A stretch of 41,047 bases of DNA from Prevotella sp. (GTDB lineage Bacteria; Bacteroidota; Bacteroidia; Bacteroidales; Bacteroidaceae): the NCBI GenBank assembly GCA_017538195.1, contig JAFYJH010000121.1, positions 1-41,047 of the forward strand. The letters run 5' to 3'. The position numbers and the translations under genes are program-made. Shown here piece by piece: positions 1-41,047 of the stretch (its first letter is position 1; the number at the start of each line of letters is the position of its first letter). Under the pieces are notes generated by a model that ran no database searches, was not told the origin of the DNA, and saw nothing but the letters and a program-made list of their open reading frames with translations.

Positions 1-82
1 AGCCCCCCCTACGGCCCCCGAGGGGGCTTCATTACTCTTTTTTTGGACTATTGTGTCCCCCTCAGGGGACGAATGGGGGGCT
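1..82. repeat. Nested palindromic repeat inside the uvrA frame
   Basis: AGCCCCCC (1-8) is matched by GGGGGGCT (75-82); inside are a CCCCC/GGGGG hairpin (15-26) and GTCCCC/GGGGAC (55-60/65-70). The whole block is read as uvrA codons between the two ATPase halves. It looks like a REP-type palindromic element that entered the gene without breaking the frame. The left end may extend past the window. Confidence 0.6.
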
Positions 83-1863
83 AAATATTTCGCAGTCAGC
101 GTATCCGCCTTCAGCAAATCTTTGGGCGTTCCTTGAAAAACCACCGCACCGCCTTTCCGACCTGCGAATGGTCCGATGTCGATGATGTAGTCGGCGGCGA
201 GCATCATATCGCGGTCGTGTTCGACGACGATGACCGTGTTTCCGAGGTCGCGCAGTTGCTTGAGCGAGTCGATGAGGCGTTGGTTGTCGCGCTGATGCAG
301 TCCGATTGAAGGCTCGTCGAGGATGTAGAGCACATTGACGAGTTGCGAACCGATTTGCGTGGCGAGGCGGATGCGCTGACTCTCACCGCCCGAAAGACTC
401 GCCGACTGGCGGTTGAGCGAGAGGTAATTCAGTCCGACGCGCAGCAGAAAATCGACGCGCGTGCGCAGTTCCTTCACGATTTCGGCGGCAATTTTCCGTT
501 GCATCGGTTCGAGATGCTCTTCCACCTGCGAGAGCCAGTCGCGCAGTTCGTCGATGTCGAGCGAAGCCACTTCCGAGATGTTTTTGTCCCAAATCCGATA
601 GGAAAGCGACTCGCGCTTGAGCCGCTGCCCCTTACATTCGGGACATTCGCAGACCGCCAGAAACTGGTCGGCCCATTTCTGTCCTGCCGCCGACTCGTCG
701 TTCTCCATCACTTGCCGCAAATACTTGATAATTCCGTCGAATTCAATGAAATAGTCGCTCGACGTGTGCACGAGTTCCTTGTTGATTCGGACGTGTTCCA
801 ACGAGCCGTAGAGAATCTCGTCCATCGCCTCCGAGGGAATCTTGCTCACGGGCGTTTTCAGGTCGAGTTCGTATTTCTGGAGAATCGCCTCGACCTGCCA
901 GAAAATCATCTGATTCTTGTATTTTCCGAGCGGCACAATCGCGCCTTCGTGGATGCTCAGACGGTCGTCGGGAATGACTTTTTGCAGGTCGATTTCGTTC
1001 ACAAAGCCCAGTCCCTTGCACTTCGGACAAGCGCCTTCGGGCGAGTTGAACGAGAAAATATTCGGCGCAGGTTCGCCGTAGCTCATTCCCGTGACGGGAT
1101 CCATCAGCCGCTTCGAGAAATTGCGAATCGCGCCCGACTCCTTTTCCATAATCATCAGTGCGCCGTCGCCTTGTTTCATCGCCGTCTGCACACTGTTGCG
1201 CAGTCGTTCTTGGTCTTTTTCCTGCACTTTCAGTCGGTCGATGACGACCTCGATGTTGTGGTTTTTATAGCGATCGACCTTCATTCCGCGCGTGATTTCC
1301 TGCACTTCGCCATCGACGCGGATGTGGATGTAGCCCTTGCGCCGCATCGCCTCGAAAAGTTCGCGGTAGTGGCCCTTGCGCTGGCGCACGAGCGGCGCGA
1401 GAATGTAAATCGCTTTTTCGCGATAGTCGTCGAGAATCATCTGCTGCACCTGCTCCTCGGTGTATTTCACCATTTTCTCGCCCGAGCGATAGCTGTAGGC
1501 CGTGCCTGCGCGAGCGTAGAGCAGTCGCAGATAGTCGTAGATTTCAGTGGTCGTGCCGACGGTCGATCGCGGATTTTTGTTCGTCGTTTTCTGCTCGATG
1601 CTGATGACGGGCGAAAGTCCCGTGATTTTATCGACATCGGGCCGCTCCATATTGCCCAGAAAATTCCGCGCATAGGCTGAGAAAGTCTCGATGTAGCGGC
1701 GTTGTCCCTCGGCGAAAATCGTGTCGAAAGCCAACGACGATTTTCCAGACCCCGACAGTCCCGTGATGACCGTCAGCGACTGGCGGGGAATCTCCACGTC
1801 GATGTTTTTGAGGTTGTGGACGCGGGCTCCCCAGACATTGATTTTCTCGTCTTCTCGTTTCAT
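1..1863 (-). CDS. uvrA: Excinuclease ABC subunit A, UvrA (N-terminal two thirds, cut by window edge)
   Basis: DNA-damage sensor of nucleotide excision repair; loads UvrB on lesions with ATP. The frame is open from ATG 1863 to base 1, giving 621 residues of a protein usually about 940 long, so the second ATPase half lies outside the window. Visible: Walker [10 protein letters not shown] at residues 35-43, ABC signature LSGGESQR near residue 488, Walker B ILDEPS near 515, VVEHD switch after it, and CPKC/CPEC cysteine pairs of the zinc modules. The first zinc pair found in most homologues is reduced (LMDP where related proteins have LMCP). Residues 595-621 are an unexpected Pro/Gly/Ser-rich stretch encoded by a palindromic repeat (1-82), just after KYL of the first ATPase half. 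It follows the T9SS cargo gene by 40 bp on the same strand. Confidence 0.97.
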
Positions 1864-1903
1864 GGAAGTTTTTCGTGGGCGTATTATATAATAAGGTGTC
1901 GCG

Positions 1904-2668
1904 TCATTCCGTCGTGTTGAAGCCAGAGTCTTCGATGTGGTCGCGCAGCAGATTCACGTCAGTTCGGATGTTGAACTCGCGTCCGTCGGCTCCTTTCGCC
2001 TTCACGACACAGAAATAAACGCCCTGTTTCACGGGCTTTCCGTTGTGTTTTCCATCCCAACCTGCCTTGTAGGTGTAGCAGTCGGTCCACGTGTAGAGTT
2101 TCTGTCCCCAGCGGTTGAAGATGTGGGCCTCGAACTCGATGATGCTCTGCGGTCCGTTGCTGCCGTGCTGCGTGCCTTTCGCCTGATAATAGTCGTTGAT
2201 TGTGTCATCGTTGGGCGAGAAGGCGTTGGGCATTTCGAGTCGGCTTTCGGAAATCGACACCGTCAGCGGGTCTTTTTCGGTCGTCCAGTATTCCTCGGTG
2301 TATTCGTATCGCTCGTCGCCTCGCGTGAAGACTGCGTAGCAGACGATTTTGTGGAATCCGGCCACCGTGAAGGTGACTTCCGTGTCCTCTTCGTAGCGAA
2401 TCAAGTAGGGCGACGATTCCTCCGAGCCGTTCAAGTGCTGCAAAGTGAAGCGCCATTCGTAGTAGGCCGACCAGCCCTCGGCGTTCTGCGGATTGGCATA
2501 AAAATTCACGCTCAGCGGTGCCGAACCCGACACGCTCGTGCCAGTTTCCTCGCCTCCTTCAGCGTTTTTTGCGACCAAATACGGGTCGATGGTGGGATAG
2601 TCTTCGGCCATCGTCGTCAAAGTTCCGAAAAGTAACGCTGCGGTGATGAATATTTGTCTGATTGTCAT
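1904..2668 (-). CDS. Secreted protein with T9SS type B sorting domain (gliding-motility C-terminal / CHU_C family)
   Basis: ATG 2668 is preferred over upstream starts because it gives a clean signal peptide (MTIRQIFITAALLFGT...MAE). The middle is a beta-rich, PKD-like region with no recognised catalytic motif. The last about 90 residues have the hallmark of the CHU_C domain: MPNAFSPNDDTINDYY, then IFNRWGQKLY, GWDGK, G-V-Y-F. In this family that C-terminus directs export through the type IX secretion system and surface attachment; a T9SS subunit (PorE) is encoded at 12.5 kb. A TATCTTTG promoter box lies at 2711-2718 and uvrA follows after 40 bp. Its surface role is unknown. Confidence 0.85.
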   Translation of the reverse strand: MTIRQIFITAALLFGTLTTMAEDYPTIDPYLVAKNAEGGEETGTSVSGSAPLSVNFYANPQNAEGWSAYYEWRFTLQHLNGSEESSPYLIRYEEDTEVTFTVAGFHKIVCYAVFTRGDERYEYTEEYWTTEKDPLTVSISESRLEMPNAFSPNDDTINDYYQAKGTQHGSNGPQSIIEFEAHIFNRWGQKLYTWTDCYTYKAGWDGKHNGKPVKQGVYFCVVKAKGADGREFNIRTDVNLLRDHIEDSGFNTTE

Positions 2669-2710
2669 GTTAAAAATCGATTTTTTGGGTAAAAACTGAT
2701 AAATTTTCTG

Positions 2711-2718
2711 CAAAGATA
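2711..2718 (-). promoter_or_regulatory. Bacteroidota -7 box upstream of the T9SS cargo gene
   Basis: TATCTTTG on the minus strand fits TAnnTTTG and lies 42 bp before ATG 2668. No good -33 TTTG was seen at the right distance. Confidence 0.55.
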
Positions 2719-2762
2719 CGAAAAAGTTGTCGGATGTGTGCGTGTGGTTGAGAGTTTTTTTG

Positions 2763-2770
2763 TATTTTTG
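2763..2770 (+). promoter_or_regulatory. Bacteroidota -7 box upstream of the LysM gene
   Basis: TATTTTTG fits TAnnTTTG, 26 bp before ATG 2797. It is divergent from the box at 2711-2718, so one short region drives both directions. The -33 element is weak. Confidence 0.5.
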
Positions 2771-2796
2771 TACTCTGAAATCAAAATTCCATCAAG

Positions 2797-4155
2797 ATGA
2801 GACATTTTTTAAGATACTTTTTCGTCCTTTCGGCTTTCGTGACAAGCCTCTCGCTGATGGCGCAAACCACGCAGTGGCGCGACATCTACAAGGCGAAGAA
2901 AAAGGACACGATTTATGGCATCGCCCAGAAGTACAACATCACGCTCGACGAGTTGAAAGAGGCCAATCCTGAGATGAAAAAGGAGGATTATCAGCTCAAG
3001 AAGGGCGATTTCGTGTTTATTCCGTTTGAAAAGACGAAGGCCGACGTCGAGGCCGAGAAAAACAAGCCTGCGTTGCCCGACCGCAGCGACATTCAGAAGC
3101 GTGCGATTCGCGTGGGCGTGATGCTGCCGCTGCACAACGTCGATGGCGACGGACGGCGCATGGTGGAATACTATCGCGGCCTGCTGATGGCTTGCGACAG
3201 CCTGCGTCGGCAGGGCATTTCCACCGATGTTCGCGCGTGGAACGTGGCGATTGATTCCGACATTCGCGAAACGCTCTTGCAAGAAGGCGCGAGCGACTGC
3301 GACATCATCTTCGGACCGCTCTACACGAAGCAAGTGAAGCCGCTTGCGAACTTCTGCAAGACCTACGACATCCGAATGGTGATTCCGTTCTCGATCAGCG
3401 GCGACGATGTGGCGCAATATCCGCAGATTTTCCAAGTCTATCAGAGTGGCGCGTGGCAGAATCAGGCGATGATCAGCGCCTATTTGGAGCGATTCCCGAA
3501 CCATCACGCCGTTTTCATCGACTGCAACGACTCGACCAGTCGCAAAGGCGCTTTCACGATGGCACTTCGGAAGCAACTCGACGAAAACAAAATCACCTAC
3601 AACGTCACGAACCTGAAAACGCCCGACGACGCTTTCTCGAAGGCGTTCAACCGCTCGAAACCCAATGTCGTCATTCTGAATACGGGTCGGTCGCCCGAAC
3701 TCAACCAGACGCTCGCCAAACTCAACCTGCTCCGTCAGCGCGATGCAGGCGTGGCCGTGACGCTCTTCGGCTACACCGATTGGCTGCTCTACACCGAGCC
3801 TTTCGGCGACTATTTCCACCGCTACGACACCTACATTCCCACGAATTTCTACTACAACGCGCAGTCGCGATCCACACAGCAGTTGGAGCAGAACTACAAG
3901 CAGTGGTTCAAGGAAGATATGCTGTTTGCCCTGCCGCATTTCGCCATCACCGGCTACGATCACGGGCAGTTTTTCCTGCGCGGACTCCACCAGTATGGCA
4001 CGGCCTTCCGAGGCACGAAAGACCAGCGCGTGAAGGCGGCTTTGCAGACGCAGTTGTACTTCAAGCCTGTCTCGCAAACGGGCGGAATGCAAAATTCGCA
4101 CTTTATGTTGGTTCATTACAAGCCGAACAAGACGATTGAGGCGATAAACTATTGA
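2797..4155 (+). CDS. LysM domain plus periplasmic-binding-protein-like domain, exported
   Basis: Residues 1-22 are a signal peptide (ends SLMAQ). Residues about 28-78 form a LysM peptidoglycan-binding module (KKKDTIYGIAQKYNITLDEL...LKKGDFVFIP). From about residue 100 to the end is a type I periplasmic-binding fold of the ABC-substrate/receptor-ligand type (IRVGVMLPLHNVDGDGRRMVEYYRGLLMA). This architecture is common in Bacteroidales; the ligand is unknown, and there is no neighbouring ABC importer, so a sensory or cell-wall role is as likely as transport. The PorT-like barrel gene follows 23 bp downstream, the gap filled by a heptamer array. Confidence 0.88.
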   Translation: MRHFLRYFFVLSAFVTSLSLMAQTTQWRDIYKAKKKDTIYGIAQKYNITLDELKEANPEMKKEDYQLKKGDFVFIPFEKTKADVEAEKNKPALPDRSDIQKRAIRVGVMLPLHNVDGDGRRMVEYYRGLLMACDSLRRQGISTDVRAWNVAIDSDIRETLLQEGASDCDIIFGPLYTKQVKPLANFCKTYDIRMVIPFSISGDDVAQYPQIFQVYQSGAWQNQAMISAYLERFPNHHAVFIDCNDSTSRKGAFTMALRKQLDENKITYNVTNLKTPDDAFSKAFNRSKPNVVILNTGRSPELNQTLAKLNLLRQRDAGVAVTLFGYTDWLLYTEPFGDYFHRYDTYIPTNFYYNAQSRSTQQLEQNYKQWFKEDMLFALPHFAITGYDHGQFFLRGLHQYGTAFRGTKDQRVKAALQTQLYFKPVSQTGGMQNSHFMLVHYKPNKTIEAINY

Positions 4156-4157
4156 AA

Positions 4158-4218
4158 ATGAAGAATGAAAAGTGAAGAATGAAGAATATTTTTCTTTTTT
4201 ACCTTTTTACCCTTTTGC
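4158..4218 (+). repeat. Heptamer array ATGAAGA x4, then octamer-like TTTTTACC repeats, running into a gene start
   Basis: Four consecutive heptamers (ATGAAGA, ATGAAAA, GTGAAGA, ATGAAGA) fill 4158-4185. The start codon of the next gene (4179) is the ATG of the last heptamer. About 4193-4218 then reads TTTTTACC-type octamers that encode the signal-peptide core. Similar T/AACC octamers recur at 18181-18200 and 23802-23853. Confidence 0.75.
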
Positions 4219-4919
4219 CTTTGCAGATGCAGGCGCAGGTCGGCGAACATCGCAACGGACTCGCCGTCGGCGTGAATGGCGGCTACGCGCTGACCAACAT
4301 CGGCTTTGTGCCGAGCGTTTCGCAGGGATTTCACGGCGGTATGACGGGCGGTCTGACGATTCGCTATGTCAGCGAGAAATATTTCACTGCGATTTGCTCC
4401 GTGCAGGCCGAAATCAACTACACGCAAATGGGTTGGAAGGAGAAGATTCTCGACAGCGACGACCAACCTGTCATCAACCGTGTGACGGGACTTGCCGAGG
4501 AATACAGCCGCACGATCAACTACGTTCAAGTGCCCGTTTTCGCCCATCTCGCGTGGGGTCGCGAGCAGCGTGGCGCACAGTTTTTCTTTCAGGTAGGGCC
4601 GCAGTTCGGTTTCTATCTCAATGAAAGCACGAAGTCGAATTTCGAATGGAGCGAGCGCAACATGATTGACCGCGTGAATCCCGTTTGTGCGCAGGACACG
4701 ATGGCCGTCGAGCATAAATTCGACTACGGCATCGCCGCAGGCATCGGCCTCGAATATTCCGTTCCCCGAATCGGCCATTTCCAACTCGAAGCCCGCTATT
4801 ACTACGGCCTCGGCAACATCTACGGCGACACGAAGCGCGACTATTTCGCCAAGTCGAACCTCGGCAGCATCGTCTTCAAACTCGCGTGGCTGTTCGACCT
4901 GAAGCGCACGAAAAATTAG
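4179..4919 (+). CDS. PorT-family outer membrane beta-barrel protein
   Basis: 246 residues with a signal peptide (MKNIFLFYLFTLLPLQMQAQ) and alternating beta strands ending in an aromatic-rich strand (SIVFKLAWLFDLKR). The pattern (GLAVGVNGGYALTNIG near the start, YVQVPVFAHLAWG mid-protein, FDYGIAAGIGLEY, then LEARYYYGLGNIY) fits the Bacteroidota outer-membrane barrel family PF13568, also called PorT-like. Specific cargo or partner cannot be told. The start lies inside a heptamer repeat and the signal-peptide codons are made of TTTTTACC-like repeats, so the export signal seems to have been assembled from repeat DNA. It is likely cotranscribed with the LysM gene. Confidence 0.85.
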   Translation: MKNIFLFYLFTLLPLQMQAQVGEHRNGLAVGVNGGYALTNIGFVPSVSQGFHGGMTGGLTIRYVSEKYFTAICSVQAEINYTQMGWKEKILDSDDQPVINRVTGLAEEYSRTINYVQVPVFAHLAWGREQRGAQFFFQVGPQFGFYLNESTKSNFEWSERNMIDRVNPVCAQDTMAVEHKFDYGIAAGIGLEYSVPRIGHFQLEARYYYGLGNIYGDTKRDYFAKSNLGSIVFKLAWLFDLKRTKN

Positions 4920-4957
4920 GCTCTGATTTCCTAAAAATAAAATTTTTTTTCGTCGTT

Positions 4958-4987
4958 TGCAACTTTTTGGATGTTCGGTGCGTCTAA
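4958..4987 (+). promoter_or_regulatory. Probable ECF-sigma promoter (autoregulation)
   Basis: TGCAAC at 4958-4963 and CGTCTAA at 4981-4987 are separated by 17 bp, 25 bp before ATG 5013. The AAC -35 and CGTC -10 pair is the usual form for ECF sigma factors and differs from the house-keeping TAnnTTTG. Since the operon encodes an ECF sigma factor, autoregulation is the simple inference. Confidence 0.6.
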
Positions 4988-5012
4988 CAGTTGAATTAAC
5001 ATCAAAAAAGTA

Positions 5013-5693
5013 ATGAATATGAAACAGAAAATTTTGATTTTTGCGCTGATGTTCGTCTTGGGAACGGCAGCCGTCGCCCAACCGAAGCATCGCCACCACG
5101 CAGTGGCAGAAACCACTGCTGTAGTAACAAATGCAGCCGCCAATGCAAATGCCGACGAGGGCGTTGAGGCTTTTTCCGACACGACAAGCATCGCCGAAGA
5201 AAATGCAACGGTTCCCCACGTTTACGTGGACGACGACTTTGACTTCGACGACTTCGAGGACTTCGAGGATATGCCCAGATGGTTGCGGTCGCTGTTGGGC
5301 GGTTCGGTTGGAGTTTTCGGCGGAATTTTTCTCATTCTGATGCTCGTTTTTGCTGTTTTGCTTGCCCTCGCGCCGTTTGTCGCTCTCGTTCTGATTCTGC
5401 GCTACCTGATTCGTCAGCACAACGACCGTGTGACATTGGCATCGAAGGCGATGGAGTCGGGGCAGCCGATTCCCGAGGAGTTGATGCCCGTCGATAAGCA
5501 GAGCGACGAATACCTGCGTCGTCGGGGAATCCGAAACATCTGGATCGGCATCGGAATGGCGATTATGTTCGGCTTCTGGGATGCCGACCTGCTCACCGGC
5601 GTTGGCTTCCTCGTGCTTTGCTACGGCATCGGACAGGTTTTCATCGCCCGCTCGTCGAAGAAAAAGAACGATGTCGAGAATATGAATCCGTAA
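5013..5693 (+). CDS. DUF6249-type membrane protein, first gene of the ECF operon
   Basis: 226 residues: signal peptide ending AVAQ, a low-complexity acidic region (FDFDDFEDFEDM, about 72-88), then membrane segments at about 96-130 and 172-205. The loop RYLIRQHNDRVTLASKAMESG followed by PIPEEL matches the DUF6249 pattern common in Bacteroidales. The sigma gene starts 13 bp downstream, so it is probably cotranscribed and may sense or respond to envelope stress together with DUF5056. Molecular activity is unknown. The promoter in front looks ECF-dependent. Confidence 0.8.
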   Translation: MNMKQKILIFALMFVLGTAAVAQPKHRHHAVAETTAVVTNAAANANADEGVEAFSDTTSIAEENATVPHVYVDDDFDFDDFEDFEDMPRWLRSLLGGSVGVFGGIFLILMLVFAVLLALAPFVALVLILRYLIRQHNDRVTLASKAMESGQPIPEELMPVDKQSDEYLRRRGIRNIWIGIGMAIMFGFWDADLLTGVGFLVLCYGIGQVFIARSSKKKNDVENMNP

Positions 5694-5706
5694 AAAACGG
5701 TCAGCG

Positions 5707-6237
5707 ATGGATGCCGGCGAACTCACTCTCTTGACACAGGTGACGGTGTTTCACAACAGGCGGGCTTTTGGTCGGCTTGTTGAGAAATACCAGTCGCCTA
5801 TTCGCCGGTTTTTCCTGAACCAGACGGGCGGCGACGAGCCGTTGAGCGACGATTTGGCGCAAGACACATTCGTGAAGGCGTGGCTCAACATTTCGACGTT
5901 TCGCGGTGCGGCGAACTTCTCGACTTGGCTCTATCGAATCGCCTACAACGTGTTCTACGACTACACGCGAAGCCATAAAATCACGGAGGAAATCGACCAA
6001 GTGGTGGCTCTTCGACAAGCAAGTTCGGGCGACACGGCGTTGCGACTCGACTTGCAGCAGGCACTGAGCATCCTCTCGCCCGCCGAGCGCAGTTGCATCA
6101 CGCTGCAAATGATGGAAGGACAGCCGATTGACAAAATCAGCGAAATCACGGAAATGGCCGAGGGAACGGTGAAAAGTCATCTTTCGCGAGGGAAACAGAA
6201 ACTGGCGATGTTTTTGAGGAAAAATGGTTACGGTTGA
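5707..6237 (+). CDS. RNA polymerase ECF-type sigma-70 factor
   Basis: 176 residues, normal for the ECF class. Region 2 is seen as FGRLVEKYQSPIRRFFLNQ...DLAQDTFVKAWLNISTFRG...FSTWLYRIAYNVFYDYTR (about 20-95), and region 4 as LSPAERSCITLQMMEG...ISEITEMAEGTVKSHLSRGKQKL (about 120-172). It redirects RNA polymerase to a private set of promoters. It sits between a DUF6249 membrane protein and a DUF5056 membrane protein that is a candidate anti-sigma factor. The TGCAAC-N17-CGTCTAA site at 4958 is a likely target. Confidence 0.95.
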   Translation: MDAGELTLLTQVTVFHNRRAFGRLVEKYQSPIRRFFLNQTGGDEPLSDDLAQDTFVKAWLNISTFRGAANFSTWLYRIAYNVFYDYTRSHKITEEIDQVVALRQASSGDTALRLDLQQALSILSPAERSCITLQMMEGQPIDKISEITEMAEGTVKSHLSRGKQKLAMFLRKNGYG

Positions 6238-6241
6238 AAAA

Positions 6242-6318
6242 TTAAAAGTTAAAAATTAAAAGTTAAAAATGACGCTTTTCGATTTGCATTTCTCACTTCA
6301 CACTCCACACTTCACACT
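6242..6318 (+). repeat. Two heptamer arrays between sigma and DUF5056 genes
   Basis: 6242-6269 is TTAAAAG/TTAAAAA alternating four times; 6291-6318 is four heptamers of the TCACACT type. A 29-bp stretch (6287-6315) recurs exactly, inverted, at 23108-23136, next to the same TTAAAAA-type array, so the whole composite block is present twice in opposite orientation 16.8 kb apart. Confidence 0.8.
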
Positions 6319-6336
6319 TCACAAAAAGAAAAGAAT

Positions 6337-6735
6337 ATGAACTACGACAAGAATAACTACAAACAGCCGCTGAGCGACGACGAACTCGTGGCGATGTTTT
6401 TCGAGGAAAATCGACAGGAAATCGAGGACGGCGGCTTTTCGCAGCACGTGATGAAGCAACTGCCGTCGCAGTCGATACGGCTCAGTCGCATCTGGACGCT
6501 CGTGTGCTCGGTCGTGGGTGTCGCGTTCTTCTTCCTTGCCGACGGCATCGGCCAGTTGAAACTCGTCCTTTTCAACGCGACGGGCAATTTCGTGGGCTTC
6601 CTTGCGTCGATCGACTTCCACAGTTGGTCGCCACTGATGGTTCTCGCGGCAATCGGCCTGCTGATGGTTTTCGGCGCGTGGAACATCGCCGAGAATTGGG
6701 AATATCGCGAGCGACTTTCCCAAACATTTAAATAA
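6337..6735 (+). CDS. DUF5056-type small membrane protein, candidate anti-sigma factor
   Basis: 132 residues. The N-terminal soluble part (DDELVAMFFEENRQEIEDGG, then FSQHVMKQLP) matches the DUF5056 pattern seen beside ECF sigma genes in Bacteroidales. Two membrane spans follow (about 53-72 and 88-118). A cytoplasmic N-terminus plus membrane anchor downstream of a sigma gene suggests an anti-sigma role, but no ZAS/HxxxCxxC zinc motif is present, so this is inference from position. The 99-bp gap to the sigma gene is filled with heptamer repeats. Confidence 0.72.
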   Translation: MNYDKNNYKQPLSDDELVAMFFEENRQEIEDGGFSQHVMKQLPSQSIRLSRIWTLVCSVVGVAFFFLADGIGQLKLVLFNATGNFVGFLASIDFHSWSPLMVLAAIGLLMVFGAWNIAENWEYRERLSQTFK

Positions 6736-6738
6736 ATA

Positions 6739-6816
6739 CGCCAGTTCGCGAATTGGCGTAAGTGATGGAAATCTCCCCAAAAAACGCTTAACGGACAAAT
6801 CGGTTAAGCGTTTTTT
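6739..6816. terminator. Double hairpin, bidirectional terminator between convergent genes
   Basis: First an imperfect 20-bp palindrome (6739-6758, CGCCAGTTCG...TTGGCG). Then AAAACGCTTAAC (6781-6792) pairs with GTTAAGCGTTTT (6803-6814), flanked by A and T runs, so it can end transcription on both strands. The stop codon of the minus-strand gene (6816-6818) touches it. Confidence 0.9.
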
Positions 6817-7583
6817 CATGGGAAATGGCGTAGGAAATTTTCTCTGAGTGTTCTGGCGTTGTTCTCGCCGAACAAAATCCTGTTCGTCTGCCTTTTCAGC
6901 CGGTCGATGCGCTTGTTGTCCGTTTCCAAAGCGTAAGACATCATCCGTTCCGTGATGCCCAACCGAATCATCATGCAGATGTAGATGTGGTTTTTCTTCA
7001 TGTTGAGAAACGACGAGATGAAGTGATAATAGTCTTTGTGGTGGCTGATAAACGCTTTTTCAAGGTCGGCCCATTCTTTTTCGGTCGGCGGAAGATAGTC
7101 TTTGTGGTATTCGCTGAACTTCTTCTTAAAAGCCTCGATGTGTTTTTGGAAATGGGTGTTGTTGGCTGCTTCGTCGAAGTTCTTTTCCTGCAACTGCATC
7201 CGAAGCGTTTCCAATTGCTTTTGAAGTCTGTCGGTTTCTTCTTTCAATGTGCGGTGCGTGCGCGAATTTTTGTTGTTCAAACACGTGATTTCCCGTCGAT
7301 GCTCTTCCATCTGCCTTTCTTTTTCCTCCAATATTTTCTCCAATTCTTCTTTTGTAACTCTCAACATTTCAATTTCCTTGGATTTCTGGGATTTCTGATG
7401 GAAATTGTGCATGGTGTTGTAGATGAGAAAGGCGAAAGTGGACAAGACAATTAGTATGACCGCGTGGCTGTACTTCTCCGAAGATTGCAACCACGAAATT
7501 GCTTCATCTTTTTGTTGTGTGCAGGCTGTAAGTGTTACTAACAACTGCAAAACGGGGATAATTTTCTTTGTTGGCTGTTTCAT
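6816..7583 (-). CDS. Membrane lipoprotein with coiled coil and degenerate C-terminal HTH
   Basis: Start ATG 7583 gives a lipoprotein signal (MKQPTKKIIPVLQLLVTLTAC, Cys21). A membrane span follows at about 38-58, then a long charged coiled coil (about 70-150). The C-terminal 60 residues (ICMMIRLGITERMMSYALET...RIDRLKRQTNRILFG) resemble the degenerate LuxR-type helix-turn-helix that ends many Bacteroidales TPR regulators (the family pattern is LRLG-xxxKEIA...VxxxRxRIRKKL). It lacks the TPR half. A membrane-tethered regulator is plausible but unproven. A TATTTTTG box lies only 5 nt before the ATG, so its message may be leaderless. Confidence 0.72.
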   Translation of the reverse strand: MKQPTKKIIPVLQLLVTLTACTQQKDEAISWLQSSEKYSHAVILIVLSTFAFLIYNTMHNFHQKSQKSKEIEMLRVTKEELEKILEEKERQMEEHRREITCLNNKNSRTHRTLKEETDRLQKQLETLRMQLQEKNFDEAANNTHFQKHIEAFKKKFSEYHKDYLPPTEKEWADLEKAFISHHKDYYHFISSFLNMKKNHIYICMMIRLGITERMMSYALETDNKRIDRLKRQTNRILFGENNARTLRENFLRHFP

Positions 7584-7588
7584 GCGTG

Positions 7589-7596
7589 CAAAAATA
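7589..7596 (-). promoter_or_regulatory. TAnnTTTG box directly before ATG 7583
   Basis: TATTTTTG on the minus strand with a TTG about 23 bp upstream. Only 5 nt separate the box from ATG 7583, which places the expected transcription start at or next to the start codon. Confidence 0.5.
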
Positions 7597-7685
7597 ATCA
7601 TTAAAAGCGGAAATTTCTTCAATAAGTTGTATCTTTTATGTTTTTTTTGTGATATTAAAAATATTTTAGACCCTATTTCTTGTCA

Positions 7686-7931
7686 TTATTTGATGTTTAA
7701 ACACCTGTTGTATTCACAAGGACACAGATTTTTATCGTGGCAATACGGACGATTCGTTTTTGTCGAGCCCTTTTTGGCCTGACAATACGTACATTTGCCA
7801 TGAAGTCTTTCTTCTGTAGAGAGCAATGATTTTCGATAATGCCATCTCCACCAAATATGCTTGTAGATCTTTCTATAAAGATTTCCAAGCATGTTCACTA
7901 CAGAATTCTTGTGCCGATTTTCTTGTTCCAT
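7686..7931 (-). CDS. Small cysteine-rich protein, unknown
   Basis: 81 residues, not recognised. The N-terminal half is basic and aromatic (YRKIYKHIWWRWHYRK); the C-terminal third has six cysteines (CTYCQ...YCHD...LCPCEYNRC) that could bind a metal or form disulfides. There is no signal peptide. The upstream region is AT-rich as usual for Bacteroidota starts, and a TACCTTTG promoter with TTGAC lies 370 bp upstream on the same strand (8298-8328), leaving a long leader with hairpins. It could instead be a chance ORF downstream of a small RNA. Confidence 0.4.
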   Translation of the reverse strand: MEQENRHKNSVVNMLGNLYRKIYKHIWWRWHYRKSLLSTEERLHGKCTYCQAKKGSTKTNRPYCHDKNLCPCEYNRCLNIK

Positions 7932-8118
7932 ATTTTAATTGTTTTTTTTGAGTAGGGGAGGCCGATTTAGCGTGTAATCAGCCTTACCCCAGAGAGTTTA
8001 CATCATCTTTATTATTACTCACATAACAGCCTCACGCTAATTTTTGTAACAGGAAGAAACAAAAACAGGTTGTTTGCTCTTTATATTCACACATCGCATT
8101 GCTCAGCGACGATTTGAG

Positions 8119-8208
8119 ATTTCCGTTAAAAACTGGGTGGAACCTCACGGCGGCACCCAGCGCATTTCCGTTATAAGGCCGGGTAAGACCCTCACGGCGG
8201 AGCCCGGC
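8119..8208. repeat. Two tandem 45-bp hairpin units
   Basis: Each unit begins ATTTCCGTTA (8119, 8164) and carries a G+C-rich hairpin: CTGGGTG/CACCCAG (8133-8139/8154-8160) and GCCGGG/CCCGGC (8178-8183/8203-8208). Both loops share CCTCACGGCGG. Stem sequences differ while pairing is kept, which is covariation within one locus. Confidence 0.7.
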
Positions 8209-8297
8209 GAAAAAATAACTAACTAGCATAAATAAAATAACTAATAAAAATAAAAAATAATACGACAGTCACACTTGACTGCGATCAGAAAGTGCTG

Positions 8298-8328
8298 CAA
8301 AGGTAGGTGGAAAAAATCTGGTAGTCAA
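8298..8328 (-). promoter_or_regulatory. Minus-strand promoter TTGAC-N18-TACCTTTG
   Basis: TACCTTTG (8298-8305) is an exact TAnnTTTG and TTGAC lies 18 bp upstream of it (8324-8328). A transcript would start near 8293, run through the tandem hairpins and reach the Cys-rich ORF ending at 7686. Confidence 0.6.
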
Positions 8329-8342
8329 GACTTTTGGGCTTC

Positions 8343-8536
8343 AAAAAATCTACCTTCATCTACATAATACGATATAATAACTTGATTTTCAACGAATTAA
8401 AAAAATCTACACATTTCTACAACAAACGCACCTTTTTGTCGAGCCTCTGATTTCTGCTGTAGATTTGTGTAGATTTTTTCTTTTCCCCTAAACTTCGGCA
8501 TTGAAGCCGAAAAGTGTAGATAGATGTAGATTTTTT
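8343..8536. repeat. Four-copy, exactly symmetric 22-bp repeat array
   Basis: Copies A 8343-8364 and B 8400-8421 point right; C 8458-8479 and D 8515-8536 are inverted. Each reads AAAAAATCTAC, five variable bases, TCTACA. Both A-B and C-D start-to-start distances are 57 bp and the centre of symmetry (8439.5) is the same for A/D and B/C. The gaps (35, 36, 35 nt) share no sequence. Every copy holds two direct TCTAC half-sites 10 bp apart, one helical turn. Confidence 0.85.
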
Positions 8537-8677
8537 GTCGGTTTATTGCGTCATGGTAATTGAAATAATTGCGGAACTTTGCACCTCGATTCGGCCTTGT
8601 TTGGCCTGATGACGAGTGTTGTTTACAATTAAATTTACAATTAAAAAAAAGTTTTATAATTAAAAAAAATGATTTGT

Positions 8678-11404
8678 ATGAAGAAAACTTTGGTTTTAAC
8701 GTTATGGGCACTCTTGCCCATTGGCATGTCGGCGGCTTCGATTGTCACCGACGAGAATGGTATGCGATGGATTCAAGACGGATCGGATTATTACATCCTG
8801 ATTAGCGAATCTGCTTCTGAAACGATTGACGGTACGACTTACAGCGCCTCCGACTTCATCCCGGACGCGAATTTTCGTGCCTTCATCCGCACAAGCCTTG
8901 CAACGGGTTCAACGGATCGGGTCTATAAGGACGCAATGGCCGGCTACACGGACTTTGCCTCGGTTGAAGGATCATGGACTTTGACGACTACCAATTTCAC
9001 CTACACCGCAGGATTGGAAGTTTCGCAGGATGCAGGAATTGCGGATTTCACAGGCATCGGCTATTTCCACGCGCTCAAGGTGCTTGTCATCAAGCCGCAG
9101 GGCATTGCCGGAACCTTCAATCTGGATGTGACGAAGAACAAAAGTTTGGAGTATCTGCAGGCCATCGACACCGAGATGAAGGAACTGGACGCCCACGGCC
9201 TCACAAGCCTTGTGTGGTTAGACCTTGCGAGTACGCAGGCGAATAGCCCCAACACCAAACTGGAAATCATCAACATCAACGACTGTTCCAACCTTCGTGG
9301 CACTGCCCTTTATTATGGAAATGGCACAGCCAAGTTGGGTGCGACTCGGAACAACAATGTCCTTTATTTATCCAACACTGGTACTAATCATTACAACCAT
9401 ATCAAAAAGGTTTATGCAAGAAACTGCTCTACTATAAAACAACTACATTGTCGCCAATCTCTGATTGAGGAGTTAGATTTGACGGGTTGCTCCGACCTTA
9501 CAACGATGAGTGTCGAGCATGGTCTCTTGACTTCAGATAAGATTTACCTGCACGGTTGCAAGAACTTGTCATCTTTTGGCATGAAGCGCCAAAAATTAAC
9601 CGATTTGGATTTCCTGCTGAAACCCAGTGTGAACAGCGACGGCGTTGAAAGAACTGCTGAAGACATTGGCAAGTTAAGAAACATTCAGGTCAATGGCGGT
9701 TCTTATTGGATTCAGGAACCTTTCAATATGTACAGAAAAGATGCCGACGGCAATCCGATATATGTCACCAATGCCATCAAGGAGTTTGACGCGACTTATT
9801 TGAAACAAAATGTAAATCAGAAGATTCTGGTTGCCAACAATCTGCTGACCCGCTTGGATTTGCCAGACGATATCAAGGCAAACTTGAGTGAGTTTGAGTG
9901 TGACGGAAACCTGATGCCAACCCTCGATTTGTATAGTCTCAACAACAAAGGAAGGAATAATGAGCCAAAGGACACTATTGATCATATATCTGCCCACAAA
10001 CAGTACATCATCGCCGATGCGGAGGTGGTGAAGGGCGATGTTGCAGACGGTAGCAAAGACTGGGTGGCTGTTCACTTCGATGGTCGCAATACCGTCTATT
10101 CGACGAATTTCCCCGACGGATTAGACATCTACCACAACCGTTGGCGTTCGGAGCAGGATCTCACAAACAAACTGCGCCACGAACCGGATGCTTGGATATG
10201 TAAGATATCTGAAACGCAGGGCATGGCAGCCTCTGCTTTCAACAGCGCGATGACCTGTCCCGAGGAAAGCGACGAACGCCACTTGTTCCTTTTGTCGAAG
10301 GCAACCCTCGGAAACGAAGACCTCGACCTGAACGGCAGGGCAATCACCTATCGCCATAACACCCGTTACAACCAAGAAATTGATCCGACGACACAGGCAC
10401 CAATTGTGAATAGCGATGATGGTTCGTTGATATTTAGTAATGAATACGTTATGACGCGAGCAAATAGGCCAATCCCGTCCTATCATAGTTCTAATATCAG
10501 CGTACATGTGCTGACTAACTCTTATATTCTGAACATCAATCCTCTGACCAAAGTGGGTTCGGGTGTGGACTATTATTCCGGCACACTCTACCTCGACTAC
10601 GACGCACTGATTCCCAAAGGCGTGGAGGTCTATTTCATCAAGGGGGTGCTAAATAAAAACAATGTTCTCTATGAAAATGGCCAGAAGATCATCGAAGAGC
10701 AATTCGACATGCACCTATTCGGCGGCGACGGCACGGCCAACAAGATTCTGCCTGCCAACACGCCTGTCTATGTGAAGGCTGCGAAGGCCGGACTCTACGC
10801 CTTCAAACCCATCACGGAAGTCAACCTCAAGGGATGGGTGCAAAAGCGTACGATTGATGGCAATATCTTGTATGGTATGGAGAAGTCGGACTTGAGGGTG
10901 AAGTCGGAATACGTGTCTGCCCTCGCCGCTGCCAAAGCAGATAAGGCCGCCCAGACGAACCTGTTGGAGGGCTATATGGGTGAAAAATACACCACTTTCG
11001 CAGAAAATGCAGACTCCACGCACAAAGAGTTTTACAACATCGACAAGGAAACGATGATGACAGGCATCACTCCGCGCACGATTCTGACCTTGGGTCGCGA
11101 GGCCCGTACAGGAAAGATTGGTTTCTGGCCCTACAGCGGAACAACGCTTAATGCCCACCGCTGCTACATCACAGCAGATGCTTTCTTGGCAGCAGGCGGC
11201 TCGCCAGCGAGTAGCGGTGCGAGGGGCGGTGCCAGTTTCTTCTTCGGCTCCGATGAGGTGACGGGTATTCAAATCGAGGAGCGGAACGAGCCGACGGCTG
11301 TTTCCGAGGACGAGTGGTACACGCTTCAGGGCGTGAGGCTTTCTGGTCGTCCGTTGCGTCGCGGCGTGTATATCCACAATGGCAAGAAAGAACAGATTCA
11401 ATAA
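8678..11404 (+). CDS. Large secreted leucine-rich-repeat-like surface protein
   Basis: About 908 residues from ATG 8678 (MKKTLVLTLWALLPIGMSAA is a clean signal peptide; ATG 8669 adds three residues). Residues about 100-330 contain irregular leucine-rich repeats (FHALKVLVIKP, SLEYLQAIDT, SLVWLDLAS, IEELDLTGCSDL, IYLHGCKNL). The C-terminus WYTLQGVRLSGRPLRRGVYI followed by HNGKK is the tail typical of Prevotella-type exported proteins (YTLxGxR...RGVYIxNGKK). A surface adhesion or binding role is likely; no catalytic motif was seen. The 69-residue gene follows after 14 bp. The strange symmetric repeat array lies just upstream. Confidence 0.8.
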   Translation: MKKTLVLTLWALLPIGMSAASIVTDENGMRWIQDGSDYYILISESASETIDGTTYSASDFIPDANFRAFIRTSLATGSTDRVYKDAMAGYTDFASVEGSWTLTTTNFTYTAGLEVSQDAGIADFTGIGYFHALKVLVIKPQGIAGTFNLDVTKNKSLEYLQAIDTEMKELDAHGLTSLVWLDLASTQANSPNTKLEIININDCSNLRGTALYYGNGTAKLGATRNNNVLYLSNTGTNHYNHIKKVYARNCSTIKQLHCRQSLIEELDLTGCSDLTTMSVEHGLLTSDKIYLHGCKNLSSFGMKRQKLTDLDFLLKPSVNSDGVERTAEDIGKLRNIQVNGGSYWIQEPFNMYRKDADGNPIYVTNAIKEFDATYLKQNVNQKILVANNLLTRLDLPDDIKANLSEFECDGNLMPTLDLYSLNNKGRNNEPKDTIDHISAHKQYIIADAEVVKGDVADGSKDWVAVHFDGRNTVYSTNFPDGLDIYHNRWRSEQDLTNKLRHEPDAWICKISETQGMAASAFNSAMTCPEESDERHLFLLSKATLGNEDLDLNGRAITYRHNTRYNQEIDPTTQAPIVNSDDGSLIFSNEYVMTRANRPIPSYHSSNISVHVLTNSYILNINPLTKVGSGVDYYSGTLYLDYDALIPKGVEVYFIKGVLNKNNVLYENGQKIIEEQFDMHLFGGDGTANKILPANTPVYVKAAKAGLYAFKPITEVNLKGWVQKRTIDGNILYGMEKSDLRVKSEYVSALAAAKADKAAQTNLLEGYMGEKYTTFAENADSTHKEFYNIDKETMMTGITPRTILTLGREARTGKIGFWPYSGTTLNAHRCYITADAFLAAGGSPASSGARGGASFFFGSDEVTGIQIEERNEPTAVSEDEWYTLQGVRLSGRPLRRGVYIHNGKKEQIQ

Positions 11405-11418
11405 CCCTTTAATCAGAT

Positions 11419-11628
11419 ATGAACAAGATGAAACAAAAAACGAAAGCATACGTGAAGCCACTGATTGAGGTGGTTCCATTCAAAGAACCGCTGATGCAGA
11501 CGATTCTTCCGGGTTCCAACAGTACGCCCGAAGCATTTGGTAAGGAGTTTGATTTCGGCGGCGACTACGGCGACTTCCTGAGTTCCTTCGAGCGAGGCAA
11601 GGAAATCGAACCCCTTAAAGACGAATAA
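11419..11628 (+). CDS. Small partner protein of the LRR gene, unknown
   Basis: 69 residues. It has a basic N-terminus (MNKMKQKTKAYVKPLIEVV), a central LMQTILPGSN and a Gly/Asp/Phe-rich acidic C-terminal half (FDFGGDYGDFLSSFE). Short proteins of this shape (Y-x-K-P-x-x-x-V-V near the start, then a leucine/Ser-Gly segment and an acidic tail) often accompany large secreted proteins in Prevotella, but I know no assigned function. It has no ordinary signal peptide. A 14-bp gap to the LRR gene and a terminator right after it indicate a two-gene operon. A modified-peptide precursor is conceivable but no maturase is nearby. Confidence 0.65.
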   Translation: MNKMKQKTKAYVKPLIEVVPFKEPLMQTILPGSNSTPEAFGKEFDFGGDYGDFLSSFERGKEIEPLKDE

Positions 11629-11666
11629 TCGTTAGAATTTTTTAGCCTGAAACATAAAGCGTGAGA

Positions 11667-11707
11667 AACTCGGTGCTGACCTGCTTGGTTGGCGCCGAGT
11701 TTTTTTT
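11667..11707 (+). terminator. Rho-independent terminator of the LRR operon
   Basis: ACTCGGTGC (11668-11676) pairs with GCGCCGAGT (11692-11700), one G-T pair, followed by eight T. Its left arm belongs to a 17-bp sequence (11665-11681) repeated with one change at 12420-12436 beyond the toxin-antitoxin genes. Confidence 0.9.
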
Positions 11708-11761
11708 GTGTGGGTGTTGAAAAAAACTTCAGAAAAAGTTTTCAGATTTGGAAACTTTTGT

Positions 11762-11769
11762 TACCTTTG
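11762..11769 (+). promoter_or_regulatory. TACCTTTG promoter of the HigBA module
   Basis: Exact TAnnTTTG, ending 4 nt before ATG 11774. The expected transcription start coincides with the toxin start codon, so the toxin message may be leaderless. Confidence 0.65.
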
Positions 11770-11773
11770 CAGC

Positions 11774-12109
11774 ATGAAAGAGAGTAGAACAATATCGGCC
11801 TATGGCAAATACTTCAAGGATTTCATTGACTCACTAAGCGACGCTGAGGCGCGAAAGGTGTTTTATGTCATTGATATGCTGAAGACACAGGAACGCCTCA
11901 GTGCGAAGTTCGTGAAGTATCTGCGCGAAGAAATCTATGAGCTTCGGGCTGAGCACAGCGGAAATATCTTCCGGGTGTTTTTCATCTTCGACCGTGGAAA
12001 TATTGTGATGCTTTTCAACGGTTTCCGCAAGAAAACACAGAAAACCCCAGAGAGTGAGATAAAGAAAGCTATTCAACTAAAAAAAGAATATTATGAATCG
12101 AGGAAATGA
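11774..12109 (+). CDS. higB: HigB/RelE-family toxin (Gp49-like)
   Basis: 111 residues from ATG 11774. The fold signature is clear: SLSDAEARKVFYVIDMLKTQ, then KFVKYLREEIYELRAEHSGN, IFRVFFIFDRGNIVMLFNGF and KKTQKTPESEIKKA. These match the phage-derived Gp49-like/HigB group of RelE-type ribosome-dependent mRNA interferases. The order toxin-then-antitoxin and a coding overlap with the next gene are typical of HigBA. A longer frame starting at 11708 is not needed and would lie upstream of the promoter box. The module sits alone between two terminators. Confidence 0.9.
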   Translation: MKESRTISAYGKYFKDFIDSLSDAEARKVFYVIDMLKTQERLSAKFVKYLREEIYELRAEHSGNIFRVFFIFDRGNIVMLFNGFRKKTQKTPESEIKKAIQLKKEYYESRK

Positions 12110-12401
12110 CATTATGAGCGTTGATGAGATGATGGACGCTCGCTTCGGTGTTGAGGGCAGTGCAGAACGCGAAGCTTTCCGCAAGGAGGCTTATGCTTAT
12201 TGCGTAGGTCAAATTATCAGCGACGCTCGCAAACATGAGCGTGTGACGCAACAGCAACTTGCCGAGCGCGTCGGTACAAGTAAATCTTATATTTCTCGTG
12301 TGGAAAGTGGTCGTGTTGAACCTGGCGCAGGTTTGTTCCTTCGGATTCTGGGTGCGCTCGGTCTGCGCTTCGACGTGACGCATCGTATGGTCTTCGGATA
12401 G
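12093..12401 (+). CDS. higA: HigA-family antitoxin, XRE-type HTH
   Basis: 102 residues from ATG 12093, or 95 from ATG 12114. The first start overlaps the toxin gene by 17 bp; the second begins 4 bp after the toxin stop. Residues about 40-95 hold a Cro/C1 helix-turn-helix (ISDARKHERVTQQQLAERVG, TSKSYISRVESGRVEPG). It should neutralise HigB and repress the shared promoter at 11762. It ends in front of a terminator. Confidence 0.92.
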   Translation: MNRGNDIMSVDEMMDARFGVEGSAEREAFRKEAYAYCVGQIISDARKHERVTQQQLAERVGTSKSYISRVESGRVEPGAGLFLRILGALGLRFDVTHRMVFG

Positions 12402-12422
12402 GGCTGTATGAAAAATATAGAA

Positions 12423-12460
12423 ACTCGGTGCTAACCAGAGCAGTTAGCATCGGTTTTTTT
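12423..12460 (+). terminator. Terminator after higA
   Basis: CGGTGCTAAC (12426-12435) pairs with GTTAGCATCG (12443-12452), followed by seven T. The 5' part repeats the terminator sequence found before the module. PorE ends at 12505 on the opposite strand. Confidence 0.85.
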
Positions 12461-12504
12461 GTAAGAATGTTTGCCTGCAAGATTTTTTATTCAAAAAGAG
12501 CTTT

Positions 12505-14703
12505 TTACTCAATGTAATAGTCGAATTCGTCGTCGTCGAGCGATTCTTTTTCCTGTTTTTTCGGCTTCGGCAGTTCCTTCAACTGACCTTTTTCGTCGAA
12601 CATTCCGTAGGTCGTGCGCAAAACGGTGAACTCGGTGCGGCGGTTCAACTGGTTACATTCTTCCTGTTCTTTTCCGCTGAGATTCTGGATAAATTCCTCG
12701 CTCAGAACGTCGCCTTCTTTCAGGAATTTATGCTTCGAAGCCACTTTCTTGTTGATTCTCTTTGGTTTTTCCTTGCCATAGCCAACGGGCGTGAGTCGGT
12801 CGGCGGCGATGCCGTGCTCGATGAGGTAATTGACGACGCTTTCCGCGCGTTTTTGCGACAGCCGTTTGTTGTAGGCGGCAGAGCCTTTGAAATCGCAGTG
12901 GGCCGAGAGTTCGATGGTGACGTTGGGATTTTCGTTGAGCAGCGTGACGAGTTCGTCGAGGGCTTTCGTCGATTCGGGTCGCAGCGTCGCCTTGTCGAAA
13001 TCGTAGAAAATATTGTCGATGAGCACGGGCGCGGTAATCGACGCCAAGGGGAACTGAAGCGTGTATTCTTCGGACTCCTCAGCCTGTTCGACGCGCAGTT
13101 CTTCCTTGTGGTTCAGATAGCCCTTGCAGGTGGCGAGCATCACGTAGCTCACGCCGGGCGTGACGACGTATGTGAACGAGCCGTCGCTGCGTACGCTGAG
13201 TTTTTCGTTGGTGCCGTCGTCACCGACGAGATGCACCTCGGCGGCAGGCAGTTCGTAGCCGTCCATTTCATAGACCCAACCCTTGATGGCCTGCACGATT
13301 TCGGGATTGTCGAAGCTGTAGATGTGGTCCCAACCGCGTCCGTCGCCTCGATTCGAGCAGAAATAGCCTCGGTTGTACGGGCCTTCAAAGGTCATTCCAA
13401 AGTCGTCGGCCTGCGAGTTGAGCGGATAGCCGGGATGTTCGAGGATGTAAGTGTTGGGTGTTGAAGATTGGGTGTTGGATTTTTCGTTTCTCGTTCCTCG
13501 TTCCTCGTTCCTCGAAGGCTTCGCGATGAAAATGTCGAGACCGCCCATTCCGGCGTGGCCGTTGCTCGAAAAATAGAAGTCGCCGTTGGGTCGGAAGGCC
13601 GGAAACATCTCGTCGCCCGGCGTGTTGATAGGCTCGCCGAGGTTTTCGACACCGCCCATTCCGCTTGCTGTCAAGCGCACGCGCCAGATGTCGAGACCGC
13701 CTTTTCCGCCCGGCATATCGGAGCAGAAATAGAGCCATTGACCATCGGGCGAAATGGCGGGATGGGCGTAACTGGAAAGCGTGTCGTTGGAAATTTTGAC
13801 CTCCGTCGGCTTGCTCCACGACGCATCCGAGCGATTCGACTTCACGATTTCGGCAAATCGCGGACTGCTTGGGTCGGTTTTGCAGACGGTCAGGTACATT
13901 TCGCGTCCGTCAGCCGAGAACGAACACGCGCCCTCGTCGTAGTCGCTGTTCAAACCGCCTTGCACGACCTCTGGACGGCTCCATTTTCCCTTGTCGTCTT
14001 TTTCCGAGAAGAAAATGTCGCCCGGTTTCGTGCCCGTGATGCCGCTGAGTTCGTCGCCATTGGCTTCGTTGCGCGTCGAAGTGAAGTAAATTCGGTCGAA
14101 ATCGTCGCCGAAGAGCATCGGCGAATAGTCGGCGCGTCGCGAATTGAAAATTTCCATCTTTTTCACCGTGTAGCGCGAGCCGTTTTCTTTCCATTTCGGT
14201 GCATTTTGCGCCGATTCGATGCCGTTTTGCGTGAGCAATGCCTTGTCGGTCAACTTCCTAACTCCTTGACTCCCAGACTCCTTAACTCCTGACAAATACC
14301 ATTCGCCGCGAGCCGTCAGCGAGTCTTTCACGGCTTGAAATTCGGTCAGAGCCGCCTTGTATTCGCCGTTTTTCAGCAACAGTCGGGCGTAGGTGAGATG
14401 GTCGTCGAGTTCGGTCTGCTTGTAGCGGATGGCATTGCGATAGCCAGCCAAAGCCGCCTGAGTCTGGTTGATTTTCGCGTAGCATTTCGCCATTTTCAAC
14501 GCCCTTTGACCGCGTTTGTCGCGTTCTTTCGGCGGCGTGGTCTGATAGGCTTTCTTGAATTCCGTCGCGGCATCGAAATATTCGCCCAAAGCCAAGTATT
14601 TCTCGGCTTTTTTCAGGTGTTTGTCGCTGCCACACGCAGAAAATGCCGTGACCGCAACAGCCACGACGAGCAGACGGAATATCGCCGAAAATCTTTTCAT
14701 CAT
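12505..14703 (-). CDS. porE: PorE-like T9SS lipoprotein (TPR, beta-propeller, regulatory domain, OmpA)
   Basis: 732 residues (ATG 14703; 14700 also possible). Order: lipoprotein signal with Cys24 (AFSACGSDKH), TPR-like helices (about 30-125), PD40/WD-like propeller (about 170-470, repeats such as SPMLFGDDFDRIYFTSTRN, ISPDGQWLYFCSD, FRPNGDFYFSSNG), carboxypeptidase-regulatory-like domain (about 480-560), and an OmpA C-terminal peptidoglycan-binding domain (about 570-690, FYDFDKATLRPESTKALDEL, LSQKRAESVVNYL). This is the architecture of PorE (PG1058) in Porphyromonas gingivalis, a cell-wall-anchoring part of the type IX secretion system. Two repeat-derived insertions interrupt it (13451-13513 and about 14250-14289), both in frame. 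It follows topB by 40 bp. Confidence 0.88.
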   Translation of the reverse strand: MMKRFSAIFRLLVVAVAVTAFSACGSDKHLKKAEKYLALGEYFDAATEFKKAYQTTPPKERDKRGQRALKMAKCYAKINQTQAALAGYRNAIRYKQTELDDHLTYARLLLKNGEYKAALTEFQAVKDSLTARGEWYLSGVKESGSQGVRKLTDKALLTQNGIESAQNAPKWKENGSRYTVKKMEIFNSRRADYSPMLFGDDFDRIYFTSTRNEANGDELSGITGTKPGDIFFSEKDDKGKWSRPEVVQGGLNSDYDEGACSFSADGREMYLTVCKTDPSSPRFAEIVKSNRSDASWSKPTEVKISNDTLSSYAHPAISPDGQWLYFCSDMPGGKGGLDIWRVRLTASGMGGVENLGEPINTPGDEMFPAFRPNGDFYFSSNGHAGMGGLDIFIAKPSRNEERGTRNEKSNTQSSTPNTYILEHPGYPLNSQADDFGMTFEGPYNRGYFCSNRGDGRGWDHIYSFDNPEIVQAIKGWVYEMDGYELPAAEVHLVGDDGTNEKLSVRSDGSFTYVVTPGVSYVMLATCKGYLNHKEELRVEQAEESEEYTLQFPLASITAPVLIDNIFYDFDKATLRPESTKALDELVTLLNENPNVTIELSAHCDFKGSAAYNKRLSQKRAESVVNYLIEHGIAADRLTPVGYGKEKPKRINKKVASKHKFLKEGDVLSEEFIQNLSGKEQEECNQLNRRTEFTVLRTTYGMFDEKGQLKELPKPKKQEKESLDDDEFDYYIE
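13451..13513. repeat. Nine heptamers (63 bp, 21 codons) inside porE
   Basis: Uninterrupted heptamers: GTGTTGG, GTGTTGA, AGATTGG, GTGTTGG, ATTTTTC, GTTTCTC, then GTTCCTC three times. In the porE frame it encodes a hydrophilic RNEERGTRNE...TPNT peptide in a propeller loop. Nine times seven is a multiple of three, so the frame is kept. Confidence 0.85.
14250..14289. repeat. Octamer array inside porE
   Basis: CTAACTCC, TTGACTCC, CAGACTCC, TTAACTCC fill 14258-14289, with a further degenerate unit before them. It encodes SGVKESGSQGVRKL between the TPR and propeller parts. It is nearly identical (22 of 23 bases over the core) to the array in the PD40 lipoprotein gene at 16952-16983. Confidence 0.75.
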
Positions 14704-14743
14704 TTACAATAACGGAACTTTTTCGCTTTTATTGCCTCGAATT

Positions 14744-16585
14744 TCACTTGTTTTTCTTGGGCATTTCAAGTGCGATTCGGCGCGGCGAGTTGTCGCGCAG
14801 CACGTCGTTTACGATTTCGGTGATTTGCGCTTTGAGTTCCTCGACAAACTGGCCTGCGTCGTATTTCTGATGCTCGATGTCGCGCAGTTTTTTCTCCCAA
14901 ATGCCCGTCAATTCGCAACTTTTCAGCAGTTCCTCGCGGATGAGGTCGATGAGTTCGATGCCGGTCGGCGTGGCGACGAGCCGCTTGCGCTCGCGACGGA
15001 TGTAATTGCGCTTGAACAGTGTCTCGATGATGCTGGCGCGGCTCGACGGACGACCGATTCCGTTCTCTTTCAGGGCGGCTCGCAGTTCCTCGTCATCGAC
15101 GAATTTTCCGGCGGTTTCCATCGCACGAAGCAGCGTCGCCTCGGTGTAGTAGGGCGGTGGAGTCGTCCATTTTTCGGTCAAAGTCGGCGTGTGAGGGCCG
15201 CTTTCGCCTTTTTTGAAGGTGGGTAAAATATTTTCTTCTTCTTCTTTCTCGTTGATTTCCGTTTTTTCTTCTTTTAATTTCAAATTAACGGTTCTCCACC
15301 CCTGTTCTAAAATCTCTTTTCCCGTCACCTTGAATTCAATTTCATCCACAGTTCCCAATATGGTTGTTGTTGAGAACTTGCAATCGGGCAGAAATACTGA
15401 AATAAACCGCCGAGCAACCAAATCAAAAACGTGATGTTCCAAGTTGCTCAGTCCCTTTGGGATTACACCCGTCGGGATGATGGCGTGGTGGTCTGTCACT
15501 TTAGACGAATCGAATACTCTTTTCGACTTTTTCAGCGGTTTGCCACCGATAGGTTTAATGAGTGGTGCGTAAGGTGCAACGCTGACAAATTTTGTTTGGT
15601 AAAGCCCATTAAGAATTTGCGGACAATCTGGGTAAATATCGTCAGATAAATAGCGCGTATCGACACGCGGATAGGTCGTGATTTTCTTTTCGTAGAGTTG
15701 TTGGATGAGGTTCAGCGCCATCTCAGCCGAAAGCCCGAATTTCTTGTTGCAATCGACTTGCAGCGAGGTCAAATCGTAAAGTTGCGGCGGTGCTTCCGTG
15801 CCTTTTTTCTTTTCGACACTCGTCACCGTAAATGGCTTTCCTTCAATGAGTTGGAAGGCTTTTTCGCCCTCTTCCTTCGAGGTGAATTTACCCTTTGTCG
15901 CCGTAAAAGTCGTGTCACGATAGACCGTCGCCAACACCCAGTAAGGTTCGGTTTTGAAGTTGTCGATTTCCTTCTGCCGATTGACGATGAGCGCGAGCGT
16001 GGGCGTTTGCACCCGACCGACGCTCAGCACCTGCCGATTCTGGCCGTATTTCAGCGTGTAAAGTCGCGTCGCATTCATTCCGAGCAGCCAGTCGCCGATG
16101 GCGCGGCTCAGTCCGGCGAGGTAGAGCGGCTGATAATCTTTTTGGTCTTTCAGTTTCGCGAAACCCTCGCGGATGGCCTCGTCGGTCATCGACGAAATCC
16201 AGAGCCGTTGCACAGGGCATTTCGCGCCTGCTTTCTGCATCACCCAACGCTGAATCAACTCGCCCTCCTGACCCGCGTCGCCGCAGTTCACGATGCTGTC
16301 GGCCTGCTGCATCAGCCGCTCGATGACGGCGAATTGCTTCTTGATGCCGTCGTCCTCAATCAGTTTGATGCCGAAACGCTGCGGAATCATCGGCAGCGAG
16401 CCCAACGACCAGCGTTTCCACTGCTCGGTGTAGTCGTGCGGCTCTTTCAGCGTACACAAATGGCCGAAAGTCCACGTCACCTGATAGCCGTTGCCCTCCA
16501 TGTATCCGTCCTTCGACTGGGTGGCTCCGATGATTCGCGCAATGTCGCGGGCGACGCTCGGTTTTTCTGCAATGCAAACAATCAT
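14744..16585 (-). CDS. topB: DNA topoisomerase III (type IA)
   Basis: 613 residues, slightly short of E. coli TopB. N-terminal TOPRIM domain (IVCIAEKPSVARDIARIIGA; acidic triad in NCGDAGQEGELI), then the type IA core with the active-site tyrosine in ITTYPRVDTRYLS (Tyr305), GLSRAIGDWLLGMNATR and VGRVQTPTLALIV, and ENGIGRPSSRASIIETL near the end. It relaxes and decatenates DNA through single-strand passage. No C-terminal zinc fingers. Residues about 430-455 are a Lys/Glu-rich low-complexity insert. It is one member of a long minus-strand gene row, 18 bp after the PD40 gene and 40 bp before porE. Confidence 0.96.
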   Translation of the reverse strand: MIVCIAEKPSVARDIARIIGATQSKDGYMEGNGYQVTWTFGHLCTLKEPHDYTEQWKRWSLGSLPMIPQRFGIKLIEDDGIKKQFAVIERLMQQADSIVNCGDAGQEGELIQRWVMQKAGAKCPVQRLWISSMTDEAIREGFAKLKDQKDYQPLYLAGLSRAIGDWLLGMNATRLYTLKYGQNRQVLSVGRVQTPTLALIVNRQKEIDNFKTEPYWVLATVYRDTTFTATKGKFTSKEEGEKAFQLIEGKPFTVTSVEKKKGTEAPPQLYDLTSLQVDCNKKFGLSAEMALNLIQQLYEKKITTYPRVDTRYLSDDIYPDCPQILNGLYQTKFVSVAPYAPLIKPIGGKPLKKSKRVFDSSKVTDHHAIIPTGVIPKGLSNLEHHVFDLVARRFISVFLPDCKFSTTTILGTVDEIEFKVTGKEILEQGWRTVNLKLKEEKTEINEKEEEENILPTFKKGESGPHTPTLTEKWTTPPPYYTEATLLRAMETAGKFVDDEELRAALKENGIGRPSSRASIIETLFKRNYIRRERKRLVATPTGIELIDLIREELLKSCELTGIWEKKLRDIEHQKYDAGQFVEELKAQITEIVNDVLRDNSPRRIALEMPKKNK

Positions 16586-16603
16586 TTTTCTTGGAATTTC
16601 GGC

Positions 16604-18178
16604 TTATTTATGAAGATGATTCACGTATTTCACAGGCGGAACATCGTCGTTTTTCAGGATGTCGGCAATCTGCTGAGGTTCGAGCGTGACAGGTCCGCGC
16701 ATGAATTCGGGAATGTTGTAGCTTTTCATGAACTGGCGATGATAGTCGGGGTCGGCGCAAGGCAGTTCAAAGGGCTTTGAAGCGTTGCCGTCCGCGTCGA
16801 TGTGGGCGATGAAGGGGCGGGTGTAGTTGCCGTCGGCGCGACGCGAGGAGAACACGACCCATCGGCCCGTGCTCGACCAAGTGTGATAGCTTTCGACATT
16901 GTCGGAATTGATTGCATCGAGCGGAAAAACTCTAAAATTTGTTGCATTTGTCTGGACTTCTGAACTCCCAGACTCCTGAACTCCTGCATTGCCGAGATCA
17001 ACCATCCACAGGTCGGCGTCGCGATGCCAGATGTGGAAACAGCCCCATTCGCCGACCGTCACCATCAGCCAGCGTCCGTCGGGCGAAATGCGCGGAAACG
17101 TGGCACTTTTTCCCATCGCAGCGGCATCGAAAACCATCTCTCGCGGTCCAAATTCGAGCGTTTCGGGGTCGAAACTCTTGCGATAGATGCTGTATTTGAT
17201 GTCCTTGTATCGGGCGACGGTTTCGCTCGTGTTCACCGTGTCGGCCTCGTATTCAAAATGGGCGCTGCCGTAGTAAAGAAAGCGTCCGTCGGGAGCCCAG
17301 AACGGGAAAATCTCGAACTCGTGCGGGTCGTTTTCGATGTTCATCACCTCGTTTCGCTCGACATCGTAAATGATGAGGTCGCTTTCGGAGTCGAGCACCT
17401 CGATTTTGTTCAAGTCGCGCGTGTGGAAACTCTGCATCGTCTTGTTCGTGGAGTAGGCGATGAGTTTCAGCCACGGATGCCACGAAGGATAGACGCCGGC
17501 GGCGAGAATCGAGTCGTTTTTCATGTTCACCTTCTTATATTCGCCGTCGTAGGCGACGAAAGTGCCGCCGTGCTTCTGACGGGCGTGGAACTGGAACCGC
17601 TCGGGATTCTGCTGCTGATAGTTGTGGCAATTCACGCACTGGCCGTCGATTTCGTCGCTGCACAGCATATTGTTCACCATGACGCGCTCGTCGTAGTTTT
17701 CGAGGCATCGCTGGTTGAGCGTGAGTTCCTCGTAGGTGACATACGAGGGCGAAATCAGTCGATAGCTGATGTAAGGGTCGATGGAGTCGGGCGAAACGTG
17801 GATTTGGAAGGGCTTGAAAAGCGTCCATTTTCCGTCGTTTTCGCCGAAAACTTCGACTTGAATCGCCTTGCTTTTGGCTTTTTCGGCGAGTTGTTTCCAC
17901 TGGTCGATGTCGGGACAAGCCTTGAGGTCGTCGCCACCGCAGACGATTTCGTCGCCGTCGAAACTGTAGCGAGCCACCATCTGCGTGAAAGAAGTCTTTT
18001 TCGCAGGCGACGGCAGCAGTTCAAACGTCAGCGGCGCAATGTTCACCGGCACGGTTACATCGACGTAGTCGGGATAAATCTCGGGCAATTCGTCGCTTTT
18101 GGCGTATTCCGTCGGCACAGTCGCCTGTTTGCAGGCGGCGAACAGCACGACGATGCTTAGAATCAGATATTTTTTCAT
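16604..18178 (-). CDS. PD40 (TolB-like) propeller lipoprotein with one CxxCH motif
   Basis: 524 residues. Lipoprotein signal MKKYLILSIVVLFAAC (Cys16), then an N-terminal beta domain, then TolB/PD40 blades (YPSWHPWLKLIAYSTNKT, FPFWAPDGRFLYYG, FPRISPDGRWLMVTVG, YHTWSSTGRWVVFSSRRADG). Cys181-Val-Asn-Cys-His185 is a c-type heme attachment motif, in a cysteine-rich patch (LCSDEIDGQCVNCHNYQQQ). Homologues in Bacteroidales are described only as TolB-family or cytochrome-like proteins; function is unknown. The DUF6057 gene ends 20 bp upstream of its start and topB follows 18 bp downstream. An octamer array (16952-16983) is inserted in frame. Confidence 0.75.
   Translation of the reverse strand: MKKYLILSIVVLFAACKQATVPTEYAKSDELPEIYPDYVDVTVPVNIAPLTFELLPSPAKKTSFTQMVARYSFDGDEIVCGGDDLKACPDIDQWKQLAEKAKSKAIQVEVFGENDGKWTLFKPFQIHVSPDSIDPYISYRLISPSYVTYEELTLNQRCLENYDERVMVNNMLCSDEIDGQCVNCHNYQQQNPERFQFHARQKHGGTFVAYDGEYKKVNMKNDSILAAGVYPSWHPWLKLIAYSTNKTMQSFHTRDLNKIEVLDSESDLIIYDVERNEVMNIENDPHEFEIFPFWAPDGRFLYYGSAHFEYEADTVNTSETVARYKDIKYSIYRKSFDPETLEFGPREMVFDAAAMGKSATFPRISPDGRWLMVTVGEWGCFHIWHRDADLWMVDLGNAGVQESGSSEVQTNATNFRVFPLDAINSDNVESYHTWSSTGRWVVFSSRRADGNYTRPFIAHIDADGNASKPFELPCADPDYHRQFMKSYNIPEFMRGPVTLEPQQIADILKNDDVPPVKYVNHLHK
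16952..16983. repeat. Octamer array inside the PD40 lipoprotein gene
   Basis: CTGGACTT, CTGAACTC, CCAGACTC, CTGAACTC. It encodes AGVQESGSSEVQ, next to porE's GVKESGSQGV. Same element family at 14250-14289. Confidence 0.75.
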
Positions 18179-18198
18179 ATTTTTTTACCTTTTTACCT

Positions 18199-20112
18199 TT
18201 AAAAACTATGCTGTCCTCGCGTGAAGAAATAATCGTAGTAGAACGTGCCGCCGAAACGGTCGTACATCAGTTTTTTCAGTTCCGGCTCGGGCAGACTCTT
18301 GAATTGCTGCGCCGTCGCCATGAAGTTGTTGTAGTTGTCGATGACCTCCTTGTCGAAAGGCATGTGGCCGATTTCAACGTCTTTTTCGAGGTGTCCGTAG
18401 AGGTAGGCGGCCTCCTGCAAATGCGTGGGCATGTGCTTCCTGCCGAGGCTCGGACCGTAGTTGTAGAACTGGCTCCAGAAGGTCTTGATGTCCTTCGTCT
18501 GCATGGCGAAAAGCATGGCCTGCTCTTGGAAAATCGGGTCGTCGCTGTAGTGGTGGGCGAAATGGTTGATGAGGAAGATTTCGATGAGCGACTGGTCGCT
18601 CGTGATGTCGTTCACGGGCGGCATCAGATGAGAAATCACGGAAAGTTCGGGGTCTTTCTCGATGAGTTTCGGATTGGCGATGTACGCCTCGTATTTCTCG
18701 CCCATTTCAGCGTAATATTTCGTCTTTTTCAGCAAATCGACGTATTTTTTCGCCACGTCCATCTCGCCGTTGAGCAGCGAACTTTTCAGCATGAAAATCA
18801 GGTGCTCGACGCGCCATCCAAGTTCCACGCCGTCCTCCATGCACCAGCGATAGCAATAATTGACGAGGCCGTAGTTGAAGTAGATAAACCGACCGCCGCA
18901 CTGCGTCATTCGGGCGATGAACGGCGCATTCGGAGGCGTGTCGCCGTTGCGGTAGCGATACATTTCGTCGCCCTGCCTGCCGAGTCGCGAAAGGGCCAGA
19001 TTTTTCATCATCCACATTGTGCGCGAGGGCGCAGCGTCGTGCTCGCGGTAGGTCGTCAGAATGTCCTCCCACTGCTGGCTGACGGCACTGCGATACATGG
19101 AAAGTTCGGTGTGGAAATTCTCGTCCTTGTACCAGAAATGCCAGACGCTCGCGACAATCACAGCCAGTAGAACGACCTGCGAAAATGCCCATTTTGTCGG
19201 TTTTTTTACTTCGGAATCGCGATTTTTCCGATAGAAAAAGGCCATTGCGACGAGCGAGGCGAAAAGCAGGATGAAGGGAATGTAGTAAGCGAAATAGAGT
19301 TTGTCTTTCTTGAAGAACGGAAGGCCCGTGTTGTAGATATTGACGATGTTCGTCTGGTTGTAAATCGTCCAGTAATAGACAACCGGCACGACGGCGATGG
19401 CAACGAGCGCAACCGCCGTGTCGATGCCGCTGCGAAGCGGTTTGTAGTCGTCGAGTCGCCAAGCCAGAATCGCCATCAGCAGGGCGGCGAAAAGGGCGTA
19501 GAATCCGAACAAAGGATAGCCGACGGCGACAACGACAACGATGAAAATCGTGCGCAAGAAGAATTTTTCGGGCAAGAGCCGATAAAGCCACGCGAGTGCA
19601 ACGGCGACGGTCGTCGCGATGGGGACGTTGAAGAAGTGGCCGTGCTGTTTCAGGTAATAAATCCAATAGCCCAAATCGGCGTTGATGAGAATGGCGAGCG
19701 ACAACGGAACAAGCAATGCTACCGTCCATTTTTCCGGAATTTGGAACGCTTTTTTGATGACGAACACCATCAGCAGCCACCACGCGCAGAGCATCGCCAC
19801 GCCCAAGGTTGGATGGTAGAAAAACTGCGTGAAATAGGTGCCGAGATAGGTGAGAAAACCGCCTACAAGCACCAATTTCTGCTTGAAAAACAGCGAGGTG
19901 TAGAGGAACAAATTGAGTTCCTGCACCCGATGGAGCAGGTCGTTTTCGTAACTGACGAGCACAATGCCAACAATGGCAACCATCGCGACTGGCAACAGCC
20001 ACGAAATCCATCGCAGCGTCTTTTCCGACAGCCTCAATGGTGTTTTGGCGGCAGCCTTTTTCTGATGAATGTTTTGCCGCTGTTTTTGCTTTGGATTTTG
20101 TTTCTTATTCAT
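18199..20112 (-). CDS. DUF6057-type multi-spanning membrane protein
   Basis: 637 residues from ATG 20112; GTG 20121 is an upstream alternative that touches the stop of the preceding gene. The N-terminus is very basic (MNKKQNPKQKQRQNIHQKK), followed by about ten hydrophobic spans up to residue 320, then a soluble helical half of TPR-like character (about 340-637). This architecture and its place beside a TolB-like lipoprotein match the DUF6057 family of Bacteroidales; I assign the family from memory of the pattern. Activity is unknown. TTTTTACC octamers fill the gap to the next gene. Confidence 0.65.
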   Translation of the reverse strand: MNKKQNPKQKQRQNIHQKKAAAKTPLRLSEKTLRWISWLLPVAMVAIVGIVLVSYENDLLHRVQELNLFLYTSLFFKQKLVLVGGFLTYLGTYFTQFFYHPTLGVAMLCAWWLLMVFVIKKAFQIPEKWTVALLVPLSLAILINADLGYWIYYLKQHGHFFNVPIATTVAVALAWLYRLLPEKFFLRTIFIVVVVAVGYPLFGFYALFAALLMAILAWRLDDYKPLRSGIDTAVALVAIAVVPVVYYWTIYNQTNIVNIYNTGLPFFKKDKLYFAYYIPFILLFASLVAMAFFYRKNRDSEVKKPTKWAFSQVVLLAVIVASVWHFWYKDENFHTELSMYRSAVSQQWEDILTTYREHDAAPSRTMWMMKNLALSRLGRQGDEMYRYRNGDTPPNAPFIARMTQCGGRFIYFNYGLVNYCYRWCMEDGVELGWRVEHLIFMLKSSLLNGEMDVAKKYVDLLKKTKYYAEMGEKYEAYIANPKLIEKDPELSVISHLMPPVNDITSDQSLIEIFLINHFAHHYSDDPIFQEQAMLFAMQTKDIKTFWSQFYNYGPSLGRKHMPTHLQEAAYLYGHLEKDVEIGHMPFDKEVIDNYNNFMATAQQFKSLPEPELKKLMYDRFGGTFYYDYFFTRGQHSF

Positions 20113-20120
20113 ATTTTTCA

Positions 20121-21068
20121 CTAATCACTAATCACTTCCCACTTGTAGGTGTCGTAGCAAATCGCCCGACCGCCAAAGCCCTCTTTCTGATAGATGAGCG
20201 ACTCGTGGAGTTCGCCGTTGGGCAGATTCGAGGTGCCAAAATCGAAGAAATCGACTTGCGGAAAAGCCTCGTGGAGCAGATGGTCGATGATGACATCGAC
20301 GGCGTGGAGCCGCCTGCCCTCGTCCGATGCCGAAATATATTGCGTATGAACCGCCTGCCGAGCGACATAGAGCACCGTTGCGCCAATCATCTGACCCGTC
20401 GGCGCGTAGGCCGCCCACAACTGGATGTTTTTCGGGAATCGCCGATGGAGCAGCGTGATTTCCTCGAGCGAGTGGACGGGTTTCGCCTCGTGTCGTGTCG
20501 AGAGATTTTCGGTGAGAATGGTCCAAAAAGCCTTGAAATCGTCGCTCTGGCGCACTTCGACGCCCTCGTTTCGGCCTTTGTTGACGGCATATCGACGGAA
20601 ACTCTTCCACTTGACGGGTCGCTGCGGAATGATGGCCGACGACACGTTCCGACTCACCAATTTCGCCCGACATTTCAGGAAAATCGCGAAAAGATCTTCA
20701 TCGGAAGGCAGGCTGTGGAAAACGCGCGGAACGGGCTTGTAAACGACGCGGCGGATGCCCTGCGCACGCAAAAAATCGTTGATTTCGCCGAACAACACGC
20801 AGACTTTTTCCGTCGTGGCCTCGGCAGACATCACCAAGCCGCCGTAAGTCAGTCCCTGATGGCTGTAAAGCGCGCCGTCACGCTCGTTGGCAGGCAGCAG
20901 CGCGTAGAGCGAACCGTCGAGATAGCACAGCAGCGAATGGTCGCGGAATCGGTCGGAATGGTAGTCCATATAGCCGCGATCGAAGAGGAAAGTTCCGTTC
21001 TTCGACTGCGCCACGAATCGGTTCCATTCGTCGGCTTGATCGGCGGTGTATCGTCTGATGTCAAACAT
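20121..21068 (-). CDS. FemAB/GNAT-like acyltransferase
   Basis: 315 residues. The opening FDIRRYTADQADEWNRFVAQ, then SKNGTFLFDRGYMDYH, the mid-protein LWAAYAPTGQMIGATVLYVA and the late FFDFGTSNLPNG match the GNAT-fold FemAB-like proteins that sit in polysaccharide loci. It probably transfers an acyl or aminoacyl group to a sugar or cell-wall precursor. It overlaps the fdtA-like gene by 8 bp, so the two are surely coexpressed, and the pair suggests work on a deoxy-amino sugar. The final codons (WEVISD, stop) are encoded by a CACTAAT heptamer array at 20119-20146. Confidence 0.75.
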   Translation of the reverse strand: MFDIRRYTADQADEWNRFVAQSKNGTFLFDRGYMDYHSDRFRDHSLLCYLDGSLYALLPANERDGALYSHQGLTYGGLVMSAEATTEKVCVLFGEINDFLRAQGIRRVVYKPVPRVFHSLPSDEDLFAIFLKCRAKLVSRNVSSAIIPQRPVKWKSFRRYAVNKGRNEGVEVRQSDDFKAFWTILTENLSTRHEAKPVHSLEEITLLHRRFPKNIQLWAAYAPTGQMIGATVLYVARQAVHTQYISASDEGRRLHAVDVIIDHLLHEAFPQVDFFDFGTSNLPNGELHESLIYQKEGFGGRAICYDTYKWEVISD

Positions 21069-21465
21069 TTTTCACGTGGTCGGTAAATTCGTCGTAGTCG
21101 TAGAGATATTCGGCCTCGTCGAACAGTTCGGAAGCCAGAACGAGGCAGACCGAACCCGAGGAAAAATCCTCCAACGTGCGCCAGATGCCCGTGCCGACAT
21201 ACAGCCCTTTCCACGGATGATTCAGGTGGTGGACTTCCTTGTTGCCGCGTCCGTCGTCGAGCGTCACGTCGAACGAGCCGCTCACGGCGATAATCACCTC
21301 CTCGCAGGTCCTGTGGGCGTGGCCTCCGCGCCATTCGCCGGCGGGAATGTCGTAGGTCCAATAGACGCGCGCAATGTCGAACGGCACGTTTTTCATCTGC
21401 TCTGCCACGGTCAGGTTGCCGCGTGGGTCACAGATTTTCGGCAAATCAATGATTTTTCCTATCAT
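21061..21465 (-). CDS. fdtA: FdtA/WxcM-like cupin, sugar-nucleotide 3,4-ketoisomerase-type
   Basis: 134 residues, full length for the family. Motifs of the WxcM-like cupin: DPRGNLTVAEQ, VYWTYDIPAGEWRGGHAH, CEEVIIAVSGSFDVTLDDG and LNHPWKGLYVGTGIWRTLEDF. These enzymes convert dTDP-4-keto-6-deoxyglucose to the 3-keto isomer. Its substrate is the product of RfbB, encoded just upstream with a 4-bp ATGA overlap. Whether it is FdtA, QdtA or another ketoisomerase cannot be told without the downstream aminotransferase, which is not in this window. Confidence 0.85.
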   Translation of the reverse strand: MIGKIIDLPKICDPRGNLTVAEQMKNVPFDIARVYWTYDIPAGEWRGGHAHRTCEEVIIAVSGSFDVTLDDGRGNKEVHHLNHPWKGLYVGTGIWRTLEDFSSGSVCLVLASELFDEAEYLYDYDEFTDHVKNV

Positions 21466-22595
21466 CTGTCTTTATACATATTTTCATAATATTTCTGGTA
21501 GTCGCCGCTCGTCACGTTGTCGAGCCAGTCTTGGTTGTCGAGATACCAGCGCACGGTTTTCTCGATGCCTTCCTCGAATTGCAGCGACGGTTCCCAACCG
21601 AGTTCCTTTTGCAATTTCGACGAGTCGATGGCGTAGCGCATATCGTGGCCTGCGCGGTCGGTGACGAAGGTAATCAAGTCCAAATCCTCGCCTTCTTTTC
21701 GACCCAGAAGCCTATCGACGGTGTTGATCAGCACGTGGATGATGTCGATGTTTTTCCACTCGTTGAAGCCGCCGATGTTGTAGGTTTCGGCGATTTTTCC
21801 CTCGTGGAAAATCAGGTCGATGGCACGAGCGTGGTCTTCGACAAACAGCCAGTCGCGCACGTTCTCGCCCTTGCCATAGACGGGCAGCGGCTTGCGGTGG
21901 CGGATGTTGTTGATGAAGAGCGGAATCAGCTTTTCGGGGAACTGATACGGACCGTAGTTGTTCGAGCAGTTGGTCACGACGACGGGCATTCCGTAAGTGT
22001 CGTGGTAGGCGCGGACGAAGTGGTCGCTCGACGCCTTGGCAGCCGAGTAGGGCGAGTGCGGATTGTATTTCGTCGTCTCGTAGAAGAAGTCGGTTCCGTA
22101 GGCCAGATGATGCTCGGAACTCGATGCCTTCGTCGTGAAGGGCGGCTCGATGCCTTCGGGATGCGTCATTTCGAGTGCGCCATAGACCTCGTCGGTCGAA
22201 ATGTGGTAGAAGCGCTTGCCTTCGTACTTCTCAGGCAGCGATTCCCAGTAGAGTTTCGCGGCTTGCAGCAGGCTCAGTGTGCCCATCACGTTGGTCTTGG
22301 CAAACGTGAACGGGTCTTTGATGGAGCGATCGACGTGGCTTTCGGCTGCCAGATGGATGATGCCATCGACTTTCTTGTCCTGCATCAGTTGATAGAACGC
22401 CTCGAAGTCGCAGATGTCCATCTTCACGAACTCGTAGTTGGGCTTGTCCTCCACGTCTTTCAGGTTCGCCAGATTGCCTGCGTAGGTCAAGCTGTCGAGG
22501 TTGATGATGTTGTACTCAGGATACTTGTTCACGAAAAGGCGCACTACGTGGCTTCCAATGAAGCCTGCGCCGCCAGTAATGACAATCGTTTTCAT
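21462..22595 (-). CDS. rfbB: dTDP-glucose 4,6-dehydratase
   Basis: 377 residues, an extended short-chain dehydrogenase. NAD-binding TGGAGFIGSH at 7-16, catalytic STDEVYG (Thr/Asp/Glu), YSAAKAS with the active-site Tyr and Lys, NNYGPYQFPEKLIPL substrate loop, GxxxRDWLFVEDHA. It makes dTDP-4-keto-6-deoxy-glucose for O-antigen or other surface sugars. It is translationally coupled to the fdtA-like gene; the phosphoesterase gene lies 6 bp upstream. Confidence 0.97.
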   Translation of the reverse strand: MKTIVITGGAGFIGSHVVRLFVNKYPEYNIINLDSLTYAGNLANLKDVEDKPNYEFVKMDICDFEAFYQLMQDKKVDGIIHLAAESHVDRSIKDPFTFAKTNVMGTLSLLQAAKLYWESLPEKYEGKRFYHISTDEVYGALEMTHPEGIEPPFTTKASSSEHHLAYGTDFFYETTKYNPHSPYSAAKASSDHFVRAYHDTYGMPVVVTNCSNNYGPYQFPEKLIPLFINNIRHRKPLPVYGKGENVRDWLFVEDHARAIDLIFHEGKIAETYNIGGFNEWKNIDIIHVLINTVDRLLGRKEGEDLDLITFVTDRAGHDMRYAIDSSKLQKELGWEPSLQFEEGIEKTVRWYLDNQDWLDNVTSGDYQKYYENMYKDR

Positions 22596-22601
22596 ATATT
22601 T

Positions 22602-23102
22602 TTAGTTTTTAATTGAATGATCTAATGTAATAACTTCACAATCCGTCATTTTATTGCCTTCGACCGTCAATCTTATTAAAGTTCGGTCTTTGTGCCAGCC
22701 TTGCAAGCCCGCCGCACCCGGATTGATGTGCAGCAGATTCAGCGTTTTGTCGAATTTCACCTTGAGAATATGCGAATGGCCTGCGATGAAAAGTTGCGGC
22801 GGATTGGCGTAGATTTGCCCTCGGATTCGCGGGTCGTAGTTGCCCGGATAGCCGCCGATGTGGGTCATCAGAACATCGATATCCTCGCATTTCCAACGCA
22901 GCAGTTCGGGGTACATCAACCGCAGGTCGCCACCGTCGCAGTTGCCACAGACGGCCCGAAGCGGACGGAATTTGGCCAGTCGGTCGGCCACTTCGGTCGA
23001 GCCGATGTCGCCTGCGTGCCAGATTTCGTCGCAAGGCTCGAAATAGTGCAGGTATTTGTCGTCCCAATAGGCGTGGGTGTCGCTCAGGATTCCGATTTTC
23101 AT
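22602..23102 (-). CDS. YfcE/MJ0936-type metallophosphoesterase
   Basis: 166 residues, normal for the family. Metal-binding motifs in order: GILSDTHAYWD, HAGDIGS, AVCGNCDGGD, LMTHIGGYPG, AGHSHILKV and HINPGAAGLQG. It is a calcineurin-like phosphodiesterase with manganese or a similar metal; the natural substrate is not predictable. It sits 6 bp ahead of rfbB and 43 bp after the cytidylate-kinase-like gene, the latter gap filled with heptamer repeats. Confidence 0.92.
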   Translation of the reverse strand: MKIGILSDTHAYWDDKYLHYFEPCDEIWHAGDIGSTEVADRLAKFRPLRAVCGNCDGGDLRLMYPELLRWKCEDIDVLMTHIGGYPGNYDPRIRGQIYANPPQLFIAGHSHILKVKFDKTLNLLHINPGAAGLQGWHKDRTLIRLTVEGNKMTDCEVITLDHSIKN

Positions 23103-23107
23103 TTTTC

Positions 23108-23163
23108 GTGAAGTGTGGAGTGTGAAGTGAGAAATGTTTTAATTTTTAATTTTTAACTTTTAA
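23108..23163. repeat. Inverted copy of the composite heptamer block of 6242-6318
   Basis: GTGAAGT, GTGGAGT, GTGAAGT, GAGAAAT followed by TTTTTAA-type heptamers. 23108-23136 is the exact reverse complement of 6287-6315. It also encodes the last residues (KLKVKN, stop) of the cytidylate-kinase-like protein. Confidence 0.8.
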
Positions 23164-23760
23164 TTTCGTCCGAATAAATTCTGCGATGAACTGAACGGTG
23201 GCGTCGATGCCGAGCAGCGAGGAATTGACGCAGAGGTCGTATGACGCGGAATCGCCCCAACGCTTGCCCGTGTAGTAGTTGTAATAGGTGGCGCGTTGGC
23301 TCTCGCCCTTCTCGATGACGCGCTGAGCCTTGTCTTCGACACATTCGCGCCGTTCCTGTACGCGGCGGATTCGGTCGTCGAGATTGGCGGTGACGAAGAT
23401 GTTCACGATGTCGTCGCGCTCGCGCAAAACGTAGTCGGCACAGCGTCCGACAAACACGCACGAACCTTCGTCGGCAGCCTTGCGAATCGCGTCGCTCTGA
23501 AACTGAAACAGGTTGTCGCCCGAAAATTCGTTTCGATAGAAATTTCCCATCGAAAAACCGCGTCCGGGTCCAGTCAGCAACGAGCGGAAAAAGCCCTTCT
23601 GCTCGTCGTTCTGCTCGAAAAACTCCTCCGAAAAACCACTTTCGCGAGCCGCCATCGACAGCAGTTCCTTGTCGTAGAACGTGCAGCCGAATTCTTCAGC
23701 CAGTTTCTGGGCAATCTCGCGGCCTCCAGCACCAATTTGTCGTCCAATCGTTATTATCAT
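23146..23760 (-). CDS. Cytidylate kinase-like family protein
   Basis: 204 residues. The loop GRQIGAGGREIAQKLAEEFG replaces the classical P-loop with the pattern of the cytidylate-kinase-like family (PF13189). Later motifs: CVFVGRCADYVLRE, VNIFVTANLDDRIRRVQERR and the YDLCVNSSLLGID ending. True CMP kinase (Cmk) is usually a different protein, so the substrate is uncertain. MATE lies 70 bp upstream; YfcE-like follows. Confidence 0.85.
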   Translation of the reverse strand: MIITIGRQIGAGGREIAQKLAEEFGCTFYDKELLSMAARESGFSEEFFEQNDEQKGFFRSLLTGPGRGFSMGNFYRNEFSGDNLFQFQSDAIRKAADEGSCVFVGRCADYVLRERDDIVNIFVTANLDDRIRRVQERRECVEDKAQRVIEKGESQRATYYNYYTGKRWGDSASYDLCVNSSLLGIDATVQFIAEFIRTKLKVKN

Positions 23761-23773
23761 AATATTTTTATAG

Positions 23774-23853
23774 TTTACAGTTGAGAGTTGAGAGTTGAGA
23801 GTTTTTTTAACCTTTTAACCCTTTAACTCTTTAACCTTTTAACTTTTTAACCT
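23774..23853. repeat. Heptamer array TTGAGAG followed by TTTTAACC octamers
   Basis: TTTACAG then TTGAGAG three times (23774-23801), then about six TTTTAACC/CTTTAACT octamers to 23853. The second array runs into the MATE gene and encodes its last residues (KKVKKLKG, stop at 23831). TTGAGAG also forms the array inside the ABC permease at 39607. Confidence 0.8.
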
Positions 23854-25207
23854 TCTTCAAATACCACCACAGCATCGGAATCGTCATTGCAAACGAGGCG
23901 AAATCGCTCGCCGGCATCGAATACCAAACGCCGTCGAGACCCCAAAACATCGGGAAAGCGATGGCCATCGGCAACAGCATCAGCAACTGCCGCGAGAGCG
24001 ACAGGAAAATGCTGATTTTCACCTTTCCGATGCACTGGAAAAAGTTCGTGATGACGGCCTGCGAACCCACGACGAAGAACACAACCATATTGACGCGAAT
24101 GCCGCGTGACGAAAGGCGAATCAGCGTGTCGTCGGTCGTGAAAATTCGCGCAATCTGGCTCGGGAAAAGCATCGCAAGCAACCATCCGACCGCCAGAATC
24201 GTCGTCGCCGCCGCAATCGCCAACCAAAGACATTTCAACATTCGATCGTAGCGTTGTGCGCCGTAGTTGTAGCCCACGATGGGCTGCATTCCCTGCGTGA
24301 TTCCGATGACGAACATGAAAAACACCATCACCACCGAATTGGCTATCGAATAGGCTCCGACCGCCATGTCGCCGCCGTATCTGACGAACTGATTGTTCAT
24401 AAAAATCACGATGACGCACGAGGTCAAGTTCATCAAAAACGGCGAAATGCCAATCGAAATGATGTTCTTCACAAGGTCGCGCTTCAGCCGATAGATTCCA
24501 CGCTTCAGATGCAGCAATTCGCTCTTGTCGGAAAAGAGCCAAAGTTGCCAACAAAGCGCCATCGACTGACTCGCAATCGTCGCCAAAGCCGCACCTCGGA
24601 TGCCCCAACGAAGCCACCAAACAAAGGCGATGACAAGCAAAATATTCATCCCGACGGTGAACAGCGTGGCATACATCGCGTGGCGCGGCTTTCCGGCGGC
24701 CCGCAACACCGCGTTCATGCCGAAATACATGTGCGTAATCATGTTTCCGAGCAAAATCACCTGCATAAACTCGCGGGCGTAGGGTAGTGTTACGTCCGAC
24801 GCGCCGAAAAAGCGCAAAATCGGGTCGAGAAACAGCAGGCAAACCGCCATGAACACCGCTCCCACGATGAGGTTCAGCGTCACCGTGTTGCCAAGCAGCC
24901 GCTCCGCCGTCGCGTAGTCGCGCTGCCCAAGTTTCACGCTGATGCACGTCGAAGCACCCACGCCCACCGCCGCGCCGAAAGCCGCACTCAGGTTCATAAA
25001 CGGGAACGTGATGCCGAGGCCCGCAATCGCCTCCGCACCGACGACTTGCCCGATGAACGCGCGGTCGATGATGTTGTAGAGGCTCGAAGCCGTCATCGCC
25101 ACGATGGCCGGCATCGCGTATTGCAGCAGCAGTTTTCCGACCGGCTCCGTGCCGAGCGCGAGCGTCGCCTGATTATTTTGCGTATTGTTTTGAATATTTT
25201 TGTCCAT
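23831..25207 (-). CDS. MATE-family multidrug/Na+ efflux transporter
   Basis: 458 residues from ATG 25207; the frame continues upstream but a promoter box at 25217-25224 excludes longer starts. Twelve hydrophobic spans; family motifs include MPAIVAMTASSLYNIIDRAF, IGQVVGAEAIAGLGITFP and GITQGMQPIVGYNYGAQRYD. It is of the DinF/MepA-like MATE branch; substrate unknown. The C-terminus KKVKKLKG is encoded by repeat DNA. It is the first gene of the long minus-strand row. Confidence 0.93.
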   Translation of the reverse strand: MDKNIQNNTQNNQATLALGTEPVGKLLLQYAMPAIVAMTASSLYNIIDRAFIGQVVGAEAIAGLGITFPFMNLSAAFGAAVGVGASTCISVKLGQRDYATAERLLGNTVTLNLIVGAVFMAVCLLFLDPILRFFGASDVTLPYAREFMQVILLGNMITHMYFGMNAVLRAAGKPRHAMYATLFTVGMNILLVIAFVWWLRWGIRGAALATIASQSMALCWQLWLFSDKSELLHLKRGIYRLKRDLVKNIISIGISPFLMNLTSCVIVIFMNNQFVRYGGDMAVGAYSIANSVVMVFFMFVIGITQGMQPIVGYNYGAQRYDRMLKCLWLAIAAATTILAVGWLLAMLFPSQIARIFTTDDTLIRLSSRGIRVNMVVFFVVGSQAVITNFFQCIGKVKISIFLSLSRQLLMLLPMAIAFPMFWGLDGVWYSMPASDFASFAMTIPMLWWYLKKVKKLKG

Positions 25208-25216
25208 ACAGCCTTG

Positions 25217-25224
25217 CAAAGGTA
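25217..25224 (-). promoter_or_regulatory. TACCTTTG box before the MATE gene
   Basis: Exact TAnnTTTG on the minus strand, 9 nt before ATG 25207, implying a leader of only a few bases. It lies about 50 bp from the divergent glycogen promoter. Confidence 0.65.
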
Positions 25225-25272
25225 CAAAAAAATCGCGTAAAAGAGCGAAAAATGGAAATTTTTCGGAAAAAA

Positions 25273-25304
25273 TTTGGTGCAAACGCAAAAAATGTGTACT
25301 TTTG
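25273..25304 (+). promoter_or_regulatory. Promoter of the glycogen operon, TTTG-N20-TACTTTTG
   Basis: TTTG at 25273-25276 and TACTTTTG at 25297-25304, spaced 20 bp: a textbook Bacteroidota pair. Start codon at 25338 leaves a leader of about 30 nt. Confidence 0.8.
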
Positions 25305-25337
25305 GGGTGCTAATTAACAACCTAAATATAAAAATGT

Positions 25338-27377
25338 ATGAGTTATCTGCGATTTGAAAAAGCCTTGATGACAAATTTGCAGGATTCTCTGCCGAAGGAA
25401 CTGCTGCGGACCAACCGCTCGGGCGCGTATTCGTGTTCGACGATTGTCGATTGCAACATCCGCAAATATCACGGTTTGCTGGTGGTTCCCGTGCCTGAAC
25501 TCGACGACGAGAACCACGTCTTGCTCTCGTCGTTGGACTGCACGGTGGTGCAGCACGGGGCAGAGTTCAATCTGGGCCTGCACAAATATCAGGGCAACAA
25601 CTACAGTCCGAAGGGACACAAATACATTCGCGAGTTCGACTGCGACAAGGTTCCGACGACGATCTACCGCGTCGGAGGCGTGATTCTGAAGAAGGAATTT
25701 TTCTTCCAGAACTACGAAGACCGCATCCTGATTCGCTACACGCTGATGGACGCTCACTCGGCCACGACGCTGCGTTTTCGTCCGTTCTTGGCGTTCCGCA
25801 GCGTCCGCCAGTTCACCCACGAAAATTCGGTGGCTTCGCGCGAGTATCACGCCGTCGATAACGGCATCAAGACTTGTATGTACGCCGGTTATCCCGACCT
25901 CTACATGCAGTTCTCGAAGAAAAACGAGTTCATTTTCCAACCCGATTGGTATCGCGGCGTGGAATATCCGAAGGAGCAGGAGCGCGGCTATGCGTCGAAC
26001 GAGGATTTGTACGTGCCTGGCTACTTTGAAATGCCGATCAAGAAGGGCGAAAGCATCGTTTTTGCGGCTTCGACGAGCGAAATCCAGTCATCGAAACTGA
26101 AGAAACTCTTCGAGGAGGAATTGGGCTATCGGCAGCCGCGTGACAATTTCTATCATTGCCTCGTGAATGCGGCCCATCAATTCCACATGCGCGTCAGGCG
26201 CGAGGAGGGCGAAAAAGAGGTCTGGTCGTCGTCGCAAGATCCGAAAAAGACCTATTACTCCCTCGACGACCGCTATCTCTTGGCCGGTTATCCTTGGTTC
26301 AAGGCACGCGCCCGCGACACGTTCATCGCGTTGCCCGGACTGACGCTGAGCATTCAGGAGGACGACTATTTCGAACTTGTGATGAAGACGGCGGAACGCG
26401 GACTGCGCGAATTTATGAACGAAAAGCCGCTGACGGTGAAGATTTACGAAATCGAGAAGCCCGACGTGATGCTTTGGGCGGTTTGGGCGATTCAGCAATA
26501 CGCGAAAAAACTCGGAAAAGCCCGCTGCAAGGAACTTTACAGGGATTTGCTGCGCGACATCGTCACGTTCATCGAGAAAAACAAGCATCCGAACCTCACG
26601 CTTGAGGAAAACGGACTGCTCCACACGGAAGGTCGCGAAGTCGCCGTCACGTGGATGAATTCGACGGCCAACGGAAAGCCTGTCGTGCCGCGCACGGGCT
26701 ACATCGTCGAGTTCAATGCGCTGTGGTACAACGCCCTGCGATTCGTGGCCTCGCTTGCCCGCGACGACGAGGCTTCTGCCAAGAATGAAACCGAGCGAAA
26801 ACGCTTCGCAAAAGACGCTGAACACCTCGAAGCCCTCGCCGAGAAATGCAAACAATCGTTCTTAGAAACTTTCTTGAACGAATACGGCTATCTGCTTGAT
26901 TACGTGGATGGTAACACGATGGACTGGAGCGTCCGTCCGAATATGATTTTCGCCGTTGCGCTCGACTATTCGCCACTGAATCAGCAGCAGATGAAGGGCG
27001 TGCTCGACGTTTGCACACGCGAACTGCTCACCCCGAAGGGCTTGCGCTCGTTGTCGCCGAAAAGTGGCGGCTACAACCCGATTTACGTCGGTCCGCAGAC
27101 GCAGCGCGACTACGCCTACCATCAGGGCACGGCGTGGCCTTGGCTCGGCGGCTTTTATATGGAAGCCTGCCTGAAACTCTACAAGCGCACGCGCCTGAGT
27201 TTCATCGAGCGGCAGATGGTCGGCTACGAGGACGAAATGGCCTACCACTGCTTGGGTTCCATCTCTGAACTTTTCGACGGCAATCCGCCTTTCCACGGGC
27301 GAGGAGCCATGTCGTTTGCGATGAATGTCGCGGAAATTCTGCGCACGCTCGAACTGCTTGAACGCTATAAATATTAA
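25338..27377 (+). CDS. Glycogen debranching enzyme (GH133 amylo-alpha-1,6-glucosidase type)
   Basis: 679 residues. N-terminal domain of the bacterial/archaeal glycogen-debranching type (RTNRSGAYSCSTIVDCNIRK, then YHGLLVVPVPE) to about 250, then an (alpha/alpha)6 barrel with WFKARARDTFIALPGLTLS, PRTGYIVEFNALWYNALRF, LLTPKGLRSLSPKSGGY, YHQGTAWPWLGGFYMEA. It cleaves alpha-1,6 branches of glycogen. It heads a three-gene plus-strand operon with a glycosyltransferase and a GH57 enzyme, a classic Bacteroidales storage-polysaccharide set. The product is probably cytoplasmic, with no signal peptide. Confidence 0.93.
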   Translation: MSYLRFEKALMTNLQDSLPKELLRTNRSGAYSCSTIVDCNIRKYHGLLVVPVPELDDENHVLLSSLDCTVVQHGAEFNLGLHKYQGNNYSPKGHKYIREFDCDKVPTTIYRVGGVILKKEFFFQNYEDRILIRYTLMDAHSATTLRFRPFLAFRSVRQFTHENSVASREYHAVDNGIKTCMYAGYPDLYMQFSKKNEFIFQPDWYRGVEYPKEQERGYASNEDLYVPGYFEMPIKKGESIVFAASTSEIQSSKLKKLFEEELGYRQPRDNFYHCLVNAAHQFHMRVRREEGEKEVWSSSQDPKKTYYSLDDRYLLAGYPWFKARARDTFIALPGLTLSIQEDDYFELVMKTAERGLREFMNEKPLTVKIYEIEKPDVMLWAVWAIQQYAKKLGKARCKELYRDLLRDIVTFIEKNKHPNLTLEENGLLHTEGREVAVTWMNSTANGKPVVPRTGYIVEFNALWYNALRFVASLARDDEASAKNETERKRFAKDAEHLEALAEKCKQSFLETFLNEYGYLLDYVDGNTMDWSVRPNMIFAVALDYSPLNQQQMKGVLDVCTRELLTPKGLRSLSPKSGGYNPIYVGPQTQRDYAYHQGTAWPWLGGFYMEACLKLYKRTRLSFIERQMVGYEDEMAYHCLGSISELFDGNPPFHGRGAMSFAMNVAEILRTLELLERYKY

Positions 27378-27380
27378 ATA

Positions 27381-27386
27381 AGGAGG
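27381..27386 (+). promoter_or_regulatory. Perfect Shine-Dalgarno AGGAGG before the glycosyltransferase
   Basis: AGGAGG with a 7-nt spacer to ATG 27394. Strong SD sites are rare in Bacteroidota and most genes here have AT-rich leaders without one, so it stands out and fixes the start. Confidence 0.75.
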
Positions 27387-27393
27387 AGAAGCT

Positions 27394-28665
27394 ATGAAAG
27401 TTTTAATGTTTGGATGGGAGTATCCTCCTCACGTTTTCGGCGGATTGGCGACGGCCAACTACGGCATTTCGCAGGGACTTCACGCGCAGGGCGACATCGA
27501 AACGGTGCTCTGTCTGCCGCATCCCTTCGGCGACGAAGACCGCTCGGCCTGTAAAATCGTGGCGATGAACGCCGTGCCGATTGCGTGGCGCGATGTCAGC
27601 CACGACTACGTGCAGCAGCGCGTCGGCAGCATCATGTCGCCCGACGATTATTTCCGCTATCGCGACCATATCTACGCCGATTTCAACTACATGCACGTCA
27701 ATGACCTCGGCGCAATGGAGTTCGCAGGCGGCTATCCGGGCAATCTGCACGAGGAAATCAACAATTATTCGATTATCGCAGGCGTTGTGGCGCGCACGGA
27801 GGAGTTCGACATCATCCACGCCCACGACTGGCTGACCTATCCCGCCGGCATCCACGCGAAAAACGTCAGCGGAAAACCGCTCTGCATCCACGTTCACGCC
27901 ACGGATTTCGACCGCTCGCGTGGAAAAGTGAATCCGACGGTCTATTCCATCGAGAAAAACGGCATGGACAACGCCGACTGCATCATGTGTGTGTCGGAAC
28001 TGACGCGCCAGACCGTCATCCACCAGTATCATCAGGATCCGCGCAAGTGCTACACGGTGCACAACGCCGTCTATCCGCTTGCACAGGAACTTCAAGACAT
28101 TCCGCGTCCCGACCACACGGGCAAGGAGAAGGTCGTCACGTTCCTCGGTCGAATCACGATGCAGAAAGGTCCCGAATACTTCGTCGAGGCTGCCAATATG
28201 GTGCTTCACCGCACGCGAAACGTCCGTTTCTGCTTCGCAGGTTCTGGCGACATGATGGAGCAGATGATCTATCTCGCTGCCGAGCGTGGCATCGCCGACC
28301 GCTTCCATTTCCCCGGTTTTATGCGTGGGAAACAGGTCTATGAGTGCCTGAAAGACTCCGATGTCTATGTGATGCCGTCGGTCAGCGAGCCGTTTGGCAT
28401 CTCGCCGCTCGAAGCCATGCAGTGCGGTACGCCGACGATCATCTCGAAGCAGTCGGGATGCGCCGAAATCCTGCACAACTGCATCAAGGTCGATTACTGG
28501 GACATCCACGCGATGGCCGACGCCATCTATTCGATTTGCGTCAATGAGTCGCTGTTCAAATTCCTTCAGGAAGAGGGCAAGCGCGAGGTCGATCAGATCA
28601 CTTGGGAGAAGGTCGGCAAGTGGATTCACACGCTGTACCGTCGCACCCTCGGCTGGACAGAATAA
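27394..28665 (+). CDS. Glycogen-synthase-like glycosyltransferase (GT4/GT5 type)
   Basis: 423 residues, GT-B fold. N-terminal nucleotide-sugar loop KVLMFGWEYPPHVFGGLATA, DIIHAHDWLTYPAGI mid-domain, then VVTFLGRITMQKGPEYFVEA and PSVSEPFGISPLEAMQCG with the catalytic Glu pair. In this operon it most likely elongates glycogen from a nucleotide-glucose donor, as does the usual Bacteroidales glycogen synthase; donor choice is not visible. It follows the debranching enzyme by 16 bp. Confidence 0.9.
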   Translation: MKVLMFGWEYPPHVFGGLATANYGISQGLHAQGDIETVLCLPHPFGDEDRSACKIVAMNAVPIAWRDVSHDYVQQRVGSIMSPDDYFRYRDHIYADFNYMHVNDLGAMEFAGGYPGNLHEEINNYSIIAGVVARTEEFDIIHAHDWLTYPAGIHAKNVSGKPLCIHVHATDFDRSRGKVNPTVYSIEKNGMDNADCIMCVSELTRQTVIHQYHQDPRKCYTVHNAVYPLAQELQDIPRPDHTGKEKVVTFLGRITMQKGPEYFVEAANMVLHRTRNVRFCFAGSGDMMEQMIYLAAERGIADRFHFPGFMRGKQVYECLKDSDVYVMPSVSEPFGISPLEAMQCGTPTIISKQSGCAEILHNCIKVDYWDIHAMADAIYSICVNESLFKFLQEEGKREVDQITWEKVGKWIHTLYRRTLGWTE

Positions 28666-28722
28666 ATTGAAAAATGAATAAATTGAAAAATAAATTGTAA
28701 ATTGTAAATAGTCAAATTGTCA
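28666..28722. repeat. A/T-rich 7-8 bp tandem units before the GH57 gene
   Basis: AAATTGAAAAATGAAT-type units, then AAATTGT, AAATTGT, AAATAGT, CAAATTGT up to the ATG at 28726. Part of the scattered short-unit repeat family; low complexity makes the unit borders less certain. Confidence 0.55.
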
Positions 28723-28725
28723 ATT

Positions 28726-30120
28726 ATGAAAACGATCTGTTTATATTTCGAGATTCATCAGATTATCCATCTGAAACGCTACCGTTTTTTCGACATCGGT
28801 AGAGACCATTATTACTACGACGACTACGAAAACGAGCGCAGCATCAGCGACATCGCCGAGCGGTCGTATATGCCGGCGCTGAACACGCTCCACGAGATGA
28901 TCAAGGAGAACGGCAAGTATTTCAAAGTGGCGTTCTCGCTCTCTGGCGTGGGCATCGAACAGTTGGAAATGCACGCTCCGCAGGTGCTTGAGAAGTTGCA
29001 GGAAATGAACGAGACGGGCTGCGTCGAATTCCTCGCCGAACCCTATTCTCACGGCCTTTCCTCGCTCATCAACGAGGAGAGTTTCAAGGCCGACGTGAAG
29101 AAGCAGATGGCGAAAATGAAGGAATATTTCGGTCAGACGCCGAAAGTCCTGCGCAATTCGTCGCTGATTTACTCCGACGACATCGGCCTCATCGCCTCGC
29201 AGATGGGCTTCAAGGGAATGCTCACCGAGGGCGCGAAGCACGTGCTCGGATGGAAGTCGCCGCACTACATCTACCATTGCGCCCTTGCGCCGAACTTGAA
29301 GTTGCTGTTGCGCGACGTGAAACTGTCAGACGACATTTCGCTGCGCTTCAACAACCCCGAATGGGAAGGCTATCCGCTCTTCGCCGACAACTACGTGAAC
29401 GAAATCGCGTCGCATCCCGAAGCCAGCCAAATCATCAACATTTTCATGGAACTTTCCGCGCTCGGCATCGCTCAGCCGCTGTCGTCGAACATTCTGGAAT
29501 TTTTGCGGGCGATTCCGGCCTGTGCGAAGGCGAAAAACATCACGTTCTCGACCCCGACCGAGATTTACATGAAGACCAAGAGCGTCGGTGCGCTCGACGT
29601 GCCCGACACGCTGTCGTGGGTCGATGAGGAGCGCGATGTCAGCTGCTGGCTCGGCAATCCGATGCAGCGCGAGGCATTCCAGAAACTCTATGGCGTGGCC
29701 GACCGCGTGCGCATTGCCAACGACCCGAAAATCAACCTCGACTGGGACTATTTGCAGGCCGCCGACAACTTCCGTTTCATGACGACGAAGCCGTCGAATG
29801 TCGGGCTCGACCGAGGCATTTACAGTTCGCCCTTCGATGCGTTCACGAACTACATGAACATCCTCGGCGACTTCCTGAACCGCGTCAATCGGCTCTATCC
29901 CGAGGAAATCGACAACGAGCAACTCGAGTCGCTGCTGACCACGATTCGCAACCAGAGCGACGAAATCGAGCGCAAGGACAAGGAAATCACGCGACTTCGT
30001 GCGATGATTGACAAATTTGAGTCGAAAAAGGGTGGTGAAACTGCCGAAAAACCTCAGAAGAAAGCCGCCGCAGCGCGTCCGAAACCTGCTGCGAAGAAAA
30101 AAGCCGCGCCTGAAAAGTAA
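28726..30120 (+). CDS. Glycoside hydrolase family 57 alpha-amylase-type enzyme
   Basis: 464 residues from ATG 28726 (an in-frame TTG at 28717 is not needed). GH57 conserved regions: FEIHQIIH near the start, GCVEFLAEPYSHGLSS, MLTEGAKHVLGW with the probable nucleophile Glu168, and LSDDISLRFN with the acid/base Asp at 202 or 203. It should hydrolyse or transfer alpha-glucan chains, with the debranching enzyme and the synthase encoded upstream. From about residue 405 there is a coiled coil and then a Lys/Ala/Pro-rich tail (KKAAAARPKPAAKKKAAP), which is unusual for the family. A terminator follows. Confidence 0.93.
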   Translation: MKTICLYFEIHQIIHLKRYRFFDIGRDHYYYDDYENERSISDIAERSYMPALNTLHEMIKENGKYFKVAFSLSGVGIEQLEMHAPQVLEKLQEMNETGCVEFLAEPYSHGLSSLINEESFKADVKKQMAKMKEYFGQTPKVLRNSSLIYSDDIGLIASQMGFKGMLTEGAKHVLGWKSPHYIYHCALAPNLKLLLRDVKLSDDISLRFNNPEWEGYPLFADNYVNEIASHPEASQIINIFMELSALGIAQPLSSNILEFLRAIPACAKAKNITFSTPTEIYMKTKSVGALDVPDTLSWVDEERDVSCWLGNPMQREAFQKLYGVADRVRIANDPKINLDWDYLQAADNFRFMTTKPSNVGLDRGIYSSPFDAFTNYMNILGDFLNRVNRLYPEEIDNEQLESLLTTIRNQSDEIERKDKEITRLRAMIDKFESKKGGETAEKPQKKAAAARPKPAAKKKAAPEK

Positions 30121-30148
30121 TCGGGTGCGGTTGGGTCATATTTAAATT

Positions 30149-30174
30149 AAAGGGCGACTTGAGAATCGCCCTTT
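30149..30174. terminator. Terminator between GH57 and the convergent barrel gene
   Basis: AAAGGGCGA (30149-30157) pairs with TCGCCCTTT (30166-30174), loop of 8. A/T-rich flanks on both sides allow it to act on both strands. Confidence 0.85.
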
Positions 30175-30199
30175 AATAAATGCTTGTGGAAGTAACTTC

Positions 30200-30796
30200 T
30201 TAGAAGTTGAAATTGACGAAAAGGCCAATGTGGCTGATGCGGCGACTTCCATCGAGGTAGATGTCGTCCTTGTGTTTCATGTCCGTCAGGCTGAACTGAT
30301 ATTCTGCGCCAACTCGCCAGTGCTTCGCCAACTGATAGGCGACGCTGGGTTGCAGTCCGATGGAAAACGGTTTACATTTCTTTATTTCGTTCCGCGGATT
30401 CTGTGGATTTGCGTTAATATAATATGTGTCGTTTCCAACGCAGAACGAGAACACAGGACCAAGTCCAACCGTCCACGAATTTTTGCCGTTGCCGATGTGA
30501 TACTGCGCAATGACAGGAACATCAATGAACTTGAAATGGTCGTCGTCAGCACCATCTTTCGATGATTTGAACGTGTTTTCACTCACTTCCCGATAAGCCA
30601 CGCCCGGCATCACCGACCAATCTTCGGAAAAATAGACATTCAGCCCGTAGCCGAGTTTGAACATCGCTCCTTTTTCAGAATCGTTACCTTCGGAATGGGT
30701 GAAAAGTCCACCTCCGACATAGACATTGTGTTCCAACGTTTGTGCTTGGGCACTGAGCGTCACCAACACGAATAAACTCAACAAAATTTTCTTCAT
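30200..30796 (-). CDS. Outer membrane beta-barrel protein
   Basis: 198 residues with a signal peptide (MKKILLSLFVLVTLSAQAQ) and eight or so predicted amphipathic strands, ending with a terminal aromatic strand SHIGLFVNFNF. Pattern resembles the PF13568/porin-family barrels (FKLGYGLNVYFSEDWSVMPG, FIDVPVIAQYHIGNG). No specific function. Single gene with its own TTG-N20-TACCTTTG promoter and a terminator shared with GH57. Confidence 0.85.
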   Translation of the reverse strand: MKKILLSLFVLVTLSAQAQTLEHNVYVGGGLFTHSEGNDSEKGAMFKLGYGLNVYFSEDWSVMPGVAYREVSENTFKSSKDGADDDHFKFIDVPVIAQYHIGNGKNSWTVGLGPVFSFCVGNDTYYINANPQNPRNEIKKCKPFSIGLQPSVAYQLAKHWRVGAEYQFSLTDMKHKDDIYLDGSRRISHIGLFVNFNF

Positions 30797-30826
30797 AAAT
30801 AATTCTTTTTAAAGTTAATGACGCGA

Positions 30827-30857
30827 CAAAGGTAGCGATTTTTCCCCTATAAACCAA
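30827..30857 (-). promoter_or_regulatory. Promoter of the barrel gene, TTG-N20-TACCTTTG
   Basis: TACCTTTG at 30827-30834 and TTG at 30855-30857 on the minus strand, 20 bp apart; leader about 25 nt to ATG 30796. Confidence 0.75.
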
Positions 30858-30872
30858 CGAATTTGACAAAAA

Positions 30873-31484
30873 TTAAGAATTTTCCTGTAAAACTTGTCGG
30901 TTGATTTCGTCGATGTAGTTCAAGACTTCGTCGCGTCCGATTTTTTTCTCGGAACTCGTGATAAAGTGGGGCGGAAGTTCCTCCCATTCGTCTTTCAGCC
31001 GCTCGAGCCACGCCTCCACATTCGCCTGCGCACGGACGGGACCGACTTTGTCGGCCTTCGTGAAAACGATGCTGAACGGGATGCCCGACTCGCCAAGCCA
31101 CGTGATGAAATCGCGGTCGATGGCCTGCTGCTCGTGGCGGATGTCAATCAAGACAAAGACATTCACGAGCTGTTCGCGCTGAAGAATGTAGCCGCGAATC
31201 ATGTTTTCGAGTTTCTGCCGTTCGTTTTTCGAGCGTTTCGCGAAGCCGTAGCCCGGCAAATCGACGATATACCACTCGTTATTGACGATGAAATGGTTGA
31301 TGAGCAACGTTTTTCCTGGCGTCGCCGACGTCTTGGCAAGACCCTTGTGGTTGCAGAGCATATTGATGAGGCTCGATTTTCCGACATTCGAGCGCCCGAT
31401 GAAGGCATATTCGGGTTTGTTGTCTTTCGGGCAGAGGTTTACGTGCGGTGCCGAAAGTGTAAAAGCAGCTTTTTTGATTTCCAT
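30873..31484 (-). CDS. engB: Ribosome biogenesis GTPase EngB/YihA
   Basis: 203 residues from ATG 31484, the usual length; an upstream ATG at 31508 overlaps the preceding gene and is not preferred. GTPase motifs: G1 [13 protein letters not shown]3 DLPGYGFA, G4 TKAD, with a G2 Thr in TSATPGKT. It acts in 50S ribosome assembly and is essential in most bacteria. It starts 10 bp after the stop of a PIN-toxin gene and has no separate TAnnTTTG box that I could find, so it may depend on the toxin-antitoxin promoter at 32231. Confidence 0.96.
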
Positions 31485-31494
31485 GATACCTTTC

Positions 31495-31956
31495 TTATAA
31501 TTTGACATCTGCCTCAGCCTCTCGAATATTCACAAACTCAAAATTCGGGTTTTCCAACAAGTCATAAACCTTCTTGGCTTCAGCGTCTGCCGAAACAAAG
31601 GCAAAAACCTCCGGGTCGGCACTTGCCTGTGCAAACATCTTCGTGTCGTTGGGAATGATGACGCGAGGCTGAATCACCGCTCCACGCTCTTGCTTCACAT
31701 GAATAATTCTGCGCATAAACTCCGCAGCCACCTCTGCATGTCCATAAACGAATGGCACGTACTGCAAATACCGCGTGGGCAAAAAGCGCAAATCGCCCTT
31801 TACGCCATATTCAGCCAAGGCAATGGTGGAAACTTTGCAGGTGACGCCGTTGGTAATGTATTTCTTGAAAAAATCCAATGCCACGCGATGAAGCATCTCG
31901 TCGGGATTCATCAGCCGAATCAAAAAACCGCTATCTAAGAGAACAGCCTTTGCCAT
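31495..31956 (-). CDS. PIN-domain protein, probable VapC-like toxin
   Basis: 153 residues from ATG 31956; ATG 31962 overlaps the previous stop as ATGA and would couple translation. Acidic residues placed as in PIN nucleases: [11 protein letters not shown] (first Asp), TIALAEYGV (Glu), then NDTKMFAQA and [14 protein letters not shown] toxins cut tRNA or rRNA. The preceding 81-residue gene is in the antitoxin position. The longer frame reaching 32121 overlaps that gene and is not used. Confidence 0.8.
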
Positions 31957-31958
31957 AG

Positions 31959-32204
31959 TCATCCCCTCAGTTCGCGAACCCATTGGTCGGCATCCCGAAC
32001 TCCCTTCCAAGCAGGGGCTGACAAATGGATAAGATTCTCCATATAGTCGTCGTCGAAAGACGCACTTCTGCGAGATGCCGCCATCTGTGAAAACAACATT
32101 TCCACCTGAAGCTGCACCCACGCATCCTCGTCCATCCCTTCTGCAATGGCTGGCCTCACCATTTCCATCACAGCATCGTCAATCGCTATATTATACTTGC
32201 ACAT
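31959..32204 (-). CDS. Putative antitoxin of the PIN pair
   Basis: 81 residues from ATG 32204 (MCKYNIAIDDAVMEMVRPAI...WVQLQVEMLFSQMAA). Mostly helical and acidic; no clear helix-turn-helix or ribbon-helix-helix signature, so the call rests on size, order and tight coupling to the PIN gene. The N-terminal CKYNIAIDD could form a short strand for dimeric DNA binding. It has a strong promoter 27 bp upstream of the ATG. Confidence 0.65.
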   Translation of the reverse strand: MCKYNIAIDDAVMEMVRPAIAEGMDEDAWVQLQVEMLFSQMAASRRSASFDDDYMENLIHLSAPAWKGVRDADQWVRELRG

Positions 32205-32230
32205 CGTTTCAACAAATTGATTTCCGATTG

Positions 32231-32262
32231 CAAAGGTAAAAAATAATTCCGACACAAGCAAA
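32231..32262 (-). promoter_or_regulatory. Promoter of the PIN module, TTTG-N20-TACCTTTG
   Basis: TACCTTTG at 32231-32238 and TTTG at 32259-32262 on the minus strand, spaced 20 bp. It reads into antitoxin, PIN gene and engB. Confidence 0.8.
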
Positions 32263-32299
32263 AAAATCGGAGTTTTTTCGTTTTCTGAAAAAAAATGCG

Positions 32300-32307
32300 T
32301 AATTTTG
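32300..32307 (+). promoter_or_regulatory. TAATTTTG box upstream of the structured leader of the type III system
   Basis: Fits TAnnTTTG; -33 element weak. The expected start near 32312 precedes the whole folded region and lies 280 nt before the mod ATG. Confidence 0.55.
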
Positions 32308-32311
32308 CATC

Positions 32312-32540
32312 CGAGTCGTGGGATTTCTGGATGGAACCGCGGCCATTTTGTGGGTAAAAATTAGCGTTGGCTATTATTCAAACGTTCAGAAACTTGCAGG
32401 TGGAAAGAACAAATTTCAGAATAGTGGTAACGCCTACTGATGTAGTGGGCGTTTTCCTGTTTTGAGATTTAGGTTTCCTGCAAGTACCTTGAACGTTGGA
32501 CGGTGAAAGCGTCCACGTTTCGTGACCGTACTTGTGGGAA
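32312..32540 (+). ncRNA. Candidate structured RNA or leader before the type III mod gene
   Basis: Nested pairings on the plus strand: AACGTTCA (32381-32388) with TGAACGTT (32490-32497); ACTTGCAGG (32392-32400) with CCTGCAAGT (32477-32485); AAATTTCA (32411-32418) with TGAGATTT (32463-32470); AACGC (32429-32433) with GCGTT (32449-32453) and a CTAC/GTAG tip. Flanking hairpins are TAGC/GCTA (32362-32373) and GGACG/CGTCC (32498-32514). The first two helices form a near-continuous 17-bp stem across about 110 nt. There is no ORF of note. I could not match it to RNase P, tmRNA, SRP RNA, 6S or a riboswitch by motif. Ends are approximate. Confidence 0.55.
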
Positions 32541-32590
32541 CATTTGTTTATTGGCTCGGCGCATTGAAAACGTAATGATTAACGGAAACA

Positions 32591-34207
32591 ATGACAAACA
32601 ACGGAATGAAAGAAAGCCTGCTGCTTGAAATAGACAAGCGTGTGGCAGACAATGTGCTCGAGCCGACCAATGCCCGGCTGTTAAAGAAACTGATTCTCGC
32701 TGCGGACGACGACAACGAAGCAATGATGATTGCTGCGTTGGGTACAACCTACAAGAAAACGGGGTTTCACTTCGACAAGCGTTTGGAAAAACTCAGCAAC
32801 GACATTCGCTATTTCAAGAAGAACAAGGAACTGAGTTTTCACACCGACGACAGCAAGCCGACGCACAAACTAATCATTGGCGACAACTACGAGGCGTTGC
32901 AAAACCTTTTGATTGAATACAAGGGGCGCGTGGATGTTATCTATATTGACCCGCCATACGGCAAGGACAGTATGGGCGAGTTTGCTCAGACGAACTACGA
33001 AAATGCCATCACTCGCGACAATCTTCTGTCGATGCTTTATCCTCGTTTGATGTTGGCTAAACAACTGTTGGCGGAAAGCGGCGTCATTTTCTGTAGCATT
33101 GACGACCGCAACCAAGCGTATGTAAAATGTTTGTTTGATGAGGTGTTTTTGGAAAGTAATTTTGTTGCAACATATCTTTGGAAAAAAACTGACACGCCCC
33201 CTTCATTATCAAAAAAGGTTAGAAAAAAATACGAATATGTATTGTGCTATGGAAAGAAACTTGATAAGTCCTACAAATTTTCACAAGGAAGTATTGATGG
33301 AGGAGATGCCCCTTTGTTAAACACAGGAAACGCCCTCAAAGAATTGTCATTCCCAGTTGGCAGTGTTCATTTCAACATTCCAGATGGGATTTACGAGCCT
33401 AACAATGGGACGAGGATTCAATTGAAAGAAAATGTTGTTGTTAAAGAAAGTTTGAATGCCAATGAATTAAAAGCCGTTGGGGAATGGAAATGGACACAAG
33501 AAACATTAAACGAAGAAATCAAAAAAGGAACATACTTTTTGGTTAAGTCAAGGTTGTTTTCGTTAAGATATCAAAGAGATGCAGAAAATGCCACGAAAGT
33601 GCCTCAAAACAATATTGATTCAGAACTTGGAGTTGGAACAAACGAAAATGGCTGTAGTGAGTTATCATCCTTATTTCAGGAAGATTGTTTTGATAATCCT
33701 AAACCAGTTTCATTAATTGAATTTTTAGTAAATATGGTAAATAAGGATGAGAATATTATCGTCCTCGATTTTTTCGCCGGCAGCGGCACAACAGGCCACG
33801 CCGTGCTTGATTTGAACAAAAAAGACGAAGGAAATCGTCAATTTATTCTCTGTCAATTGAACGAAAAGACCGACACCACACCCAACGGAATCGCCTACGA
33901 TGTGACGAGCAAGCGATTGAAACGAGTGATGACGGGCGAATGTTACGATGGAACGAAAAATTTCAAGTGGGCAGAAGAAAATCTGCCCTACGGTGGAAAT
34001 CTGGATGTATATGAAATTGCAACAGTTCACAATTCCAGTACCTTGGAAGGACAGACACCATTTGACGTGATTGACGAAACGCTTTACGGAAAAGAGAAAT
34101 TCAAGACATTGCGCGAAAAAGTCGATTGGGTATGCGGAAATTTCGCCCACACGCAAAAATGGATTGACGACAACGATTGGTTAGACAAACACAAACTGGA
34201 GGGCTAA
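32591..34207 (+). CDS. Type III restriction-modification DNA methyltransferase (Mod)
   Basis: 538 residues, somewhat short of EcoP15I Mod. Catalytic motif D120PPY (VIYIDPPYGKDSMGEF) precedes the AdoMet motif DFFAGSGTTGHAVLD (from Asp393), the order of the beta class of N6-adenine methyltransferases used by type III systems. The region between (about residues 180-390, bases 33130-33760) is the target-recognition domain and is visibly richer in A+T than the flanks, suggesting domain exchange. It gives recognition specificity to the whole system. The res gene starts 5 bp downstream. Confidence 0.93.
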   Translation: MTNNGMKESLLLEIDKRVADNVLEPTNARLLKKLILAADDDNEAMMIAALGTTYKKTGFHFDKRLEKLSNDIRYFKKNKELSFHTDDSKPTHKLIIGDNYEALQNLLIEYKGRVDVIYIDPPYGKDSMGEFAQTNYENAITRDNLLSMLYPRLMLAKQLLAESGVIFCSIDDRNQAYVKCLFDEVFLESNFVATYLWKKTDTPPSLSKKVRKKYEYVLCYGKKLDKSYKFSQGSIDGGDAPLLNTGNALKELSFPVGSVHFNIPDGIYEPNNGTRIQLKENVVVKESLNANELKAVGEWKWTQETLNEEIKKGTYFLVKSRLFSLRYQRDAENATKVPQNNIDSELGVGTNENGCSELSSLFQEDCFDNPKPVSLIEFLVNMVNKDENIIVLDFFAGSGTTGHAVLDLNKKDEGNRQFILCQLNEKTDTTPNGIAYDVTSKRLKRVMTGECYDGTKNFKWAEENLPYGGNLDVYEIATVHNSSTLEGQTPFDVIDETLYGKEKFKTLREKVDWVCGNFAHTQKWIDDNDWLDKHKLEG

Positions 34208-34211
34208 AACG

Positions 34212-36242
34212 ATGCTACAAGAGGCAAAAGACCTGCAACAACGTGCTGTGGCAGAACTGTTGCAAAAGGCAGATGGGAACAAAAAGGTGCTGACATTCCG
34301 AGCACCGACTGGCAGCGGAAAAACGCGGATGATGGCCGACTTTATGAATCAAGTGTTGACTGCTCACGATGACGTGGTGTTTTTGGTGTCCACGCTGTCG
34401 AAAGGAAACTTGGCACAGCAAAATTACGATGTTTTTCGCGATTGTGCCGACAAAGGAATTTTCCCAAAGATTGATGCCTACCTGATTTCTACGGAAGTGA
34501 GTGGCGAGGAAACGCTTTTTATCCCTGAAAATCACAATGTCTATGTGTTGCCACGCGACTTGTTCAAGAAAAACGGTCGATTGATGCAAGGTCCGATGCT
34601 GAATTTCTTGCGTACAATAACGGAAGACTACTTTGGCAAGGGAAAGAACAAACGCATTTTCCTCATCAAAGACGAATGTCACCAAGCCACAAACAACCTT
34701 GATGCCATCTCGGAAGATTTTTTCAAGCGCATTTTCAACTTTTCTGCTACGCCGAAGTTGAGTCGTGGACAAGTGCCCGATGTGCAAATTACAGACGATG
34801 AAGCCGTGCAAGCCAAACTGATTAAGCGAGTGGAGTTGGTGGACGACGACAGTGTGCCTGTAGAAACGGCTTTGGAGAAGTTTCAGGAAATCAAGCAAGC
34901 CTATCGCAATCTGTTGGGCGTGAATCCCTGCCTGATTATCCAAATATCGAATAAAGACAAAGCCGAAGACGAGTGGAACACACGTATCAAGCCTGCATTG
35001 GACAAGCATCAGGATTTAAAGTGGATGGTGATAGTCGATAAAAGCAAATTGTGCGACACCAACGACGATATCAAGAAAAAATTGCCTGTGGAGCGTTGGA
35101 AAGATTATGCCAAAGGCAACGAATCGACAATTGACGTGATTGTTTTCAAAATGGTCATCTCGGAAGGATGGGACATCCCGCGAGCCTGTATGCTCTATCA
35201 AGTGAGAGATACGCAAAGCAGACAGTTGGACGAGCAGGTGATGGGGCGAGTGCGCCGAAATCCTCGATTGCTCGATTTTGAAAGACTTAGCGATGAGGCG
35301 AAAGAACTGGCAATGACGGCGTGGGTGTGGGGCATTGAGCCAGAGGGAATGAAGCAGATGCATCCCGTCAGATTGTGGAAAAGCGACAGCGTAAATTTGC
35401 AAGACCTTATCAAGATAAAAACTACCCGTTTGACAAATCTGAAGAATAAAAAAGGATTTAAAATTGAAGATGTTGTTCAACCTGATACGAAATCTGTACA
35501 CACCAACATTTTCACACTATACAATAAATTGACGAGAGTTGAAAACGAATTGCAAGACCTCTGTTTTGAATATGCCCACGACGATGTTAGCCGTTGGTGG
35601 ACATTTATGGAGCAGATTGACAAGATAAAAAAGCAATACGATACCTATATTTGCAATTATGAGGAGAGTATGGAGGTAGATAAAGAAACCACATTTCCTG
35701 CAATTTCGTCTTATGTCGATAACGGAAACCACAACGAACAGGAAGATTGGGTGTGGTGTCGGCGCGGCAACTCAACAACATTCGCTTTCGACAGTGAAGC
35801 AGAGCGAAAGTGGGCTTCTGTGCTTGGAAAATTAGCCATCAAGTGTGGCGACAAAGTTCGTACAAGTTTGTTTGAAGATGATTACCGTTACCTTTGGGGC
35901 AAGAATTTTCCCCACAATTCAGACATCAAATATGAATATTATCTCAATGGCATCCACTCGTCGTATCCCGACTTTATTCTGAAAGATTATCAGGGAAGAA
36001 TTCACATTTTTGAAGTTAAAAGTGTGAACCATTCGGGTACGATGCCCGTTGATGAGGCTGAATATGAACGAAAAGTAAACGAATTGAAGGAATGTTATCG
36101 TGCGAGTTCTGCCCTGCTGCCCGACCACGTATTTTATCTACCCATTCTTAAAGATGATGATTGGAACATTTTCAAGTTTGAACAAGGCAATGCCACGATG
36201 ACATCACTTGAAGAAATTAGACGAGTGCTATCTACAAACTGA
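34212..36242 (+). CDS. Type III restriction enzyme subunit (Res), helicase plus nuclease
   Basis: 676 residues. SF2 helicase with Walker A APTGSGKT (31-38), DECH box at 154-157, and motif VI QVMGRVRRNPR. The C-terminal nuclease is a PD-(D/E)xK fold: YPD587FILKDYQGRIHIFE601VK603. It translocates or slides on DNA and cuts when two target sites meet, with Mod. It is clearly shorter than EcoP15I Res (about 970), lacking some interdomain parts, though both active sites are intact. Tightly coupled to mod. Confidence 0.9.
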   Translation: MLQEAKDLQQRAVAELLQKADGNKKVLTFRAPTGSGKTRMMADFMNQVLTAHDDVVFLVSTLSKGNLAQQNYDVFRDCADKGIFPKIDAYLISTEVSGEETLFIPENHNVYVLPRDLFKKNGRLMQGPMLNFLRTITEDYFGKGKNKRIFLIKDECHQATNNLDAISEDFFKRIFNFSATPKLSRGQVPDVQITDDEAVQAKLIKRVELVDDDSVPVETALEKFQEIKQAYRNLLGVNPCLIIQISNKDKAEDEWNTRIKPALDKHQDLKWMVIVDKSKLCDTNDDIKKKLPVERWKDYAKGNESTIDVIVFKMVISEGWDIPRACMLYQVRDTQSRQLDEQVMGRVRRNPRLLDFERLSDEAKELAMTAWVWGIEPEGMKQMHPVRLWKSDSVNLQDLIKIKTTRLTNLKNKKGFKIEDVVQPDTKSVHTNIFTLYNKLTRVENELQDLCFEYAHDDVSRWWTFMEQIDKIKKQYDTYICNYEESMEVDKETTFPAISSYVDNGNHNEQEDWVWCRRGNSTTFAFDSEAERKWASVLGKLAIKCGDKVRTSLFEDDYRYLWGKNFPHNSDIKYEYYLNGIHSSYPDFILKDYQGRIHIFEVKSVNHSGTMPVDEAEYERKVNELKECYRASSALLPDHVFYLPILKDDDWNIFKFEQGNATMTSLEEIRRVLSTN

Positions 36243-36288
36243 TGATTTCTATAAGTTTTTCTGGTCTGATAGTTGCATAATACGAACT

Positions 36289-36318
36289 CCCTTCCGCTCG
36301 AAGCAGAAGGGATTTTTG
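36289..36318 (+). terminator. Terminator after res
   Basis: CCCTTC (36289-36294) pairs with GAAGGG (36306-36311), with GC/GC inside and TTTTT after it. Confidence 0.75.
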
Positions 36319-36426
36319 TGTCGTTTGGTGTTTGCAAGAATCCTTAAAAATCATATCTATTTATTAAAAATGCCTAATAAACAAACGGTTTCTAAAAAAA
36401 TATTATGATTTTCCAGAAAAACAATA

Positions 36427-36518
36427 TACTTTTGCGCCTGGAAGTTGTTTTTTAGGAAATACATATTCTTTTAAAAATCGTTTTTTAGGAAATACATTTT
36501 TAGTCAAAAATCGTTTTT
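36427..36518 (+). repeat. Promoter box and 33-bp tandem repeats before the AAA ATPase gene
   Basis: The gap 36243-36560 holds the res terminator, A/T-rich DNA, a TACTTTTG box (36427-36434), and then two copies of a 33-bp unit starting GTTTTTTAGGAAATACAT (36447, 36480) and ending AAAAATC, with a truncated third start at 36513. The copies lie between the likely transcription start and the ATG at 36561. Confidence 0.7.
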
Positions 36519-36560
36519 CGAAAAGAACACTTCGGATGGGATCAAATCATAGAGAACAAT

Positions 36561-37766
36561 ATGGAAAGACTATTTGAACGCCACGAGAATTACCTCTCCA
36601 TTGTTTCAATGGAGTATGTGCGCAACATCATGAAACGGGTTAATTGGAACGCACAACTTATTGTTATTCGGGGGCCTAAAGGTGTCGGGAAATCTACCTT
36701 GATGAAGCAATACATCAAAAGACACTTTGAAGATGGCGACCGCCACGTGCTCTATTGCTCTGCCGACACCAACTATTTTACCACTCACACTTTGTTGGAA
36801 GTGGCCGAGAACTTCGTGAAAATCGGAGGAAAATGGTTGTTCATCGACGAAGTACACAAATATCCGGGATGGAGTAGGGAAATCAAAGAAATCTATGACC
36901 TGTATCGCGAATTGCATATTGTGTTAAGCGGCTCGTCGCTCATCCAAATCAACGACGGGCAGGCCGACCTTTCACGCCGCATCATGCAATACGACATGCC
37001 CGGCTTGTCGCTACGGGAATTTCTGTATCTTGACTTGGGGTTGGACTTTGAGCCCATAAAGTTGGAACAATTGTTGGAGCATCCTGCAAAATTCTGTGCG
37101 CAAGTCAGGTCGCAGTGCCATCCGCTCGAGCATTTTGGCCGTTATTTGCGATTTGGCTACTATCCTTTTTATTTTGAGGAAAAACAGGATTACATTGACA
37201 AAGTGGAAAATGTGGTCAACTATACTGTGGATGTCGAACTCACGAAACATCGCAATGTGGAAGTCGGCAACGCTCGTAAGATAAAAGCCTTGCTGCAGGT
37301 CATTTCACAAATGATGCCTTATGAAGTGGACATTGCCAAATTATCTAAAGCCACAGGCATGATGCGAACAACCGTGCTCAAATACCTCACCCATTTGGAG
37401 GAGGCTTGCCTCATTCGACGGCTCTTTACAGATTTGAAAAGCGTCACCGATCTGCAGAAACCCGACAAAATGTATCTTGACAACAGCAACTTGCTCTACA
37501 CGCTTAGTCCCGGACTGCCGGAAATGGGAACTGTCCGCGAGACTTTTTTCGCAAGCCAACTGGCTTCAGCAGGTCACGTGGTAGAATATGCGGGCTACAA
37601 AAAAGGCGATTTCTGCATTGACGGTGAAATTGTTATCGAAGTGGGAGGCACAGAAAAGGGCTTTGCTCAGATTGCGGGACAAGAGAACGCTTTCGTGGCA
37701 GCCGACGGCATTGAATCGGCAGTGTTAGGAAAAATTCCGCTTTGGGCTTTCGGATTTCTCTATTGA
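36561..37766 (+). CDS. AAA-family ATPase with DUF4143 C-terminal domain
   Basis: 401 residues. N-terminal P-loop VIRGPKGVGKSTLMKQYIKR (about 36-55), Walker B WLFIDEVHKYPGW, sensor VLSGSSLIQ, then MPGLSLREFLYLDLG typical of the AAA_14/DUF4143 group, a winged-helix-like part (VDIAKLSKATGMMRTTVLKY) and a C-terminal restriction-fold-like domain (YKKGDFCIDGEIVIEVGG). Cellular role of this widespread, often mobile family is not known. It has its own upstream repeats and faces the CDF gene with a 34-bp gap. It may be accessory cargo together with the type III system. Confidence 0.9.
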   Translation: MERLFERHENYLSIVSMEYVRNIMKRVNWNAQLIVIRGPKGVGKSTLMKQYIKRHFEDGDRHVLYCSADTNYFTTHTLLEVAENFVKIGGKWLFIDEVHKYPGWSREIKEIYDLYRELHIVLSGSSLIQINDGQADLSRRIMQYDMPGLSLREFLYLDLGLDFEPIKLEQLLEHPAKFCAQVRSQCHPLEHFGRYLRFGYYPFYFEEKQDYIDKVENVVNYTVDVELTKHRNVEVGNARKIKALLQVISQMMPYEVDIAKLSKATGMMRTTVLKYLTHLEEACLIRRLFTDLKSVTDLQKPDKMYLDNSNLLYTLSPGLPEMGTVRETFFASQLASAGHVVEYAGYKKGDFCIDGEIVIEVGGTEKGFAQIAGQENAFVAADGIESAVLGKIPLWAFGFLY

Positions 37767-37800
37767 GGATTTTGTAATGAAGAGTGTGAAATAGATTTCT

Positions 37801-38904
37801 TCACTCGCTATAATTATGGTCTATCACCACGGTTACTTCCTCGTCTGGCACAAGAGCCTTGATTTCACTGGCCAGTTGAGCGGAGAGGGCGGCTTCGTCG
37901 TGGACGGAAATGTCGGGAACGACATCGACCGAGATGCGACGCTCTTTCTCGAAGTAGTAAAAACCGTGAATTTGCACGATTTCCTTGTGCTTGGACAAGG
38001 CCTGCATCACTTTCTGCTGTAGTTCCGTGTGCTTGTTTTCGCCGGTGGCAATGGCATAGATGCCGACGGTCATAATGATGCCGTGACGCTCGTACATCTG
38101 TTCGGAAATTCGGCGGGTCAGACCGTGAATCTCGTGGGCGTCCATCGTGTCATAGACGTTGATGTGCAGCGAACCAATCAACACGTTGGGGCCGTAGTTG
38201 TGCAGGATGATGTCGTAAACGCCATGAACGCCGTCGAAGTCCGAAACTTCCTTTTTGATTTCCTGTACCAAATTCTGCGGAAACCGTGTACCCAGCAGTT
38301 CATTGACGGGCGAGGCCAGCATGTCGAAGCCTGCCTTGATGATGACCAACGAGATGAGAACGCCGAGGATGCCGTCGATCGACACGTGCCAGAGTAGCAT
38401 GATTCCTGCCGAAACCAGCGTTGCCAACGTGATGATGGCATCGAAAAGGGCGTCAGAGCCGGAAGCAATCAGCGCGTCGCTGCTCAACTGCCGACCCTGC
38501 CGCTTCACATACTGCCCAAGCACCAGTTTCACTACGATAGCCACCACAATCACCACGAGCGTCACGGTGGTATATTCAGGCTCTGTCGGCGCGAAAATCT
38601 TCTTCACCGACTCAATCAGCGAAGTGATGCCTGCCGACAGGACGATGACGGCGATGATGATGGCACTGAAATACTCGATGCGGCCATGTCCGAAGGGATG
38701 TTCTTGGTCGGCAGGCCGCTCAGAGAGTTTCGTGCCGATGATGGTGATGACACTCGACAGCGCGTCGCTCAGGTTGTTTACTGCGTCCATCACAACAGCC
38801 ACCGAACTCGCCAATACGCCCACCACAGCCTTGAACGCTGCCAACAGCACATTGGCGGCAATGCCGATGACGCTGGTACGGATAATCTTCTGTGAACGGT
38901 TCAT
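37801..38904 (-). CDS. Cation diffusion facilitator (CDF) metal transporter
   Basis: 367 residues: six membrane spans in the first 210 residues, metal-site residues in VVMDAVNNLSDALSSV (span 2) and SGSDALFDAI (span 5), HPFGHGRIEYFSA between spans 2 and 3, and a cytoplasmic C-terminal domain (GVHGVYDIILHNYGPN, then HINVYDTMDAHEIH). The protein exports divalent metals such as zinc, iron or manganese by proton exchange; specificity is not readable. A one-mismatch TAATTTCG box at 38935-38942 is the only promoter candidate. A weak hairpin (37782-37806) at its end may terminate. Confidence 0.94.
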   Translation of the reverse strand: MNRSQKIIRTSVIGIAANVLLAAFKAVVGVLASSVAVVMDAVNNLSDALSSVITIIGTKLSERPADQEHPFGHGRIEYFSAIIIAVIVLSAGITSLIESVKKIFAPTEPEYTTVTLVVIVVAIVVKLVLGQYVKRQGRQLSSDALIASGSDALFDAIITLATLVSAGIMLLWHVSIDGILGVLISLVIIKAGFDMLASPVNELLGTRFPQNLVQEIKKEVSDFDGVHGVYDIILHNYGPNVLIGSLHINVYDTMDAHEIHGLTRRISEQMYERHGIIMTVGIYAIATGENKHTELQQKVMQALSKHKEIVQIHGFYYFEKERRISVDVVPDISVHDEAALSAQLASEIKALVPDEEVTVVIDHNYSE

Positions 38905-38990
38905 CTCTTTAATAATTATTCCATATTTCGGCTGCGAAATTACGCATTATTTTATATAAAAACGAATGATTTGACATAAAATAATCATAC

Positions 38991-40031
38991 TCAGTTATTC
39001 TTCTTGTAACTTTGAACAGCCCAAAATCCCATGACTGAGCCGATGCTGAACAGGGCAAGCACCTGATGGGCGATGCTACGGAAGTCGCCGCCACGCACGA
39101 AAACGGTGCGGATGGCATCGATGAAATAGTGCATCGGATTGATGTAGGTGGTCAGGTATGCCCACGAGGGCATGGAGCGCGTCGGGGTGAAAAGTCCGCT
39201 GAGGAGGAGCATACAGACAACGAAAAACCACATGACGAAGATGGCTTGCTGCATCGTGTCGCTGTAGTTGGAAATGATGAGGCCGAAACTGCTGAAAAAC
39301 AGTGCCAAAAGCATCGCGAGAACGTAAATCCAAAGGATAGGACCTTGGCAGGTGATGCCGTAAATCGCCCACGAAAGCACGAGGCAGACGGTGATGAGAA
39401 AGAGGGCGATGAGCCAGTAGGGAATGAGTTTGGCGAGGATGAAAGCCCATTTCGGCACGGGCGTGACGTTGATTTGTTCGATGGTGCCCGTTTCTTTTTC
39501 GCCGACGATGTTAAGGGCAGGCAGGAAACCTGTCATCAGCATGATGAGAATGGCAAAAAGGGCGGGAATCATGAAGACTTTGTAGTTTTGCCCTTTATTA
39601 TACAAGTTGAGAGTTAAGAGTTGAGAGTTGAGAGTTGGCTGGCGCGATGCTACTATCTGACTCAAATACGCTGAACCGATTGCCCCTTTTGTGCCATTGA
39701 CGGCATTGGCGGCGATGAGAATTTTGTCTTCTTTGATTTCGAGAATGATGTCGGTTTTCGAGCTTTCAATGTCTTTCAGGGCTGCTTTGTAAGTCGGCTT
39801 CAGACCGTTAAAAATAAAGTAGTTCGAGGCTTCGATGCGATGGACAAGTTGCTGCGAAGCGGTCGAGCGGTCGTTATCGACGACAGTCACGCGAATATTT
39901 TTCACTTCCTGATTCATCACCCACGGCATCACGCACATCATCATCATAGGGAAAACGACGATGAGCTTCGGCAGGAACGAGTTGCGGCGAATCTGCAAGA
40001 ATTCTTTTTGTATCAAATATTTTATCATCAT
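38991..40031 (-). CDS. ABC-2 type transporter permease
   Basis: 346 residues, starting ATG 40031 which overlaps the stop of the upstream permease by 4 bp (ATGA). One N-terminal span, a large extracytoplasmic domain (about 45-165) and five C-terminal spans (GFLPALNIVGEKETGTIEQI, NVTPVPKWAFILAKLIP). This matches YhhJ/YbhR-type half-exporters. With the second permease it probably forms a heterodimer, with the ATPase encoded outside the window. A TTGAGAG heptamer array (39607-39634) supplies an in-frame PTLNSQLLTLN stretch in the extracytoplasmic domain. Confidence 0.9.
   Translation of the reverse strand: MMIKYLIQKEFLQIRRNSFLPKLIVVFPMMMMCVMPWVMNQEVKNIRVTVVDNDRSTASQQLVHRIEASNYFIFNGLKPTYKAALKDIESSKTDIILEIKEDKILIAANAVNGTKGAIGSAYLSQIVASRQPTLNSQLLTLNLYNKGQNYKVFMIPALFAILIMLMTGFLPALNIVGEKETGTIEQINVTPVPKWAFILAKLIPYWLIALFLITVCLVLSWAIYGITCQGPILWIYVLAMLLALFFSSFGLIISNYSDTMQQAIFVMWFFVVCMLLLSGLFTPTRSMPSWAYLTTYINPMHYFIDAIRTVFVRGGDFRSIAHQVLALFSIGSVMGFWAVQSYKKNN
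39607..39634. repeat. Heptamer array TTGAGAG inside an ABC permease gene
   Basis: TTGAGAG, TTAAGAG, TTGAGAG, TTGAGAG. Same unit as the intergenic array at 23781-23801. It encodes part of QPTLNSQLLTLNLYNKG. Confidence 0.8.
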
Positions 40032-41047
40032 TCGAGTCGTGTTTTGAATTTCTTAAGAGATACACCGAGCAGAAAGAGCGTCATCGCGGAAAGAATGATG
40101 ACTTCGCGAGCGATTTCCCCGATTCCCACGCCCATAATCATCAGTTTGCGCATCGCTTCGATGTAGTAGCGAGGCGGAACGATGGCGGAAACGTATTGCA
40201 AAACTCGGGGCATCGACTCGATGGGGAACATCATACCTGAAAGCATCACGATGGGCACGAGCAACACCATCGCCGACAGTAAAAGTGCCATCAACTGGCT
40301 GTTGGCGATGTTTGAAATCAGCAGTCCGAGCGAGAGCGCAAGCAGAATGTAGATGGTGGAAACGAAGTAAATCCACACGATGGAACCGGCCAATGGCACG
40401 TCGAGTACAAAGCGTCCCATCAGGAGAATCGTCGTGAGGATGACGAAGGCCAGCACGAGGTAGGGAATGACTTTGGCGACAATAATCATCAGGGGTTTTA
40501 CCGGCGAAACCAACAAGACTTCCATCGTTCCGCGCTCCTTTTCGCGAACAATTGAAATCGAGGTCATCATCGCGCAAATCAGCATCAGAAGCATACCCAT
40601 AATGGCTGGAACGAAGTTGTAGGCCGAGCGCATTTGTGGGTTGTATAGCAGTTTGGTGTTGATGGTTGATAGTTGATGGTTGGAAATTACGCCCGTGGCG
40701 TAGTTTGTCCATTGCTGCGCCATATTCGGGTCGGCACCATCGACCATGATTTGCCAAGTTCGTTGCGTTCCGTAGCTTTTTGGAGAGGGAATCAACGCCA
40801 TGTCAACCTTTTGATTGCGTATCAGTCGCTCGGCCTCTTGTGGTGTGGCGACGGTTTTCACGATGGTGAAATATTCCGATGCAGCGAGCCGCTCGATGTC
40901 GGCTTGTGTCTGGTGGTCCATCTGCGAAATGACGACCACCGTCCGCACGTTTTTCACGTCGTTGGTGATGGCGAATCCGAAAAGCAGCATCAATACGACC
41001 GGCATACAGAAGAGAATCAGCATCGTGCGCGTGTCGCGCAGAATGTG
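40028..41047 (-). CDS. ABC-2 type transporter permease (N-terminus beyond window)
   Basis: The frame stays open to the right edge (HILRDTRTM before Met 41023), so the true start is outside. 340 residues are visible: first span LILFCMPVVLMLLFGFAITN, extracytoplasmic domain, then five spans (SISIVREKERGTMEVLLVSP, VKPLMIIVAKVIPYLVLAFV). It is a sister of the next permease and coupled to it by ATGA. A heptamer array (40653-40687) lies in frame in the extracytoplasmic domain, in the equivalent part to the array of its sister. Confidence 0.9.
   Translation of the reverse strand, partial: HILRDTRTMLILFCMPVVLMLLFGFAITNDVKNVRTVVVISQMDHQTQADIERLAASEYFTIVKTVATPQEAERLIRNQKVDMALIPSPKSYGTQRTWQIMVDGADPNMAQQWTNYATGVISNHQLSTINTKLLYNPQMRSAYNFVPAIMGMLLMLICAMMTSISIVREKERGTMEVLLVSPVKPLMIIVAKVIPYLVLAFVILTTILLMGRFVLDVPLAGSIVWIYFVSTIYILLALSLGLLISNIANSQLMALLLSAMVLLVPIVMLSGMMFPIESMPRVLQYVSAIVPPRYYIEAMRKLMIMGVGIGEIAREVIILSAMTLFLLGVSLKKFKTRLE
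40653..40687. repeat. Heptamer array TGATGGT inside the second ABC permease gene
   Basis: TTGGTGT precedes as TTGGTGT at 40653-40659, then TGATGGT, TGATAGT, TGATGGT and TGGAAAT. Five units, 35 bp; it encodes ISNHQLSTINTKLL. Confidence 0.75.

Follow-up and report, generated by a model that had tools for sequence, protein, structure and literature searches.

Palindromic elements of Rickettsia are inserted in frame into protein genes and have a long palindromic body, which is absent from the tandem arrays of 19–68 bp found in the Prevotella sp. genome described here. Heptanucleotide simple sequence repeats, likewise with a 7-nt unit and above chance, are over-represented in Bacteroidetes genera, and in Table 2 of the survey by Mrazek and Huang (2014, PMC4060949) the Bacteroidetes median is 0.75 for the tandem heptamer class and 0 for the 4-, 5-, 6- and 8-mer classes. 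As in these repeats, tandem units of 5–11 nt were above chance in the present genome, in which octamer arrays were also present. That survey counts exact repeats of any unit, and in the parts of it cited here neither a genome-specific vocabulary nor a preference for TGA nor a link to Y1 transposases is described. Arrays of TAACTGA are known from Beggiatoaceae, cyanobacteria and five Bacteroidetes (MacGregor 2015, PMC4679880). Like the present arrays they are mostly situated at gene junctions, are missing from some gaps of close relatives and are adjoined by other heptamers, and their unit also contains TGA. However, that system has one fixed unit, whereas 28 distinct heptamer units were found in 499 kb of the present genome, where TAACTGA was the unit of none of 69 heptamer arrays and had no two-copy occurrence. 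In Xanthomonas and Nostoc, GGGAATC and GGGGA(C/T)T likewise form intergenic heptamer arrays of variable copy number, but these units are G-rich and quadruplex-capable (PMC4692102), whereas 22 of the 28 units found here contain at most three G or C. Short dispersed repeats are also formed by REP palindromes, which go with RAYT transposases (e.g., PMC3733652), and Y1 genes co-varied with array load in this analysis; the REP body is palindromic and 20–40 bp long, whereas the present arrays are not palindromic. According to the accounts in PMC4679880 and PMC4692102, Mrazek and co-workers had put forward slippage in steps of 7 nt as early as 2007. The array class is thus not new but of a kind already known in bacteria, and the original prediction that no such family had been described in Bacteroidota is not supported, given the heptamer excess in Table 2 of PMC4060949 and the arrays in five Bacteroidetes. 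What is apparently new is the sharing of words within a genome, their difference between genomes and the preference for TGA in the genus.

The window analysed here is the whole stretch of 41,047 nucleotides at positions 1–41,047 of contig JAFYJH010000121.1 (Prevotella sp., assembly GCA_017538195.1, forward strand). Arrays in the window were counted at a score of at least 10, with 60-bp local shuffles and codon shuffles (30 each) as controls. Eleven arrays of period 7 were found, compared to 0.07 (local shuffles) and 0.13 (codon shuffles) expected, and three of period 8, compared to 0.03 expected from shuffles. Each remaining period from 4 to 13 gave at most two arrays, and the 9, 4 and 3 arrays at periods 14, 16 and 21 were echoes of 7 and 8. 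This confirmed that the predicted 7/8-bp arrays are real (Table 1), and nine of the ten units named earlier were recovered at a score of at least 8, their consensus differing by no more than one letter. Two arrays failed the scan, namely the one in the PD40 gene (Tandem Repeats Finder score 35, 70% matches) and the second array in porE (period 8, score 39).

Table 1. Tandem arrays in the 41,047-nt window.
Array	Position	Strand	Context
Heptamer AATGAAG	4157..4187	+	Score 12; between LysM/periplasmic-binding gene and beta-barrel gene; start codon 4179 within array
Octamer TTTTTACC	4189..4216	+	Codes part of N-terminal hydrophobic stretch of beta-barrel protein 4179-4919
Heptamer TTAAAAA/G	6237..6268	+	Score 16; immediately 3' of ECF sigma gene
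Heptamer TTCACAC	6290..6323	-	Precedes ORF at 6337; first units found again beside 23108
Heptamer GAACGAG	13480..13514	-	In porE; peptide SRNEERGTRNEK
Weak octamer-like, GGAGTTAA words	14261..14290	-	In porE; fails scan
Octamer CTGAACTC, very degenerate	16952..16986	-	In PD40 gene; fails scan
Octamer TTTTTACC	18182..18200	-	Score 11; junction preceding PD40 gene
Heptamer AGTGATT	20118..20136	-	Score 12; covers 3' end of gene 20121-21068
Heptamer TTCACAC	23108..23133	-	Score 10; precedes gene 22602-23102 (putative phosphodiesterase-like, by reading)
Heptamer TTAAAAA	23137..23163	-	Score 17; 3' end of cytidylate-kinase-like gene
Heptamer GTTGAGA	23767..23803	+	Score 21; junction of MATE and cytidylate-kinase genes (70 bp in window)
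Octamer GGTTAAAA	23805..23851	-	Score 24; 3' end of MATE-family gene
Heptamer TAAATTG	28691..28709	+	Score 12; between genes 27394-28665 and 28717-30120
Heptamer GTTGAGA	39605..39637	+	In ABC-2 permease; peptide PTLNSQLLTLNL; loop variable among relatives
Heptamer GTTGATG	40658..40682	+	In second ABC-2 permease; peptide SNHQLSTIN

The scan was extended to an own-genome sample of 499 kb, consisting of the window and 40 further pieces. Six pieces with arrays known beforehand (C67, C117, C9, C12, C13 and C14) were used for the vocabulary and location counts and kept out of the unbiased period spectrum, which covered the window and 34 of the 40 pieces (413,953 bp). In this spectrum 62 arrays were found at period 7, 21 at 8, 9 at 21 and 5 at 9, the commonest long unit being 7 nt. 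Beyond the window, 373 kb of the same genome contained 52 arrays of period 7 and 20 of period 8, with at most four at each remaining period from 4 to 13. Arrays were typically of 4–5 copies. The genome thus shows an excess at 7 and 8, and the suggestion that a single process with 7/8-bp steps acts throughout the genome is supported.

Mechanical ORF calls covered 92% of the 499-kb sample, whereas 25 of the 69 heptamer arrays were within an ORF call by over 30 bp, as were 2 of the 27 octamer arrays. Arrays are therefore depleted in genes, and the predicted share of about half in coding sequence was too high genome-wide. The places they occupy are gene junctions and variable protein loops. Five orthologous sites were compared with relatives, meaning loci among the matches listed (30 or 25 per comparison) rather than all genomes, arrays in gene gaps being counted at a score of at least 12. 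Arrays were found in 1–4 of 19–29 relatives among these matches, nearly always with a different word. The gap between the two permease genes (perm1 and perm2) was at most 12 bp in 16 of 28 species among the matches listed, and four of the 28 (L102, L105, L109 and L112) contained heptamer arrays there, of two words. Among the matches listed for the other sites, arrays were present in two of 19 relatives in the MATE to cytidylate-kinase gap (L004 and L010), two of 29 in the perm2 loop, one of 28 in the perm1 loop and one of 24 at porE site 1. L105 has a different heptamer array in the same perm2 loop as 40658..40682, and L213 a 114-bp heptamer array in the porE region of 14261..14290.

At site 1 of porE (12505-14703; NCBIfam T9SS_PorE, 1112 bits), the loop of 28 residues in the window exceeded the length found in 23 of the 24 relatives among the matches listed, 16 of which had 9–14 residues. 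The permease loops, with 15 residues each in the window, were no longer than in most relatives among the matches listed (12–35 and 15–32 residues), which indicates that the array replaced loop sequence without adding length. The term insertion is supported in part, and plain insertion into the two permeases is not supported. Same-genus homologues either lacked the residues or had other sequence at the same sites, and the same residues at the same sites were not found in them, which bears out that the arrays are lineage-specific.

The earlier statement that unit sequences differ was correct in that the units are various, but incomplete, as they are drawn from a common, genome-specific vocabulary. 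Within the own genome, 89 same-unit locus pairs were found compared to 16.1 for permuted units and 3.4 for local random heptamers, and the fraction of identical units was 0.038, 0.099 and 0.143 within three genomes but at most 0.003 between them. The vocabulary is thus common to the loci of one genome and not shared between genomes. In heptamers, the genus of this Prevotella sp. favours TGA words; G351 and G238 were picked for high TGA counts and are no independent test of this rule. TGA as a phylum-wide rule was rejected (126 genomes with more TGA versus 124 with more of the reversed control), and octamers showed no TGA preference (11 of 35 distinct units versus 10.2 permuted). Mutations within TGA arrays were unevenly spread over the seven columns (own arrays, p = 4e-5; named loci, p = 5e-6), which is not predicted by slippage and neutral mutation.

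The best reading, to which we give an even chance, is slippage with a preferred 7/8-nt step, combined with a second, non-local process that determines the vocabulary. It takes in what was observed: the 7/8 excess, its genome-wide extent, the lineage-specific presence at orthologous sites and the shared vocabulary of each genome. Heptamer arrays, and in the own lineage also octamer arrays, would arise and vanish between species through repeated duplications of 7 or 8 nt, most likely by replication or repair slippage as the lengthening step, and would be kept in places that tolerate such sequence, namely gene junctions and variable protein loops. Local slippage alone should give arbitrary words and is insufficient, since the vocabulary is not arbitrary; the second process may supply or select seed words, either by short-seed dispersal or by a trans-acting sequence-specific enzyme. 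The permease loops without gain in length are not predicted by simple expansion and count against this reading, which we had previously held to be slightly better than even. Slippage does not account for a step of 7/8 rather than 6. Self-folding of the units as an aid to slippage was rejected, as heptamer units (five repeats) folded no better than permuted ones and octamers if anything worse. Loss of MutS was also dismissed as a cause, MutS being present in 30 of 30 genomes, both rich and poor in arrays.

It is unlikely, in our view, that Y1 (HUH, REP-associated) transposases acting in trans on single-stranded DNA seed or spread the arrays, the enzyme set of a genome determining its words. The Y1 tests were correlations between genomes, with heptamer load defined as the number of matches to a pattern in which either TGA or the reversed triplet occurs four times at intervals of 7, so that overlapping matches of one array were all counted and only words with either triplet were visible. 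Across 296 genomes of the phylum, the Y1_Tnp gene count correlated with load (rho 0.51; 0.47 partial on genome size; within-family z 4.9; within-genus z 3.4 in 158 genomes of 21 genera), compared to rho 0.01 for the control DDE_Tnp_1. RVT_1 was unlinked to load, being present in 6 of 15 array-rich and 6 of 15 array-poor genomes, and reverse transcriptases were rejected as the cause. The own genus gave a weaker replicate (60 genomes, rho 0.30, p = 0.02), which fell to 0.24 (p = 0.06) partial on size, and at least 100 matches were present in 9 of its 25 genomes without Y1_Tnp. Similarly, 14 of 86 phylum genomes without Y1_Tnp had at least 50 matches, e.g., G238 (635) and G209 (486). The own genome carries two Y1 genes. 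No array enrichment was detected around 20 hand-picked Y1 genes of rich genomes (two arrays in 22.8 kb near, seven in 51.7 kb far). At five of six intergenic places, the REP-like hairpin TCGGC-N3-GCCGA was separated from an array by no more than 100 bp, and in G351 the points flanked by hairpins were 4 of 31 for arrays and 6 of 197 for controls (p = 0.03). However, hairpins beside arrays were rejected as a general rule by the own genome (12/96 versus 27/346 controls, p = 0.16) and the named loci (9/127 versus 111/1231, p = 0.62), and a stricter test (stems of at least 7) gave 2 of 96 arrays versus 4 of 173 controls. That Bacteroidota possess a factor writing 7/8-nt words in trans and with sequence specificity, plausibly in connection with Y1 HUH transposases, which would set the vocabulary of a genome (TGA-bearing in the genus) and plant or rewrite arrays de novo at junctions and tolerant loops, is quite unlikely; if true, the arrays would be the trace of an enzyme and not of passive slippage.

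Copying of dispersed repeats as blocks between loci, by gene conversion or small mobile composites, was suggested by an element that carries GGAGTTA words and hairpins and was present at four of the loci sampled (91% identity over 151 bp in one pair), and by an exact match of 25 bp that links 6290 to the 23108-23137 block. When 25-bp flanks were included, shared stretches with at least two irregular positions were found in 25 of 327 same-word own pairs versus 3 of 636 own-named pairs, and in 30 of 394 named-named pairs, some of them orthologous. Without flanks, however, these 327 pairs had their unit order in common no more often (12) than after units had been shuffled within arrays (9.5). Copying of ordered units was therefore discarded, and the block account as a whole seems to us an unlikely one. 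Very doubtful is selection of the arrays as frame-independent translation stops between genes, although units of 7 or 8 nt, being coprime to 3, bring a stop triplet into all three frames of one strand. The gene strand was closed in 38 of 40 heptamer arrays overlapping a stop codon, partly by construction, and among 50 heptamer arrays strictly post-stop, 20 were closed on the gene strand only and 8 on the other strand only (p = 0.04). This bias is modest, rests on crude ORF calls and was missing in the own genome alone (5 versus 4). In addition, 29 of 55 arrays within genes contained antisense TGA, showing that TGA is favoured where no stop role is possible. Stop signals were set aside, the bias being weak and partly circular. 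An assembly artefact of the metagenome bin is hardly conceivable. The assembly is 83% complete and in 181 contigs, but same-genus genomes in 1–3 contigs carry TGA-array matches (G010, 93; G016, 12; G045, 34), and own-sample arrays within ORFs leave the frame open (24 listed).

These results turn an old count, that heptamers are common in bacteria, into the testable question of why the loci of one genome share words, and into a second one, whether a single-strand transposase sets them. Since the arrays rewrite gene junctions, and loops in proteins for secretion and transport, they would be a source of change in how operons are spaced and in the surfaces of proteins, within a common group of gut bacteria.

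The window corresponds to contig C154 of a 2.35 Mb genome (83% complete, 181 contigs), and its rmlB protein showed up to 94% identity to rumen Prevotella-type bins, which suggests that the genome belongs to this group. A lag-identity scan (match +1, mismatch -2; cut-off score at least 10) with local and codon shuffles as null (30 each) detected 11 arrays of period 7 compared to 0.07–0.13 in shuffles, and three of period 8 compared to 0.03; all remaining periods from 4 to 13 gave at most two arrays each. Tandem Repeats Finder placed window arrays at matching positions. The arrays read by eye in the original prediction were thereby largely recovered, except that 14261–14290 and 16952–16986 were weak. 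An excess at 7 and 8 also appeared in a further 372,906 bp of this genome, taken from beyond the window and without regard to arrays (52 and 20 arrays; periods 9, 10, and 21 gave 4, 4, and 9). Eighty named loci (1.37 Mb), labeled mainly Prevotella or Bacteroidales and some Fibrobacter, contained 96, 31, 25, 6, and 1 arrays of periods 7, 8, 9, 6, and 5. The median copy number was about 4.5.

In 499 kb of own sequence, which includes pieces picked for known arrays, 25 of 69 heptamer arrays and 2 of 27 octamer arrays lay well within ORF calls. Eighteen pairs of neighboring arrays were at most 120 bp apart, showing no excess over random placement in gene gaps (mean 18.7), so that scarcity of tolerant space suffices to account for clustering. 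The window also contains a direct repeat with a 33-bp unit (2.2 copies at 87% matches), directly following a gene that by eye resembles those for type III restriction helicase subunits, and two small neighboring genes, by eye a putative toxin-antitoxin pair (RelE/HigB-like and HTH).

In the window, the adjacent ABC permease genes overlap. Their spacing was at most 12 bp in 16 of 28 same-genus species, and four of the 28 had a heptamer array between the genes. Between the MATE and cytidylate-kinase genes, the window has 70 bp with one heptamer and one octamer array; this gap was at most 12 bp in 6 of 19 named loci, and two carried arrays (L004 heptamer, L010 octamer). The loop of permease 38991–40031 differed in sequence from that of all 29 relatives, two of which carried separate arrays, a heptamer one in L124 and an octamer one in L125, and the second permease loop contained an array in 1 of 28 (L105). 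At porE site 1 a different heptamer array was found in 1 of 24 relatives (L218), and near porE site 2, L213 carried a 114-bp heptamer array, which in the encoded protein gives a repeat of seven residues (KRQEARS) with a lysine-rich stretch after it. Arrays with differing words at orthologous sites indicate that tolerant sites gain arrays repeatedly, in different species. That the arrays are insertions, as had been proposed, agrees with porE site 1 (28 residues in the window, 9–14 in 16 of 24 relatives) but not with the two permease loops, which at 15 residues are not lengthened (relatives 12–35 and 15–32). There, array sequence replaces other loop sequence, against a plain insertion model.

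Positions of array-associated elements and other features
Feature	Locus	Position
TCGGC-N3-GCCGA REP-like hairpin in TTGAATT words	L082	40–182
Same	L085	2628
Same	L096	15750
Same	L149	5868
Dispersed element, GGAGTTA words and short hairpins, core AGTTCGCTGCGCTCACG	L087	9638–9787
Same	L092	4468–4618
Same	L084	15019–15155
Same	L094	1209–1355
Array pair sharing more than words	window	6290 / 23108
Permease-gap array, TTCAATG words	L102	
Same	L105	
Permease-gap array, TCAATCT words	L109	
Same	L112	
Y1 transposase gene	L163	2057–2398
Y1 transposase gene	L164	2172–2510
33-bp direct repeat	window	36447–36518
Putative toxin-antitoxin pair	window	11708–12401

Arrays grown from local sequence would be expected to have arbitrary units. 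Several units do occur, as originally noted, but their choice was not arbitrary: the 69 own arrays share 28 units, giving 89 same-unit pairs compared to 16.1 with permuted units and 3.4 with local random heptamers. The identical-unit fraction was 0.038 within the own genome and 0.099 and 0.143 within G351 and G238, two comparison genomes picked for high TGA counts, and at most 0.003 between the three. TGA was present in 19 of the 28 distinct own units compared to 7.0 permuted (z 5.5), in 13 of 19 in a smaller, earlier set (4.9 permuted; 0/1000 permutations), and in 23 of 57 from named loci (15.0 permuted; 8/1000); octamers and periods 9 and 11 lacked this preference. When four TGA at spacing 7 were compared to a reversed control, TGA was ahead in 42, behind in 12, and tied in 6 of 60 own-genus genomes (7096 and 3884 matches), whereas across the phylum 126 genomes were TGA-higher and 124 control-higher. 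TGA is thus a dialect of the own genus and some others. Since it lay antisense in 29 of 55 in-gene heptamer arrays, it is not retained within genes as a stop codon. Changes within TGA arrays were unevenly spread over the seven columns.

Same-word arrays within one genome often had exact stretches in common. With flanks counted, at least two irregular positions were shared by 25 of 327 own pairs compared to 3 of 636 own-named pairs, which looks like copying. With flanks left out, however, 12 pairs were observed and 9.5 after shuffling of unit order within arrays, showing that loci share mostly words and not ordered blocks. Exceptions were one window pair, the hairpin composite in TTGAATT arrays, and the GGAGTTA-hairpin element at four loci, two pairs of which show 91% identity over 151 bp and 83% identity over 149 bp, respectively. 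The TCGGC-N3-GCCGA hairpin lay near an array at five of six intergenic places; in L082 it occurs three times, closely spaced.

As array-rich and array-poor sister genomes exist within single genera, gene families were compared between genomes, and Y1_Tnp (PF01797) emerged as a candidate partner of the heptamer arrays. Its gene count correlated with heptamer load (rho 0.51, 296 genomes; partial on genome size 0.47; permutation z 4.9 within families and 3.4 within genera), unlike that of the control DDE_Tnp_1 (rho 0.01), with a weak replicate in the own genus (rho 0.30, p 0.02; partial 0.24, p 0.06). Two results speak against a direct role: at least 50 matches were present in 14 of the 86 genomes that lack Y1_Tnp, and array density was not higher around 20 Y1 genes. 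Of the two own Y1 genes, one is about 1.4 kb and the other about 0.3 kb away from a contig end, and REP-like palindromes (AATGCCTACGGCATT, GTGCCGAAGGCAC) are present on their downstream side.

Cyanobacterial STRR and Rickettsia RPE are known systems that had been named for comparison. The accompanying statement that no such family was known from Bacteroidota is not supported, as heptamer excess in bacteria, Bacteroidetes included, has been published (PMC4060949 with its Table 2, PMC4679880, PMC4692102); PMC3733652 concerns REP palindromes with RAYT transposases. A literature search in which the vocabulary was not itself a query, and subscription papers were mostly outside the scope, turned up neither a report of a heptamer vocabulary specific to a genome nor one of a link to Y1.

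Slippage with a 7- or 8-nt step, which we infer, would account for the period, for the tandem arrangement, and for the way arrays turn over from species to species. It leaves the shared vocabulary and the unchanged permease loops unexplained, so that a further process, one that is not local, is needed. Short seed pieces may be dispersed first and expanded afterwards, or an enzyme with sequence specificity may act in trans.
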